Source of the DNA: Buxus sempervirens
Lineage: Eukaryota; Streptophyta; Magnoliopsida; Buxales; Buxaceae
Assembly: GCA_947561395.2 (NCBI GenBank)
Contig: OX387190.1
Coordinates: forward strand, 16,610,858 to 16,674,857
Direction: 5' to 3'
Length of the DNA stretch: 64,000 nt
In this document: one piece after another, positions 1 to 64,000 of the stretch
How positions within the stretch are numbered: position 1 is the stretch's first letter
How the letters are laid out: every line of letters begins with the position of its first letter
Notes under the pieces: generated by a model
Told to the model about the DNA's origin: nothing
The model's input: the letters and a program-made list of their open reading frames with translations, nothing else
Database searches by the model: none
Position numbers and translations under genes: made by a program

Positions 1-241
1 AGTGAACAAAGGGGTGGAGCAACCTCAAGGTGGTATGGGGGGTTGCAAGAGAGGTGAAGGGAAGAGAGGATTTTGGGAGGGGACGAATGGGAGAGAGGTG
101 GGAGTGATGGGAGCCAAAGCAAAACTGAGCTCAACCCCGCTCATACGTATGGGGCTTGGGGTTTTTATTATGGGTGGATGATGAATGGGTGTATGGGAGA
201 CGGATGAGACATGGAGGATGCCCATGGGGGGGGGGGGGGGG

Positions 242-272
<31 letters not shown>

Positions 273-690
273 ATGCATGGGATTGCTTAGGGATGAAGAA
301 AAGGTCTTGGAGGTGGGTCCCACATGAGTCATGAGAGAGAGGAGATTCATGATGGTGGTGCATGATGCATGCTCATGGGGGGAGAGAGAGACACACACAC
401 ATGCATGCATGGGATTGCTTAGGGATGAAGAAAAGTGCTTGGAGGTGGGTCCCACATGAGTCATGAGAGAGAGAGAGATATTCATGATGGTGGTGCATGA
501 TGCATGCTCATGGGGGGGAGAGAGAGAGAGTTGCATGATGAGGTGATGTACATGGGGGACATGCATTTATGAAGGAGAGAGAGAGGGAAAGAAGATGTGG
601 TGGGGAATTAAGCATGTGGAGGATGAGTTATGGAGGAGAGAGATGGAGAGAAAGATGTGGTGGGAAATTAAGCATGTGGGGGTGATTTTC
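1..690. repeat. G/GA-rich low-complexity and short tandem duplications
   Basis: No gene is seen. A run of G is followed by a GA microsatellite at about 227-269. A block of about 130 bases starting at 272 is repeated from about 404 to 530 (shared words include gggattgcttagggatgaag and gatggtggtgcatgatgcat). A second, 60-base duplication lies at 567-620 and 627-680 (shared word gaattaagcatgtgg / aaattaagcatgtgg). Reading frames in this stretch are repeat translations and are not called. Confidence 0.85.
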
Positions 691-1238
691 TTGGTAATTG
701 CAGATTAGTCCCTGAGCTATTTTCACATCAACTCGATATTCACAGATTCGTCCCCAGGTAATTACAGACATGCCATCAGATATTTTTGACTGTTCTGATA
801 TTTTACGGTTTTGCCCCCAGACACCTTTTTCTGCTATTTTCTCTGCCGTTTTTGCCACGTGGGCAGTTTTTAGGGTTTCTTGTTTTGCTCATAACTTATT
901 ATCCGGGACTCCGATTCGAGCAAACTCAGTTGCATTGGAATCGTGTCAGGATGACCTGTCCACTAGGACAAGTTTGGGTAGCTGTTCTGGGGTTTACTAG
1001 AAAGTCAATTTCTGCTCCCCCTCAAGTTTGACTGGCTCATAGAGCCTTTATTCGGACTCTGATTCCAGCAAACTCAGTTGCGTTGGAACCGTGTCGAGAT
1101 TCTCTATCCATTGCGATAAAGCAAGGTAGCCAATTATCAATAGATCAAAAATTCAACTTTTCACCCCTTAGGGTTTGACTTTCTGTCTAGGGTTTGCATT
1201 TCCGGCTCTTCCGGAAGCGCAAAAATGAGGTGCTTACA
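690..1238 (-). mobile_element. Partial LTR (TGTAAGCACC family), minus orientation
   Basis: Read on the minus strand, the LTR starts TGTAAGCACCTCATTTTTGC at 1238 and shares many words with the solo LTR at 11411-14178: the reference to 'agccg...gcaaaccctag', the paired phrases around caaactcagttgc, and a cacgtgg box. The copy is cut after about 550 bases, where simple repeats begin. It is plausibly the remnant 3' LTR of decayed element B to its right, because it has the same orientation. A convincing polypurine tract next to it was not found, so that link is an inference. Confidence 0.6.
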
Positions 1239-2524
1239 CTTAGGGTGGTTTCAAGATTTTGCTTTTGAAGGCTTTCCTTTTTTTTTTCCTCCCTAGGGTT
1301 AGTGCCTGCCCTAGTTCAAGGGTATAAACTGACTTTCATGCATCATGCCCTTTAGATCTAAGTGGTCTTTAAAAATAGGACGAAACATTGGTTGAGTTTT
1401 AAGTCTAAGAAATGATGGGATATAAGTCTCAAGTTTTTGTGTTTCTTATGTTAACGGTTTGTATCTTGCTGAAGCTAATTCTTCTTTTGAATTCCTTTAT
1501 CACTTATCTACATAGATCCAAATTCCACTTTCTTTGCAATAAAAAGGACTTTCTTATAGGACGAAATGAAGTTTGAGGTCTTGGTTTTAGAAAGAAAGGG
1601 AAGATGGCTCAAAGTTTTACAAATGGGTTGAGTCATGTTTTGCCCTTTTTCTTGACTGCTTGGGCCTTGTCAATGCCTTTTCCATTTTCTTTCATTTTCT
1701 TTTTGGGTCTTTTGTGACCTTCGACTTTTCCTTGGCTTTTCTCTCCTTTGGTTTGGGTGTTTGCATTGATTGGTATACCCTAGTGTGCTTTTTGTTTTAC
1801 TTTTTTTGCTTCATTTTTGCACATCCATGTCATTTCTTATTTTCTTCTTTCATACCAAGCACTGTATTTAGGGCTCATGACTCAATGGGTTAGAAGAAAG
1901 AAATTAGGCTTAACTGATTTGACTAGGGATTCTGTTTTGAAGACTTGACAGATTAAAGCAAGGATGGCTTTTCATCATTTTGCAGAAGTTGTGACAACTT
2001 GGTTTAGATATTCGATGCAAATTTAGTTCAAGAATTGTTTTCATCCTTTTATTCTTATTCTTTTGGCTCTGCCCCAGTGTGGGGTGGCTAGACACAACAC
2101 GGTATTTGAATAACACGAACAAGCCCAAAGTGTTTGACTAACGATTCTTGATTCAGGATGCATGAAGGATAGCCTCTCATCCTTTCTCAAAGACATGATG
2201 CTAAAGCCAACCTTGACCCTTAGCTGGTTTAGGCACTTTTTCTTTCTTTCTTTTTTTTTCTTTCTTTCCTCTTAGGGATCCTTCTGCCCCAGTGTAAAAG
2301 ATAGGTTTAAAAGGAAAATCAGGGTCTGGATCAAAAGAGGATTGCCACTGGCTCAGTCAAGATTCTCATGGGAGCAATATCTTCCACTCACTGAAGACAC
2401 CTTTGAGCAACTTTGTATCTTTCCATGATCATGGTTGTGCCAAAAGGGTGGTGGTCTCAGAGTGATGTCATCATCGACCGAGCACTTGCCAATTTTTTCT
2501 TTTATTATTATTTTGCATGAAAGT
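1239..2524 (-). mobile_element. Non-coding remnant, likely 3' region of Tat-like element B
   Basis: No credible gene is visible. The stretch has pyrimidine-rich runs and short phrases (gccccagtgt, gactagggatt, ataggacgaaac) that also occur in the post-integrase region of the other Tat element at about 33190-33520. This suggests a homologous 3' untranslated region read on the minus strand. The resemblance is patchy and rests on short words. Small reading frames here are not supported. Confidence 0.4.
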
Positions 2525-3296
2525 AAAAGTGTAACGCCCGGATCCGAGTCATGGAAAACCCGTAACTCGTATCCAGAGGTTAATAAAATTAACAGGATCA
2601 AACTACCAGAGTAAAGAAAACATGAAACTAAATATTTCGATACAATAGAGTGCGCTAAACAAATCCCAACATAATCACTCACATGGCCCGAACTAACCCG
2701 CACGTACCCGCGCTCCAACGCATCTGAAAAACAAACCATAACGAGGGGATGAGATACGAATATCTCAGCGAGTGACACATGCATGCTCAAATTTTCATTT
2801 TACCATTTAAATTATGAATCGGATAACCACGCGACAAGTAAAACGGGCCTCGATGAAACCGATACAAGAAAACCCTAATACTACCACAATCCATCAAGAT
2901 GTGTATATAGATGTATATATCAAGTCGGATATCACAGAGGTCCTACCGGGTCAATGTTTTGCGATTGAGTGATTGGTTAATCCACATGCCAGAGCTGCCA
3001 CCCAACCTCAAGTACACAGTTCCGGCCCTCTCAGGGTTTCGGATACTCTGAAATGACGAACCACCCAGGGTTCGTCATCCAGTGTCGGCCTACTCCGGGT
3101 ATCGACACTGACAACCAGTACTACCCACGGTATCGGGCTGCTCTACATGGGTAGTGGCAACGCTTCCTGGCCATGCCATTTCCCCAATAGACATAGGCAT
3201 CACATCTTGGACTTAAATTCTGGATTCAGGATAAATCAAGTTTAAAACCGATAAATCACCGATAAAACACCGCAGTCGACATGCACATCACAAGTT

Positions 3297-3708
3297 GTTC
3301 CAACCAGAACAGAAACTCACCCCATTGTTCCAACCAGAACATCAACTCACACCAGTGTTCCAACCAGAATAGAAACTCACACAAGTGTTCCAACCAGAAC
3401 ATAAACTCACACCATTGTTCCAACCAGAACATAAACTCACACCATTGTTCCAACCAGAACATAAACTCACACCATTGTTCCAACCAGAACATAAACTCAC
3501 ACAAGTGTTCCAACCAGAACATAAACTCATACCATTGTTCCAACCAGAACATCAACTCACACCAGTGTTCCAACCAGAACAGAAACTCACTCAAGTGTTC
3601 CAACCAGAACATAAACTCATACCATTGTTCCAACCAGAACAGAAACTCACTCAAGTGTTCCAACCAGAACAGAAACTCACAAGTGTTCCAACCAGAACAG
3701 AAACTAAC
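3297..3708. repeat. 30-bp minisatellite inside the LTR, about 14 units
   Basis: The unit gttccaaccagaacataaac plus about 10 more bases repeats nearly perfectly every 30 bases, with small changes (accatt, accagt, acaagt, tcaagt) between units. Because 30 is a multiple of three, long open frames occur on both strands. They are repeat translations, not genes. The related LTR at 34764-37279 lacks this array, so it expanded after the two copies separated. Confidence 0.95.
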
Positions 3709-4039
3709 ACAAGAAATCAAATAAATAATAATTACAACCTCATTCAAAACTTGCCATCAAACAGAGTTCAATAAACCAAATCAGGTACCAAGCAATGCAT
3801 GTTTCAAGAGGACTAGAATAAAGCCCTAATATGTGAACATCCCGAGCATCCTCGAAATATTTCTCCACACCTACCTCATAAGCTTGTACTAAAACTAGTA
3901 CCTATCTACATTGTTCTTACCAGCAATATTTATTACCTCTAATGTCGAATTCTATTTGTTGGTTGAATGGTTGAATAACCCCTATTATCCAGAACACCCT
4001 TGGCTCTTCCGAAATTTTAGGATTCTGCATGAAAAACCA

Positions 4040-4300
4040 CTGGGCGCTCACTTCCCGAGGTGGGCGCCAGGTGGGCGGTAGGTCCCCTTGATTAACATTA
4101 GCTTGCGCTCACCCGTGGATGAGTGGGCGCTAGCTAAGCGCCAGACGGGCGGGAGAAAAGCGCGAGATAAGCGCGAGAGTTGGAGGTAGGCGCCAGCTAG
4201 GCGCGAGGTGGGCGCTAGCTAGGCGCTGGGTCTATTTTTCTTGGCACTCACCTCCTAGGTGGGCGCTAGGTAAGCGCCAGCTAGGCGGTAACCCACTTCG
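4040..4300. repeat. CpG-rich GCGC block in the LTR
   Basis: Short words such as gggcgc, gcgctcac, gcgccag and gcgcgag recur in both orientations in an otherwise AT-rich LTR. Equivalent blocks sit in the other Tekay-type LTRs, for example 35690-35930 and 7290-7450. The role is unknown. Confidence 0.7.
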
Positions 4301-5224
4301 ATTTCCAGGTCTCTGTTAATGCCGGAAATCCAACTCTGGCTGGAATTTCTCGGTCTGTAACCACTTATATAGCCTCCTAATACTCCCAGGATACATCCAA
4401 ACCTAATTTGGATTTAATCTACATGATTTTCCAGTTATCCCCAATTTCACTGTACAAAACCCTCCGTAACCGTATTTGCCCAGAACACCGAGAAAACCTC
4501 AATCAATGAAATCAACACAATGCAATCAATCAACCAATACATGAATAATCCGAAATCTCGGTTGTAAAACAATGCCACTCACCTCGGGTTGAAGACCTTC
4601 TTCAAGCTTCCGGCCATCCTGGGTGGATTCCATTTCGAGAGATAACCCGCTGGACTGCTGCCCTAACTTTCTCTAGAGCGGCCACCTTTCTCCAAAATCC
4701 CCGAAAATTTATAGGAGCTTCGTATTTATAGACACGGCCAGGGTTTGACCTAACCCGCTCTTATCCCTCGAATCCCTTTTCTACCCCTCATTAATGTAGT
4801 TTTCCCGGATTTTAACTATTGACCCGTTTCTTATTTATTTACGGGTCCGAATATTTCAAATCTTCTTTTGTTAACCCTGATGACCACAAGTCCCTAGAAA
4901 TAATAAAATTTGATTTAACCTGCACCTACATCTATATGCGCATTTATATATATATACTATTTTTTTCATCTACTGTTATTATGTGTTTATTTTCTTTACT
5001 GTTACTGTTAGTTTAGTTTATTCTAGTATTATTATTTCATTTTGTTTTTACTCAAATCTGGGGTTTTACAAAAAGTATGCAAAAACACTTACAAAATGAC
5101 CGATCCTGCCTGGGATTGTCGATGCAAAAAAAGAAAGTAAAATTTAACTTAGCCTGTAAATGGTGGACTCGGAGAAGAACCGCGTCTGGGAGTTGGTTGC
5201 GCCTTGCAACCTTGCTTGATTTCT

Positions 5225-8200
5225 TCAACTTGTCTTGCTTGAAGATGCCCCATTGTGATATGAAAGAGGGTTTTGAGTTACAGCAGTGGCTGGTGTGTTG
5301 GTTGGAGTAGGAGGGTCCACGGTGAGGCGTTTCTGATCAATCAAGTCTTGTATATCATGCCTCAGATCCCAACATCGGTTGGTGTCATGTCTCGATGCCC
5401 CTGAGTGGTACTCACATCTCTCAATAGGATTGTAAATCTTGCCGATGAATGTTCTAGGATTTGGAGGCTTGATTCGCAAATACCCTCTTTCAGTAATGTG
5501 GGTAGTAACTCAGCTGGTGTGTATGGAAGTGGAGTGAATACTCTTCTCAACCTTGCCTCCATTTCTTCTCTTGTCCATCTTGGTGGACCTTGGTATGGTA
5601 CAGCCATTTGTCCTTGATTCTGTGGAGCTGTTGTTAGGGGGCCTCTGGGAGATGTGATAAGGTCAATTAGGCTGCACATAGTTCACTACCTGACCCTCAT
5701 CTCTCCTTGGTTGCTCTTGCCCTTGGCTTCTATTACCCTGATTTGCCATTGGCCTCCTCTGAGTGGAATTCTGCCCATTGCTATCTATCTTTCCTAATCT
5801 TACTGCATCTTCAATTCTGTCAGCTGTCAGAATCAAGTCATTGAAACTTGTAGAACTCTGCACTACTAACAAAGTGAAGAAAGGTTGACCAAGTGATGCG
5901 ATAAGCAAAGACGTCATCTCTTGTTTTAGCAGTGGTGCCTAGACCAGTGTTGCCAGCTCTTTCCATTTCTTAGCATATTCTCGAATTGACTCATGACACT
6001 TCTTTGCTAACCTTTGCAACTCTGCCCTTGTTTGAACCATTTTGCTTTTCAGACGATATTGCTGAATGAATACCGCAGCGAGGTCATTCCAAGTCTTTAT
6101 CTTGGCTTTGTCTAAACTCAAAAACCAAGAATAAGCAGCTCTGGTTAAAGACTGCTCAAAGAACTGTACTATGATTTTCTCGTCTTTCGCGTATTGGCAC
6201 ATGTCGCCAGAATATGACCTTAAGTGGTTTAATGGACAGCCGATGCAATTAAATTGGTATAATTCAGGACATCTGAACTTGGCACGGAGTTGTATGTCTG
6301 AGAAAAAACAGATGTTTTCCAGAGTAGCCTCGCTCTAAACTGTGTTTGGCTGTAGCTGTTTTAGAAGATCCTCCTTCATAGCTGCCAGACGGGCCTCGAA
6401 TTGAGCTTCATGCGTTCTATACCAGTCTTCTTCATCTTGCCCCAATTGGACAGGCGCGAACTGTTCTTGCTGCTGTATCAGGTGGACAAGAGCTACCACA
6501 GGAGGTGGGAATAGAACAGCTTGTGGTGGCGGTGCTATAGGTGGAGATTGTGCTGGATGTGGCGGAAGCGGTATTGCTGGCACTTCTGCCCGTGGTGGGA
6601 GTGGTGGTTGGTGTTGTTGAGTGACCGGAACTGTCGGTTGAACTTGCTTCAGATCCTTGATCTCTGCCATGAGGGACTAAATAACTGTAAAACCCTGAAT
6701 TTTCCTTAAATGATAATATAAATTAATAAATAATATTCTTGAGAGTTATAATTGATGGAAATATTTTATTAATGTAGGGGATGATATAATTAGTGGAGAT
6801 CCAGAGTTGGACGCAGATCTGACCGTCCGATCATGAGATATCGAGTTATGTGTTCTGATTGGGCAGTGTGTATAGGAAAGTTGTATGTGAGATACATGGG
6901 ATCAAGAGGTATATATATTACTTTAATAACCTAAATCGTATACCTTGTATTCTTGTTCGTATGCTTCAGCTGCAAGCGACAAACCAAGCTTGAACAACTG
7001 AGTGACTGAGGAAGAAGAATAAGGAGGAAGAAAGGACTGGGTTTTGGGTTCTTCATCGTCCAGGGTATTGCTGGGTGATAGAGAATCATTGTTTAGAGAA
7101 GAGAAGAAGAGGAACACACGTTCAAGAGGTAGGTGACACCGTTTACATTCGTTTTTGGTATTTACGTTCGTTTAATCGCAAAAGCATGTTTTTATATGAG
7201 CTATTGATGTATTTAGTTTAATATCAATGTTATAAGTATGTTAGAATGATATTGGACGAGAAAAATCACGTTTTCAAAGTGTTTCTATTTGTTTTTGGGA
7301 GACTGCCGACCTCAACTATACTTGGCGATCCTCGGCGCTAGTTATAAATCTTAGACCGCCGAAGACCGCTAGAAAACTTATCGTCAGCGTCCTGTTTTGA
7401 ACTACCACCTACCATAGACTACCGAGGCGATCCTGAGCGATCCTAGGTGCTCTGTGCAGATTTTCCCGATTTTCGTAATTTCAAACTCTGATTCAATTCT
7501 AAACTATTTTTAGACAATTTTAATGATTAATTAAGATGTTTTAAGACCAAAAAAAATTATTTAATTCCCTGTTTTACAGAAAAATAAATTAGGAAGATAT
7601 TTAGGACATTAGTTGCCAAACTTTAAAAGAAATGGAGAAACCTAGTTTTGGAAAACCTAACTATTATTTAATTACTAGAACATCTTTTAAATTACACTAT
7701 AAGCCAGAAAACTTAATAAAGAGAATTCACAACTCAAATGACATGAATATTGAAGTAATTGACAGATTTAACCTTTATATGCCGCTAGGCACCAACCCTT
7801 ATAGAAATATTATATTTTAGGGACTTTTGGAGTCTAGTGGGCATAGCTGGTTATGGATCCATAGTTGTTGCTAGATAGCTGAGGGATATGTCATTTGGGT
7901 TGAGTTTCTCCCTTGTGCGATGCGCTTCCTTTGCAAGTTAGTTTGTTTGGGAAGGTCCTATGTCTGGAGGGACACCTCGGTGAGCCACTGGTGATTCCCT
8001 GTACATGTGGATAAGCGACTATCTCCATGTATTGATTCTGGTGCTGCATGCTGGTGGTACATGCCAATTCTGATGGGTACGTGTGCAATAAGTCAGTGAC
8101 TACGGCTCTTGTCTAAGCTGCGCTGCATGGGACTTGAGTATCATTAGTAGCATTGCTCCTAAGCCGCATGGTGGTATAGCGATTGGTTGAGAATCATCTC

Positions 8201-8985
8201 AAAGGTTTATCTATCTTTGTGAATCCTACAATGACACTGAAATCACAAACACTTATTATTATTGTATACATGCTGGAGGCATGTGATTGAGATATTGATC
8301 GGATGTGACTGTTTAGTGCATCCTACCAAAGTATGAATTATGTAATTGATTTGGATATTGGATTCTTATAATAGAACTTGCTGAAATTCATCTCTAGAAC
8401 TGTTTATCATACTGTTTTGTATTCATGAATGATTATACGAGCCTGATTAGTCGATATTGCTTAATCGTGCATGAACTGTTATTTTACTTATATTAACTGT
8501 TTAATCATGCATGTGTTACCTACTAGGATATTCGTATCTCACCCTACTTTTATTCATTTGGATTTGATGTACTAGAGAGAGGAGAGAGATAGTAACCATT
8601 TTATTTTACCAAACTTTGATATTAATGATTGATGATTAACTTTAATGTTTATTTGAGGATTTTAGAGTACACTTCCGCACATACTTGTTTCTGCACTCTG
8701 ATAATATAATAAAGTAAATGGATTATTTAATTCTTTAGTCTGGTATATTCTTGATGTATATTTGATATGGGCCAGTAACACCTCGGATTTGGTTGTTGAA
8801 CTGAATTCGGGTTGTTACAGTAGCGAACCGGGTTCGGGTCGGGTGCCGGATTGCACTGACCCGGGTTCGGGGCATTACAATAACCATAATCATGCTTTCG
8901 ACCTTTTGGGTTAGGTCGTTAATCACTTGGGTTTGATTAGATTCTGCTTGGTACTGCACTAGCAGAGTTTGTTTCCTTGTGCATC
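5225..8985 (-). pseudogene. Tat-like gag of element B (split by solo LTR 6686-8879)
   Basis: Gag would form the retrotransposon's cytoplasmic capsid. On the minus strand the N-terminal part lies right of 8885 (frame with QAESNQTQVINDLTQKVES near 8940-8890). It continues left of 6685 with a proline/glutamine-rich linker (6670-6400). The retrotransposon gag core follows at 6202-5939, with FFEQSLTRAAYSWF and a WKELA region, and then the segment with SLGQPF and ADRIEDAVRLGK at 5917-5800. The C-terminal motif CEYHSGASRHDTNRCW near 5400 is typical of Tat gag. Several frame changes, and a TAG at the LTR insertion site, show it is dead. No protease or RT follows; the frame runs into non-coding DNA near 5225. 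Confidence 0.8.
6686..8879 (+). mobile_element. Solo LTR, TSD ATAAC (6681-6685 / 8880-8884)
   Basis: It starts TGTAAAACCCTGAATTTTCC and ends CGGGGCATTACA, flanked by ATAAC on both sides, and interrupts gag of element B. It belongs to the same family as 23482-25850 and (reversed) 28826-31166, sharing the phrase around gcatagctggttatggatcc and a splice-donor-like agaggtaggtgacacc at about 7124. Unlike those copies it has lost the small exon near its 3' side: ttattcattt runs directly into ggatttgatgta near 8560. Its hairpin at about 8526 has also lost a stem base. Confidence 0.92.
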
Positions 8986-9536
8986 CATATCCAGTCTTTT
9001 GCGAGATTGAAGATTGTATGGGCTTGTGGGAGCAATTTTGGATACTTGTTGATCATTTTGCAGAAGTTAGTGCATTTCTTTGACAATTAATCATTTTTTT
9101 ATGCTTTTTGCTTTTAGAACCTATTTGTAGATTCTTATGAAAATTCCTCTTTGCCATGGTCAATCGAGATCAGATTTAGATGTATGGAGGCAAGTTAGGA
9201 AGAATCTCTGAGAATATATCATTGATCTGTTTTTAGTTACACGAAGGCAACTGGGAGAGAGAACCCAAAGGAATGATCTTTTTTAGCTGCACAAAGACAA
9301 CTGGGAGAGAGAACCCGAAAGAATGATGTTTTTTGGTCGCACGAGGGCAACTAGAAAAGAGAACCCTATGTCTACTGGTCTGTTTTAGTAGTCTGTGGAT
9401 GACTAGGAAAGAGAATCCAAGGTAGTGATCTATTTTAGTTGCACAAAGGCAACTGGGAGAGAAAACCCAATGTCTAGTGGTCTGTTCTAGTCAGTTGTGG
9501 ACTACTGGGAAAGAGAACCCAAGGTAGTGATCTATT
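8985..9536 (-). repeat. Leader remnant of element B with ~62-bp tandem repeats (9230-9536)
   Basis: This lies upstream (minus sense) of the gag remnant. From about 9230 a unit of roughly 60 bases recurs, with the words ggcaactgggagagagaaccc, aggtagtgatctatttt and tgatctgttttag. Tandem repeats in the gag leader also occur in element A (47844-48890). The repeat phrase gatctatt is cut at 9536, where Tekay pol coding begins, so this is a rearrangement or insertion junction. Confidence 0.6.
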
Positions 9537-10934
9537 GAGGAAGTACCAGTAGTCTGGGAGTTTACGGATGTATTTTTAGACGATTTACCTGGACTACCAC
9601 CCCAGAGGGAGTTGAAATTCAAGATCCAGCTTATGCCTAGTACACATCCGGTTTCTAAGCAACCGTACAAGATATCTAGACCAGAGTACGATGAATTGAA
9701 AGTGCAGATTGATGATTTGTTAGCCAAGGGTTTTATTAGGCATAGGGCATCGCCTTGGGGTGCACCGGTGTTATTTGTAAAGAAGAAGGATGGCAGTATG
9801 AGATTATGTATAGACTATAGACAGTTGAATCAAGTCACTATCAAGAACAAGTACCCGTTGCCAAGGATAAATGATCTTTTTGATCAGTTGAAGGGAGCCT
9901 CCTGGTTTTCTAAGATAGACCTGAGATCAGATTATCACCAGTTGAGAGTAGCTCCAGAGGATGTAGAGAAAACAGCGTTCCGTACGAGATACGGCCATTT
10001 TGAGTTCTTGGTGATGCCGTTTGGGTTGACGAATGCCCCAGCAATCTTTATGGATTTGATGAACCGAATCTTCCATGAGCACTTGGACCACTTTGTGGTA
10101 GTCTTCATAGATGATATTTTGGTCTATTCAAGGACAATGGAAGAGCATGAAGGTCATCTTAAGGTGGTTTTACACACTTTGTACAGCCATCAGTTGTATG
10201 CCAAGTTTAGCAAGTGCCAATTCTGGTTGAAACAGATTTCTTTTCTTGAGCACATTATATCTGGAGATGGCATATCAGTGGATCCATCCAAGGTGAAGGA
10301 AGTGTCAGATTGGCCTAGACCTACTAGTGTTTCAAAGATCCGCAGTTTCTTAGGAATGGCTGGATATTATCGTAGATTCATTGAGGGGTTTTCTAAGATT
10401 GCCGTCCCATTATCCAACTTGACCAAGAAGTTTGTGACTTTTTATTGGGATCAGAAGTGTGAATACAGCTTCCAAGAGCTGAAGACTAGATTGACATCAG
10501 CCCCAATTTTGGTGATACCGTCTGTGAATGAGGGATTTGCAGTGTATTGTGATGCATCTGGCATCGGATTGGGCTGTGTATTGATGCAGAGTGGTAGAGT
10601 AGTGGCTTATGCCTCTAGGCTTTTGAGGCCACATGAGCGTAATTACCCTACGCACGATCTTGAGCTTGTAGCCATTGTGTTTGCCTTCAAAATCTGGCGA
10701 AACTATCTATTTGGTGCACAATTCGTGATATACTCGGATCACAAGAGCTTGAGATACATCTTCTCCCAAAGAGATTTGAATATGAGACAGAGAAGATGGC
10801 TAGACCTTTTGAAGGACTATAGATTTGATATTCAATACCACCCGGGGAAAGCTAACGTGGTAGTGGATGCACTGAGTCGTAGTGGAGTTTCGGATGAATC
10901 AATTGCCGCCTTAGCATCATTTATGGCTAGCTAG
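9537..10934 (+). pseudogene. Tekay/Del-type pol: reverse transcriptase and RNase H
   Basis: This part of pol copies element RNA to DNA and degrades the RNA. The frame opens at 9537 in the protease-RT linker ([11 protein letters not shown]...LPGLPP), with no start codon because the 5' part is missing. RT follows with [23 protein letters not shown], the motif MPFGLTNAP and the catalytic FIDDILVYS. RNase H has [13 protein letters not shown], an [13 protein letters not shown] region, YSDHKSL and DALSR. The frame ends at an in-frame TAG at 10932-10934, although the same frame clearly continues. The order and spacing are those of plant chromovirus pol. Gag and protease are absent upstream. Confidence 0.95.
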
Positions 10935-11976
10935 TGCAGTCTTGTAGCTACAGTTAGAGATTGGCCTGGAGAGTTTCGACTCTTTAGTCAGGGGGTGAGT
11001 ATGGCTTGTATGCAGATAGAGCCGGATCTAGTATGCATCAGAGAGGGACAGTTATCAGATTCTGAATTGCAGAAAACGAGAGAATTAATGAGCAGAGGTT
11101 CAGAAAAGGCCAAAGACTTTAGTTTCAGTGGTGATATCTTGAGATTCAGAGGCAGAATCTATGTACCCAATGATAATGATATCAAGAGGGTAATCCTGGA
11201 GGAAGGGCATAGATCACGATATGTGGTACATCCCGGAAGCACCAAGATGTACAGAAATCTGAGAGAGATTTATTGGTGGTCTGGAATGAAAAAAGAGATA
11301 GCTGAATATGTATCGAAGTGTTTGGTGTGTCAGCAAGTGAAGGCTGAGCACAAGAGGCCACCTAGGCTATTGCAACCGCTTCCTATTCTTGAATGGAAGT
11401 GGGAGCATATTGTAAGCACCTCATTTTTGTGCTCCCGAAAGAGCCGAAAATGCAAACCCTAAATAGAAAGTCAAACCCTAAGGGGTTGAAATTTGACCTT
11501 TTGATCAAAGGATAATTGGCCGCCTTGCTCTATCTCAGTGGATAGGGAATCCCAACATGAGTCCAACGCAACTGAGTTTGCAGGAATCGGAGTCCGGATG
11601 AGGGTTCTGTGGGCCGGTCAAACTTGAGGGAGAGCCGAAAGTTGACTTTTCCTCGAAACCCGTGCCAAGTGTTTAGCCCTATGTCATTAAATAGAGGGCT
11701 CCGATACGAGTTCAATGCAATTGAGTTTGCTCAAATCGGAGTTCGGATGAAGGAGATATGATCTGTCGAAGTTTCCGGGCAGCAAAGCCAGAAACTGCAC
11801 ACGTGGCGCAAGAACTGCGCACGTGGCGACCAACGCAGCAAAATATGTCGGGGACTAAATCTTAAATATCAAAAATTCGTACGGGCGATCTGTAGATATC
11901 AAAAAGTGTCAAATCGGTCAAATCGGTCAAATCGGTCGAATCGGTCAAGTCAAAGGGCAAATCCGTAATTTCTCGA

Positions 11977-12228
11977 TTTGTATCCGGTCCAATATACCGG
12001 ATACACTAGCTACCCTTCATGACCGGACTTGAAGACCGGATACAAGAAGATTTTCGCGCGAGATCCACGCCGATCGCCCGACAAATTCGCGGCGGCATTT
12101 AATTTTCAAATAATTATGTTTTGTATCCGGACTTGAAAACCGGATACAAAGGAGCCTCAGTGTATCCGGACTTGAAGACCGGATATGAATAAGCCTCAGG
12201 GTATCCGGCCTGAGTTGCCGGATACATT
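11977..12228. promoter_or_regulatory. Palindrome array A (39-bp units) upstream of LTR TATA box
   Basis: Units of 10-base arm, 11-base spacer and reverse-complement arm start at 11977 and 12016, then at 12120, 12159 and 12198. Spacing within each group is exactly 39. The second arm starts 21 bases after the first in every unit (11998, 12037, 12141, 12180, 12219). The unit at 12120 has arms TTTGTATCCGG / CCGGATACAAA. The last arm ends about 10 bases before TATAAATA at 12237, a likely LTR promoter. Function is inferred from position only. Confidence 0.85.
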
Positions 12229-13073
12229 AATGTGTCTATAAATAGCAAACCAGCAGCTCATATCCGGGGTTGGCTTTCTTTTGGCTATTTCCATCTCTTC
12301 TCCCCCACTGCACCTGGTCCGAAACCTCCCACTTTAACCCCTCCTTGCACCCTAAGACCCCCAAGTCCCACCTAAAGGCCATCCTACCCCTCCCCACTCC
12401 TTTCCTCCACACTTGGCAAACTTGAAGGAGAGGAAGAAGCTGCTGCTGCTGTGGGAAGGTGCTGCTCCGGCCTGTGTGCCTGCTTCAAGGAGAAGACTCC
12501 ACACTTCAAGGGGCTTCAAAACCCCAAGGTATTGTTCCTTGGCATGTTTTAATCAACATATATTAAAATGAGCATCTCTTGAGCATGATATAATATTTTT
12601 GTCTAAGTATGTTTCACATTGCTTATTTTGGTTATTTTGTTTGCATGGAGGAGCATGTTTCTCCATTTTGATCATCTATCTAATGTAACCCTATGTAATT
12701 CCCCCCATTATCCCTTCTCTTATTCGTTTGCTTCATTCATTACCATGCTCATGATGTTTGGTTTTAATCAACTTTGAAGGTTGGTTTTAACACACTTTCA
12801 AGCCCACGAAATATGCATGCACATGTATATGGAAGTCCCATTTGCATGCTCCCTTTACCCGCTAACTTAGATGATTTTCGTGATCCATGAGGTCTGTCCT
12901 AATTGTTTGGGTGTGTTGATGGAATGAGTCGCATGAGGAGACCAAGAGATGAGGTGATCCCCCATCTCCAGCACCAACGTGGGCTCAAACAGGAGCCCAC
13001 ATGATCACTGGAACAGCCCAAGAAGCATGAAAACCCAACCCCAATGCGAAAATCCAAAAAAATAGCTTCTGTA

Positions 13074-13183
13074 GGTTGATTCGGCAACTCAGGCCGGATC
13101 AACAGAAACCCATGTGTAGCCGGCTATAGATACCGGATACACAGAACCCTGTGTGTAACCGGCATCTCAGGCCGGCTACACTG
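13074..13183. repeat. Palindrome array A' (three 39-bp units)
   Basis: Units start at 13074, 13113 and 13152 with second arms at 13095, 13134 and 13173, again 39 and 21 bases. Arms differ from the consensus but still pair: GTTGATTCG with CGGATCAAC, TGTGTAGCCG with CGGATACACA, TGTGTAACCG with CGGCTACA. No TATA box follows closely. Confidence 0.8.
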
Positions 13184-15276
13184 CCAGAATTCATTTTTTG
13201 CCATTTTTGCTGATCCGGAAACCCAAAATGGGCCATGGACCGACCCGGTCCAAATTAATTCCGGTGGGCCTTCCAACGGGGCCCACCAAGCCCGACCAAC
13301 CCACTTGTGCCTAAATAAGATAAATGAGAGATTTGAGTGGGCCAGACCATTTGAGGCCCACCCAAGCCCTATTTGGGCCATGCATGTTTAAAGTAGATTG
13401 TGGTTTGGCCGAGACCACGGGCAGGGCCTGTCGGGCCCACTAAGCCCATTAAACCAAGGTTAGGGTGTCAAAACCCTAATTCAAGAAGTCTTGGGCTTTC
13501 AGGCCCAAGCCTAGGTAAAGGGCCCCAAGCCCAATGCTTGGCCCGTTTTGGCAAAGGTTAATCAAAGATAACTCAAACCACTTGGCAAACAATTATGTGG
13601 CCCACTCAAGGGCCCATAAACAGTCCCGGCTCACTTATGTATAAAACTCACTTAAATAAATCAAACTGGAATTTAAATAAAATCAATTTACTCAAACCAA
13701 AGCCCAAAGGGCCTCTCAGGTTTAGACTGAGGCCCACCAAGGGACATGTGGGCTCAACCAAGCCCACCAAGGAATCCGCGGGCCTTCCAACGGGGCCCAC
13801 CCAATCAGACTCACACCACTTTAAGCTAAGAAAGATAAAACCAAGTAAAGGGACCCACACCACTTTGGCGGTCCCGCCAGACTTAATCAAATCTCATGCT
13901 GGAATAGGAATCGGGTGAGTGAGAGACCAGAATTGACTCAAACCAGGGAGACTTATGGGACCCATCACTTGACGGGGTGGACTGGGGTGTCTACGGACTT
14001 CCCCAGACCGCAACCGAGAACATACTTAGAATCTCAAGCCGCAGACCAAGCCTTAGTAGAAGAACTTAGGCACCCAGGTGTCTGCCTGCACCCCATCAGG
14101 CAGTGGCGACTCAAAAAATCCCGAGGCACGCATCGTTCCGCGTGCGCCTCGTCGTGTGACCAAAATCGAGTGCGCACACATATAACGATGGACTTTGTTT
14201 CAGGTTTACCTGAGATAGTGAGGCAGCAGGATTCCATTTGGGTTATTGTAGACAGATTGACTAAATTTGCACATTTCCTACTTGTTCGGAAGGATCAACC
14301 GCTGCAATCACTTGTCGAGTTGTGTATACATGAGATCGTCAGGTTGCATGGTATACCTGTATCTATTGTATCTGACCGAGATCCATGGTTCACTTCCAAG
14401 TTTTGGGATAGTTTGCATGAAGCCTTGGGAATGCAATTGAAGTTTAGTACCAACTTTCATCCACAGACAGATGGGCAATCAAAATGTACGATACATACCT
14501 TAGAAGATATGTTGATGTGCTGTGTATTGGACTTTGGAAGTCATTGGAGTAAAAATTTAGACTTGGTAGAGTTTGCCTACAACAACAGTTACCAAGCGAG
14601 CATCAAGATGGCTCCATTTGAAGCTTTATACGGGAGGACTTATAGATCCCTGTTATGTTGGGAAGAAGTAGGTGAAAGGCAATACTTGGGTCCGCTGATC
14701 ATTCAAGACAGTGTAGAAAAGGTGAATTTGATCAGAAAGCGGCTAAAAACAGCCCAAAGTAGACAAAAGAGCTATGCCGATGTAAGAAGGTGAGAGTTGA
14801 AGTTCGAGATAGGAGATATGGTGTTTCTAAAGGTATCTCCCTACCATGGCATATTGAGGTTCAGCAAGCAAGGCAAGTTGTTCCCCAGATTCAATGGACC
14901 ATTTCGTATTATTGGGACAGTTGGGCCTGTAGCTTATAGATTGGAGTTACCGCCTCAACTAGCCCATGTACACGACGTATTCCACGTATCCATGCTTCAT
15001 TGTTATGTACCGGATCCTAGCCACATTATTGATCTAGAGCCATTGGAAGTTCGTGAGGATGTGACATTTGAAGAGCATCCTATTCAAATCCTTGATAGAA
15101 GAGAGCAAGTTCTCCGCACCAAGACCGTGCCACTGGTGAAAGTCTTGTGGTAGCACCATAATGTAGAAGAAGCTACATGGGAGAACGAAGCCGAAATGAG
15201 AAAGAAGTATCCTATACTCTTCGATGAAGCACGAGGTAAATTTTGAGGACAAAATTTTCCTTTTAGAAAGGTAGAA

Positions 15277-16096
15277 TGTGAAACCCCGTTCCTGTATCCC
15301 TAGCATACCTTAATCAATGAGCTTGATGTGTAGGTGAAGCTGGAGAAGCTCAAGCCTAAAGCCAGTCAAAGTGGCTAAGTCTTGGCTAGGCAGTGCCTAT
15401 TGAGGTTAGCAACTTCTATTTGGTTAAATGAGCTTTCCTAAGTAAGGAAATAGCTAAGTGTTGTTCAGTATTATGTGCAATAGGGAGGAGTGGAAAACTT
15501 GTAAAATGTAGTGTTTGAGGGAAGTCACTTAAGTGGAGAGAAACCCCCCCAAGGGAAGCCATACACGACCAAACCTTTCCCTAACCCCTTTCCTCTCTTC
15601 ACTCTCTTCTCCAACTCTCATTTTCTTTATTTCCTTCTCATCATATTTCCCCCATTTTCGACCCCCATCTATTTCAAACCCATTGGAGGTGTTGGTTTGT
15701 AAGAAAAGAAGAAGAGGAACCTAAAAGGAACCATTTTCGTTTGGGTTTGGAGCTTGGAGATTGGAGGAACGAACATCCAAGCAAGCAAGGAGCTGTTCGT
15801 GAGTTGCATTGGAGGCTAAACAACTTGCTTAGTTGATTGCAAGAGGTAAGAAATACCACCCCAACCTTATTTTCCAAATTTCGGCCAAAATCGCATGTTT
15901 ACATGAATGTTAGGGTTCAGATGTGAAAATGAGTCCTAGGCCAAATGGGAGGGATTTCTTTCAGGGGTCTTGTTGGTAGTAGATATCTATACATGTTAGG
16001 AGTAATTTAGAGCCCAAAAACATCAAGAATGAGTGAGATTTGAAAAATATCAAAATCCCCAAAAGTTTGGATTTCGCGAACTATAAAAAACCCAGC
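15277..16096 (+). mobile_element. 3' LTR of the Tekay element, first part
   Basis: The LTR begins TGTGAAACCCC at 15277, just after the pol tail and a purine stretch (ttagaaaggtagaa). A splice-donor-like agag|gtaagaaatacc lies at 15845. The LTR is cut at 16096 by the Tat element; the flanking CCAGC (16092-16096) is duplicated at 53516-53520, where the LTR resumes and runs to 55327. Confidence 0.9.
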
Positions 16097-18206
16097 TGTG
16101 AGACATGGAAAAAATCAATCTCGTGACTTTCCTATCATCACACGGGATTCAAAAAAAGGAAGAGTCGCCACCATTCTTTTTAGGTGTGAATGGACACCAA
16201 AATCATCAAAACAAGCACAAAGGCAAAACTAGAGTAAAATTAATTCCACCTTAAAATAAAAAATCCAGAGATGGGTAAAGGGTTAGATTATTAATAGAGG
16301 AAGGTGTTAGGCACCCCCATTCACCCACACAAGGAGGTTGCCAATTGTTGTTCATGCTCAAAATAAAGAAAGCTTGCTAATTAAAATAATCAAAAAAGGC
16401 TTGAAATGGATTAAACACATGTATGATCCCTCCACATGAGAAGTCCAATGAATCTTAGACTTTCTTTTATGGAAGTATCACTTATAGGACATCACCATTA
16501 ATTGCAAATCAAGATAAAACTTGAATACAAGCAAGTGGAGGCAAATCCGAAAAACTCTGTAAAAGATGGAGCCATTTGACCCTAAATAATTCAAATCAAA
16601 TTCAAATTGAATCAAACCAAATCCAATTGAAACATTATGATAAATAAAAGACTCAGGAAATTTTCATGTAGATCTGATTAAAATCCTAAGAGTTATGCTA
16701 TTTTGAAATTCACCGTTATAAGTTGATAAAAGTGGCAAGTGGGCAACTTTGAAAATCAATTTGTGAAAATTGGCTCCATATAAATCTTTGAAAATTTGCA
16801 AGAATGAAGTACATTGTGCCATCTTTCAAATGAAATAAGCCTCAGATGAAACTTCATTCGGATGTGACTTGTGTGACCTCACGAACATACCTAGAGGATC
16901 AAAGATCAGCACAGAATTGTGCTATAGGGCAGTTCTGAGTAAATCAGTCACAAAAGACACAAATGAAAGCAAAAAAAATTTGAAACCAATTGAATTTGAA
17001 AGCATACTCATAAAGGAAAACACAAAAATCAAAATCACTTAAATCGGACTTAAATCGAGCAAGTGATGCTCATTCAAAGTGACAGGTTCAGCAATCTGGC
17101 CTGAACGGACCTACCGACTTTGATCGAATGGTGTTACAAATCCTCTTCATAAAAATTAATGAATTTTTACAGACACAAACTAGACAATCCCACCTTTCAC
17201 TTGTCTTTGGAATCATCCCAAAATTCATCCGGATGATGAAGTTATGGGTGTTCTAAGATTGGGTATAGGTGGTGTCCAGATTTGAGACTTTTGAGCAAAA
17301 TCAAGTCAAAACAGTGGGCAAGTGTGTGTAATCCGTGCAATCCAAACCATAATCATTTGAAAGAGTATTGAAAAACCTCCAGAAGGAAATAGGGGGTTCT
17401 AATCACTAAGGTTCCATTCCATTCTTGTTTCCCCTAGTTCTTTCTTCACCTTTTACGACAAGAAATAATCTTGGGGTACTTTGAGTAAGGAATGGGGTTT
17501 CACAATATAGTAGGCCATTAAGAGGGTTCTAGAACTAAGGTTCCATTCCCATTCTCGTTTCCCCTAGCTTTCTCTTCACGTTTTACGGCTGGAGATAGTC
17601 TTGAGGTACTTTGAGTAAGGAATGGGGTTTCAAACACATTCAGGCCATTATTCTACAGAAAGGAAGAAGAAGAGACTAATTCTAGAATTTAAGAACATAA
17701 AAGTAAAATAAGGTTAAGGCTTAGCTGGGTTCTGGAAGCAATGGGGCATAGGTTCCCTTCTTCACTTGGAGCTCTTCAATCTCCAACTCTTGGCCCTTTG
17801 CTTGAGGAGAGGTCTCTTATTTATAGGCAAAGGATAGGATAAGGGGTGCCCTAATGCTAGACACAAAATGATGTCTAGAATCCACCAACTTAAACCCTAA
17901 GGCTATTTCCGGGAATTCCCATTCTTAGAACAGGGATAGGACAGTAAAAGGTGCAAACTTTAGGAATTTTGCACTTTCTGCAGCAAAATATTAGTATCCG
18001 GCAACTCAGGTCGGATACTAATAGAACTCTTTGTATCCGACCTTATTTGCCGGATACAAACAAATTAGTTTGTATCCGACAATTAATATCGGATACACAG
18101 GGAAAAGCCTTTATCAGACTTTTTACATCGGATACAAAAGAAAAAAGCTTTTTTAATGATTTTGGCCAATTATTCATCTTTTTAAGTGCTATTTGGGGTG
18201 TGTACA
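16097..18206 (-). mobile_element. 3' LTR of element A
   Basis: On the minus strand it begins TGTAGACACC-like (here TGTACACACCCC) at 18206 and ends CCATGTCTCACA at 16097. It matches 51088-53515 closely, with roughly one difference per 20 bases over the first 280 bases by eye. It lacks about 320 bases present in the other LTR, with the gap at about 17390 (gaaatagggggttctaatc). A TATA box (TATAAATA on minus) lies at 17825-17818, and the tggcgactc phrase near 16170. Confidence 0.93.
17991..18138. promoter_or_regulatory. Palindrome array B (four 39-bp units) in 3' LTR
   Basis: Second arms start at 18012, 18051, 18090 and 18129, exactly 39 apart; first arms start at 17991, 18030 and 18069, with a weaker fourth. 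The pairs TTAGTATCCG/CGGATACTAA and TTTGTATCCG/CGGATACAAA are perfect. The array is about 70 bases inside the LTR start and 165 bases upstream of the minus-strand TATA box. The 5' LTR has the same array at 53300-53448, with arms partly decayed. Confidence 0.88.
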
Positions 18207-18222
18207 ACTGCCCCTCTTTGCT
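18207..18222 (-). promoter_or_regulatory. Polypurine tract of element A
   Basis: The minus strand reads GCAAAGAGGGGCAGT directly before the LTR. The same sequence precedes the LTR at 63685. A purine-rich stretch here primes plus-strand DNA synthesis in LTR retrotransposons, and it identifies both LTRs as 3' LTRs. Confidence 0.85.
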
Positions 18223-19832
18223 GGAATTGCAAAGCAATGAAGGGCAAAGATTTAGACAAGCCAAAATTGCGCTTTCTTAGTCATGATTTGCTTGGTTCAA
18301 TTTATCAAAATAATTTTGGGTGGAGATTTGCCAAAAAGCCCTAACTTTAAGGGGGCATTTTTCCAAGCTGTCTTAAATTCCACTGAGCTCTCGTGGCTAT
18401 GAAGTGGATTTTAAGACCCAAAATAGGATTTTTGAAAACTGATTTTGCAGTAAATCATGTCAGAAAATTGACTAATTATCTTGACCAAAATGTAAGATTT
18501 TTTTTCTTTTCTTTTCCTTTCATTTTTTTTCTTTTTTTGTTCCCTTTTTTTCTTTTTCCTTTTCTTCTTTTTTTTATTTTCCTTTTTTTTTTCTCTTTTT
18601 TTTTTCTTTTTTTTTCTTTTTGTATCCGGCATTGTTGTTCGGATATAGGAGCCTTGCTTTGTATCTGACGTTAGTTGTCGGATACACCATGCTATATGAA
18701 CTGTGCGCGCGAACGCGACTTGCATTTCATTTCTTTCTTCTCCGAACTCTAAGATCGGTTACTGTCTTCACCTTCTTCGATGACTCTGTTCGATTTCTTC
18801 CCCTCCGGCGACCTCCTTTAATTCCGGCGGTTTCTCTTGACTCCGGCAACTCTCTGCTAAGTCTGGCGACTTCCAAAGCTCAAGATTTATTTGTCAAGCC
18901 CTAGTTCGGCTTTTCTTTCTCTGACTTCTAGTAATTCAACAATCCGACGCCATCGTGCCAACTTCAGTGATACTCCATTTGTGTTCCAGCGACCTAGGTG
19001 GGAATTCCTACTCATTGCCAATCTGATTTCATATTTGCAATTAGACGCCCACCCTTCCATTGTGCTTGCCACTCAGATAGTAAGCTATCTTTAAATTGAA
19101 TCTCTTATTGCTTGATCAACTGTATGCATTTGACAAATTTTTTGAAGCATGCTTGCAAACCTATATCCTCAAATTGACATTGGCTAAGACATTGGATTTT
19201 CTGCCAATGGTGATTTTCAACCGAATGGCATGATTTTCAGATTTTGCCAATGTTTCTGAATTGTCGATGGTGGATTTTTCATGTGCTCATCTTCAACTTT
19301 ATCACCATACCATACTATGATTTTTCTCAATTTGTCTTGACTTCCCAACATGTCTTACCAATTCTTGACTTGAATTCTGATTTCCTGTCGGTGGTGACCT
19401 CCCACTGGATTGCTTATTTCATTTTGAACTGTAAGCTTTTTAGATTGTGAATTTCAAATGCTTTGATGGAAACATAATTTCAAATGCTCATCTTCAAATT
19501 TGATTCAAATATCATGCCATGATTTGTTCTTTTTTCTCGCAATTTGCCTTGATTTTAGTATACTTTTGATCAATGTGGTGCTCCAACTGCCAGAACTGTT
19601 CCATTATTGGCCCTTGGCCTCCACAGTTTCTTTTGATCTTTGATCAGCTAAGACCTTTTGCTTTTGCATAACTGTCCTGCTTTCATGTAGCAGTCCTGAA
19701 ATAAATTAGCAGATATTAAGCCTTGTAGAGATCTTTAGGACAAAATGCTTTAGAACCAGAATTTCTGATAAACAAATTAACACAAAATTGTTAGTTAGAC
19801 AGAAATATCAAACACTTCCCTGTTTCGTGCAG
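18223..19832 (+). other. Upstream/leader region of the antisense PMD gene
   Basis: A pyrimidine-rich run (18497-18620) is followed by palindrome array C, a TATA-like TATATGAA at 18693-18700, and then AT-rich DNA with no convincing coding. It ends at a pyrimidine/CAG just before ATG 19833. It probably contains the promoter and 5' untranslated exon(s) of the plus-strand gene. Small frames here are unsupported. Confidence 0.45.
18619..18688 (+). promoter_or_regulatory. Palindrome array C with TATA-like box, upstream of antisense PMD gene
   Basis: Two units start at 18619 and 18658 (39 apart) with second arms at 18640 and 18679 (21 after each). Arms are TTTGTATCCG / CGGATAT and TTTGTATCTG / CGGATACA. 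TATATGAA begins at 18693, five bases after the last arm. The layout matches arrays A and D. Confidence 0.75.
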
Positions 19833-20301
19833 ATGGCTAGAGGTTGCTCTCGTGTGCGGGAGGAGGTTGATCCGGCTGATCAGCCCTCTTCTTCCCGAGC
19901 TAGGATCGAGTCCGATCCTAGCATCACCTTGTCTGAGAGTTCCAGAGAGGGCTTTGGCGAGGGTTCTGCTGAGGTAGGATACCCAATTCTTTTTTCTTTT
20001 CCTTCCTATTTTTCCCTACACAAACCTTCCCACCTCATGTTTTTGACTTTTAGCCTGTTGTGGCTCCCACTCGAGGTCATGGGAGAGGCTGAGGTAGAGG
20101 CCGAGATGGAGATTAGGTTGCGGAAGCCATTAGAGGTAGAGGATGAGGCCGAGGTAGGGGCCGAGTTCAGGATCAGGCCCATGATGGTGGAAGAGGCCGT
20201 GGCAGAGGCCGAGGACGTGATAGGGCCAGAGGTGCAGTTCAGGATTAGGCCCCTGAGGGTGATGGTAGGGGGTTCCGCTTAGTCTTTCCAGAGGAGCTGC
20301 G

Positions 20302-23300
20302 TGTAAAACCCCGAATTTTCAGTAAATAAATAAATAATAATTACTTATGAATATCTTGAATGTCAATATATTTGTCAAAATAACTTAGAGAATAAACTTG
20401 GAAATTTCGGAATAAATTGAATGGGTAGATGTGAAAATATTAAGAGAAGGGTATTTCGGTCAATTCACATTAATTATCGGTAAATAATTAAATACATTAA
20501 TTAAAATTTGTTATTAGACTTGAGAAATAATAATAGATTTAAATTGGGGTTTAGATTGTCTATTAGCCATGATATTTAAAGCTTAGTAATTGGAATAATG
20601 GCGTATTGGTAGTTATACTTGATTTGAAACCTGAAGTCGAGGCGAAGAGAATTTTGTTGAAGGATATTAATTATAATTGTAGATGATCACACTGATAGAC
20701 GAGATCCGGAGTTTGACGCAGATCTGACCGTTGGATCGTGAGATATCAAGGAAAGAGTGGATTAACGGTCCTTATTAAGTCTAATGGATGGGTACGTATG
20801 GAACCTGACCCTAGGGAGATGCGTGGGATCAGGGAAGAATAAAATAGGGTTTAATGTTTTTAGTTTCATTCGTAGGGTGTCTTGGGCGTTGAAGTTTGGG
20901 GTTGCGGCGGAAGAGAAGAAGAACGAGAGAGAGAAAGGGAGACCGAGAAGGAGGAAGAGGCCTATCTCTGGTTTCTCATCATTCCTGGAACGTCTCTTGC
21001 CTTCGAAGGGGAGAGGAAGTCTCTGGTTGGAAGAAGAAAGGATTTGAGCGGACGGAGGTAGGTAGCACCGTTTTCTCGTTCGTTTTGATTTCCTGCAGTT
21101 TATTCGATTCCATTGCATGATTTATGGTTATATAAGTATGTAGATAGATTGATTGTATGCTTATATGAATGTTAGAAGCAATTTGAATACAAAAAAATTA
21201 GTTTCGAAACTCCGTTCGTCGTTTTGGTTAGAGCGCCGAGCTCGCCTGCGCTCAGCGCTCCTGGGCGATGTTCGGCATTAGTTAAAAATTTGGAGCGCCC
21301 GAGACCGCCGAGTGACGGACGATCGGCGCTCGTGTTAGAAGAAAATCACAATTAAAATCAAAGAACCGCTCACATAGGGTCGCCTAGCTTCGCCTAGGCG
21401 ACCAAATCGTCCAAATACACAAAAAGGGCTTGTAATCATTACAAGCCTAATTGTTAATAATTTTTATTAAAATTTAGTCAATAACACTCATTTGTAATAA
21501 CTCCCTTTTTACTTTATTTGACTTAAACTAAAACCTAAATACTTCTATTTATCCTTTTTGACCATGACTAAACCTTAATAACTTTAAAAACACAAACCAA
21601 TTTAAAATCATGCTATGTACGTAAATTCCTCCCACTATATCCAAACTTGAATAATTTTTATATTATAACCGAATCTTAATTAAATTCTATTACCTTAAAA
21701 ACCACTCACCTATACTATTAAACAATTGAGTATTAATGTAATTAATACATGATTAGAACCGCACTCTAGCGTGCGTGTTACGCGTCCCATTTCCTCTGAA
21801 ATTAAATATCTGTCTAACACTAAATCGGGTTATTACATTAAACATATTTTTATATACTAAACAAAATATTATGACTAATAAATTGAGGAACTGTTTAGAA
21901 CCGAACTTTGAACAAGAACCTAATATGTTATAAATAATAATGGAATTGAGAATTATCTGTGTGATGGCTTGGTGGCCAGCTTTATTAATAACCCGCTTGG
22001 TGGCGGAGATACCCGTTTGGTGACGGAGACCCTAACCTGCTTGGTGGCAGAGATACCCGCTTGGTGGCGGAGACCCTAACCCGCTTGGTGGCGGAGACCC
22101 TAACCTGCTTGGTGGCAGAGATACCCGCTTGGTGGCGGAGACCCTAACCCGCTTGGTGGCGGAGACCCTAACCTGCTTGGTGGCAGAGATAACCCGCTTG
22201 GTGGCGGAGATACCCGCTTGGTGGCGGAGACCTTACCTCCTACGGGAGAGATTCATTACCTCCTGTGGGGCAGATGTATTTCCGATGGATTGCATCCTAC
22301 AGGAGAGATACCTCATGTGGGGGAGATGTGATTATGCGTGATTGCATCCCACATGGAGGATGGGTGTGTGAGTTACCACTGGAAGGTGAGGAAGCTATCT
22401 CCTACGGTAGAGGTAGATGCTAGGTGTTCACATCCTGTGGTAGAGTTATGCTGTCTCCTGCAGGGGGTACCTATAGTCTTAGAGATGTGCATTCTCCTGC
22501 GGAGCTTGTGTGGATACTACGTGTTTGCGTTCTATGGTAGAGATAGGCTACTACCTGAAGGTTGGCTTTTATTACTGATATGATGATTGATTCTCAGGAT
22601 GATGGATTGTTTATTTAAAAAGGAAATATTGAAATGTCATAACTGAATAGAATTGATATGATTTAATGAGAACTGTTAAAATGGAATATTATGGAATCAC
22701 GAATAAAATGTGGAACTGCTCTTAAGAAGACACTAAAGAAAATAAACCAGAAACCATGGGAATGTGAAATATAATACACTGTCCTTTAAATTGAACGGAA
22801 ATGCACAGGATTAACTTATTTTATTTCGGGCACTGAGTAAATATTTGTTTTATATTGAGATTATTCGTTTATCTTATTGACCGTAATTAGTCGTCTATTT
22901 TACCGAGCATGAAACCACTGTTATTTTCTATATGTATAAACTGTTTCCTCATGCATGTGTTACCTACTGAGATAGTTGTATCTCACCCCTACTTCATATT
23001 CTACTTTTCAGGTCATCTTGGAGAGGACGCCACGGGTTAGACAGATAGTGGGTTGAAGTCTAGAAATTCCATATGAAAAGAGTAGGGTGATTTTATATAG
23101 CTGTATTTATTTTATTGGAATCGTAATAGATGATTTTGTAGGATATTAAGAGTTAGTTAAATTTGTAGTTGCCTTTCATTTGATTAGTGAATGTAATCGG
23201 ATGATTCAGCTTCTAATAAATGATTTAAGCTTCCTAGTACTCTGATAAATCTTAGTTCTTTATTTCCTTATATTTGAACTGATTGTAATGTACCACAAGT

Positions 23301-23360
23301 TAATGCCTTGATCCGAGTCAAAATGAGAAAAAAAAAATGACCCGGATTCGGGGCGTTACA
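20302..23360 (+). mobile_element. Solo LTR, TSD CTGCG (20297-20301 / 23361-23365)
   Basis: It starts TGTAAAACCCCGAATTTTC and ends CGGGGCGTTACA between CTGCG duplicates, inside exon 2 of the PMD gene. It is the same family as the LTR at 41788-44807. Features in order: CpG-rich block at 21230-21420, minisatellite at 21990-22240, TGAGATA-GTTG-TATCTCA hairpin at 22968-22985, and a pyrimidine/CAG acceptor at about 23010. No internal region is left. Confidence 0.93.
21990..22240 (+). repeat. ~24-bp minisatellite in solo LTR
   Basis: The unit cttggtggcggagaccctaa and close variants repeat about ten times. The related LTR at 41788 has a different array (ctcccgcaggaggt type) at the matching place, followed here by single copies of similar phrases (tcctacgggagagat, 22230-22330). 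Confidence 0.9.
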
Positions 23361-23481
23361 CTGCGAGCATCGGTTCAGGACACCGAGCTTCTTAGTGGGT
23401 TGGATCATCATCCCTCGATGTGTGTCCGAGCGGATCTTCCTCTCCAGTATCCCCCTTCTCATCTACGAGGTAGTTGGGGAG

Positions 23482-25850
23482 TGTAAAACCCCGAATTTTC
23501 CTTAAATAATAAATTAAATTAGTAAATAATATTACCGAGAGTTATGATTGATAGAAACATTTTAATATTGTAGGGTGTGATCAACTTAGCGGAGATCTAG
23601 AATTAGACGCAGATCTGACCGTCCGATCGTGAGATATCGAGGTATGTATTCTAATTGGGCAAGGTGTATAGAAGAGTTGCATGGGAGATGCATAGGATCA
23701 GGGGGTATATATATGTATAAAGAAATAACCTAAATTGTATACTTGTATTGTCGCTCGTATTGAAGAGCCGCAAGCGACGAAACCTGTTGAACGACCAAGA
23801 GAAGAAGAAGAAGAAGAAGAAGGAAGGGCTGGGCGTGCGTTCATCGTCCAGGGAGTTCCTCAGTGCAAGAGTTTCGCCATTGTTCAGAATAGAGAAGGAG
23901 AAATCAGCGTATAGAGGTAGGTGACATCGTTTTGGTTTAAAATTGGATTTACCCTTGTTTAATCGCAAATGCATGTTTCTATGTTATGTAATGTTGTATT
24001 TAGTTAGCTAAGCATGCTATAAATACACTAGAATGAGTTTAGACGAGGAAAATCATGATTTAGAACTGTTTCTGCTCGATTTGGCAAGACCGCCGACCTC
24101 GACTGTACTAGGCGCTCATCGGCGATCCTAGGCGCTGGTTATAAATTTGAGGACGCCGTGGACCGCAGGACGACGGACCGTGGGCGCTCGAATTTGCACT
24201 ACCGCCGACTGATGACCGCTCGGAGCGATCCTGAGCGATCCCAGGCGCTCTCAGCAGAAAATCCAATTTTTCATAATTTCGAACCTAATTCAACTCTAAA
24301 CTATTTTTAGACAATTTTAATGATTAACTAAGGTCTTTTAAGACCAAAATAAACTATCTAATTCCCTGTTTTGCAGAAAAACAAATTAGGGAGATATTTA
24401 GGACATTAGTTGCCAAGTTTTGAAGGAAAATAAGAAATGTGATTTTGGAAAAGCCTAACTACCATTTGATTATCTAAACACTTCTAAATGGCATTATAAA
24501 TCATAAGACATTATAAAGAGAATTCAGAATTCGAATGACTGAATAATGAAGTAAATGCACAGATATAACCATTATATGCCGCTAGGCACCAACCCTTATA
24601 GAATTATGATACCTTAGGGAATTTTGGAGTCTAGTGGGCATAGCTGGTTATGGATCCATAGTCGTAGCTAGATAGCTGAGGGATATGTCATTTGGGTTGA
24701 GTTACTCCTATATGCGACGCGCTTCTTTTGCAAGTTAGTTTGTCTGGGAAGGTCCTATGTCTGGAGGGACACCCCGGTGAGCCGCTGGTGATTCCCTGTA
24801 CATGTGGATAAGCAACCATCTCCATGTATTGATTCTGGTGCTGCATGCTGGTGGTACATGCCAACTCTGATGGGTACGTGTGCAATAAGTCGGTGACTAC
24901 GGCTCTTGTCTAAGCTGCGCTGCATGGGGCTTGAGTATCATTAGTAGCATCGCTCCTAAGTCGCACGGTGGTATAGCAATTGGTTGAGAATCATCTCAAA
25001 AGGTTTATCTAACTTTGTGAGTCCTACCATGACACTGAAAACACAACACTTGATAAGATTATTAGTATTATTGTGCACGTGCGGGATGCATGTGATTGGG
25101 ATATTGGTTGGATGTGACTGCTTAGTACATCCTGGCAATGTGTGGATTATGCTACTGATTTGGCTATTGAATTCTTATATTAAAACTTGTTGAAAATCAT
25201 TTCTAGAACTGTTTATCAAACTGTTTTGTGTTCATGAATGGTATAAATGATTATGCGAGCCTGATTTATCGATGTTGCTTAATCGTGCATGAAATGTTAC
25301 TTTGCTTATATTAACTGTTTAGTCATGCATGTGTTACCTACTGAGATATTCGTATCTCACCCTACTTCTATTCCATTTTTTTCAGCTGATACGCGAGAGG
25401 GGGATCTCTTAGACTTCCAGGGAGAGATAGCCGAGTATTCGCCGGAGGATTATTATTATCCAGATCTTGTCTGAGTTGGATTGATGTTATAGACTTAGCA
25501 TTTTTAATTGGTTTATTATCATTTATTTGGATTTGATGTATGAGAGAGATAAGAGAGAGATAGTAACCAGTTCATTTTACCAGACTTTGATATTACTGAC
25601 TGATGGTCAAGCTTTATGCTTAGTTGAGGATTTTGATCTACCCTTCCGCACATACTTGTTTCCGCAACTCTGATAGTTTAATAAAATGATTGGATTTTGT
25701 TTTCCTTGGTCTGGTATGTTATTGATGTTGTAATTGATATGGGCCAGTAACACCTCGGATTGGTTGTTGAACTAAATTCGGGTTTTTACAGTAGCGAACC
25801 GGGTTCGGGTCGGGTGTCGCTTTGCACTGACCCGGGTTAGGGGCGTTATA
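23482..25850 (+). mobile_element. Solo LTR, TSD GGGAG (23477-23481 / 25851-25855)
   Basis: It starts TGTAAAACCCCGAATTTTCC and ends GGGGCGTTATA, with the last CA changed to TA. The GGGAG duplicates match perfectly. It also lies in the PMD gene. A donor-like agag|gtaggtgacatcg lies at 23917, the hairpin TGAGATA-TTCG-TATCTCA at 25342-25359, an acceptor at 25385, and then a frame ending PEDYYYPDLV and TGA at 25474. Confidence 0.93.
25342..25474 (+). other. LTR hairpin, splice acceptor and EDYYYP mini-exon
   Basis: The stem TGAGATA/TATCTCA with TTCG loop (25342-25359) is followed by a pyrimidine tract, CAG (25383-25385) and a 29-codon frame whose end reads YSPEDYYYPDLV. The minus-strand copy at 29205-29293 has TPEDYYYSDLV with mostly silent codon changes. 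Translation is not proven; there is no local ATG in frame directly after the acceptor. Confidence 0.5.
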
Positions 25851-28126
25851 GGGAGGTTCTGTGAGCTATATCAGATTCTTTCTCCCGGACTCAGATGGGA
25901 GTTCCGTAGATGCCACTTCGATCATTTTCTACACATACCCTCATTTCGAGCCGACCGTCCTCTCATTTATGCCATGATGGAGCAGTATTTCCCAGACACT
26001 CAGTCCTTCCACCTGCCGGATGTAGAGATTGGGATCCGTCCCTTCGATTTTGTGATGATTACCGGCATTTCCTTGACGGGGAGGACTATAGAGATGGAGC
26101 GTCCTTTAGATGCGGATATTAGCACCATTTTAGGGTATGAGGTTCTTCCTGAGGATGCTTGGGATGGCAGGAGTGATCGGATTTCTATTAGCTGGTTACG
26201 CCATAGCATTATTGATCACCCCGACCGGAGGCACGCTACTATTGCTGGGGATCATGACGGTTTCGCCCCTCTATTCCGATGCGTCTTTTTGTTGATGCTT
26301 GGTAGCTGCTTCTTCCAGGAGGACATGACATCGGTCAGTCCTGTCTTTTTGGACGCCCTGAGAGATCTCCACCAGACCAGGCGGCTAGCATGGGGCCGGT
26401 TGATATATGGGACTATATTAGCTGGACTGAGTTGAGTTATTCAAGGTCTAACTGCTCCGAGAGGAGATGGTATTAACTGCCGATTCTTCTGGCAGATCTT
26501 ACAAGTAAGGAATATTTTTTGCTTAATTTCCTTTTAAAAACTTCTTTTTTCTCCTTCTAACTTATTTTCTTTCCTTGCCAGATATTCATGTACACACACA
26601 TGACATACTTCTGCCATTCCCCTGTGCCTGGTGCTGCAGAGTTCCTGTAGCTATACGGTGGTCTGTTCTTGAAAGGGATGCGGATAGGAGCCAGCCGCGA
26701 TCTGCCCGGGTGCACTTAGACCGCTTTCGTCGCTCTGATGTAAATTTTCCTCACCCTTCACTATTCTGTTTTTCTCAAAACTGCCTTTGTATCTGATCTT
26801 CTCTATTTTGATTGCAGCTCCTACTAGCCCACTTCCAGGATGTGGATGACGAGGTTGCTCGTCAGGACATGGTACAGGATGCTTTTGAGCGAGATGTGCG
26901 ATGCCAGTCCTACTAGTGTTTCCTTAGGAGACTTGGTAGGATCATGTACTTAGGCGAGCACCTGTACCTTCAGCATGTCGGCGTCCCTTGCATTCTCATT
27001 CATCCACCTCTTGTTGGCCCTACCATCCTCCTGCCTGGATTCTATGTTGCACAGTTTGATCAGTGGGAGGATACAGAGGGACTTAAAGTAGCCGGGGATT
27101 ACGATGAATGGATCCAGAGAGTATCCATCGGCTGTCTGATGGACCGGTCCACCCGTGCTGGGGTGACTGAGATAGGCAGGATTTTTATCCGGGTCCATGA
27201 TGACACTGTAAGTTTACGACCTGCATTTTTCACCTCATTTCCTTCAATTCTGTATTTGTGACTCTAATCCCATTCTTATTGGCAGGTAGAGGAGTTGAAT
27301 GCTCTTCAGGACAGGTTTCAGAGTCAGCGGGCCGCTGTCGATGATCTGATCGCTGAGCACGATGCGGTTGTGGCCCAAAGAGATGCCCGGATCAGAGAGC
27401 TAGAGGCTCTGATTGCAGACAGGGACAAACAGATCTCCAAGAGGGATAGCCGGATTTCATACTTGGAGGCTGAGCTCGGGACACAACAGGTATATAGTTC
27501 TTTACCACTCTATTTCTTTTATTTCCATGTCTCTCTGCCGTTCTAATATGAACTGTTTGACTTTTGCAGGATCCGGCCCCAGATCATGACGTTGTATTTG
27601 AGCCAGACCTTCCTGTTTCTGGCTCGTCTCCAGTTCGGGTTGCTGATCCTGTCAGTACATCATCTCCTGTGACGGTTCTTGCTCCTACTCCTGATGTCCC
27701 TGGTAAGTTTACTTCAGTTTCATCTCTTTGGTTGGTTATGGTATTTCAATTTCTGACTTCATTTCCATTAATCCAACTGTCTTTGTTCCTGATCCCCCTT
27801 CTGTTGCTGCCGAGACTTCTGGAGCTGTGGGAGCTGATACTACCTTGACTGAGGATCCCGTTGAGCCTGAGGCAGCTGTCCCCCCAACTGAGCTTGCTCC
27901 TGCTGAGCCCGAGGCTTCGTCATCTGACTCTGTTCCCACGGGCCCATATCTTGACAATTCGGCTTATTGCCTTACGTACCAGGTTCAGTCCATTCTGGGC
28001 CGGAGACCACGCTGTGTTGCCGAGCGTATTCTGACGCATGTCTTTAGGTGTCGACCATCTCGAGGTAGAGGCCGTAGAGGAGCACGTGGTAGAGGACGTG
28101 GGGGTGATCCTGCAGAGGAGCAGTAG

Positions 28127-28588
28127 ATTAGGATTTTTGTATATTTTACATTATCCTTGTACTACTAAGACTTGTATATATATATGAAAAAAACTTTTTA
28201 TTCATTTTCTCTTGTTCTTCTTTCTTTTTCTTTTCATTTTTCTGCAATTATAACTTGTATACAGGTAAAACATTTGAACTTTTCTTCTTTTTCCTCTTTT
28301 TTTGTTCTTTTTTCTTGTATCCGATATATCAGGTAGGATAAGGTGCCATTTCTTTGTATCCGACAAGAAATGCCGGATACAAACAATTTTTCTTGTATCT
28401 GGCATTTTTTGCCGGATATGAATAGAATCTTTTGTATCCGATCTGATATGTCGAATACATTAAAACATGCTATAAAATCAAGTGGCCTCGAGATGTGCGT
28501 TATTTTGATGACTTTTTGAGTTTTAAAAACCCCCCTTTCTGCCTTTTTCTTCCTTCCCTTGATTTTTAGCAAGCTCCATTCATACCTA
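28127..28588 (+). promoter_or_regulatory. Spacer between the two antisense genes, with palindrome array D and TATA box
   Basis: After the PMD stop there is an AT-rich tail and pyrimidine runs. Array D has four units starting at 28314, 28353, 28392 and 28431, with second arms at 28335, 28374, 28413 and 28452: exactly 39 and 21. A TATA box, TATAAAAT, lies at 28471-28478, 11 bases after the array, and the ATG of the next gene at 28589. This is a plausible promoter for the DUF7745-like gene. Confidence 0.75.
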
Positions 28589-31500
28589 ATGGCCTTTGGA
28601 TCATCTTTTGCCCCACTTTTGTCTACAAGTGAAGCCTCCCCTGCAAAACAACCTTTTAGAGCAAAACCCCATAATCTCACTAGGTATAACCCTGTAGATT
28701 CTTTTTACACTAGGTGGGTTAGCTCTATGACCCTTGATGAAGAGATCAAATGGGATTCCACCCACTTAGGTCATGTCCTGCTTATCCCCAAAATTCCTTT
28801 CAAGTGGGAAATCATTGAAGCTATGTGTAACGCCCCAAACCCGGGTCAGTGCAAACCGGCACCCGACCCGAACCCGGTTCGCTACTGTAACAACCCGCAT
28901 TTAGTTCAACAACCAAATCCGAGGTGTTACTGGCCCATATCAAATACATCATCAATAATATACCAGACCAAAGAATTAAAATCCATTCAACTTATTATAC
29001 TATCAGAGTTGTGGAAACAAGTATGTGCGGAAGTGGAGTTTAAAATCCTCAAATAACATATAGTTTGATCATCAATCATTAATATCAAAGTCTGGTACAA
29101 TAAACTGGTTACTATCTCTCTTTCATCTCTCTAATACATCAAATCCAAATGAATAATAATAATCTAATCAAAAGTGCTAAGTCTATGTCATTCATCCACC
29201 CACCTCAAACAAGATCCGAATAATAGTAATCCTCCGGAGTATACTCAGCTATCTCTCCCTGGAAATCACTAAGATCCCCCTCTCGCGTATCAGCTGAAAA
29301 ATGAAATAAAAGTAGGGTGAGATACGAATATCCCAGTAGGTAACACATGCATGATTAAACAGTTCATATAAGTAAAGTAACAGTTCATGCACGATTAAGC
29401 AATATCGACTAATCAGGCTCGTATAATCATTCATATCATTCATGAATACAAAACAGTTTGATAAACAGTTCTAGAAATGAATTTCAGCAAGTTTTAATAT
29501 AAGAATCCAATATCAAGATCAATAACATGATTCACACTTTGCTAAGATGCACTAAGCAGTAACATCCGATCAATATCCCAATCACATGCCTCCAGCATGT
29601 ATTAAATAATAATATCAAGTATTGTGATTTCAGTGTCATTGTAGGACTCACTAAGATAGATAAACCTTTTGAGATGATTCTCAACTAATTGCTATACCAC
29701 CGTGCGACTTAGGAGCAATGCTACTAATGATACTCAAGTCCCATGCAGCGCAGCTTAGACAAGAGCCATAGTCACTGACTTATTGCACACGTACCCATCA
29801 GAGTTGGCATGTACCACCAGCATGCAGCACCAGAATCAATACATGGAGATGGTTTCTTATCCACATGTACAGGGAATCACCAGCGGCTCACCGGGGTGTC
29901 CCTCCAGACATAGGACCTTCCCAGACAAACTAACTTGCAAAGGAAGCGCGTCGCATATAGGAGTAACTCAACCCAAATGACATATCCCTCAGCTATCTAG
30001 CTATAACTATGGATCCATAACCAGCTATGCCCACTAGACTCCAAAATTCCCTAAAATATAATATTACTATAAGGGTTGGTGCCTAGCGGCATATCAAGGT
30101 TAAATCAGTCAATTACTTCAATATTCGGTCATCTGAGTTCTGAATTCTCTATATACAGTTTTCTGGTTTATAGTGTCATTTAGAAAATGTTCTAGTAATT
30201 AAATACAAGTTAGGTTTTCCAAAAACTAGGTTTCTCTATTTCTTTCAAAGTTTGGCAACTAATGTCCTAAATACCTCCCTAATTTATTTTTCTATAAAAC
30301 AGGGAATTAGATAGTTTATTTTGGTCTTAAAACATCTTATTTAATCATTAAAATTGTCTAAAAATAGTTTGGAATTGAATCAGGGTGTGAAATTATGAAA
30401 ATCTTCAAAATCTGAACAAAGCGCCTAGGATCGCTCAGGATCGCCCCGGCGGTAGTTCAAAATCGAATGCCGACGATACGTCTTCAAGCGGTCTACGGCG
30501 GTCTAAAATTTATAATGAGCGCCTAAGATCACCGATGATCGCCGAGAACAGTCGAGGTCGGCGGTCGTTCGAAAACGATCAGAATCAGTTCCAAATCATG
30601 ATTTTTCTCGTCTAAACTCATTCTAGCATATATATAACATGATTATCAACATATATACATCATTATATATCATAAAAACATGCTTTTGTCGATTAATCAC
30701 ATGTAAATACAAAAACGAAGGTAAACGGTGTCACCTACCTCTTGAACGAACGTTCCTCTTCCTCTCTTCTCTCAACAACGATTCTCTATCACCCAGCAAC
30801 ACTCCGGACGATGAAGAACTCAAAACCAGACCTTTCCTCCTCCTCTTCTTCTTCTTCTCCTTTAGTCGGGTTTGTCGCTTGCGGCTGTCGAAGACAAACG
30901 AAATACGAGCGTATATGATTTAGGTTATTAAACTAATACTTATACTCTCCGATCCCATGTATCTCACATACACCAAATTCCATACACGCCCAATCAGAAT
31001 ACATACCTCGATATCTCATGATCGGACGGTCAGATCTGTGTCCAATTCTAGATCTCCACTAATTAGACCATCCCCTACAAAAATAAATTATTTCTATCAA
31101 TTATAACTCTCACTAATATCATTTATTAATTTAATTTATTATTTAAGGAAAATTCGGGGTTTTACACTATGATTGGCTACTGGGTACCTGATTTGAATCT
31201 TTTTCGATTTGGAGACAAAGAGATGACCCCAATCATTGAAGAGGTTGAAACCATCCTTGGCTTGAGGTTTGCAGAGAAAGTAATGAACCCCCTTTAAGCC
31301 TAGCTACAAGAAAGAGGCTTCCACCTTTCTGAGCATAGGGAAGAAGGATTTAGGGGATTCTGACACACTTTTGACCTTATCCAAGTCTTTTCTGACTGAG
31401 AAGCTCTTGAGGGGGGAAAACAAAGAGACTAGGTTTAATGCCTTGACCATGATAGTGGTCAATCAACTATTCTTCGCACGGGATGATGATGAAGTTGACT

Positions 31501-32587
31501 TGGCCTTTATCTCAGTTATCTACCAGGTTAGGGAGCGGGAGAGATTGGCCCCTATGATCTTGGCAGGGATGTACTAGGCATTGATCGACTGCTATCACAG
31601 GAAGAAGAAGCGCTTCCTGTCATGTGCCTCTATCTTGCAGGTAAAATTCCCTTTTTTTTTACAATACATTGAAATACTTCTCCCTTTCTGCAGCTTTGGT
31701 TACTTGACCACCTGAGTCAGATTGAGGAGATTAATCGGCACTCCTTTCCAAGCTTGAAAGTTCTGGTCTTGATGAGCAACTGGGGGTGTCTTGACATCCC
31801 AGGAGGCAAACAGGGTTGGTTTACTTTCTTGGTTACACTCCAGGATGATCAGGTGAGGTGGCCTGACACTTATCAACCCAATGCAGAGACAGTGATCAGC
31901 TTCAGAGACAGAAACTTTTTGGTTCTAGCAGGCTTGAGATATGCTGTACTCTACCTCCCCTTGCGAGTTCTTTGGCAATTCAGAGCAACCCAGGGGATTA
32001 TAACCCCAAGTGGATATGAGGACTATCTTGGGCCACTTTCACCAACCACCATGAAGCTGAACGCTTGGTTGATGAGGGAATGGTCCTATGTTCGTTTTAT
32101 GTGGGGCCCAGTCTTCTCAAAGTCCCATATGAAGGACTACCTTTTCTGGATTAAGGAGAAAGTTCAAAGTCAAGCCCCAGTACCCGAGGATCCTCCTGCA
32201 GTTTTGGCTCCCACTTATGAAGACATTTTGGAGTTCGAAAGAGCATCTCACAAGCGACTTCAGCAGATATGGGTACGAGAGGCCCAGGAGCTTAGGATAC
32301 GAGGTGTTTATCTGGAGAGGCAGTTCGAGGAGCAGATATCTCGCTGCACAACTACGGAGGAGAAACTGCAGGAGCAGAGGCAGGCTCACCACTTTGAAGT
32401 TCGGATGATACGGCAACAGTTCCAGGATGTTTTATCCAACCTTAGGAGCATGAGAACTAGGCAGACCCTTTCAGATGAGGTCATTTCCTTCTTGAGTGAT
32501 CCCACTGCAGAGGGGGCTTCTGGGGTTATTGCAGCTCAGGCAGCTTGGATCCGAGAGCTTGAGGAGCGGCTAGGGGATAGAGATTAG
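28589..32587 (+). pseudogene. DUF7745-like (PMD-related) gene, antisense inside element A
   Basis: The first exon starts MAFGSSFAPLLSTSEASPAK at 28589 and reaches the solo LTR at 28825. Without the insertion the frame runs GAA-GCT-ATG-ATT-GGC and continues at 31172 with IGYWVPDLNLFRFGDKEMTP, a signature I associate with DUF7745 plant proteins. A likely one-base insertion (cctttaag, about 31295) and a TAG at 31576 break the frame. An intron (31641-31693, GT...AG) precedes exon 31694-32587 (LWLLDHLSQIEEINRHSF ... LVLAGLRYAVLYLPLRVLWQF ... SGYEDYLGPLSP). A coiled coil follows near the C-terminus (ILEFERASHKRLQQIWVREA, TTEEKLQEQRQAHH), then the stop. The domain name rests on motif memory, not a search. 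Function is unknown. Confidence 0.7.
28826..31166 (-). mobile_element. Solo LTR, TSD CTATG (28821-28825 / 31167-31171)
   Basis: On the minus strand it starts TGTAAAACCCCGAATTTTCC at 31166 and ends CGGGGCGTTACA (here TTGGGGCGTTACA) at 28826. The CTATG duplicates sit exactly at an ATG codon of the antisense gene. Same family as 23482-25850. The hairpin at 29318-29335 has a G-T (G-U in RNA) pair, and the acceptor at 29294-29296 leads to a frame ending PEDYYYSDLV. Confidence 0.93.
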
Positions 32588-33561
32588 CCTTTTTTCTGCA
32601 CTTTTAGCTTATTTCTTTTTTTTTTTTTTCTTCATACCTTTGTACGAAAGCAAACGCCAATAGTGGAAAGACAAAGGATTTAATTCAAAAATAAGTTTTT
32701 TATGCTATTGGCCTCAGAATGCTCAACTGCTTGTAAAAACAAAGGTTTTATGAAAAGTATTTGATTTATCATCACTGGCCAAAGTATAGTTTTTTTTCTT
32801 TTTATATATATATTTTTATTTTTTTTTATTTTTTTTGAAATTTGGTCTACAATACTTAATCACACATAATTAAAGGAATTAAAACCAAGTTGAATAATGA
32901 AAAGGGTAATCCAAACAATAAGGGGAGATCAAATCTGTCTATCCTAGGACCTTTAGAGTCATCCCCAAATGGCTTTTCTTCCATACTTGACCCTGTTATT
33001 CCCAATCTGCTCAATCTCAATACTCATGCTGATTTTACTTCAAGCTTGGACATCCATGATCAACTCAACCTCTGATTTTTTTTTTCAATATTGCCCCTAG
33101 CGCCAGTTACGGTTTTTACTAGAGCCGGCTTTTGCATTCTGTCATCGCCAATCTTACTCTGAAATTTGAATGAACACACTAAGATCACTGAGGGCTTAAA
33201 AATAGGATGAAACAAAGGCTAGGCTTGGTTTATGAAAGAAAAGGTATTAAAGGCTCAAAAATTTTCAAACGTGAAAATAGGTCAACCGGATTTACAGTCA
33301 TGATGAATTTGACCTTTTTCCCCAAATTGTATTCTTTTCATTCCCTTTTCGCACTTGGCTTTCATTTGCCATTTTTCTTTGCTCTTTTTCTTTTTCCTTT
33401 ATTTTTGCCCCATTTGGCCTTGCCCCAATTTGTTTTGCCCCAGTATAAGACTGTAAGTCCAGTTTAGGTTTATCAAAGAAATGAACCGGCTCGACTAGGG
33501 ATTAAAATTTTTGAAGGAAATAAAGAAAGATGGCCTCGGATCACCTCCTAGTAATATTCAA
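32588..33561. other. Region between convergent DUF7745-like gene and integrase
   Basis: It is AT-rich with long T runs (32610-32840) and phrases shared with 1239-2524 (gccccagt, gactagggatt). Both flanking coding regions end here from opposite sides, so it may hold the two 3' ends. No gene is seen. Confidence 0.5.
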
Positions 33562-34763
33562 TCAAGGAAAATACCTTTTCACTACATCGGAGTTAATTGG
33601 CTTAGGAAAATCTGTCCCATCCATTTCTGTCAAGATGAGTGCACCCCCTGACAGGACCTTCTTGACGACATAAGGCCCTTTCCAATTTAGCTTGAACTTC
33701 CTATGAGGATCTTCCAAAAATGGTAAGATTTTCTTTAGTACCAAGTTTCCTTCTTGAAAAGTTCTGGGCTTCACCTTCTTATTGTAGGCCCGGACCATTC
33801 TCTTCTGGTACAATTGGCCATGACAAAGCACCTTTAAACACTTTTCTTCTATCGGATTGAGTTGATTATGTCTTGACTGTATCCATTCAGCTTCCATGAG
33901 CACTCTAAGTGATGGGATTTCTACTTCCACTGGCAAAACTGCTTCCATCCCATAGACTAGGGAATATGGGGTTGCCCCAGTTGAAGTCCGGATTGAGGTT
34001 CTGTAGGCATGTAGAGCAAGTGGTAGTATTTCGTGCCAATCTTTGTAACTCACTACCATTTTCTGAATGATTTTCTTTATATTTTTGTTTGCTGCTTCTA
34101 TTGCCCCATTCATCTTTGGTCTGTACGGAGCGGACTTGTGATGGGTAATCTGGAATTGCTCACACTACTTCTTCATATCCTTGTTCTTAATATTTAAAGC
34201 GTTGTCTGATACTATGGCACTTGGCAGTCCATAGCGACAAATGATATTGTGCTTCAAAAACTTAATAACATGGTTGCTTGTGATGTTTGCATATGAAGCT
34301 GCTTCTACCCACTTGGTGAAATAGTTGATCGCTACCAGGATAAATCTATACCGGTTTGATGCCTTAGGGGAAATCATGCCGATGACATCTATGCCCCACA
34401 TGGAGAAAGGCCATGGTGAGGTCATGTTATGCAGCTCACTTGGGGGTTCATGCTTGTTATCTGCATATATTTGGCATTGATGACACCTCTTGACATGTAC
34501 ACAGCAATCGTGCTCCATCGTCGACCAATAGTATCCCAACCTCAGAATCTTCTTTGCAAGCATATGATCGTTCATATGGGGTCCACAGACTTCTCCATGT
34601 ACAGTCTCAATCATTCTTTCCGACTCAGCCTTGGCAACACATCTGAGTAGAATATCATTATGTGACCTCTTGTTCAACTGTCCATCACTTAGTAGGAACT
34701 GATTGGCTAATCTCTGTATTGTCCTTTTCTCAGTAGAAGTTACATTTTCTGGTAGACTCCGAT
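33562..34763 (-). pseudogene. Tat-type integrase of element A
   Basis: Integrase would join element DNA to host DNA. On the minus strand the zinc finger HxH...CxxC lies at 34590-34480 (GPHMNDHMLAKKI ... CCVHVKRCHQCQIY). The core aspartates are in WGIDVIG and AIVSDNA. A TAG interrupts after NKDMKK near 34165. Beyond it come NGAIEAANKNIKK (catalytic glutamate), WHEILPLALHAYRTS, TGATPYSLVYGMEAVLPVE and the C-terminal GPYVVKKVL region to the stop at 33562. Length and motifs fit Tat/Ogre integrases. The upstream side was separated from the RNase H region by the solo LTR at 34764-37279. Confidence 0.92.
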
Positions 34764-37279
34764 TGTAAGACCCTGATTTTTGGTAAGTTTTATTGTTTGT
34801 TTATTTATTTATTCTTATATATATAACTGTGTTTATCAGGTGATTTTGTGGTTTGAGGGCTTAGCCCATACTCGTATGTACAGGCGTTATATAGCCATTT
34901 TTCTGAAAAAAATCGTATTATTATCATTATTATTATTAAAGTATAGTTGTGTGCTTATTAACGTAAGTGGATGCGGAACATGTAGTGTTTCCGGTGGGCG
35001 AGCATGCATAGGATCAAGGGGTTAAAAGGGTTGATCGAGCGGCGTATGCATCTCGCAAGGTAAATGTACAAATAAGGAAAGTAGGGTTTTGGGTTTAAAC
35101 GAAATACGCGTATTACTTACGGAAACATTTTTCGCTAGTCTGAGTATCAGGAGAATTGAGCGATTTCGGCTGGAGTGGCGATTAGGGCTCTGCTCGTGAA
35201 GAACAAGCATCGCAAGGGCTAAGGGAAGGATTTTGGAGTTTAACTTCAGTGGGTTATCTCTCTCTGCTCGAGAAGTTTTGTTTGGAGAGATTTTTCATTC
35301 GCTTGCGTGGCCGGAGTGGTGATCGGCCGAGGTTTTGATATATTCGGGAATAAGCGCATTCAGCATTCAGGTGAGTAGCACTGATTTACAACTGGGTTTT
35401 GTGTTTGAGGTTTTCGTGAGCTTATTCTGATGCATGTTTTGTATCTTAAATGATGTATGAGTTTTCTGGTTTCTGGTTTTCTGGAAATGACATGAACAGA
35501 GTTCGGAGATTGAATTTTATCTTTTATTTAAAAGTGTTTAGATTAAATCCAAATATGGTTGGGAAGTCTTCTGGGAGTATTAGGAGTGTAGTGGAACAAT
35601 TACAGAGATAAACAAACCGGCCAGTCATGTAGATCTTGAAATAACAGAGAAATGAAAATCACAGGGGGTATCCGCTCACCTCGCGCTCACTGGCGCTCAC
35701 CTAAGAGGTAGGCGCCCCGTTAAATACTACCCACCGCCGAGCTCGCGCGAACCTGGCGCTCAGCTCGCGCTCACTAGAAAACCCGGCGCTCATCTCGCAC
35801 GAATCTCGCGCCCACCTCGCGCCCGTCTCGCGCTTAGCTCGCGCTCACCTAGCGTCGAGTGAGCGCTAGGTATATTTTTACCTGTTTCCTTACCGCCGAC
35901 CGGCGCTCACCTCGCGCCCACTTCAGGAAGTGAGCGCAGACCCTATTTTGCTTACTGAATTGGAAATTTGATTTAACTAAGAGTATTTGGGTTACTTGAG
36001 GGTTAAACCACTTCACTATTCACTTGTTTGGGAACCTTGGAATCTATTTTGCCTAGGAAATTATTAGAGGAAAATTTAGTGAACTTCTTAAAAGCTTTCA
36101 AGTTGAGTTTAGGTTATTTATGAGTGTTGTGCCGGATACCAAACCACTAAGAGTTACTAGTTACATTTCCTCTGTTTTATACACTGTTTTGATTGAGGAG
36201 TTATTCTATTCTGGTTTCACTTGTTTGGAAACTTTAAATGTATTGTAAAGATTTCCTTGGTATGAATGAATTGAGTTTTACTTCCAAATGACATGTGTTA
36301 CGGAAATGAGAAAATACTGAAAGTACTTGAGGTACTGCTTGGTCCAGAGGGACAGGTGATGAATTGTGATGAGTTTTACATGATGTGAAATGAATGGTTT
36401 TTCTTTGATATTGGTATTGAGATTATACGATGTTTTACTGTTTTGGTCTAGCTTGTCCTGGATCCAGATGTTTAAGCTTAGTAATGTGATGTTATTGTTG
36501 GTTGTTGGAATTGCATGGCCTTGTGTGTTGCCACGACCGGTGTAGAGCAGCCAGAAACCCTGAGTAGGCCTGGTTGTCAATGCAGAAACCCGGGGAGTAG
36601 GCCTGCATTGGATGACGAAACCCTGAGTAGGCCGTCATTTCAGAGTATCCGAAACCCTGAGTAGGCCGGAACTGTGTACATGGAGGTGTGGAGTGTCTAC
36701 TTGGCATGCTTAACTTATCAACTAAACGATAGTCATGACATTGACCAATCGATGTGTTGCCGTACTTAACTAAGATGTGATTTGTTTGATTAGAACAAGT
36801 CTTGATTTCAATTTGAGAATTGATGTTGGTTGTTTAACCGTATTAAGTGTTTGTTGATGCATAGTTTAAATTGTGATCAACTATTTCTGCATGCATGTGC
36901 TACTCGCTGAGATATTCGTATCTCACTCCGTTGTTTGTCTTGTTTGTTTTTCAGATACTCGTGGTGAGGCGATTACTGGGGTAGATCCTGCTGAGGCTTA
37001 TAGGGAGGAGGATTACTATTACCTTCCTTAGACTAGTAGGTTATCTGTTCTGAATTTGAGAACTTTGAATCAATTGAGATGTATTAAAGTTTAATTGGGG
37101 TTGAACCATACGATTCTAGTTCAGTTTAAATGTTACAATTTTGCATAAATGGAAATGTGCACTCTGTCAGGTTATAGCTATATGATTATCCAGCGATCAT
37201 AAATTGATTAACGATCCTTGCCTAACCTCCGTGAGACGTGTTATATCTTTATTGAACAACACGGATCCGGGGCGTTACA
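34764..37279 (+). mobile_element. Solo LTR, TSD CCGAT (34759-34763 / 37280-37284)
   Basis: It starts TGTAAGACCCTGATTTTTGG and ends GGATCCGGGGCGTTACA between CCGAT copies, in the linker between second RNase H and integrase. It is the same family as 2530-5070. It holds a donor-like cag|gtgagtagcac at 35371, a GCGCTCAC-rich block at 35690-35930, four copies of gaaaccctgagtaggcc (36550-36670), the hairpin at 36908-36925, an acceptor at 36954 and a frame ending REEDYYYLP and TAG (36955-37031). Confidence 0.93.
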
Positions 37280-37284
37280 CCGAT

Positions 37285-40270
37285 CACTCAAGAAATTCTT
37301 GATGTCTTGAAACCACGATGCTTCCTTTTCTGGTGCTCCCTCTAGAACAAGACAATAAGCTGGTTCATCTCTGACCTCAATTTCTAGTGGTTTAATATCT
37401 ACCCCTTCTGGCATGCTGACCATGGAAGCCAACGTTGCTAAAGCATCCGCAAACTAATTTTTGGCCCTTGGCATATAGTTGAAGGAAATTTGAGTAAATT
37501 TTGTGCTTATTTCTTCCAAACACTGGTGATAGGGGATCAATTTGTGATCTTTGGTTTTCCATTCACCAGTTGTTTGGAAGATGATAAGACTTGAATCTCT
37601 GTATACGTCAAGTTCCTCCACACTTCATGGTCTATGGCAGCTTACAACCCAATTATGCATGCTTCATACTCTGCAATATTATTTGTGCACTGGAATCTCA
37701 ACTTTACTGCGATTGGGATGTGTGACCCATCTGGCTTGACCAAAACTACCCCAATTCCATTTCCATTCATGTTGGCGGCCCCATCGAAGAACATCTACCA
37801 AGAGCTTTCACTTTCCTCTTCTTCGGTAAACATAATTGCCTCATCAGGAAAGTTTGTCTTCAAAGGTTGGTATTCTGGTAGAGGATGTGTAGCTAAATGA
37901 TCGGCAATTGCTTGACCTTTAATCGCCTTTTGAGTGATGTATGTGAGGTCAAACTCGGATAGTAGAAGCTGCCACTTTGCCGTTCTGCCAATTAGTGCCG
38001 GTTTCTCAAATAAGTACTTCAAAGGATCCATCCGGGATATCATTAATGTGGAATGACTAAGGAAGTAATGCCTTAGTCTTTGAGTAGCCCACACTAGAGT
38101 GCAATAGGTCTTTTCCGACAGTGAGTACTTGGCTTCATATTCCGTGAATGTTTTACTCAGATAGTAAATTGCCCTTTCCTTTTTACCAGTCTCATCATGC
38201 TGCCCCAAGACACATCCCATTGATGTTTCCACCACTGACAAGTACAGAATCAGTGGTCTTCCTGGAGTTGGTGGCACTAGCACAGGTGGATTCAGTAAAT
38301 ACTCCTTTATTATATCAAAGGCCTGTTGGCAATCTTCATTCCAGACCGTCGAGTTATCCTTTTTCAGAAGCTTGAAAATTGGTTCACAGATAGCTGTGAG
38401 CTGTGCTATGAATCGGCTTATATATTGAATTATTCCAAGAAAACCACAAACCTCTTTCTCTGTTTTGGGTGATGGCATTTCAATTATGGCCTTGGCTTTA
38501 GCTGGGTCGATCTCAATTCCTCTTCGGCTCACTATAAATCCCAGCAATTTCCCTGATGTAGCCCCAAAGATGCATTTAGCCGGGTTAAGCCGTAGACTAT
38601 ACTTCCTGAGTCGATCAAACACTTTCTTCAGATTGATCAAGTGGTCCTCTTCTTTGCATGATTTGGGAATCATATCGTCCACATACACCTCCATCTCCTT
38701 GTGGATCATGTCATGGAATAGTGTTGTCATGGCTCGCTGGTATGTTGCCCCAGCATTCTTAAGCCCAAACGGCATGACTGTGTAGTAGAAGGTACCCCAA
38801 GGTATGATGAACGCTGTTTTCTCTTGATCTTCCTTAGCCATCTTGATCTGATTGTATCTCGAGAAATCATCCATGAACGAGAATAGGCTATGTACCGTAG
38901 TATTATCGACCATAATGTCGATGTGTGGAAGTGGAAAATCATCATTTGGGCTTGCCTTGTTTAGATCTCTATAGTCCATGCACATCCTGACTTTTCCGTC
39001 CTTCTTTGGTACTGGCACTATATTTGTGAGCCACTCGAGGTATGTGGAGACCGCCAAAAATCCTGCTTGGAATTGCTTGACCATTTCGTCCTTGACCTTC
39101 AGGGTCCATTCAAGTTTCAATCTTCTCAGCTTCTGCTTAATTGGCTTGACCCCTGGCAAAATTGGTAACTTTGTGCACCACCATGTCAGTGTCCAACCTT
39201 GGCATGTCCCGATACGACCATGTAAATACATTTTTGTAGTCTGCCAAAAACCGTGACATTTCATTATGTTGCACCTCGGATAGGCTTCAATTTCCTTTGG
39301 AAGGTCTTTTTCTTCGACCTCGGTCTCTTCTTCGATACCCATGAGGTCAAAGTCGAGCTCAAGGTCGAAGTCATATTCAACCAGGTCTAATTCCGTTTGC
39401 TTATGTGGTTCATAAGTGGTTTGGACCTTTTTGAAAAAATTAAATTTTCTAAAAAAAATAGAAAAATCTTTTTGGGTTTTTTGTGAGCCTTCTACAAAAA
39501 CTTTCCCTGAAGACGAAGGCTCGTTAAAGCCTTCAGGGAAATGGCATTCCACTAGTGGAGTTTTTTTTTGGAAGCCACGTCTATTTGCCAGTCAAACGCC
39601 GCTTTAAAGGTAACGGGAGTTTCCTCCCAATTGTTCAAAATGAATTTTTCAGGAGTAGGGGAAATGTTGCAAGCCTGCTCCTCAAGCTCTGAATCTAATG
39701 CCATCATCACCGGATGAGTTGTACTGCCCTTTTCTGCCACGGGGCTCAATCCAGATATAACCTCATCTGGAATTTTCACTGCTGTCCAATCAATGAAAGG
39801 CAGCTCCTTATCTTCTTCTGTTCTTTCGCCTTCAGTCATGGCGAAGAAAGCCCCGATATCTTCGAAGAATTCCGTTTGCTGCTCTGGCTGTGGCCCAGGC
39901 TCGCCCACTGTTTCAAGTGTAGAAGGTGGGTTATAGGGTTGCAAGGTTGGAACATAAGGCTTTTGGAATGGATTGATGTTGTGGTACGGAGGTTTGGACT
40001 GATCCATGGGAGGAGACAGTTGGATTATGTAAGAGGGTTTAGAAAATTTTCCCTTAAATGAGGGAAATTTACTCTATTTTTATTCTTTCCTTCTTCCTGC
40101 TTCTGCCTTCTCCATCCTCTTGGTTTAAATCCCAGTCCTACCTTAGGGACCAGCTTCTTTGCCCTGATTGGCTCCAACATTCCTTGCAAATTAATTCCTA
40201 GACCTTTCCCTGGGTGGAAATGATATTTTTCCATGACTTTTTTCACCATCTTCTCAGCAGTAGTCCCTTT
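37285..40270 (-). pseudogene. Tat pol of element A: G-patch-like segment, RT, RNase H, second RNase H
   Basis: On the minus strand, 40249-40025 has KYHFHPGKGLGINLQGM, the glycine-rich segment found before RT in this lineage. A frame to 39552 and a shifted frame to 37795 follow. RT has PKKDGKVRMCMDYRDLN, DDFPLPHID, FSFMDDFSRYNQI, MPFGLKNAGATYQRAM and the catalytic YVDDMI. RNase H has LYLSVVETSMGCVLGQ, YYLSKTF and WATQRLRHYF. After a TAG at 37795 the second, Tat-specific RNase H follows in frame (FFDGAANMNGNGIGVVLV, NNIAEYEACIIGL), broken again by TAA. It ends at 37285 beside the solo LTR. The stops and the frameshift near 39552 make it non-functional. Confidence 0.92.
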
Positions 40271-40608
40271 CTCTTCTTTTTTCTCACACCCCCTAGGTAT
40301 GAAATTTAATTTTTTTTATAATTAGGACTTCCAACTAATTGGTTATTTACCAAATTTAATTTTTTTTATAATTTCTACACCTTAATTAGGTCTTTATAAA
40401 GATGTTAGAATAATTAAGTTACTAGGGAAATTATTAGAATTTATTTGGATTACAAAGATTCCCTAGATCTTACTTCCTATTGTTCCATTCTTGAATAAAT
40501 CTAGACTAAGAATTACACAGATTATATATATATCCATTACATTCCATTTACTAGCAGGCAATAATATGAAAACAAGTAAAATAAGGAAATAAGGAACTCA
40601 CATTTTGT

Positions 40609-41664
40609 CTAAGATTCTCTAACTGGCAACCTCTGATACATAGCTGGGTGTGGACATTCAAAAATCTTATGCCCAGGTTGTCGGCATCTGAAACAAGCTC
40701 CCGGAGGCGCATAACATGGACCTGGCAAATGAAATAGATCACATTTACTACAATTTCCATTATTCTTCTTGTCTTCACTTCCTTGTTGATCATTCCAATC
40801 ACTGCGCTGTCTTTTCTTTCCACTTATATGCTTCCTCATCTCATATCCTGACCTTGGAAAGTTTTCGGTTCCAATTGGATGGGGTTTCACCGAATCTAAT
40901 TTGTTCCTCGAATTTATATCCCCCTCTGCTCTAGTAGCCTTTCGCACTATATCATTGTACTCCGAGCAGACAAAGACCGTCAACATACTCCTAATTTCCG
41001 ACCTCAGTCCTCTCTCAAAATGCTGAGTCTTCCTCCCTTCATCTTGCACCATGTGAGGTGCAAACCTTGACAACTCAACAAACCGTGCTGCATATTGAGC
41101 CACTGTCTGCTCTCCCTGAGATATATCCATGAACTCCCGCTCTTTCTGTAATCGAACCTCATCAGAGAAAAACTGCTCATAGAATTTGTCAACAAAGCTA
41201 TCCCATGACATGCGGACTGCTTGGGGATCCTGCCTCTTCACAGCTCTCCACCAATGAACTGCCTCCCCCTCAAATAGAAAAGAAGCTAGTCTCACCCTCC
41301 TGTCATCTGGGCAACCCATAGCCTCGAATATCCATTCAACCCTCATAAGCCATCTCTCGGCTTCCATCGGATCTGGCAATCCACTAAAGATCGGAGGATC
41401 CATTTTACGGAATTGCTCCAAGTCTCGCGCCGTCTGAATCTCACCAGCGTGCCTAGGTGCATCTCCGTGCCCATTACCTCCATTACCATTCCCATTTTGA
41501 CTTAACCTTTCTTCCCTCTCCTTGGAGAGAAGCTCAGCCAAGGTACCTACTATGGCCCAAACATCTCCTCCAGGTGGTGGCGGTGGAGCATCATACTGCT
41601 GATCTCCAACATCAACTCTCTCGTCAGTAACATCTACTCGTGCGCGTCTCCCTCTACCAGTCAT
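40609..41664 (-). CDS. Tekay/Del-type Gag
   Basis: Capsid/nucleocapsid protein of a chromovirus, about 350 residues. It starts at ATG 41664 (MTGRGRRARV) right after a TTTTGCAG that could be a splice acceptor. The gag core has FSGLPDPMEAERWLMRVEWI, FLFEGEAVHWWRAV, FVDKFYEQFF and FVELSRFAP. The nucleocapsid knuckle CFRCRQPGHKIFEC fits CX2CX4HX4C. The frame is open to the stop at 40609, so this is the best-preserved retroelement gene in the window, and it belongs to a fairly recent insertion. Protease and RT are absent, so it is only part of an element. Whether the protein is made is unknown. Confidence 0.9.
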   Translation of the reverse strand: MTGRGRRARVDVTDERVDVGDQQYDAPPPPPGGDVWAIVGTLAELLSKEREERLSQNGNGNGGNGHGDAPRHAGEIQTARDLEQFRKMDPPIFSGLPDPMEAERWLMRVEWIFEAMGCPDDRRVRLASFLFEGEAVHWWRAVKRQDPQAVRMSWDSFVDKFYEQFFSDEVRLQKEREFMDISQGEQTVAQYAARFVELSRFAPHMVQDEGRKTQHFERGLRSEIRSMLTVFVCSEYNDIVRKATRAEGDINSRNKLDSVKPHPIGTENFPRSGYEMRKHISGKKRQRSDWNDQQGSEDKKNNGNCSKCDLFHLPGPCYAPPGACFRCRQPGHKIFECPHPAMYQRLPVRES

Positions 41665-41774
41665 CTGCAAAATACAATTCCATTTGTTAGGATCAAATAT
41701 TTCTAGGGGTTCTATCTAGCGTACTCACAATCCCATCCCCCTATAGCTGGCTACCTAAGGTTAGGATCTATTTT

Positions 41775-41785
41775 CTCTGATACCA
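41775..41785 (-). promoter_or_regulatory. Primer binding site (initiator Met tRNA)
   Basis: The minus strand reads TGGTATCAGAG two bases after the LTR end (GTTACA-GA-TGGTATCAGAG). This complements the 3' end of plant initiator methionine tRNA. It shows that 41788-44807 is a 5' LTR and fixes the element's direction. Confidence 0.92.
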
Positions 41786-41787
41786 TC

Positions 41788-44700
41788 TGTAACGCCCCGA
41801 ACCCGGGTCTATGCAAAACAAGCACCAAACCCGAATCCGAAGTGATACTGGGCCCAAAGCTACTAATTACTAGACATTTAAATCCAACTAATTTCATTAA
41901 TTATCAGAGTGCGGAAATTTAAAACATTAATTTCATCAATATACGTGGCTAACTATAACCATCAAACTAACTCATCAACATCAATTCATAAATCTGGTAA
42001 ATGGGTTTTCTAGCACACTTTCTCTCATATTCAATTAAATCATAAAATATCCATGAAGATACATCTACATCAACCTCTAAAAGAAGATCCAAATGAAATA
42101 ATAAAGATCCTCTGCTCAAGAATCTGCGACTTCCCCTCGAGTCAACCCCAAGGACGCTCTCACGTGAAACAGTTGAAAAATAAGATAATGAAGTAGGGGT
42201 GAGATACAACTATCTCAGTAGGTAACACATGCATGCTAGAAACAGTTTATATATAAAAGTAATCATTCATGCACGATAAAATAATCAGGTAGTCACGGCC
42301 GATAATAAGAACGATTAATCACCATATGAAACCAAAATCTAATCAGTGTTCGGAATAAAGAGAGTTTATTATGTAACCTTCGTTTCAATTAGAAAGGCAA
42401 TGTAATATAAATCAAACTCTTCTGATTCAAATGTAGATCATGTCATTCGTAATTAATAGTAAGTCTCAATCTGATAACAACATTCTCCCATGTAGGATGC
42501 AATCACGCAGTAATAACATCTACCCTACATGAGGTCTCTCCCGCAGGAGTCATCATATCTCACCCGCAGGTGGTCACATCTCACCCGCAGGTGGTAATCA
42601 CATACATCTCCCTTGTGGGATGCAATCACATCGTGATTACATCTCCCCCACAAGAGGTCACATCTCTCCCGCAGGAGGTCACATATCTCCCCTGTGGGAT
42701 GCAATCCAATCAGGATCACATCTCCCCCAACAGGAGGTCACATCTCTCCCGCAGGAGGTCACATATCTCCCCTGTGGGATGCAATCCAATCAGGATCACA
42801 TCTCCCCCAACAGGAGGTCTTATCTCACCCGCAGGTGGTCTCTCCCCTGTGGGATGCAATCCAATCAGGATCACATCTCCCCCAACAGGAGGTCTCATCT
42901 CTCCCGCAGGAGGTCATCTCACCCGCAGGTGGTCTCTCCCCTGTGGGATGCAATCCAATCAGGATCACATCTCCCCCAACAGGAGGTCTCATCTCTCCCG
43001 CAGGAGGTCTCTCCCCTGTGGGATGCAATCCACTCAGGATCACATCTCCTCCAACAGGAGGTCTCATCTCACCCGCAGGTGGTCTCTCCCCTGTGGGATG
43101 CAATCCAATCAAGATCACATCTCCCCCAACAGGAGGTCTCATCTCTCCCGCAGGAGGTCATCTCACCCGCAGGTGGTCACATATCTCATCCGCAGATGGT
43201 ACAATCTCTTATAGCCATCATGGCATTCGGTCAACGGTCCAATTATATTTTCAGAAGGAAATTACCTATATAGAATCCTTTTAACCATTTCAAGTGAATT
43301 TGATCCTCTTTAAACCCCAAATTGTACTAAATCATAAAACAAGGTAGTTAAATATCTAGTATAAACTTCTTAGTGTAATTGGACTTCAGGGACACCTTAA
43401 GAATAATCTTAGAGAAGTGTTACAAGGGGTGGAAATCCAAATATCCTATTTTATAAGGATTTGGGACTAAGAATGTCATAAAGTTCTCAAAATACATTTT
43501 GGATTAGTGAAATAGTCTTAGGGTCCCTAATAAGGTCACCATACCAATAATCAATCAATTCTAAGACAAAAAGTTTCAGACCCCAAAAATATTCTAAGTC
43601 TAGTTAAAAACGCTGACTTTTGGTATAAAATTTTTCTAGACAAATTGACAAGGAGTTTCGAGCTCAAATTTTGGTTGTAGTCTATTGAAGGGTAAACACA
43701 TCTCCTACAATTTTATGGGCTCCTGAATCACTCATCTGGGTATTAAACCCAAACCGGGCTTTTTGATAAAAACCGGGATTTAGGCATGAACTGGAAAGTT
43801 GAATTTTTATTGGCTGGGAATTAGACCTTGGAAGTATTTTTATTGATTCCAAATGGGGGGTAAAACCTTATTTACATGTAAAGACTTAAGTAAATGGAGC
43901 AATAAATACACAGGACATTTACTTAAATGTCTTTCATGTAATAAGGGTGCTATGCGAGAGGCTTGGGTTGTCTGGGAAAAGGTTGGAGAAGAAAAGGGGA
44001 TGAAAACTGTCGAAATTGCATTTTTTTGCTAGAGCGCCTAGGATCGCTCAGGATCGCCTAGGCGGTCAAAGGTCAGCGGTAGTACAAAATAGGTCGCCCG
44101 CGGTCCGTCTTCAAGCGATATTCAGCGGTCTTAAATTTTACACTAGCGCCCAGGATCGCTGAGGATCGCCGAGCGCAGAGAGGTAGGCGGTCTCCCAAAA
44201 CGAACATACGATGTTTAGAAATCTGATTTTTCATGTCCAGGATGATTCTAACATAATTATATGAATGATATCAATCTAAATACATGTATATATAACACTA
44301 AAACATGCAATACGATCGATTAACCTCCAAAACACAAAACGAAACGGAAATCGGTGCTACCTACCTCTTGAACGTGTGTTCTCCTTTTCCTTCTCTAAAC
44401 AGCAACACTCAGACTCAAAAGTACTCCTTTGGGATGATGAAAACCAGAGCAACCTCCTCCTCCTTCTTCTTTGGTCGCTCTTACCGTCGCTCTCCGTCGT
44501 GCGGCTAACAATACGAGCAAGTCTTCCCAACATATTCGTTTAGGTCATTTTAGTGTATTTATATACCTACGATTCCATGCAACGCATGTGTATCAAACTC
44601 CACACATTGCCCAATCAAAATACTTTAGCTTTAAAATATTAATCTTACTGCGATATCTCGCGATCAGACGCTCCGATCTGCACCAAACTCCTGATCTTCA

Positions 44701-44807
44701 CTAATAATTATATTCTCTACAATAATAAATTATTTCCATCCATAATAATCCTAAAGAATATTAATTGTTATTTTATTTTAATATTTGGGAAAATTAGGGG
44801 TTTTACA
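41788..44807 (-). mobile_element. 5' LTR of the truncated Tekay element
   Basis: On the minus strand it starts TGTAAAACCCCTAATTTTCC at 44807 and ends CGGGTTCGGGGCGTTACA at 41788. It is the same family as the solo LTR at 20302-23360, including the GTTG-loop hairpin (42200-42217) and a CpG-rich block at 44030-44200. It has its own minisatellite at 42530-43200. The right flank actgt has no clear partner on the truncated side. Confidence 0.9.
42530..43200. repeat. Minisatellite (caggaggt / gtgggatgcaatc type) in LTR
   Basis: Phrases ctcccccaacaggaggtc, ctctcccgcaggaggtc and cctgtgggatgcaatccaat alternate about seven times in units of roughly 60-85 bases. Several overlapping open frames on both strands are repeat translations, not genes. 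Confidence 0.92.
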
Positions 44808-45685
44808 ACTGTTATCACCCTTTGTCCTCTTAAATATTTCACCCTTAGGTGAAGAGTGGATGGTATTGCCCTAGCCGAGTGTATCCACGGTCTCCCTAGG
44901 ATCAGATTGAAGGCTACTAGAATATCCATCACTTCAAATGTGATGTTAAAGATATTTGGTCCAATGGTGACCGGCAGTTCAATCTCCCCTAGCGAGTGTG
45001 TCTTAGAGCTATCGAAAGCCCTCACAATCCTCCCATTCTATTTGATCTTGGATTGATCCAGACCAAGTTTAGTAAAAGTGATTAATGGGCAGACATTTAA
45101 AGCCGACCCATTGTCAATTAAAACCTGTGCCACCATGCTACCCTTACAAAGCACAGTGATATGCAAAGGGTCAACATGGTAGCACCCACGAGGGCTTATT
45201 TCACATTCTGAAAAATTTATCACATTGTGTGACAAGATTTGACCAACCATTTTGCTTAGTTGGTCTGGATCAATGGCTTTAGGTACGTGTTCACTCTGAA
45301 GCACCCTTAATAATGCGTCCCTGTGCTTTTCTGAATTCAACAAAAGTCCCAGAATTGAAATCTGGGCCAGGACCTTATTTAACTATTCGACAATATTGAA
45401 TTCGCTTTTCTTTATTATTTTGATGAGGTCTGCTGCCTCATTTTCTGCTTCTTGGGGGGTGTCTTCCCCCGTTTTTGTTTTTCCTTTCAATTTTTTCTTT
45501 TCTTCTGTTTCTTTTCTTTCCCTCTCCACTTCCGGTTCTTTTTCTCCTTCTAAACATCTCCCTGACCTCGTCATGAGGTTCATCTCCTCTTGGTTCTGGA
45601 TCACTGGAACCATAGTCGTGACCCTCTCGCTGTAATTCCACGGTACATCCGACTCAGAATAAGAAAGTTTGGGGACATGGACCAC
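44808..45685 (-). pseudogene. Tat protease region of element A
   Basis: The minus-strand frame 45685-45383 has VPWNYSERVT, a highly charged E/K stretch and LIKIIKKSEFNIVE. This matches the linker that precedes protease in Tat elements. After a stop, 45343 onward has LLRVLQSEHVPKAI and the aspartic protease motif VLIDNGSALNVCP (D-N-G instead of the common D-T/S-G), then LVAFNLILGRPWIHSARAIP. The frame is broken near 45040 and cut at 44808 by the Tekay insertion. It would have processed the Gag-Pol polyprotein. Confidence 0.85.
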
Positions 45686-45689
45686 AAGA

Positions 45690-47623
45690 GGTCAGAGTTT
45701 GGACTGGGATGTAGGAGTTGGTTTAGGAGTATTACAAATAGGTGGAACATTTACCACCAAAGGTAGAAACTGCTTGGGAGTTGTTGGAACAGAAGAAGTA
45801 ATGGAAGCAATGGTGCGGTCACATTGGATGACCAACGGAGTTTTTGATGGCCGGGAGGGAGAAAAAGTGGGTGAATTGCAATTAAAGACCAAAGGAGGCC
45901 TTGCAATGTTTATCTGGGCCATAAGGGAGGAGACCCGGTTCAGAGAGGAGCTAATGTCCTCAGCAGCACAGTCATTCTTCTTGGAGATGACATTGACTTC
46001 ATCCTCCTCTTTCACTTGGAAGAAATGGACCTTGACCGAGGTCCCCACGGGAGCTATCAATTGAGAGGGGTCAAAGGCCCTTCTCATGGAGGAGATGGCT
46101 GTGACTGGGTTGGACGAGCCTGCCCCATTGTGATAAGGCAAGGGGTTTCTGTCCAATATCGCTACCTGACGGGGCAGGCGCAAAAGTATTGAAGAACAGG
46201 GCTTTCTGATCTAACAGATCCTGAACCGCGTGCTTTAGAATCCAACAACTATCCGTAGAGTGCTCTGGTGCACCCATGTGGAAGTCACAAGTGACTGAAG
46301 GATCAAAATTCCTCCCCTTTGATGCATTTGGGTTGGCCTCCTTCAGGGACACATATTCACCTTTCAGCAAGGTGGGTAACAGCTGGGAAAGAGACACGGG
46401 AAGAGGAGTAAAAACTCTATTCCTCCTTGTTGCCATCCAGGCATCCTTCTCTTCCTTAGTGAAAGCCCTCCTTTGATTTGCAGGCACGAAGGGGGAGAAA
46501 TTGACGTTGAGCGGGGTCTGATATGACTGCTGGGCCTACTGGGGTGCAGAAATATTGACATGGAGTGGTTTCTTGGGAGGAGGAGCTTGTACCAAATTTA
46601 TCTCTCCTTCTTTCCTTGGTCCATTCTTCTTAAACCCATTCCCTTTCTTCTGTGCCAATGAAGTGGAGGAATCCGATTGTCCGGCCAGAGCAGAGTAATC
46701 AATGAGTTTTCCTGACCTAACCCCTTCCTCGATCCGGTCAGCCACTTGTACCAAGGTTGCAAAATTGGTGGTAATCTGATCCACCAGGTGATTGTAGAAG
46801 GGTTGTCCCAGTGTACCTACGAACATTGAGATCATCTCAAGCTCCAACATAGGTGGCCTGACTTGGAAGGCAGCCTCTCTCCACCTCTTGCCATATTGTT
46901 TTATAGATTCCTCCTTTCCCTTGCTCATCGTCATTATGTCGTACTGGTCTGGCACGATCTCTGAGTTGAACTTGTATTGGTCCAGAAAAGCGTCGGCCAA
47001 GTCCTTCCACCTTCTTATCCTTCCATGGTCCACGGTGGCAAACCACCTCAAAGCCGCTCCCGTCAAACTCCTTTGAAAGAGTTGGATCAGTATGCTGTCA
47101 TCCCGGCCAAACTGGCACAGAGCCCCGCAGTATAACTTCAGGTGGCTCATTGGGCAGCCTGTGCCATCATATTTATCAAAGTCTGGGCATTTGAATTTTG
47201 CCGGTAGGCATACATCCGGGTATATGCACAGATTATCGAAGGTGGTACCTCCATAACTATTCCCCCCTTCACTTCCTTGAGCTCTTCTTGAATTCTCTCT
47301 ATCTTATGTGTAAGTTTCCTTTCCATCTCCTCCCTTGCTTTTTCCTTTTCCATCTCTTTCTCAAATTCCACAGTATTTTCCTTGATCAGGATAGGTTCAG
47401 GGACAGGTTCAGAAATGGATTCAGGTATGGGTTGAGCTGGAGGTGGAACGTTGGTTTGAGGTGGTGGTGCTTGGTGGGAAGTGGAGGCTTGGTTTTGGGC
47501 TTGGGATTGTTGGGCCTGAGCTGCCAGTAGGTCTCCTAGAATTTTGGCAAGTCCGGCCACTTGCTCTTGCAGTTGAGCAAAATCCTAAACGGGGACGGTG
47601 GCTTGAGTCTCTTCCAGATTCAT
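45690..47623 (-). pseudogene. Tat-type gag of element A
   Basis: The start is ATG 47623 (MNLEETQATV), followed by a TAG at codon 13, then QLQEQVAGLAKILGDLLAAQ and a proline-rich linker. A frame change at a run of six G near 47262 leads into IYPDVCLPAKFKCPDFDKYDG. The gag core follows (LYCGALCQFGRDDSILIQLF, WFATVDHGRIRRWKDLADAF, GKRWREAAFQVRPPM, VADRIEEGVRSGK). The C-terminal part at 46487-46071 has RVFTPLP and CDFHMGAPEHSTDSCW, and after another frame change 46183-45692 has NPLPYHNGAG. The similarity to element B gag is clear. It encoded the capsid but is now broken in at least three places. Confidence 0.9.
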
Positions 47624-47759
47624 TGTGCGGGCTTTTGATCTGGTTACGGGAGTAATGGTTGCAAGTACTTTATACCTGGAGAAGGAAAAACAAAGAAACA
47701 TGTCAGCTCCAATTTAATCCTAGTCACACACCTATAAATGTAGATAAGTGAAGTAGGTG

Positions 47760-48890
47760 AACACGAGTTTTGATTTGTTTTATTTATTTTTTTAGAATTG
47801 TTCGAATATTTTAGGGCGTCCAAAGGTCCCACAAAATTCAATTGATTGGTACGAAAAAGACCAACCAAAGGTTTTTTTGGAATATTCTAGGGCTTTCAAG
47901 TGTCCCACAAAAATTCAATTGATTGGTACGAAAAAGACCAACCAAAGGTTTTATGAAATATTCTAGGGCTTCCAAGTGTCCCACAAAAATGCAATTGATT
48001 GGTACGAAAAAGACCAACCAAAGGTTTTTTGGAATATTATAGGGCTTCCAAGTGTCCTAGAAAAATTTGAGTTGATTGGTACGAAAAAGACCAACCAAAG
48101 GTTTTATGGAATATTCAAGGGCTTCCAAAGGTCCCACAAAGTTTTGAGTTGATTGGTATGAAAAAGACCAACCAAAGGTTTTATGCAATATTCTAGGGCT
48201 TCCAAAGGTCCCACAAAGTTTTGAGTTGATTGGTACGAAAAAGACCAACCAAAGGTTTTATGGAATATTCTAGGGCTTCCAAGTGTCCCACAAAAATTCA
48301 ATTGATTGGTACGAAAAAGGCCAACCAAAGGTTTTTTTGGAATATTCTAGGGCTTCCAAGTGTCCCACAAAAATTCAATTGATTGGTACGAAAAAAACCA
48401 ACCAAAGGTTTTATGGAATATTCTAGGGCTTCCAAAGGTCCCACAAAGTTTTGAGTTGATTGGTACAAAAAAGACCAACCAAAGGTTTTATGGAATATTC
48501 TAGGGCTTCCAAGTGTCCCACAAAAATTTGAGTTGATTGGTACGAAAAAGACCAACCAAAGGTTTTTTTGGAATAATCTAGGGCTTCCAAGTGTCCCACA
48601 AAAATTTGAGTTGATTGGTACGAAAAAGACCAACCAAAGGTTTTATGGAATATTCTAGGGCTTCCAAATGTCCCACAAAGTTTTGATTTGATTGGAGAAA
48701 AGGACCAACCGAAGGATTTTTTTTTTTTTTTGGAATATTTTAGGGCTTCCAAGTGTGCCACAAAGTTTTGATTTGATTGGAGAAAAGGACCAGCCAAAGG
48801 ATTTTTTTTTGGAATATTTTAGGACTTCCAAGTGTCCCACAAAGTTTTGATTTGATTGGAGAAAAGGACCAATCAAAGATTTTTTTCTCT
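47760..48890 (-). repeat. 76-77-bp tandem repeats in the gag leader, about 14 copies
   Basis: The unit contains gattggtacgaaaaagacca, aggttttatggaatattcta and gggcttccaagtgtcccaca. Copies begin near 47844, 47921, 47996, 48073 and onward to about 48856, the last three more diverged (gattggagaaaaggacc). Long open frames on the minus strand here (WSFSYQSTQ...) come from the repeat. It lies in the leader of element A, upstream of gag. Confidence 0.93.
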
Positions 48891-49134
48891 TTTTTTTTTT
48901 TTTTTGATTTGTTGAATTTCCTCAGTTTTCAAGTTCAAAAGTTTGATTGAAACATGTTTGAGGTGAATTGGTATCAAGAAATATGATACCTTGGCCCCTT
49001 TAATGTATCTTGAGGGAAAGGGTAGATTTGAGTTCCAATATTAAGTTAAATCCTTTGTTAGATCATTTGGACCTTGGAATTATTTTTTCACATTCCCATT
49101 GAGGTGCCCACAAGTTGTTTACATTGTTGTGGAC

Positions 49135-49331
49135 ATTTTATATTCAAAACATTGGGATAAAAAAATTAATTTGGAAGTTTTGGATTGTATCCGACATATT
49201 ATATCGGATAAAGGCATGATTTACTGTATCCGGCTTAAATAGCCGGTTACACACATAAACCTTTGTTACCGATATTTTATATCGGTTAAGAAGAAATAAT
49301 GGCTTAACCGACCTGAGTTGCCGGTTAATGC
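49135..49331 (-). promoter_or_regulatory. Palindrome array E and TATA box in the leader of element A
   Basis: Units start at 49184, 49223, 49262 and 49301, with second arms at 49205, 49244, 49283 and 49322: exactly 39 and 21 again. Arms drift from GTATCCG/CGGATAA to TTAACCG/CGGTTAA, keeping complementarity. On the minus strand a TATAAAAT box lies at 49142-49135, about 40 bases downstream. This may be an internal promoter for gag. Confidence 0.75.
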
Positions 49332-49339
49332 CGAAATAA

Positions 49340-51063
49340 TCCTTTTTTGACTCATTTTTTTCGCTAGATTTGTACACTTTATGTTATTTTTATTCCCTCT
49401 CAATGTTCACCTTGACTTGGCTCTAAATACAGTCCCAAATTGGACTTTGACACTATATTTGCAAAAGAATGCATGAATGTTCATAAGGGTACATGCTCCC
49501 TCAAAATTAGACACCATATTCAAAGATTTTGTACATTTGGTTGACTCCTACATGGATTTTCGGTAGGATCACTTCTGAGAAGAGTAAGAAAACTCTTCAT
49601 ATGGGGTACACCAGTCTTAGGGTATAGGCTTCCTTGGGAATAATTTCATTCCAAGCATAAGGACACCATGGGTCTTACTTTTCATGATATGAAGGTAATT
49701 AAAAAAAATGAGTTTACCTTGCCACCTTGTGTTACCTTTAATATAGTACTCATATTATACTTTGGCCTGTGAAGCATGCAAATGGCCTTCCCTCAATTAC
49801 ACCCAATTCCCCAAATGTAATTGTTTACTTTAGCTGAAAAAGTGTTTCTCCACCTTCAAGCGTATGGTCTTTGGGTTTTGGCTTATTGGCAACTTAGATC
49901 TCAAGTCTAGTGATGCCCAGAATCGAATCACAGATCCCATTGTCATCACATCATTGACTCAAATTCTAAGGTGAATGTTTTTACTTTCGCTTTCCGAAGT
50001 ATCGACCTCGTTGCGCTAAGCTACACAAATTCGGGTTCAACTTCCTATAGGTAATGGGTAGGCTGTGCAAAAAGTTTAAAGTGCTCAAGTGCATTTGAAA
50101 TTCAAGGTGCATTCATAATGTCCCAGCCCCTTGCCACTCTTTTTCGCAGCCATGCATATATTTTCAAACCAAGGCAAATATGACATTATATTGACAGTAA
50201 AAACACAAGCAAGCAAGATAAACACTCAAACATGCTCATGACTATCATATTCACAAAAGTAATACCCAAGCATGTTATCATATTGTACTAACAACCATTA
50301 ACCCTGAAAAGCTTGCTTGAAAACTCAAAACATCCACTAAATTCTCACATTTCATGCTCTTCATTTTGATGCTCAAATTGCATTATTCATACCCAAATCA
50401 AAGCTTAAAAATACAGCAACTATTGATAAGGTACAAGAAGTGTTTTAATTTAGAAAACATGCTTGAAAACCTCTAAAAACACCCATTGAATTCCTAGGTT
50501 TCATGCTCAAAGTGCATTATTCATACCCAAATCAAGGCCCAAAAATCCAATAACTAAAAATATGGCATAAGAAGTGTTTTAATTTGGAAAACATGCTTGA
50601 AAACCCCCAAAAACACCCACTAAGAACTTCAGATTTTTTGCTCATTATTTTCATGCTCCACGCATATCATCCATACCCCAAATCAAGGCATGCCTTAAAA
50701 GAAATAAAAAAGCAAGTAACCGTATGGTGCAAGCAATAATTGATCATGGAAGACATGCTTGGGAACCAGAAAAACTACACTGAATTTCCAAATTTCATGC
50801 TCATGATCAAAACATATTCATATACCCCCAAAGCCAAGCATGTTCTCTTAACAATGCAATAAGTAAACATGTGTGACAAGATAAGGCCCTTAAACATGAT
50901 TTTAACCATAACCAAACAATACATACATGCTTCTATTCATATGAATTTCTGAGCATACAAATCAAATCTAAGATACATCAAACATGCAAGAAGTAAAGAA
51001 ATCAAAACAACAAGCATTCAAGAATAAAAACATGAACAAAACACAAAACATGGCTTAAATCAA
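49340..51063 (-). other. Distal leader of element A, with ~140-bp repeats at 50270-50840
   Basis: No gene is seen. Between 50270 and 50840 a block of about 140-150 bases recurs about four times (aaacatgcttgaaaac, aaaacaccca, tttcatgctc, attattcatacccaaatcaa). The rest is AT-rich unique-looking leader sequence next to the primer site. Confidence 0.7.
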
Positions 51064-51085
51064 CAAGTCCCCAGCAAAATCGCCA
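51064..51085 (-). promoter_or_regulatory. Primer binding site of element A
   Basis: The minus strand reads TGGCGATTTTGCTGGGGA just downstream of the LTR end. This resembles the TGGCGAC...GCTGGGGA primer site usually assigned to an arginine tRNA in Ogre/Tat elements. It identifies 51088-53515 as the 5' LTR. Confidence 0.8.
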
Positions 51086-51087
51086 AT

Positions 51088-53515
51088 TTTGAGACATGGA
51101 AATAATCAATCTCGTGACTTTCCTATCATCACACGGGATTCGAAAAAAGGAAGAGTCGCCACCATTCTTTTTAGGTGTGAATGGACACCAAATCATCAAA
51201 ACATGCACAAAGGCAAAACTAGAGTAAAATTAATTCTACCTTAAAATAAAAAATCCAGAGATGGGTAAGGGGGTTAGATTATGAATAGGGGAAGGTATTA
51301 GGCACCCCCATTCACCCACACAAGGTGGTTGCCAAGTGTTGTTCATGTTCAAAATAAAGAAAGCTTACTAATTAAAATAATTAAAAAGGCTTGAAAATGA
51401 TTAAACACATGTATGATCCCTCCACATGAGAAGTCCAATGAATCTTAGACTTTCTTTTATGGAAGTATCACTTCTAGGACATCACCATTAATTGCAAATC
51501 AAAATAAAACTTGAATACAAGCAAGTGGAGGCAAATCCGGAAAACTCGGTAAAAGATGGAGCCATTTGACCATAAATCATTCAAATCAAATTCAAATTGA
51601 ATCAAACCAAATCCAATTGAAACATTATGATAAATAAAAGACTCAGGAAATTTTCAAGTAGATCCGATTAAAATCCTAAGAGTTATGCTTGTTTGAAATT
51701 CACTGTTATAAGTTGATAAAAGTGGCAAGTGGGCAACTTTGAAAACCTATTTGTGAAAATTGGCTCCATATAAATCTTTGAAAATTTGCAAGAATGAAGT
51801 ACATGGTGTCATCTTTCAAATGAAATAAGCCTCATACGAGACTTCATTCGGATGTGACTTGTGTGACTTCACGAACATGCCCAGAGGATCACAGATCAGC
51901 ATAGAATTGTGCTACAGGGCAGTTCTGAGTAAATCAATCACACAAGACAAATGAAAGCAAAAAATTTTGAAACCAATTGGATTTGAAATCATACTCATAA
52001 AGGAAAACACAGAAATCAAAATCACTTAAATCGGACTTAAATCGAGCAAGTGGTGCTCATTCAAAGTGACAGGTTCAGAAATCTGGCCTGAACTGACCTG
52101 TCGACTTTGATCGAATGGTGTCAAAAATCCTCTACATAAAAATTAATGAATTTTTACAGACACAAAATAGACAATCCCACCTTTCACATGTCTTTTGAAT
52201 CATCCCAAAATTCATCCGGATGATGAAGTTATGGGTGTTCTAAGATCGGGTACAGGTGGTGTCCAGATTTGAGACTTTTGAGCAAAATCAAGTCAAAACA
52301 GTGGGCAAGTGTGTGTAATCCGTGTAATCCAAACCATAATCATTTGAAAAAGTATTGATAAAGCTCCAGAAGGAAATAGGGCACGAATTTGGCTCACCAT
52401 TCTCTTTGATTGTAGAGAATATACCAAAACCCCCAAAATGGAGCAGAAATGCCCAAAACAGAGAGATTAGACCGAGGGGTCTTCATTTGAAAACTTGCTT
52501 GTATTCATTTGAAAACCATTCAGAAATGTCCAAGAAATGTTTGGGGCCATTCATTTCAGATCTACCATAACGAGTATGATAGATCCAAAATATAAGCATA
52601 TTTCAACAAAACGAGTGCGATGTGTGCATGTGTAAAAATCATCTCTTTAAATTAATCAACACATTACAACATATGATATTCAAAACATATCAATCAAATG
52701 GGGGTTCTAATCACCAAGGTTCCATTCCCATTCTCGTTTCGCCTAATTCTCCCTTCACCTTTTACGACTACAAATGATCTTGGGGTACTTTGAGTAAGGA
52801 ATGGGGTTTCACACAATAGTAGGCCATTAAGAGGGTTCTAGAACTAAGGTTCCATTCCCATTCTCGTTTCCCTTAGCTTTCTCTTCACGTTTTACTGCTA
52901 GAGATAGTCTTGAGGTACTTTGAGTAGGGAATGGGGTTTCAAACACATTCAGGCCATTATTCTACAGAAAGGAAGAAGAAGAGACTAATTCTAGAATTTA
53001 AGAACGTAAAAGTAAAAGAAGGTTAAGGCTTAGCTGGGTTCTGGAAGCAATGGGGCAGAGGTTCCCTTCTTCACTTGGAGCTCTTCAATCTCCAACTCTT
53101 GGCCCTTTGCTTGAGGAGAGGTCTCTTATTTATAGGCAAAGGCTAGGGTAAGGGGTGCCCTAATGCTAGACACAAAATGATGTTTAGAATCCGCCAACTT
53201 AAACCCTAAGGCTATTTCTGGGAATTCCCATTCTTAGAACAGGGATAGGACAATAAAAGGTGCAAACTTTAGGAATTTTGCACTTTCTGCAGCAAAATAT
53301 TAGTATCCGGCAACTCAGGTCGAATACTAATAGAACTCTTTGTATGCGACCTTATTTGCCGAATACAAACAAATCAGTTTGTATCCAACAATTAATATCG
53401 GATACATAGGGAAAAGCCTTTATCCAACTTTTTACATCGGATACAAAAGAAAAAAGCATTTTTAATGATTTTGGCCAATTATTCATCTTTTTAAGTGCAA
53501 TTTGGGGTGTCTACA
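51088..53515 (-). mobile_element. 5' LTR of element A
   Basis: On the minus strand it starts TGTAGACACCCC at 53515 and ends CCATGTCTCAAAA at about 51088, where the expected final CACA has changed. At 2428 bases it is longer than the 3' LTR because it keeps a stretch at about 52379-52697 that the other has lost. Palindrome array B' is at 53300-53448 with second arms in the same 21-base register (53321 onward). The right flank is the CCAGC duplicate. Confidence 0.92.
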
Positions 53516-54229
53516 CCAGCCGCCTGAGCAGCGACTCGAGCACGGCATCGAGTGGTAGTTTTAGGAAGTGATTTAAGGCATGATCGCTCGAGCGACTGTT
53601 CTAGTGATTGCCTTAACAGAAGAACCTGAGAGCAAATATTTGGCCGCTTGAAGCAGGCTCGAGCGAACTATCGAGCTCCCTTACCAGATTTTCCCATTTT
53701 TGGATTTTCAACCCAGATTGAACTACCCTTTGTTTTTGTTTAAGTCCAACCTACGTATAAGTGAGAGATAAGTGTCTAGGAGGTGTTCCAATTGGAAGTA
53801 CCTCAAAATTCCAACTAACAAGGATTTTGGGTACATTTTTCTAAAGAAGGTCTTGGAAAGAGTTTCTGTCCCAGATTACTATAGGAATAGGCTAATTTGA
53901 CTCCATCACTTTGAGCACCTTCCAACTAACCATTAGAAGCAGAAAACAAAAGCCAAAACCAAGTTGCACAAGTATTATAAGAGTTGAGGCATAGGTTGCC
54001 CAAATTGAGTCATGAAAGGTAGAGAATTTCTAAAAAACTAAACCTTTACCATTGACCATCAATGTGAGTACGTCACCCATGACCTAATGGGCTTTGGCCT
54101 AGTATGTAACACATAGTATGAAGGGCTTTGGCCCTGTTATTAGAAACATGAAGTGAAAGGGCAGTGGCCCCAATGACATTGAGATGTATTGAGCAGAGGG
54201 CATTGGCCCATTTGTGTAGTATTCTATTT

Positions 54230-54680
54230 ATGTGCTGTGCACCTCAATTGGGGGTAGTGAACTACTGTTCACCTCAATTTGGGGGTAGTGAACTAGCTCC
54301 TTTACAAAAGTGAGTATTGGTAGGTTTTGTGTGCTGTTCACCTCGATTGGGGGTATTGAACTAGCCTTTCTACAACAGTAAGTATGGAGTGTTAGAGTGA
54401 GCGGTTCACCTCAGTTGGGGGTAGTGGACTATGGTTCACCGTGGCTAGGGGTAGTGATTTAGCATCCCCCATACAAGCTTGGAAATCTGAGAGGTCAAGT
54501 GTGATGAACAAATGATATATGATTATTGGTGGGTAGTGAACCATTGTTCACCTCAATTTGGGGGTAGTGAACTAGCCCCTCCACAGCAGTAAGCCTTGGT
54601 GGGTAGATGGATCAGTTCAACTCGGTTGGGGTAGTGGACCTTTGTTCACCCTGGCCTGGAGATAGAGAACTCGTATCCTC
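54230..54680 (+). repeat. Degenerate minisatellite in the Tekay LTR
   Basis: Phrases of the form ttcacctcaattgggggtag, tgaactagcc and acagcagtaag recur about seven times with irregular spacing of 40-100 bases. Similar wording (gggggtagtggattgccgttcacc) occurs in the solo LTR at about 59335, so the motif is shared between LTR families. Confidence 0.7.
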
Positions 54681-54947
54681 CACGCAAGCTTGGGATCCGC
54701 TTGGGATCCACGACATTTAACATTATGAAAATTGATTGTGATTGTTATAAATTGATGAACTGTACACCTATTGCACAAGCATGCACCAATTGTATGGCAC
54801 TGAGCTGTATTGCATTAAGTATGATTTCAAATACCCGCATGACATGATTTTATCGGATAATAATAGCATGGATTGTGTTTTCTCGTGCATGCATGTGTTG
54901 CTTACTGAGACATTCATTTCATAGTTGCTTACTATTTTATTTTTCAG

Positions 54948-55039
54948 ATCCATCGACATTTGGTGTGAAGGACCAAGCTGGGGATAGAGGCAAGGAAAAT
55001 GCCATCAGTTATAGAGAGGAGGATTTCTATAGGCCTTAG
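54948..55039 (+). other. Conserved LTR mini-exon ending EEDFYRP (hypothetical)
   Basis: After a pyrimidine tract and CAG, a frame of about 30 codons ends with YREEDFYRP and TAG. Equivalent frames follow the acceptor in LTRs at 25386, 29293 (minus), 36955 and 59905. It has no start codon of its own, so it would need an upstream exon. Whether it is translated is unknown. Confidence 0.45.
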
Positions 55040-55568
55040 GATTTTGATTTTGTAATACATGTATAGTTTTGAATGGTAAAACCTTTACATTTGAGAGGAG
55101 TGATTAGTCACCCAATATTTTGTAACTAAACTCTTGTGTCCTATTTCAATTCCTTCATATATATATAGAACACACTTTTGATATGCACATGTATAAACTG
55201 TTTGCACTTACACTTGTATGTAAAAAGTTTTAAAATCCTTCGTGTTTTGTTAAGTATAATGGCCCACTTGCCACAGTCTATGATGGGTTGTGCCTTGGAG
55301 GGGCAGACCTAGTTCCGGGTCGCGACAACACAAGCCCCTTTGTAGGCTCGTGCATTGCAGATCTAGTAGGGACCCAAACCATATATAAAAAACCACCTAT
55401 TTCTACTCCGGTGTGAGTAGTTTGCAGAATTCAACGAACCTCCATGGCCAGCAGCATGTAGTAATCGATGGCTGCAAGTACACGCAATAAGTACATTAAA
55501 GAATGCCACAAAACAAACACTATAAAGTACAATTTCGCCTTGTAAGCCCTATAAGACTGTATTCTTAC

Positions 55569-56132
55569 CTTTGCACATGTTCTTTTCTTCGGTTCGGGCC
55601 ATGAAGCATGGTACTCATCTATACTGCGACCAGATTGCTCAATGTAGGGCTGCCTCGCTTCAGCGGCCAATCCATCCCACTATGCCTTTGCTTCCTTCGT
55701 CACCTACAGAAGAACAAGTTTAAACCTAAACAGGAAAAGGAGCACAATATGAAGGGATGAAAGCAAACTTCAATAGCTAGACATAGAAAGTGAAGTTTGC
55801 TAGACATGGAATATACAAGTTTATTTGATGAGTTAATCATGCATTTCAGTTTCATTCGTATTTTACCTTGCGCATATGCGCCTTTCGATTATTCCGTTTG
55901 CAGATGGATATATAATCAGTCCTATCAGGGTTACAACAGAATACAACAATTAACACGTCAGAAATGTTTGTTGTTTTCTCATACGCAATACTTTATTTGA
56001 ATTTACCAATTATAGCTCACATGCTTACAGGAAGCAAACCCAAGGAGTCAATGGCCACTTCTGTGCCTTGGATGAAGTGGAGGGTGAGCGTGTTTCAGTG
56101 CCTGCAGCTACTTTCCTTCTTCTCCGTGCCAT
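55569..56132 (-). pseudogene. HMG-box protein gene fragment (three exons)
   Basis: HMG-box proteins bend DNA in the nucleus. Three minus-strand exons join in phase through GT/AG sites. The first is 56132-56029 (ATG; MARRRRKVAAGTETRS ... WPLTPWVCF). The second is 55921-55867 (begins L-T-D-Y, has CKRNNRKAHMRK). The third is 55703-55569 (VTKEAKA, stop, WDGLAAEARQPYIEQS ... DEYHASW). The pattern of prolines, aromatic residues, WxxL, PY and the second tyrosine follows an HMG box. The single in-frame TAG before WDGL makes it a pseudogene or a sequence error. A last exon may follow near 55479-55390 but its frame is uncertain. This was recognised by pattern, not by search. Confidence 0.55.
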
Positions 56133-56416
56133 AACTTGTTTTTGCACACTCAAAAGCATGTCATTGGAGAAAGGGTATATCACTAGTGTCAGGTTATACA
56201 ATTGCATAAATGCAATAGCAACAAAACAACATAAATAAATAACAGAAATGCATATGGACAGGAGCACTGTGTAAAAGACGTAATGATTTTAATGCCTTCA
56301 CTGTTAAAAAGTAGCAAACAAACAAACAATATTTATTATCAACACAAATAATTAGTCAAAATATCGTCTCCTAAAAAATGATTGTCTTAATCCAACATGA
56401 ATCATGGGATCCTTTT

Positions 56417-56636
56417 TTATTTGTCTGCAGTTGAGCACTTCAACTCCATCTTCCACCTATCTTCATGGTTGTGGACCTGCTTATGATTGATTTGTGTTAG
56501 AACTTAAATTATGCATAATAACTTTGACTTGTTATCAATACAAATAATATTGAACAACCTTCATACAAGCTTGTCACGTAGAAGCGCATGCTTGCTAGAT
56601 TGCAGCTCTACAGGTAGACCGGTTATGTCCTGCCTC
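56417..56636 (-). other. Possible last two exons of a host gene
   Basis: On the minus strand an open stretch 56636-56567 (DITGLPVELQSSKHALLRDK) ends at a GTATGA donor-like site. A second stretch, 56476-56417, follows a CAG acceptor and ends with VHNHEDRWKMELKC...K and TAA, in phase. The upstream part would be cut by the Tat LTR at 56637. The family is not recognised and the call is tentative. Confidence 0.3.
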
Positions 56637-57323
56637 TGTGAGACATGGAAAATCACCTAAATGATCTCCTAATCATCACACGGGGTTTACAAAATATTGG
56701 AGTTCCTACCATTCAATTTAGGGTGTGAATGGGCACCAAATTGATCATAAAGGGCAAAATAGAGCTAAAGTAGCTCTAATTCATGATTAAATCCAAAGAT
56801 TGGGTAAGGGGATTAGGTTATGATTAGGGAAGGTGTTAGGCACCCCTACTCATCCACACAAGGTGGTTGCCATATGCTATTCATGCTCAAATAATTGCTT
56901 GCTAACAAAAACATTAAAAAAGTGCTTGAAAAGAGACAAACACGTGGGGTTTTTCCATATGAGTAGTCCAATTGATCTTGGACTTTCTCTATGGATGCAT
57001 CCCTTCTAGGACTTCATGATTGAGTAAAAATCAGAGTAAAGTCTGGATAAAAGCAAGCTAAAAAAAATTTAGAGAAATCAGTAGAAGATGAAGCTATAGG
57101 AGCTTGAAAACTTCAATCAATCATAAATCCTTTGATTCAAACTCAAATTGAATGAATCATAAGCCATTTGAAAGCTGGAATGAAGTATAAGACTCGGTAA
57201 GAAATCCAATCCAATTCGATTAAAATCAAAGGAGAAATGCTTGTTCAAATATATTGTTCTAAATCTATAAAAGTGGCGAGTAGCCAACTTTGAAAACCTA
57301 TCCGTGGAGATTGGCTCCATATA

Positions 57324-60323
57324 TGTAAGACCCCGGAATTTGGAAAAACTTCAATTAAGATTAATTAAATCAATTAAGTAAGAACAATTAATTAGACCAA
57401 TGATTTATTAGGTTGGTTTAGTTTAATTGAACCGGTTCAATGGTTCAAGGTTCAATGGTTAAAAACAAACATAAGCAATTCACGTTTTGTCATTTGGGCG
57501 TTAAGGGTTTCATCTCAAATGGGCGTTAAGGGTTAGCAGAAAACGAGAAAACAAAAAACAAAAGAAGAAAGGAAATCGCAGAGGAGGGACGGAGAAGGAG
57601 GAGAGAAAAAGAGGAAGAAGAGAAAGGAGAAGAAAAGAAGTAGAGAAGGGGGTTTGTTGGGGGTGTTCATTGAGGGTTAACTGCAGAGGAGAAAGAAGAA
57701 AGAAGAAGAGGAGGAGGAAGAGAAGGGCTGGTCGTTCGTCGAGGGTTAACAGAACAGGGCGAAAAACGCAAAAAAGAAAGAGGGAAAGGAGAGGAGAAGG
57801 AAAAGTTGGGCTATTGAAGTGTGGATTGTGCGAAAATCTGTAAGTAGCATTTGTTTTCTTGTTCGATCGATTTCTGGTTGGGTTCTTCTAATTTCTGGTT
57901 GCTCAATCGATTGCTGTTGGGGTTTCGATGGATTCCTGTTTTGGTCTATTTCTGTTGGGGTTTCGATGGATTTCTGATTTCTGATTTCCGATTTCTGTTG
58001 TGTTTCGATGGAATTACGTTTTGATCGATTACTGTTTGGTTTCTCCTCTTTTTGTTAATATAAATAGATTTTCGCATCTACTGCCTTGTAATTGCTGGTG
58101 GACATTTCTTTTGAAGCACATCTCTATTTCTCAATAGGATTTGTAAAGGATTAGACATTATGTTCATCCTATATTATTTTTGCAAATGCCTTCAGATAAT
58201 GTGGTGTAGAGAAAGGATGGGATCGGTACATGTTTTTAATTTGGGTGATGGGGTTCCTCTAACAACTCATTTGTAATATGCAAACCACATAGTTTTCTGA
58301 ATATTAGTGTACTAGAGTTTGCCTTAAATCTCATTTCCGATGTGGGTCTATGCTGTTTTGAAGTGGCTGAGTTTCAGAATTAAATTTTATAAAGGCACTC
58401 TTTGAAAAATAGGGAATGGTTTCTTAATATGCCTCTGCTTTAGTATTTTTTTTAATCACATTCCTTTCCCCAACTAGTAGGTTAAGATGATTGTGGAATG
58501 TACAGCAAGGACCTAGGGTTTGATGAGAAGGTGTGATGGGTACCATTTGAAGGATCTGGAACCTGGTTATTGAATATGTGAAAAGAAAGTTCACTTAGGG
58601 GAGAAGGCCTTATCTTCCTTTGTGTTGGTTCATTATCCATGTTCAGACTTCAAAGTACATTTTGTGTCTACCAATAAACCAATTTAGTAGGAATCTAGGA
58701 TGATTACTGGAAAAGAATTGAGAAGATTTGAAGAGGTTTCCTCTACGGTGGAAAAGGGGAAGAAGAAATGTAGGCTTGCGAAGGCTAGGAATATTCGCAT
58801 AAAAATTCATATTAGCATTCTAAAATTTAGTTTAGGGTATTTGTAGTTGAATGGAATTGGTTTAGGACCAATTGGAACTCGAGGTATTGCAAGAAAAATC
58901 CAGAAAAATTGATGATTTCCGTCCAGTAGGTTTCGTGGCTGTTTTGAACCACCTGTAGTAAAACAGCCATAACTTCCTGTAGGAAACTCCGAATTATGAA
59001 CTGTTTGTTGCGTTGGAAACTAGATTCGTAGATCTTTCGAAAAATATATGGAATACATACCAATTTCTTATATATTGGATCAGGTTTAGTATTCAATCAC
59101 TAGTTAAATTCAGATTTACATAGTAAGTAGCAACTGCAAACAGAGTGTGAACAAGTTGTATTGGCCTTCTTCAAGTACTAAATCGGTTAATTCTAACTTG
59201 TGGTTAAGAAGTGGTTCTCATGTGTTGGTTAAGTCAAAGTTAGTTACATTTTTAAAGTGTGTAACATAAGGCATACGTAAGTAAGGCAGTTAGCCTATGG
59301 TATTTAAATAGCCATGATATGGTATTGTTATATTTGGGGGTAGTGGATTGCCGTTCACCCTAGCTCATGAGGGGCCGGGGGTTGTGAACTTGCATCCTCT
59401 TCGGAATGTGCCACAGCAACCCGTAAAGTCAGCTAGATGGTCTCAGTGAGATCACTAATTCGATGGTCTAATAGAGATCACTAACTCGATGGTTTGAAAG
59501 AGATCACTAACTTGCTATGGTTGGACTGGGTTGTACTTGCCAGCTCATGCATGTCTCATGCTTGAGTGCTCTGCTTTGGAAGAGTGATCCTAGCTAGATT
59601 TTTCCATTGTAAGTCGTGAGGTGGCGATTGGACATTTGTGTTAAACTGTTGTTATTGGTTGTTACTGAGATTTTACTGATATTGCATTTTGGATTAAGTT
59701 GAGTTTATCTGTTGATGATTTATGATTCCGTAAAGTTTAAGTATTGTTTACCTGAAAATGAAATGCCTTTTAGCCGGTTTTGCCAGAGATTGATTTAGCA
59801 TGTTACTTTAATGTTTGAAATTGCATAAAATGTTCTTATCATACATTATGCTGCTTACTGGGACTTTAGTCTCATGTGTTTTGTTTTAACGGTTTTGTTT
59901 TTAGATAGATCTGCAGAGCGAGCACAAACTGGGGTAAGCAGAAATAACGAATCTGATGATGATTACCACCCTGAGGATTATTATTATCCTGGATAGGGCT
60001 GGACAACACTTTTTTTTTTGTAGTCATCTATTTTTGGATCTTGTATAAATTGTGTATAGAGAGAGAGAGAGACTGTGTGTATGAAACTTAGTGAGCTTTA
60101 TTTTTGATCTGTGTATGTTGATGGTTTAGTTCGTGAATAGATGTATATGGTTTATATACATGTTTGTGATTATCAGGTATTGGGGGCTTAGCCTATTCTT
60201 GTATTTACAACCGTTATATAGCAGTTTTTTTTAAAAACTTAGGAATGCGTTTCTGGGACCTCACCTGATGTCAAGGAACCGACATATACCTTAAATGAAC
60301 ATGTCCGGGTCCGGGGGGTCACA
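57324..60323 (+). mobile_element. Solo LTR, TSD ATATA (57319-57323 / 60324-60328)
   Basis: It starts TGTAAGACCCCGGAATTTGG and ends GGGTCCGGGGGGTCACA between ATATA copies. It has a purine-rich block at 57540-57800, a donor-like ct|gtaagtagcat at 57840, a hairpin TGGGAC-TTTA-GTCTCA at 59859-59874, an acceptor at 59904 and a frame ending HPEDYYYPG and TAG at 59996. A distinct family from the other solo LTRs, but with the same layout. Confidence 0.92.
59859..59996 (+). other. LTR hairpin, acceptor and EDYYYP mini-exon
   Basis: The stem UGGGAC/GUCUCA differs in sequence from the GAGATA/TATCTC stems elsewhere yet still pairs. It is followed by a pyrimidine tract, TAG acceptor (59904) and a 30-codon frame ending YHPEDYYYPG. 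The function is unknown. Confidence 0.5.
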
Positions 60324-61241
60324 ATATAAATCCTTAAAAATTTGTATTAATGAAGTATGAGGTACCATATTTCAAATGAAATATGCCTCATACAAAACTT
60401 CATCCATTTGTGGCTTGTGTGCTCCCTCAAACATACCTAGAGGATCACATATTGACTCTTTTCTGCAACTGAGCAGTTCAGAGTCAATCAAACACACACA
60501 ATTAAAATCAAAGTAAAAACTCTTGAAACCAATTGGATTTAAAAATAGACTCACAAAAGAAAACCCAGAGATCGAAATCACTCAAATCGGAGTTAAAATG
60601 AGCCTTTGGTGCTCAATCAAAGTGATAAATTCAGCAATCTGATCTGAACTGACCTATCAACTTTAATTAAATGGTATCAAAAATCGGCTTCATATAAATT
60701 GCTCAAATTTTACAGAATTAAACTAGACATCTTCACCTATCACATGCCTTTGGAATCATTCAAAACCTCATCCAAATGATGAAATTATGAACAATCCAAG
60801 GCAAGGTACAGGTTCTATCCAGATTTGAAAACTTTAATTAAAAGTAGGTTAAAACAGTGAGTGTGTGTATTCGATTCATATGATCTGAATTAAAATCATT
60901 TGAAAAGAGTTGGAAAACACTCAAAAAGAATATAGGGCAAGGATTCGGCTCAGACCTCTCATTGATTGAAGAGGATGAGCCAAATATACTCAAATTACGG
61001 CAAAAAGCTCCAAATAGAGAGATTAGACCATGGGAGTCTTCTCTTGAAGATAAGATCACTTGAAATCGACTCATGAAGTCTTAAGAGATTGTTCTAAGGC
61101 CTCTGATCTCGGATCTACCATATTGAGCATGGTGGATCCAAGATCTAAGCCTATTTTTACACCAAATCAAGTGATATGTGTATTTGTGTAGGAAATCATA
61201 TTTTTAGGAGAGAATGGAAATCAAATATTATAGAGAGCATG

Positions 61242-63685
61242 TGTGAGACATGGAAAATCAATTTAATGACTTCCTATCATCACACGGGATTGAGAAAAAG
61301 GAGGAGTCGCCACCATTCAATTTTTAGGTGTGAATGGACACCGAAATCATCAAATAAAAATACAAAAAGGCAAAACTAGAGTTAAAATAACTCTACTTTA
61401 AAATAATAACCAAAGATGGATAAGGGGATTAGATTATGAATAGGAGAAGGTGTTAGGCACCCCTATTCATCCACACAAGGTGGTTGCCAAGTATTGCTTG
61501 AAAAAGGCTTGCTAATAAAATGCATAAAAAGTGTTTGAAGAAAAGGACAAAGACATGTGAGATTTTTCATGTGGGTAACCCAATTGAATTTGGGCTCCCC
61601 TTACGAATACATCTCTTTCCGGACTCAATAATCAGATAAAAATGAGAAGAAATATTGGGTAAAATCCAACTAAATCAAATCTAAAGAGTTTAACCTAAAG
61701 ATAATCCATTTTGAAAACCTAGAGCAAAACCTAGCTTAAACCGTATGTGCACTTGATTAAATGGATTTGAATTAAAATCTTCTAAAGACAATTAGAAAAT
61801 ACTCAAGAAAGATTTAGGGTGAGGATCCGGTTCATAAATCTCATTGATTAAAGAGAATGAACCGAATACACCCGTCTTGAGACAAAAACCCCAACTAGAG
61901 AGATTAGACCATGAAAGTCTTCCCTCAAAGATGAGATTACTTGAAATCTTATAAAAACAGTTAGAAAATACTCAAGAAAGATTTAGGGTGAGGATCCGGT
62001 TCATAAATCTCATTGATTGAAGAGAATGAACTGAATATACCCGTATTGAGACAAAAACCCCAACTAGAGAGATTAGACCATGAAAGTCTACTCTCAAAGA
62101 TGAGATTACTTGAAATCAGTTCAAGGAATTCTAAGGGATTGATCTAAGGCCATTGATCTCGGATCTTTCATAATGAACATGATAGATCCAAAATATAAGC
62201 CTATATTACACCAAAGCGAGTGAGATGTGTGTTTGTGTAAAAAATCAGATTTTTAGGGGAGAATAGAAATACATTGCTATAAAGAGCATGGATCTTGGTA
62301 TTCTCTCCAGAAAATGAAATCAAACTCACAAGATTAACAAGCACATATGAATCTCAATGTATATCATTCAAAAGGGGTTCTATACCTAGGGTTCCATTCC
62401 CGTTCTCGTTTCCCTTAGCTCCTCTTCACGTTTTACGGCTAGAGAGAGTCTTGAGGTACTTGGAGATGGGTTTGGGATTTCATATACACATAGGCTTTAC
62501 ACTACAGAAATGTAGAAGAAAAGACTAACCCTAGAAAAAACAGAAAAGAAAAGGGTTGGAGGCTTACCTGGATTTCTGAAAGCAGATAGGCAAGGGTTCC
62601 CATCTTCACTTGGAGCTCTTCAATCTCCAATTTTCTAGCCATTTGCTTGAGAAGAAGCCCTCTATTTATAGGCAAACTCAAGGGTAATGAAGTCCTAAGG
62701 GTAGACACAAAAGTGTGTCTAGAACCTTCCAACTTAACCCTAAAGCATTAGTTCAGAGGCATATGGTTAATCTCAGAGGCTAAATTTGGGAATTCCTACT
62801 TCTCAAATAGAGGTATAGAAGTAAATAAGTGACAACTTGCGAGATATTCCAATTTTGAACAAAACACTTGTATCAAACAACTCAGGTCGAATACGAACAA
62901 AAATCTTTGTATCCGAAATAATATTTCAAATACAAAGAAAAAGGCTTGTATCCGAAATATAATTTCGAATACAAAGAAAAATGCTTTTATCCGAAATATA
63001 GTTTCGGATACAAAGAAAAATGCTTTTATCCGAACTATAATTTCGGATACACAGAAAAATGCTTTTATCCGAACTTTAATTTCAGTTTAGGGCAAAAATG
63101 ACTCTCTGCACAGCTTCTGCATGGCACTGACCCTTACCTGCACAGACAATACTTATTTACATGTAATGTCATTTAAGTAAATGTCCTCGTATTTTTTAAT
63201 CTCCATTTACTTAAGATATTATATGTAAATAAGCAAACACCCCCTCCCCCCATTTGAATCAATTAAAAATAGTTCCAGACTCAAATTCCAAGTGAATAAA
63301 AAGTCAACTTTCCAATTCAAGGCTAAATTACGGTTTTTCAGGTCCGGTAAAAAGATTTAACTTGTTAATACTAAGGAATTTGTCAAGATTTAAAGGCTTA
63401 AAAAATTCATTTATGCAATAACATTGCTAAAAACCTAATTACCGGGAAAAATTATCTTGAAATCTTGCCTTAAAAAATATTTCATTTTTTGGGTCAAAAG
63501 TCAACAAAATTTAACCAGAAAAAGTTTGACTTTGCGCAAAAGATTGAATTTGGGCCTTTTCCTTTATGGTTTTGGATTCAAATGGGTTAAGGATCTCAAA
63601 CCCAATGCAAAGAATTGAAAATTCCAATAAAATATTTCTCTCCTTCAAGGTTTATCAAAAATCGTGCAATTTTGGGGTGTCTACA
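61242..63685 (-). mobile_element. 3' LTR of another Tat element (continues past the window)
   Basis: On the minus strand it starts TGTAGACACCCC at 63685 and ends CCATGTCTCACA at 61242. The polypurine tract GCAAAGAGGGGCAGT precedes it, so it is a 3' LTR. A tandem duplication of about 169 bases lies at 61785-62120. The TATA box is TATAAATA on minus at 62670-62663. It inserted into the LTR 56637-61241, at a site that this LTR itself also contains (aagagcatg near 62285). Confidence 0.88.
62867..63092. promoter_or_regulatory. Palindrome array F (six 39-bp units)
   Basis: Units start at 62867, 62906, 62945, 62984, 63023 and 63062, each 39 apart, with second arms 21 bases later (62888, 62927, 62966, 63005, 63044, weak 63083). 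Arms vary between GTATCCG, TTATCCG and GTATCAA. The array lies about 200 bases upstream of the minus-strand LTR TATA box. Confidence 0.88.
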
Positions 63686-64000
63686 ACTGCCCCTCTTTGC
63701 TGGAGTTGTAGCACAATGAACAGCAAAGAATAGACACAACTCAAAATTGCACATTTGAAAGATATCTCATTAATTGAACTTGCTTTGGTCAAACAAAAGA
63801 GTGATGAAAAACATAAATTTGAAGATAGCCAATGAAACCCTTGCTTGAAGTCTGACGGGGTGGCATCTCTTCCTTATCTCAAATTTCTTGGAGCTCTTAT
63901 GGCTATGAAAAGAAATCTGAGACAAGCAAATTTTGAAAAGAAGGTGGATTTAAAATTGACCTCTGCAAACTCAATTGCTTTTGATGTTTTTCACTTTACA
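63686..64000 (-). mobile_element. Internal 3' region of the partial Tat element
   Basis: It starts with the polypurine tract and resembles the matching stretch at 18207-18450 (ctttgctgga, caaaattgc, ggctatgaa). No coding is visible before the window ends. Confidence 0.75.

Follow-up and report, generated by a model that had tools for sequence, protein, structure and literature searches.

A 64,000-nucleotide stretch of Buxus sempervirens DNA (the window) contains clusters of a short palindromic cassette, and the question is what this cassette does and why its units are so evenly spaced. The initial annotation had listed nine clusters in two LTR families, in a gag leader and between antisense genes, with the arms of a unit starting 21 bp apart and neighbouring units 39 bp apart. 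On reading the sequence, all nine clusters were found, each at its reported start, and the distribution was seen as well: the array at 49184 lies in the leader, the array at 28314 between two antisense genes, and the array at 18619 before the other antisense gene. Sequence comparison suggests that the cassette probably acts in cis, as a regulatory site close to the promoters of Ogre-type retrotransposons.

The family-1 element of the window was recognised by its LTR pair (about 95% identical), the 5-bp target site duplication (TSD) CCAGC at 16092-16096 and 53516-53520, and gag, RT and IN on the minus strand. The sequence after the 5' LTR may resemble tRNA-Arg primer binding sites. The features of this family are:

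16097..53515, minus strand: family-1 Ogre-type LTR retrotransposon with nested insertions
16097..18206, minus strand: 3' LTR of this element
17818..17825, minus strand: TATA box of the 3' LTR
17991..18138, minus strand: 3' LTR array, four units at 39 bp, with TATAAATA 166 bp past the array
18619..18688, plus strand: two-unit array just inside the 3' LTR, then TATA-like CTATATGA
25776..26435, plus strand: exon of antisense gene A, plant mobile domain (PMD, PF10536) by Pfam
28314..28461, plus strand: four-unit array between the antisense genes, with TATAAAAT 10 bp past it at 28471
28520..29056, plus strand: N-terminal exon of antisense gene B
31673..32587, plus strand: C-terminal part of antisense gene B
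49184..49331, no strand assigned: leader array, four units, between the 5' LTR and gag
51090..53515, minus strand: 5' LTR
53127..53134, minus strand: TATA box of the 5' LTR
53300..53447, minus strand: 5' LTR array, four units, with TATAAATA 166 bp past the array
62867..63092, minus strand: array of a third, related family-1 LTR, five detectable units and a decayed sixth

The last of these arrays has TATAAATA 197 bp past it, at 62663-62670. The last unit of the leader array has symmetric variant arms, TTAACCG/CGGTTAA. The second family is represented by a solo LTR flanked by the TSD CATAT (11406-11410 and 14179-14183):

11411..14178, plus strand: family-2 solo LTR (TG...CA) inserted into an integrase gene that belongs to a different gypsy element
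11977..12228, plus strand: array of two plus three units, 104 apart, with TATAAATA 9 bp past it at 12237
12237..12244, plus strand: TATA box of this LTR
13074..13182, no strand assigned: second, internal array, three units, the first degenerate

The 11977/12016 pair lies 104 bp from the unit at 12120, and further copies of the family-2 LTR show a spacing of 103-105 at this place.

A window scan for GTATCCG-N11-CGGATAC with at most three mismatches gave 30 matches, against a mean of 0.70 and a maximum of 3 in 100 dinucleotide shuffles. They include units at 11771 and 18738 that are absent from the initial annotation; four units listed there (13074, 49262, 49301 and 63062) have more than three mismatches each and fall outside the 30. 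The arms of the first three are off consensus, yet mirror one another wholly or largely, whereas unit 63062 has lost its right arm; the left arm of unit 12016 is degenerate. The terminal unit of the arrays bears an orientation mark that had not been noted before. When spacing was left free (7-base arms, at most one mismatch), 22 of the 70 arm pairs within 200 bp had a forward-to-reverse start distance of 18, equal to 21 with the 10-base arms used earlier. Further modes at 57 (18 pairs), 96 (9) and 135 (4) follow in steps of 39.

The geometry holds genome-wide, and the spacings do not scatter around 39 and 21. Exact copies of GTATCCG-N11-CGGATAC number 30,553 across the 676.5 Mb of the genome, with 0 in the reversed control, and all arm gaps of 0-10 together occur 97 times. 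Neighbouring arms at the 39-bp period (linker N14) occur 16,882 times (control 0), against 169 for all linkers of N0-13. Longer gaps (12-42; 1,827) and longer linkers (15-45; 2,778) nearly all represent, among the matches listed, a spacer variant (GATACTC...) with an extra half-site; true scatter may account for some of the counts outside those matches. In the sampled loci the number of units differs within and among arrays, and a distance of exactly 39 between neighbouring units was measured in 129 of 160 cases, in a sample leaning towards irregular loci. Three arms in register were found in none of the viral contigs scanned, and in the genome contigs scanned in a single Mycolicibacterium stretch, put down to chance. 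Chance as the origin of the cassettes themselves was rejected on the window shuffles and the reversed genome control.

The sampled regions were drawn in rounds. In one round of 20, 19 were picked from a list of irregular spacers; in another round of 20, four (L021-L024) came from that list. A third round of 12 contained four (L055-L058) from a list of irregular linkers, which enter the family assignment, the TATA classes and the count of gaps of 39, and lie outside the comparison of LTR pairs. The remaining loci are mostly early listed matches on contig C1.

Conservation was compared in those 95 of 210 family-1 LTR pairs that are less than 85% identical between array and TATA box. The arms are 92.5% identical, the spacers 40.3% and the linkers 42.4%. 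Gaps make up 0.2% of the linkers, as against 13.7% of the upstream sequence and 5.4% of the stretch from array to TATA box; spacer gaps are inflated in this comparison by the irregular-spacer picks. These counts, together with the genome-wide ones, bear out the earlier suggestion that the spacing is constrained. Its companion, a repeat spreading as a unit, was not supported: of the 41 sampled loci, 40 belong to family 1 or 2 by their cassette-masked flanks.

The arrays mostly stand at set distances from TATA boxes. The initial annotation contained neither this relation nor the PMD genes, and did not mention the Sirevirus precedent discussed below. In family-1 LTRs the distance from the array to the TATA box past it is 153-166 bp, with two modes; in family-2 LTRs, and before the family-1 antisense PMD gene B, it is 8-11 bp. 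A TATA box pointing away from the array at one of these distances was found in 44 of 64 distinct sampled arrays, and in reversed orientation in none of the 64; the first loci were already known when the classes were defined, and 10 of 12 arrays fetched later fit them. Genome-wide, CGGATAC-N156-167-TATAAATA, the family-1 type, occurs 4,533 times (both strands summed; control 34), with a gap of 156 in 57 and of 165-167 in 41 of 100 matches listed. The family-2 and antisense type, CGGATAC-N10-13-TATAAA, occurs 4,383 times (control 120), and CGGATAC-TATAAA at the 31 lengths N14-44 occurs 1,889 times (control 1,180). Among family-1 LTRs the array-to-TATA stretch can be aligned (75.5% identity), and thus the fixed distance there is partly inheritance. 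The observed/expected CpG ratio is 1.26-1.42 in three arrays and 0.30-0.61 in the remainder of the LTRs.

The other 20 sampled arrays have no TATA box at the expected distances. Six are leader arrays, a group of which the promoter reading gives no account; the leader array at 49184..49331 has no conserved TATA box. Two are second arrays of family-2 LTRs; for the one at 13074..13182 the expected distances held no TATA box. Five have a TATA box at 197-211 bp and have seemingly lost a proximal unit. Four precede antisense gene A and have, where read, a non-canonical TATA-like sequence: in the window the array at 18619 with CTATATGA seems to serve antisense PMD gene A as its promoter, and in copy L007 a counterpart two-unit array is followed by TTTTATAAG. 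The last three are L009 (cut off by the end of the piece), L024 and L041.

The geometry of the arrays, their conservation, the distance and orientation of the TATA box, and the confinement to two Ogre-type families in the sample are computed. From them we infer protein binding to the cassette and control of transcription by it. The cassette would be a 31-bp DNA dyad with a half-site of about TTTGTATCCGR and arm starts 21 bp apart, often present four times, one per 39 bp. A putative dimeric or multimeric DNA-binding protein would read the dyad and control transcription from the downstream TATA box. As the same type of array appears to serve sense transcription from the LTR as well as the promoter of one antisense gene or more, one factor could drive both gag-pol and the accessory genes.

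Which protein this might be is suggested by the elements themselves. PMD/DUF7745 proteins are encoded by both families (window gene A, genes in L006 and L011, and the family-2 leader ORF, at 387-1874 of L046), so that arrays and a candidate binding protein occur on the same elements. Of the 86 copies of the family-2 ORF scored among the matches listed, 74 are free of internal stops. For the window copy of gene B neither the N-terminal exon nor the C-terminal part gave a Pfam match, and a homologue search gave no protein at E <= 0.001; its counterpart in L006, matched by position and by translations compared side by side, is a DUF7745/PMD protein. Heptad periodicity, which a coiled-coil dimer should show, stands out clearly in gene A (equalled by 0 of 300 shuffles) and not in gene B (36 and 66 of 300) or the family-2 ORF (140 of 300). 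The best match of the family-2 ORF among PDB sequences was a BEN-domain chain at E = 0.59, which is not evidence. We tentatively name the element-encoded PMD/DUF7745 protein as the leading candidate binder. If it binds, the array becomes an autoregulatory, VANC-like self-recognition code. A further step, possible though less likely than not, is a regulon in which the elements' own PMD proteins would bind the dyad code at LTR and antisense PMD-gene promoters, sense and antisense transcription would be switched together, and deletion derivatives keeping the arrays would parasitise the protein in trans. One 9.5-kb deletion derivative retains the arrays and, in ORFs of at least 110 aa, reads gag-pro with neither pol nor PMD.

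The main competing view accepts the promoter site and differs on which protein reads it: the arrays would be sites for a transcription factor or chromatin protein of the host that the elements exploit, the PMD proteins being unrelated passengers. This is possible though less likely than not. The role of PMD at the dyad is that of a candidate only, and the Sirevirus palindromes, in a like position, correspond among plant cis-elements mainly to those of stress-related factors (as given in PMC2829016). However, the cassettes are confined to the two Ogre-type families, albeit in a small sample, and precede the elements' own accessory genes.

The dyad could also act as RNA, its palindromes forming hairpins for packaging, for RNA stability, or as a source of small RNAs silencing the element. 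A stem of about 10 bp is possible in each unit, and arrays in U3 and the leader fall within the genomic RNA of LTR elements. The pattern of substitutions supports a DNA dyad. In 171 units thinned to 59 at less than 75% identity, symmetric double changes number 16 at positions +-4 (8.1 expected) and 18 at +-5 (8.6 expected), equalled in 0 of 1000 shuffles, in a test inflated by shared ancestry. Covariation is clear only at these positions, weak at +-13 (reached by 31 of 1000 shuffles) and absent at +-12 in the thinned set; most core arm positions hardly vary. RNA stems tolerate G-U, yet among 1030 paired positions in 103 LTR units the mismatches are 45 G-T, 46 A-C and 47 other, with no G-U excess, and independent hairpins need neither a fixed TATA distance nor a rigid 39-bp linker. 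An RNA hairpin is thus rejected as the primary function and looks improbable overall. Maize Sirevirus LTR palindromes are described as small-RNA hotspots (PMC5311732, PMC10760457), and small RNAs on the arrays may still reflect a host response.

It is very improbable that the cassette is a little mobile element or an expanding repeat, spreading as a unit with a spacing that is merely inherited: arrays would most obviously grow by tandem duplication of 39-bp units, and they vary in unit number, but the linkers keep their length while losing sequence identity, LTRs without other detectable similarity share the geometry, the sampled cassettes stand mostly at set TATA distances rather than at scattered insertion sites, and the cassette-masked flanks match family 1 or 2 in all but one locus, on which a mobile cassette was rejected. 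Nor do all arrays descend from one recent duplication, because the LTRs of the two families resemble each other only in the cassettes (E < 0.05), with spacers and linkers drifted, although their RT/RH proteins are 69-74% identical. In the Ogre lineage an intron-like gap parts the gag-pro ORF from the pol ORF. In family 1 the large gag-pro and pol frames are separate; in family 2 a frame stays open from gag as far as L044 reaches, and a frame is likewise open at the start of L045.

With the cassette read as a promoter-proximal site, tens of thousands of units that tend to sit at set distances before Ogre start sites and an antisense gene look like a shared control switch. If so, one short geometric code would mark the promoters of an abundant repeat class, antisense accessory genes included, and both the function of PMD and the reason why Ogre elements keep antisense genes would become directly testable.

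PMD-bearing extra ORFs are reported in 57% of Ogre elements (PMC6317226), and are seen here in window gene A, L006, L011 and the family-2 leader ORF. The extra RNase H that Ogre/Retand elements are described as carrying after RH and before INT (PMC6317226) is present in family 1, where the L006 pol ORF has RNaseH at 256-360, RVT_3 at 415-533 and rve at 700-797. Retand antisense TRP28 ORFs lie between pol and the 3' LTR, with a suggested regulatory role (PMC11963269). Palindromic promoter arrays are not described for these ORFs in the accessible text of PMC6317226 and PMC11963269, and no report of such arrays at Ogre elements was found in the open-access literature; 'palindrom' was seen in the reference list of PMC11963269.

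Two other systems involve proteins of relevant kinds. The Arabidopsis VANDAL/VANC pair is a model of how a transposon-encoded DNA-binding protein works: DNA binding of VANC has been demonstrated, and the VANC21 motif is YAGTATTAY (PMC5735166). However, VANDALs are DNA transposons, and their motif is not a dyad of the present kind; 'palindrom' is absent from the main text of that paper. Self-recognition, if true, would mean that LTR retrotransposons have their own equivalent of VANC and that the PMD domain can read DNA. The Arabidopsis PMD proteins MAIN and MAIL1 are needed to express genes with the 'DOWN' promoter motif (PMC7156037, PMC9899485). They are host proteins, the MORC1 promoter motif CATGCAGTTT is unlike the cassette TTTGTATCCG, and direct binding to 'DOWN' is not demonstrated in the text available from these two papers.

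The closest precedent is the palindromic repeated motifs (RM) in the LTRs of Sireviruses (Ty1/copia; PMC2829016). As described there (Bousios et al. 2010), RM boxes are palindromic, have a CGG-CCG core, are CpG-rich and cluster upstream of a conserved LTR TATA box, with an extra cluster before the accessory (ENV-like) gene. A palindromic cluster upstream of the LTR TATA box is found here too, and the Citrus motif AATCCGGCTWRCCGGATT appears to share with the cassette the core ATCCGG...CCGGAT. However, the carriers here are Ty3/gypsy elements of Ogre type (order RT-RNaseH-integrase in the pol ORF). The cassette has arms of about 10 bases, an 11-base spacer and a period fixed at 39. Its arms are CCG...CGG; the order CGG...CCG needs a G next to them, as in 68% of half-sites, and the length in between exceeds that of the listed Sirevirus RMs. 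Its distance from the TATA box falls into set classes, and its accessory-gene arrays are antisense to gag-pol. If the promoter reading is right, the Sirevirus phenomenon extends to the other superfamily of LTR retrotransposons, by convergence or through a shared promoter logic; the Ty3/gypsy setting, the fixed geometry and TATA distances, and the use at an antisense promoter are new here.

The palindromic arrays are real, strongly constrained and linked to promoters. All nine clusters of GTATCCG-N11-CGGATAC units (two arms with a spacer between them) that the initial annotation had reported in the window were found, each at its position. The window, which is contig C12 of the assembly searched, is probably plant DNA, judging by its LTR retrotransposons and its plant mobile domain genes. 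The clusters lie among members of two Ogre-type Ty3/gypsy LTR retrotransposon families, represented in the window by the following features:

16097-53515, minus strand: family-1 Ogre-type element, LTR pair about 95% identical, 5-bp target duplication CCAGC
25776-26435, strand opposite to family-1 gag, RT and integrase: gene A, matching the plant mobile domain (PMD)
28520-29056 and 31673-32587, strand opposite to family-1 gag, RT and integrase: pieces of gene B
11411-14178: family-2 solo LTR, target duplication CATAT, inserted in the integrase of another element

The interior of the family-1 element encodes gag, RT and integrase on the minus strand, and other repeats are nested within it. One of the nested sequences is a second gag ORF (Retrotrans_gag; 40609-41715, minus strand). 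In the three family-1 copies viewed over their length (window, L005-L007 and L010-L012), arrays occupy both LTRs, the leader between the 5' LTR and gag, and the regions preceding genes A and B. The copy at L005-L007, on contig C1, has a PMD match in gene A and DUF7745 and PMD matches in gene B. A 9.5-kb derivative (L008/L009) retains the LTR, leader and antisense-A arrays and a gag-pro frame; no pol or PMD frame was read among its ORFs of at least 110 aa. The leader of the window copy also contains a 77-bp tandem repeat (about 14 copies, 47804-48883). Related copies of an approximately 2.3-kb repeat were observed at 23480-25848, 6686-8879 and 31168-28828, two on the plus strand and one on the minus strand, and one of them ends beside the PMD exon. 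At positions 8464557-8571861 of C1, eight family-1 LTR arrays follow each other on one strand about 15.32 kb apart, apparently a tandem array of elements with common LTRs.

In family-2 LTRs the array is immediately upstream of the TATA box and is mostly split in two by a step of 103-105 bp. In both of the longer copies viewed (the window and L021) a second array is situated further inside the LTR. On C1 there is a full-length relative (pieces L021, L046, L044 and L045), in which a sense ORF of 496 aa with DUF7745 and PMD matches stands upstream of gag. Of the 86 genome copies of this ORF that were scored, out of 8,671 first-look candidates, 74 are free of internal stops.

Once the cassettes are masked, sequence of family 1 or family 2 is still recognised (E <= 1e-5) at 40 of the 41 loci sampled, the matches of L032, L035 and L056 being weak. 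L035 has no gap-11 units and L042 one weak unit. At this threshold the remaining masked locus, L058, matches neither family; it carries a cassette pair with a TATA box 11 bp off and possibly represents a third carrier family.

The searched assembly (676.5 Mb, 247 contigs; pattern counts are to be read as "at least", as they may be lower bounds) contains 30,553 exact copies of GTATCCG-N11-CGGATAC, a pattern that is its own reverse complement, and none of the reversed control. Arm gaps of 0-10 yield 97 matches (control 14) and gaps of 12-42 yield 1,827 (control 42). The linker between neighbouring units, which repeat with a 39-bp period, is N14 in 16,882 cases (control 0), N0-13 in 169 (control 11) and N15-45 in 2,778 (control 25). 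Nearly all matches listed at gaps 12-42 and linkers N15-45 are caused by an extra half-site nested in the spacer.

Merely inherited spacing was the alternative to constraint. Among 21 aligned family-1 LTR arrays (210 pairs), the stretch from array to TATA is less than 85% identical in 95 pairs. For these 95, identity is 92.5% in arms, 40.3% in spacers, 42.4% in linkers, 75.5% from array to TATA and 54.4% upstream. The respective gap fractions are 0.8%, 6.1% (inflated, as several loci were picked for irregular spacers), 0.2%, 5.4% and 13.7%. Thus the sequence of the linker drifts and its length does not. Within the window, LTRs of family 1 and family 2 align with each other at E < 0.05 through cassettes only (best 25 bp, 96%), a 23-bp match outside them having E = 0.19; RT/RH proteins of the two families are 69.0% (500 aa, C1 copy) or 74.4% (320 aa, window copy) identical. 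The retained linker length and the restriction of LTR similarity to cassettes bear out the earlier proposal that the spacing is under constraint.

The sample and the window together provide 64 distinct arrays of at least two units. In 44 of them a TATA-type motif directed away from the array lies 8-11 or 153-166 bp off, and in none is it found at those distances in the opposite orientation. These distance classes were fixed after the first loci had been viewed; 10 of the 12 arrays fetched afterwards fall into them. The 20 arrays outside comprise six leader, four antisense-A and two second family-2 arrays, five whose TATA lies 197-211 bp away, which a lost proximal unit could explain, and three others. 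Genome-wide, CGGATAC-N10-13-TATAAA occurs 4,383 times (control 120), compared with 1,889 (control 1,180) for the 31 neighbouring lengths N14-44. Many of the matches listed at N14-44 are near-identical, CGGATACCC...CTATAAA with TATA 14-19 bases beyond the arm; they may represent an antisense-A promoter belonging to another subfamily. CGGATAC-N156-167-TATAAATA occurs 4,533 times (control 34); gaps among 100 matches listed are 156 (57), 157 (1), 161 (1), 165 (2), 166 (23) and 167 (16). The two family-1 distance modes differ by about 10-11 bp, an interval we take to be near one helical turn. A second dyad, approximately TAGACA-N8-TGTCTA, was observed between array and TATA in aligned family-1 LTRs (17818-17990 and 53127-53300, minus strand, in the window). 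Spacers also bear an orientation mark, CTGA/CTCA, in the recurring forms CAACTCAGG / CCTGAGTTG: CTGA is found in the TATA-nearest unit of 34 of 44 oriented arrays, CTCA in the distal unit of 18, and either in 8 of 79 middle units.

The half-site is approximately TTTGTATCCGR (171 distinct units). When the set is thinned to 59 units that share less than 75% identity, symmetric double changes exceed the shuffle mean at positions +-4 (16 against 8.1) and +-5 (18 against 8.6), neither value being reached in 1000 shuffles. The excess at +-13 is weak (5 vs 1.8, 31/1000 shuffles), symmetry at +-12 is no greater than composition gives, and most core arm positions are nearly invariant. One leader-array unit is altered in both arms, TTAACCG/CGGTTAA in the window and ATAACCG/CGGTTAA in L005. 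In 103 LTR units, with 1030 paired positions in all, 45 mismatches are G-T and 46 are A-C, and this equality is expected of a DNA dyad and not of an RNA stem.

The units are candidate sites for a dimeric DNA-binding protein that would act on the downstream promoter, in view of where and in which orientation they lie, their dyad symmetry, their constant length despite free sequence, and their occurrence in otherwise dissimilar LTRs; as judged from sequence, the arrays fit this role. The half-sites of a unit are 21 bp, or two helical turns, apart and so would both face one side of the helix. The PMD/DUF7745 proteins encoded by both families are candidate readers, and PMD proteins of Arabidopsis are required for the expression of genes with a particular promoter motif (PMC7156037, PMC9899485). 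That heptad periodicity is clear only in gene A speaks against this candidate.

No published report of these arrays was found in the open-access literature. In the sections consulted, the Retand (PMC11963269) and orchid (PMC9289625) papers describe extra ORFs or domains and no palindromic arrays of this type; according to a further source, 57% of Ogre elements carry PMD, and the position of the extra RNase H is given there too (PMC6317226). We regard the arrays as a new form of palindromic LTR promoter array, carried by Ogre-type elements. Their nearest kind is the Sirevirus RM boxes, CpG-rich palindromes with a CGG-CCG core situated upstream of TATA and also before the ENV-like gene (PMC2829016); maize Sirevirus palindromes are described as small-RNA hotspots (PMC5311732, PMC10760457). 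VANC proteins with their tandem motifs provide a model that works in a similar way, with a transposon-encoded reader (PMC5735166).
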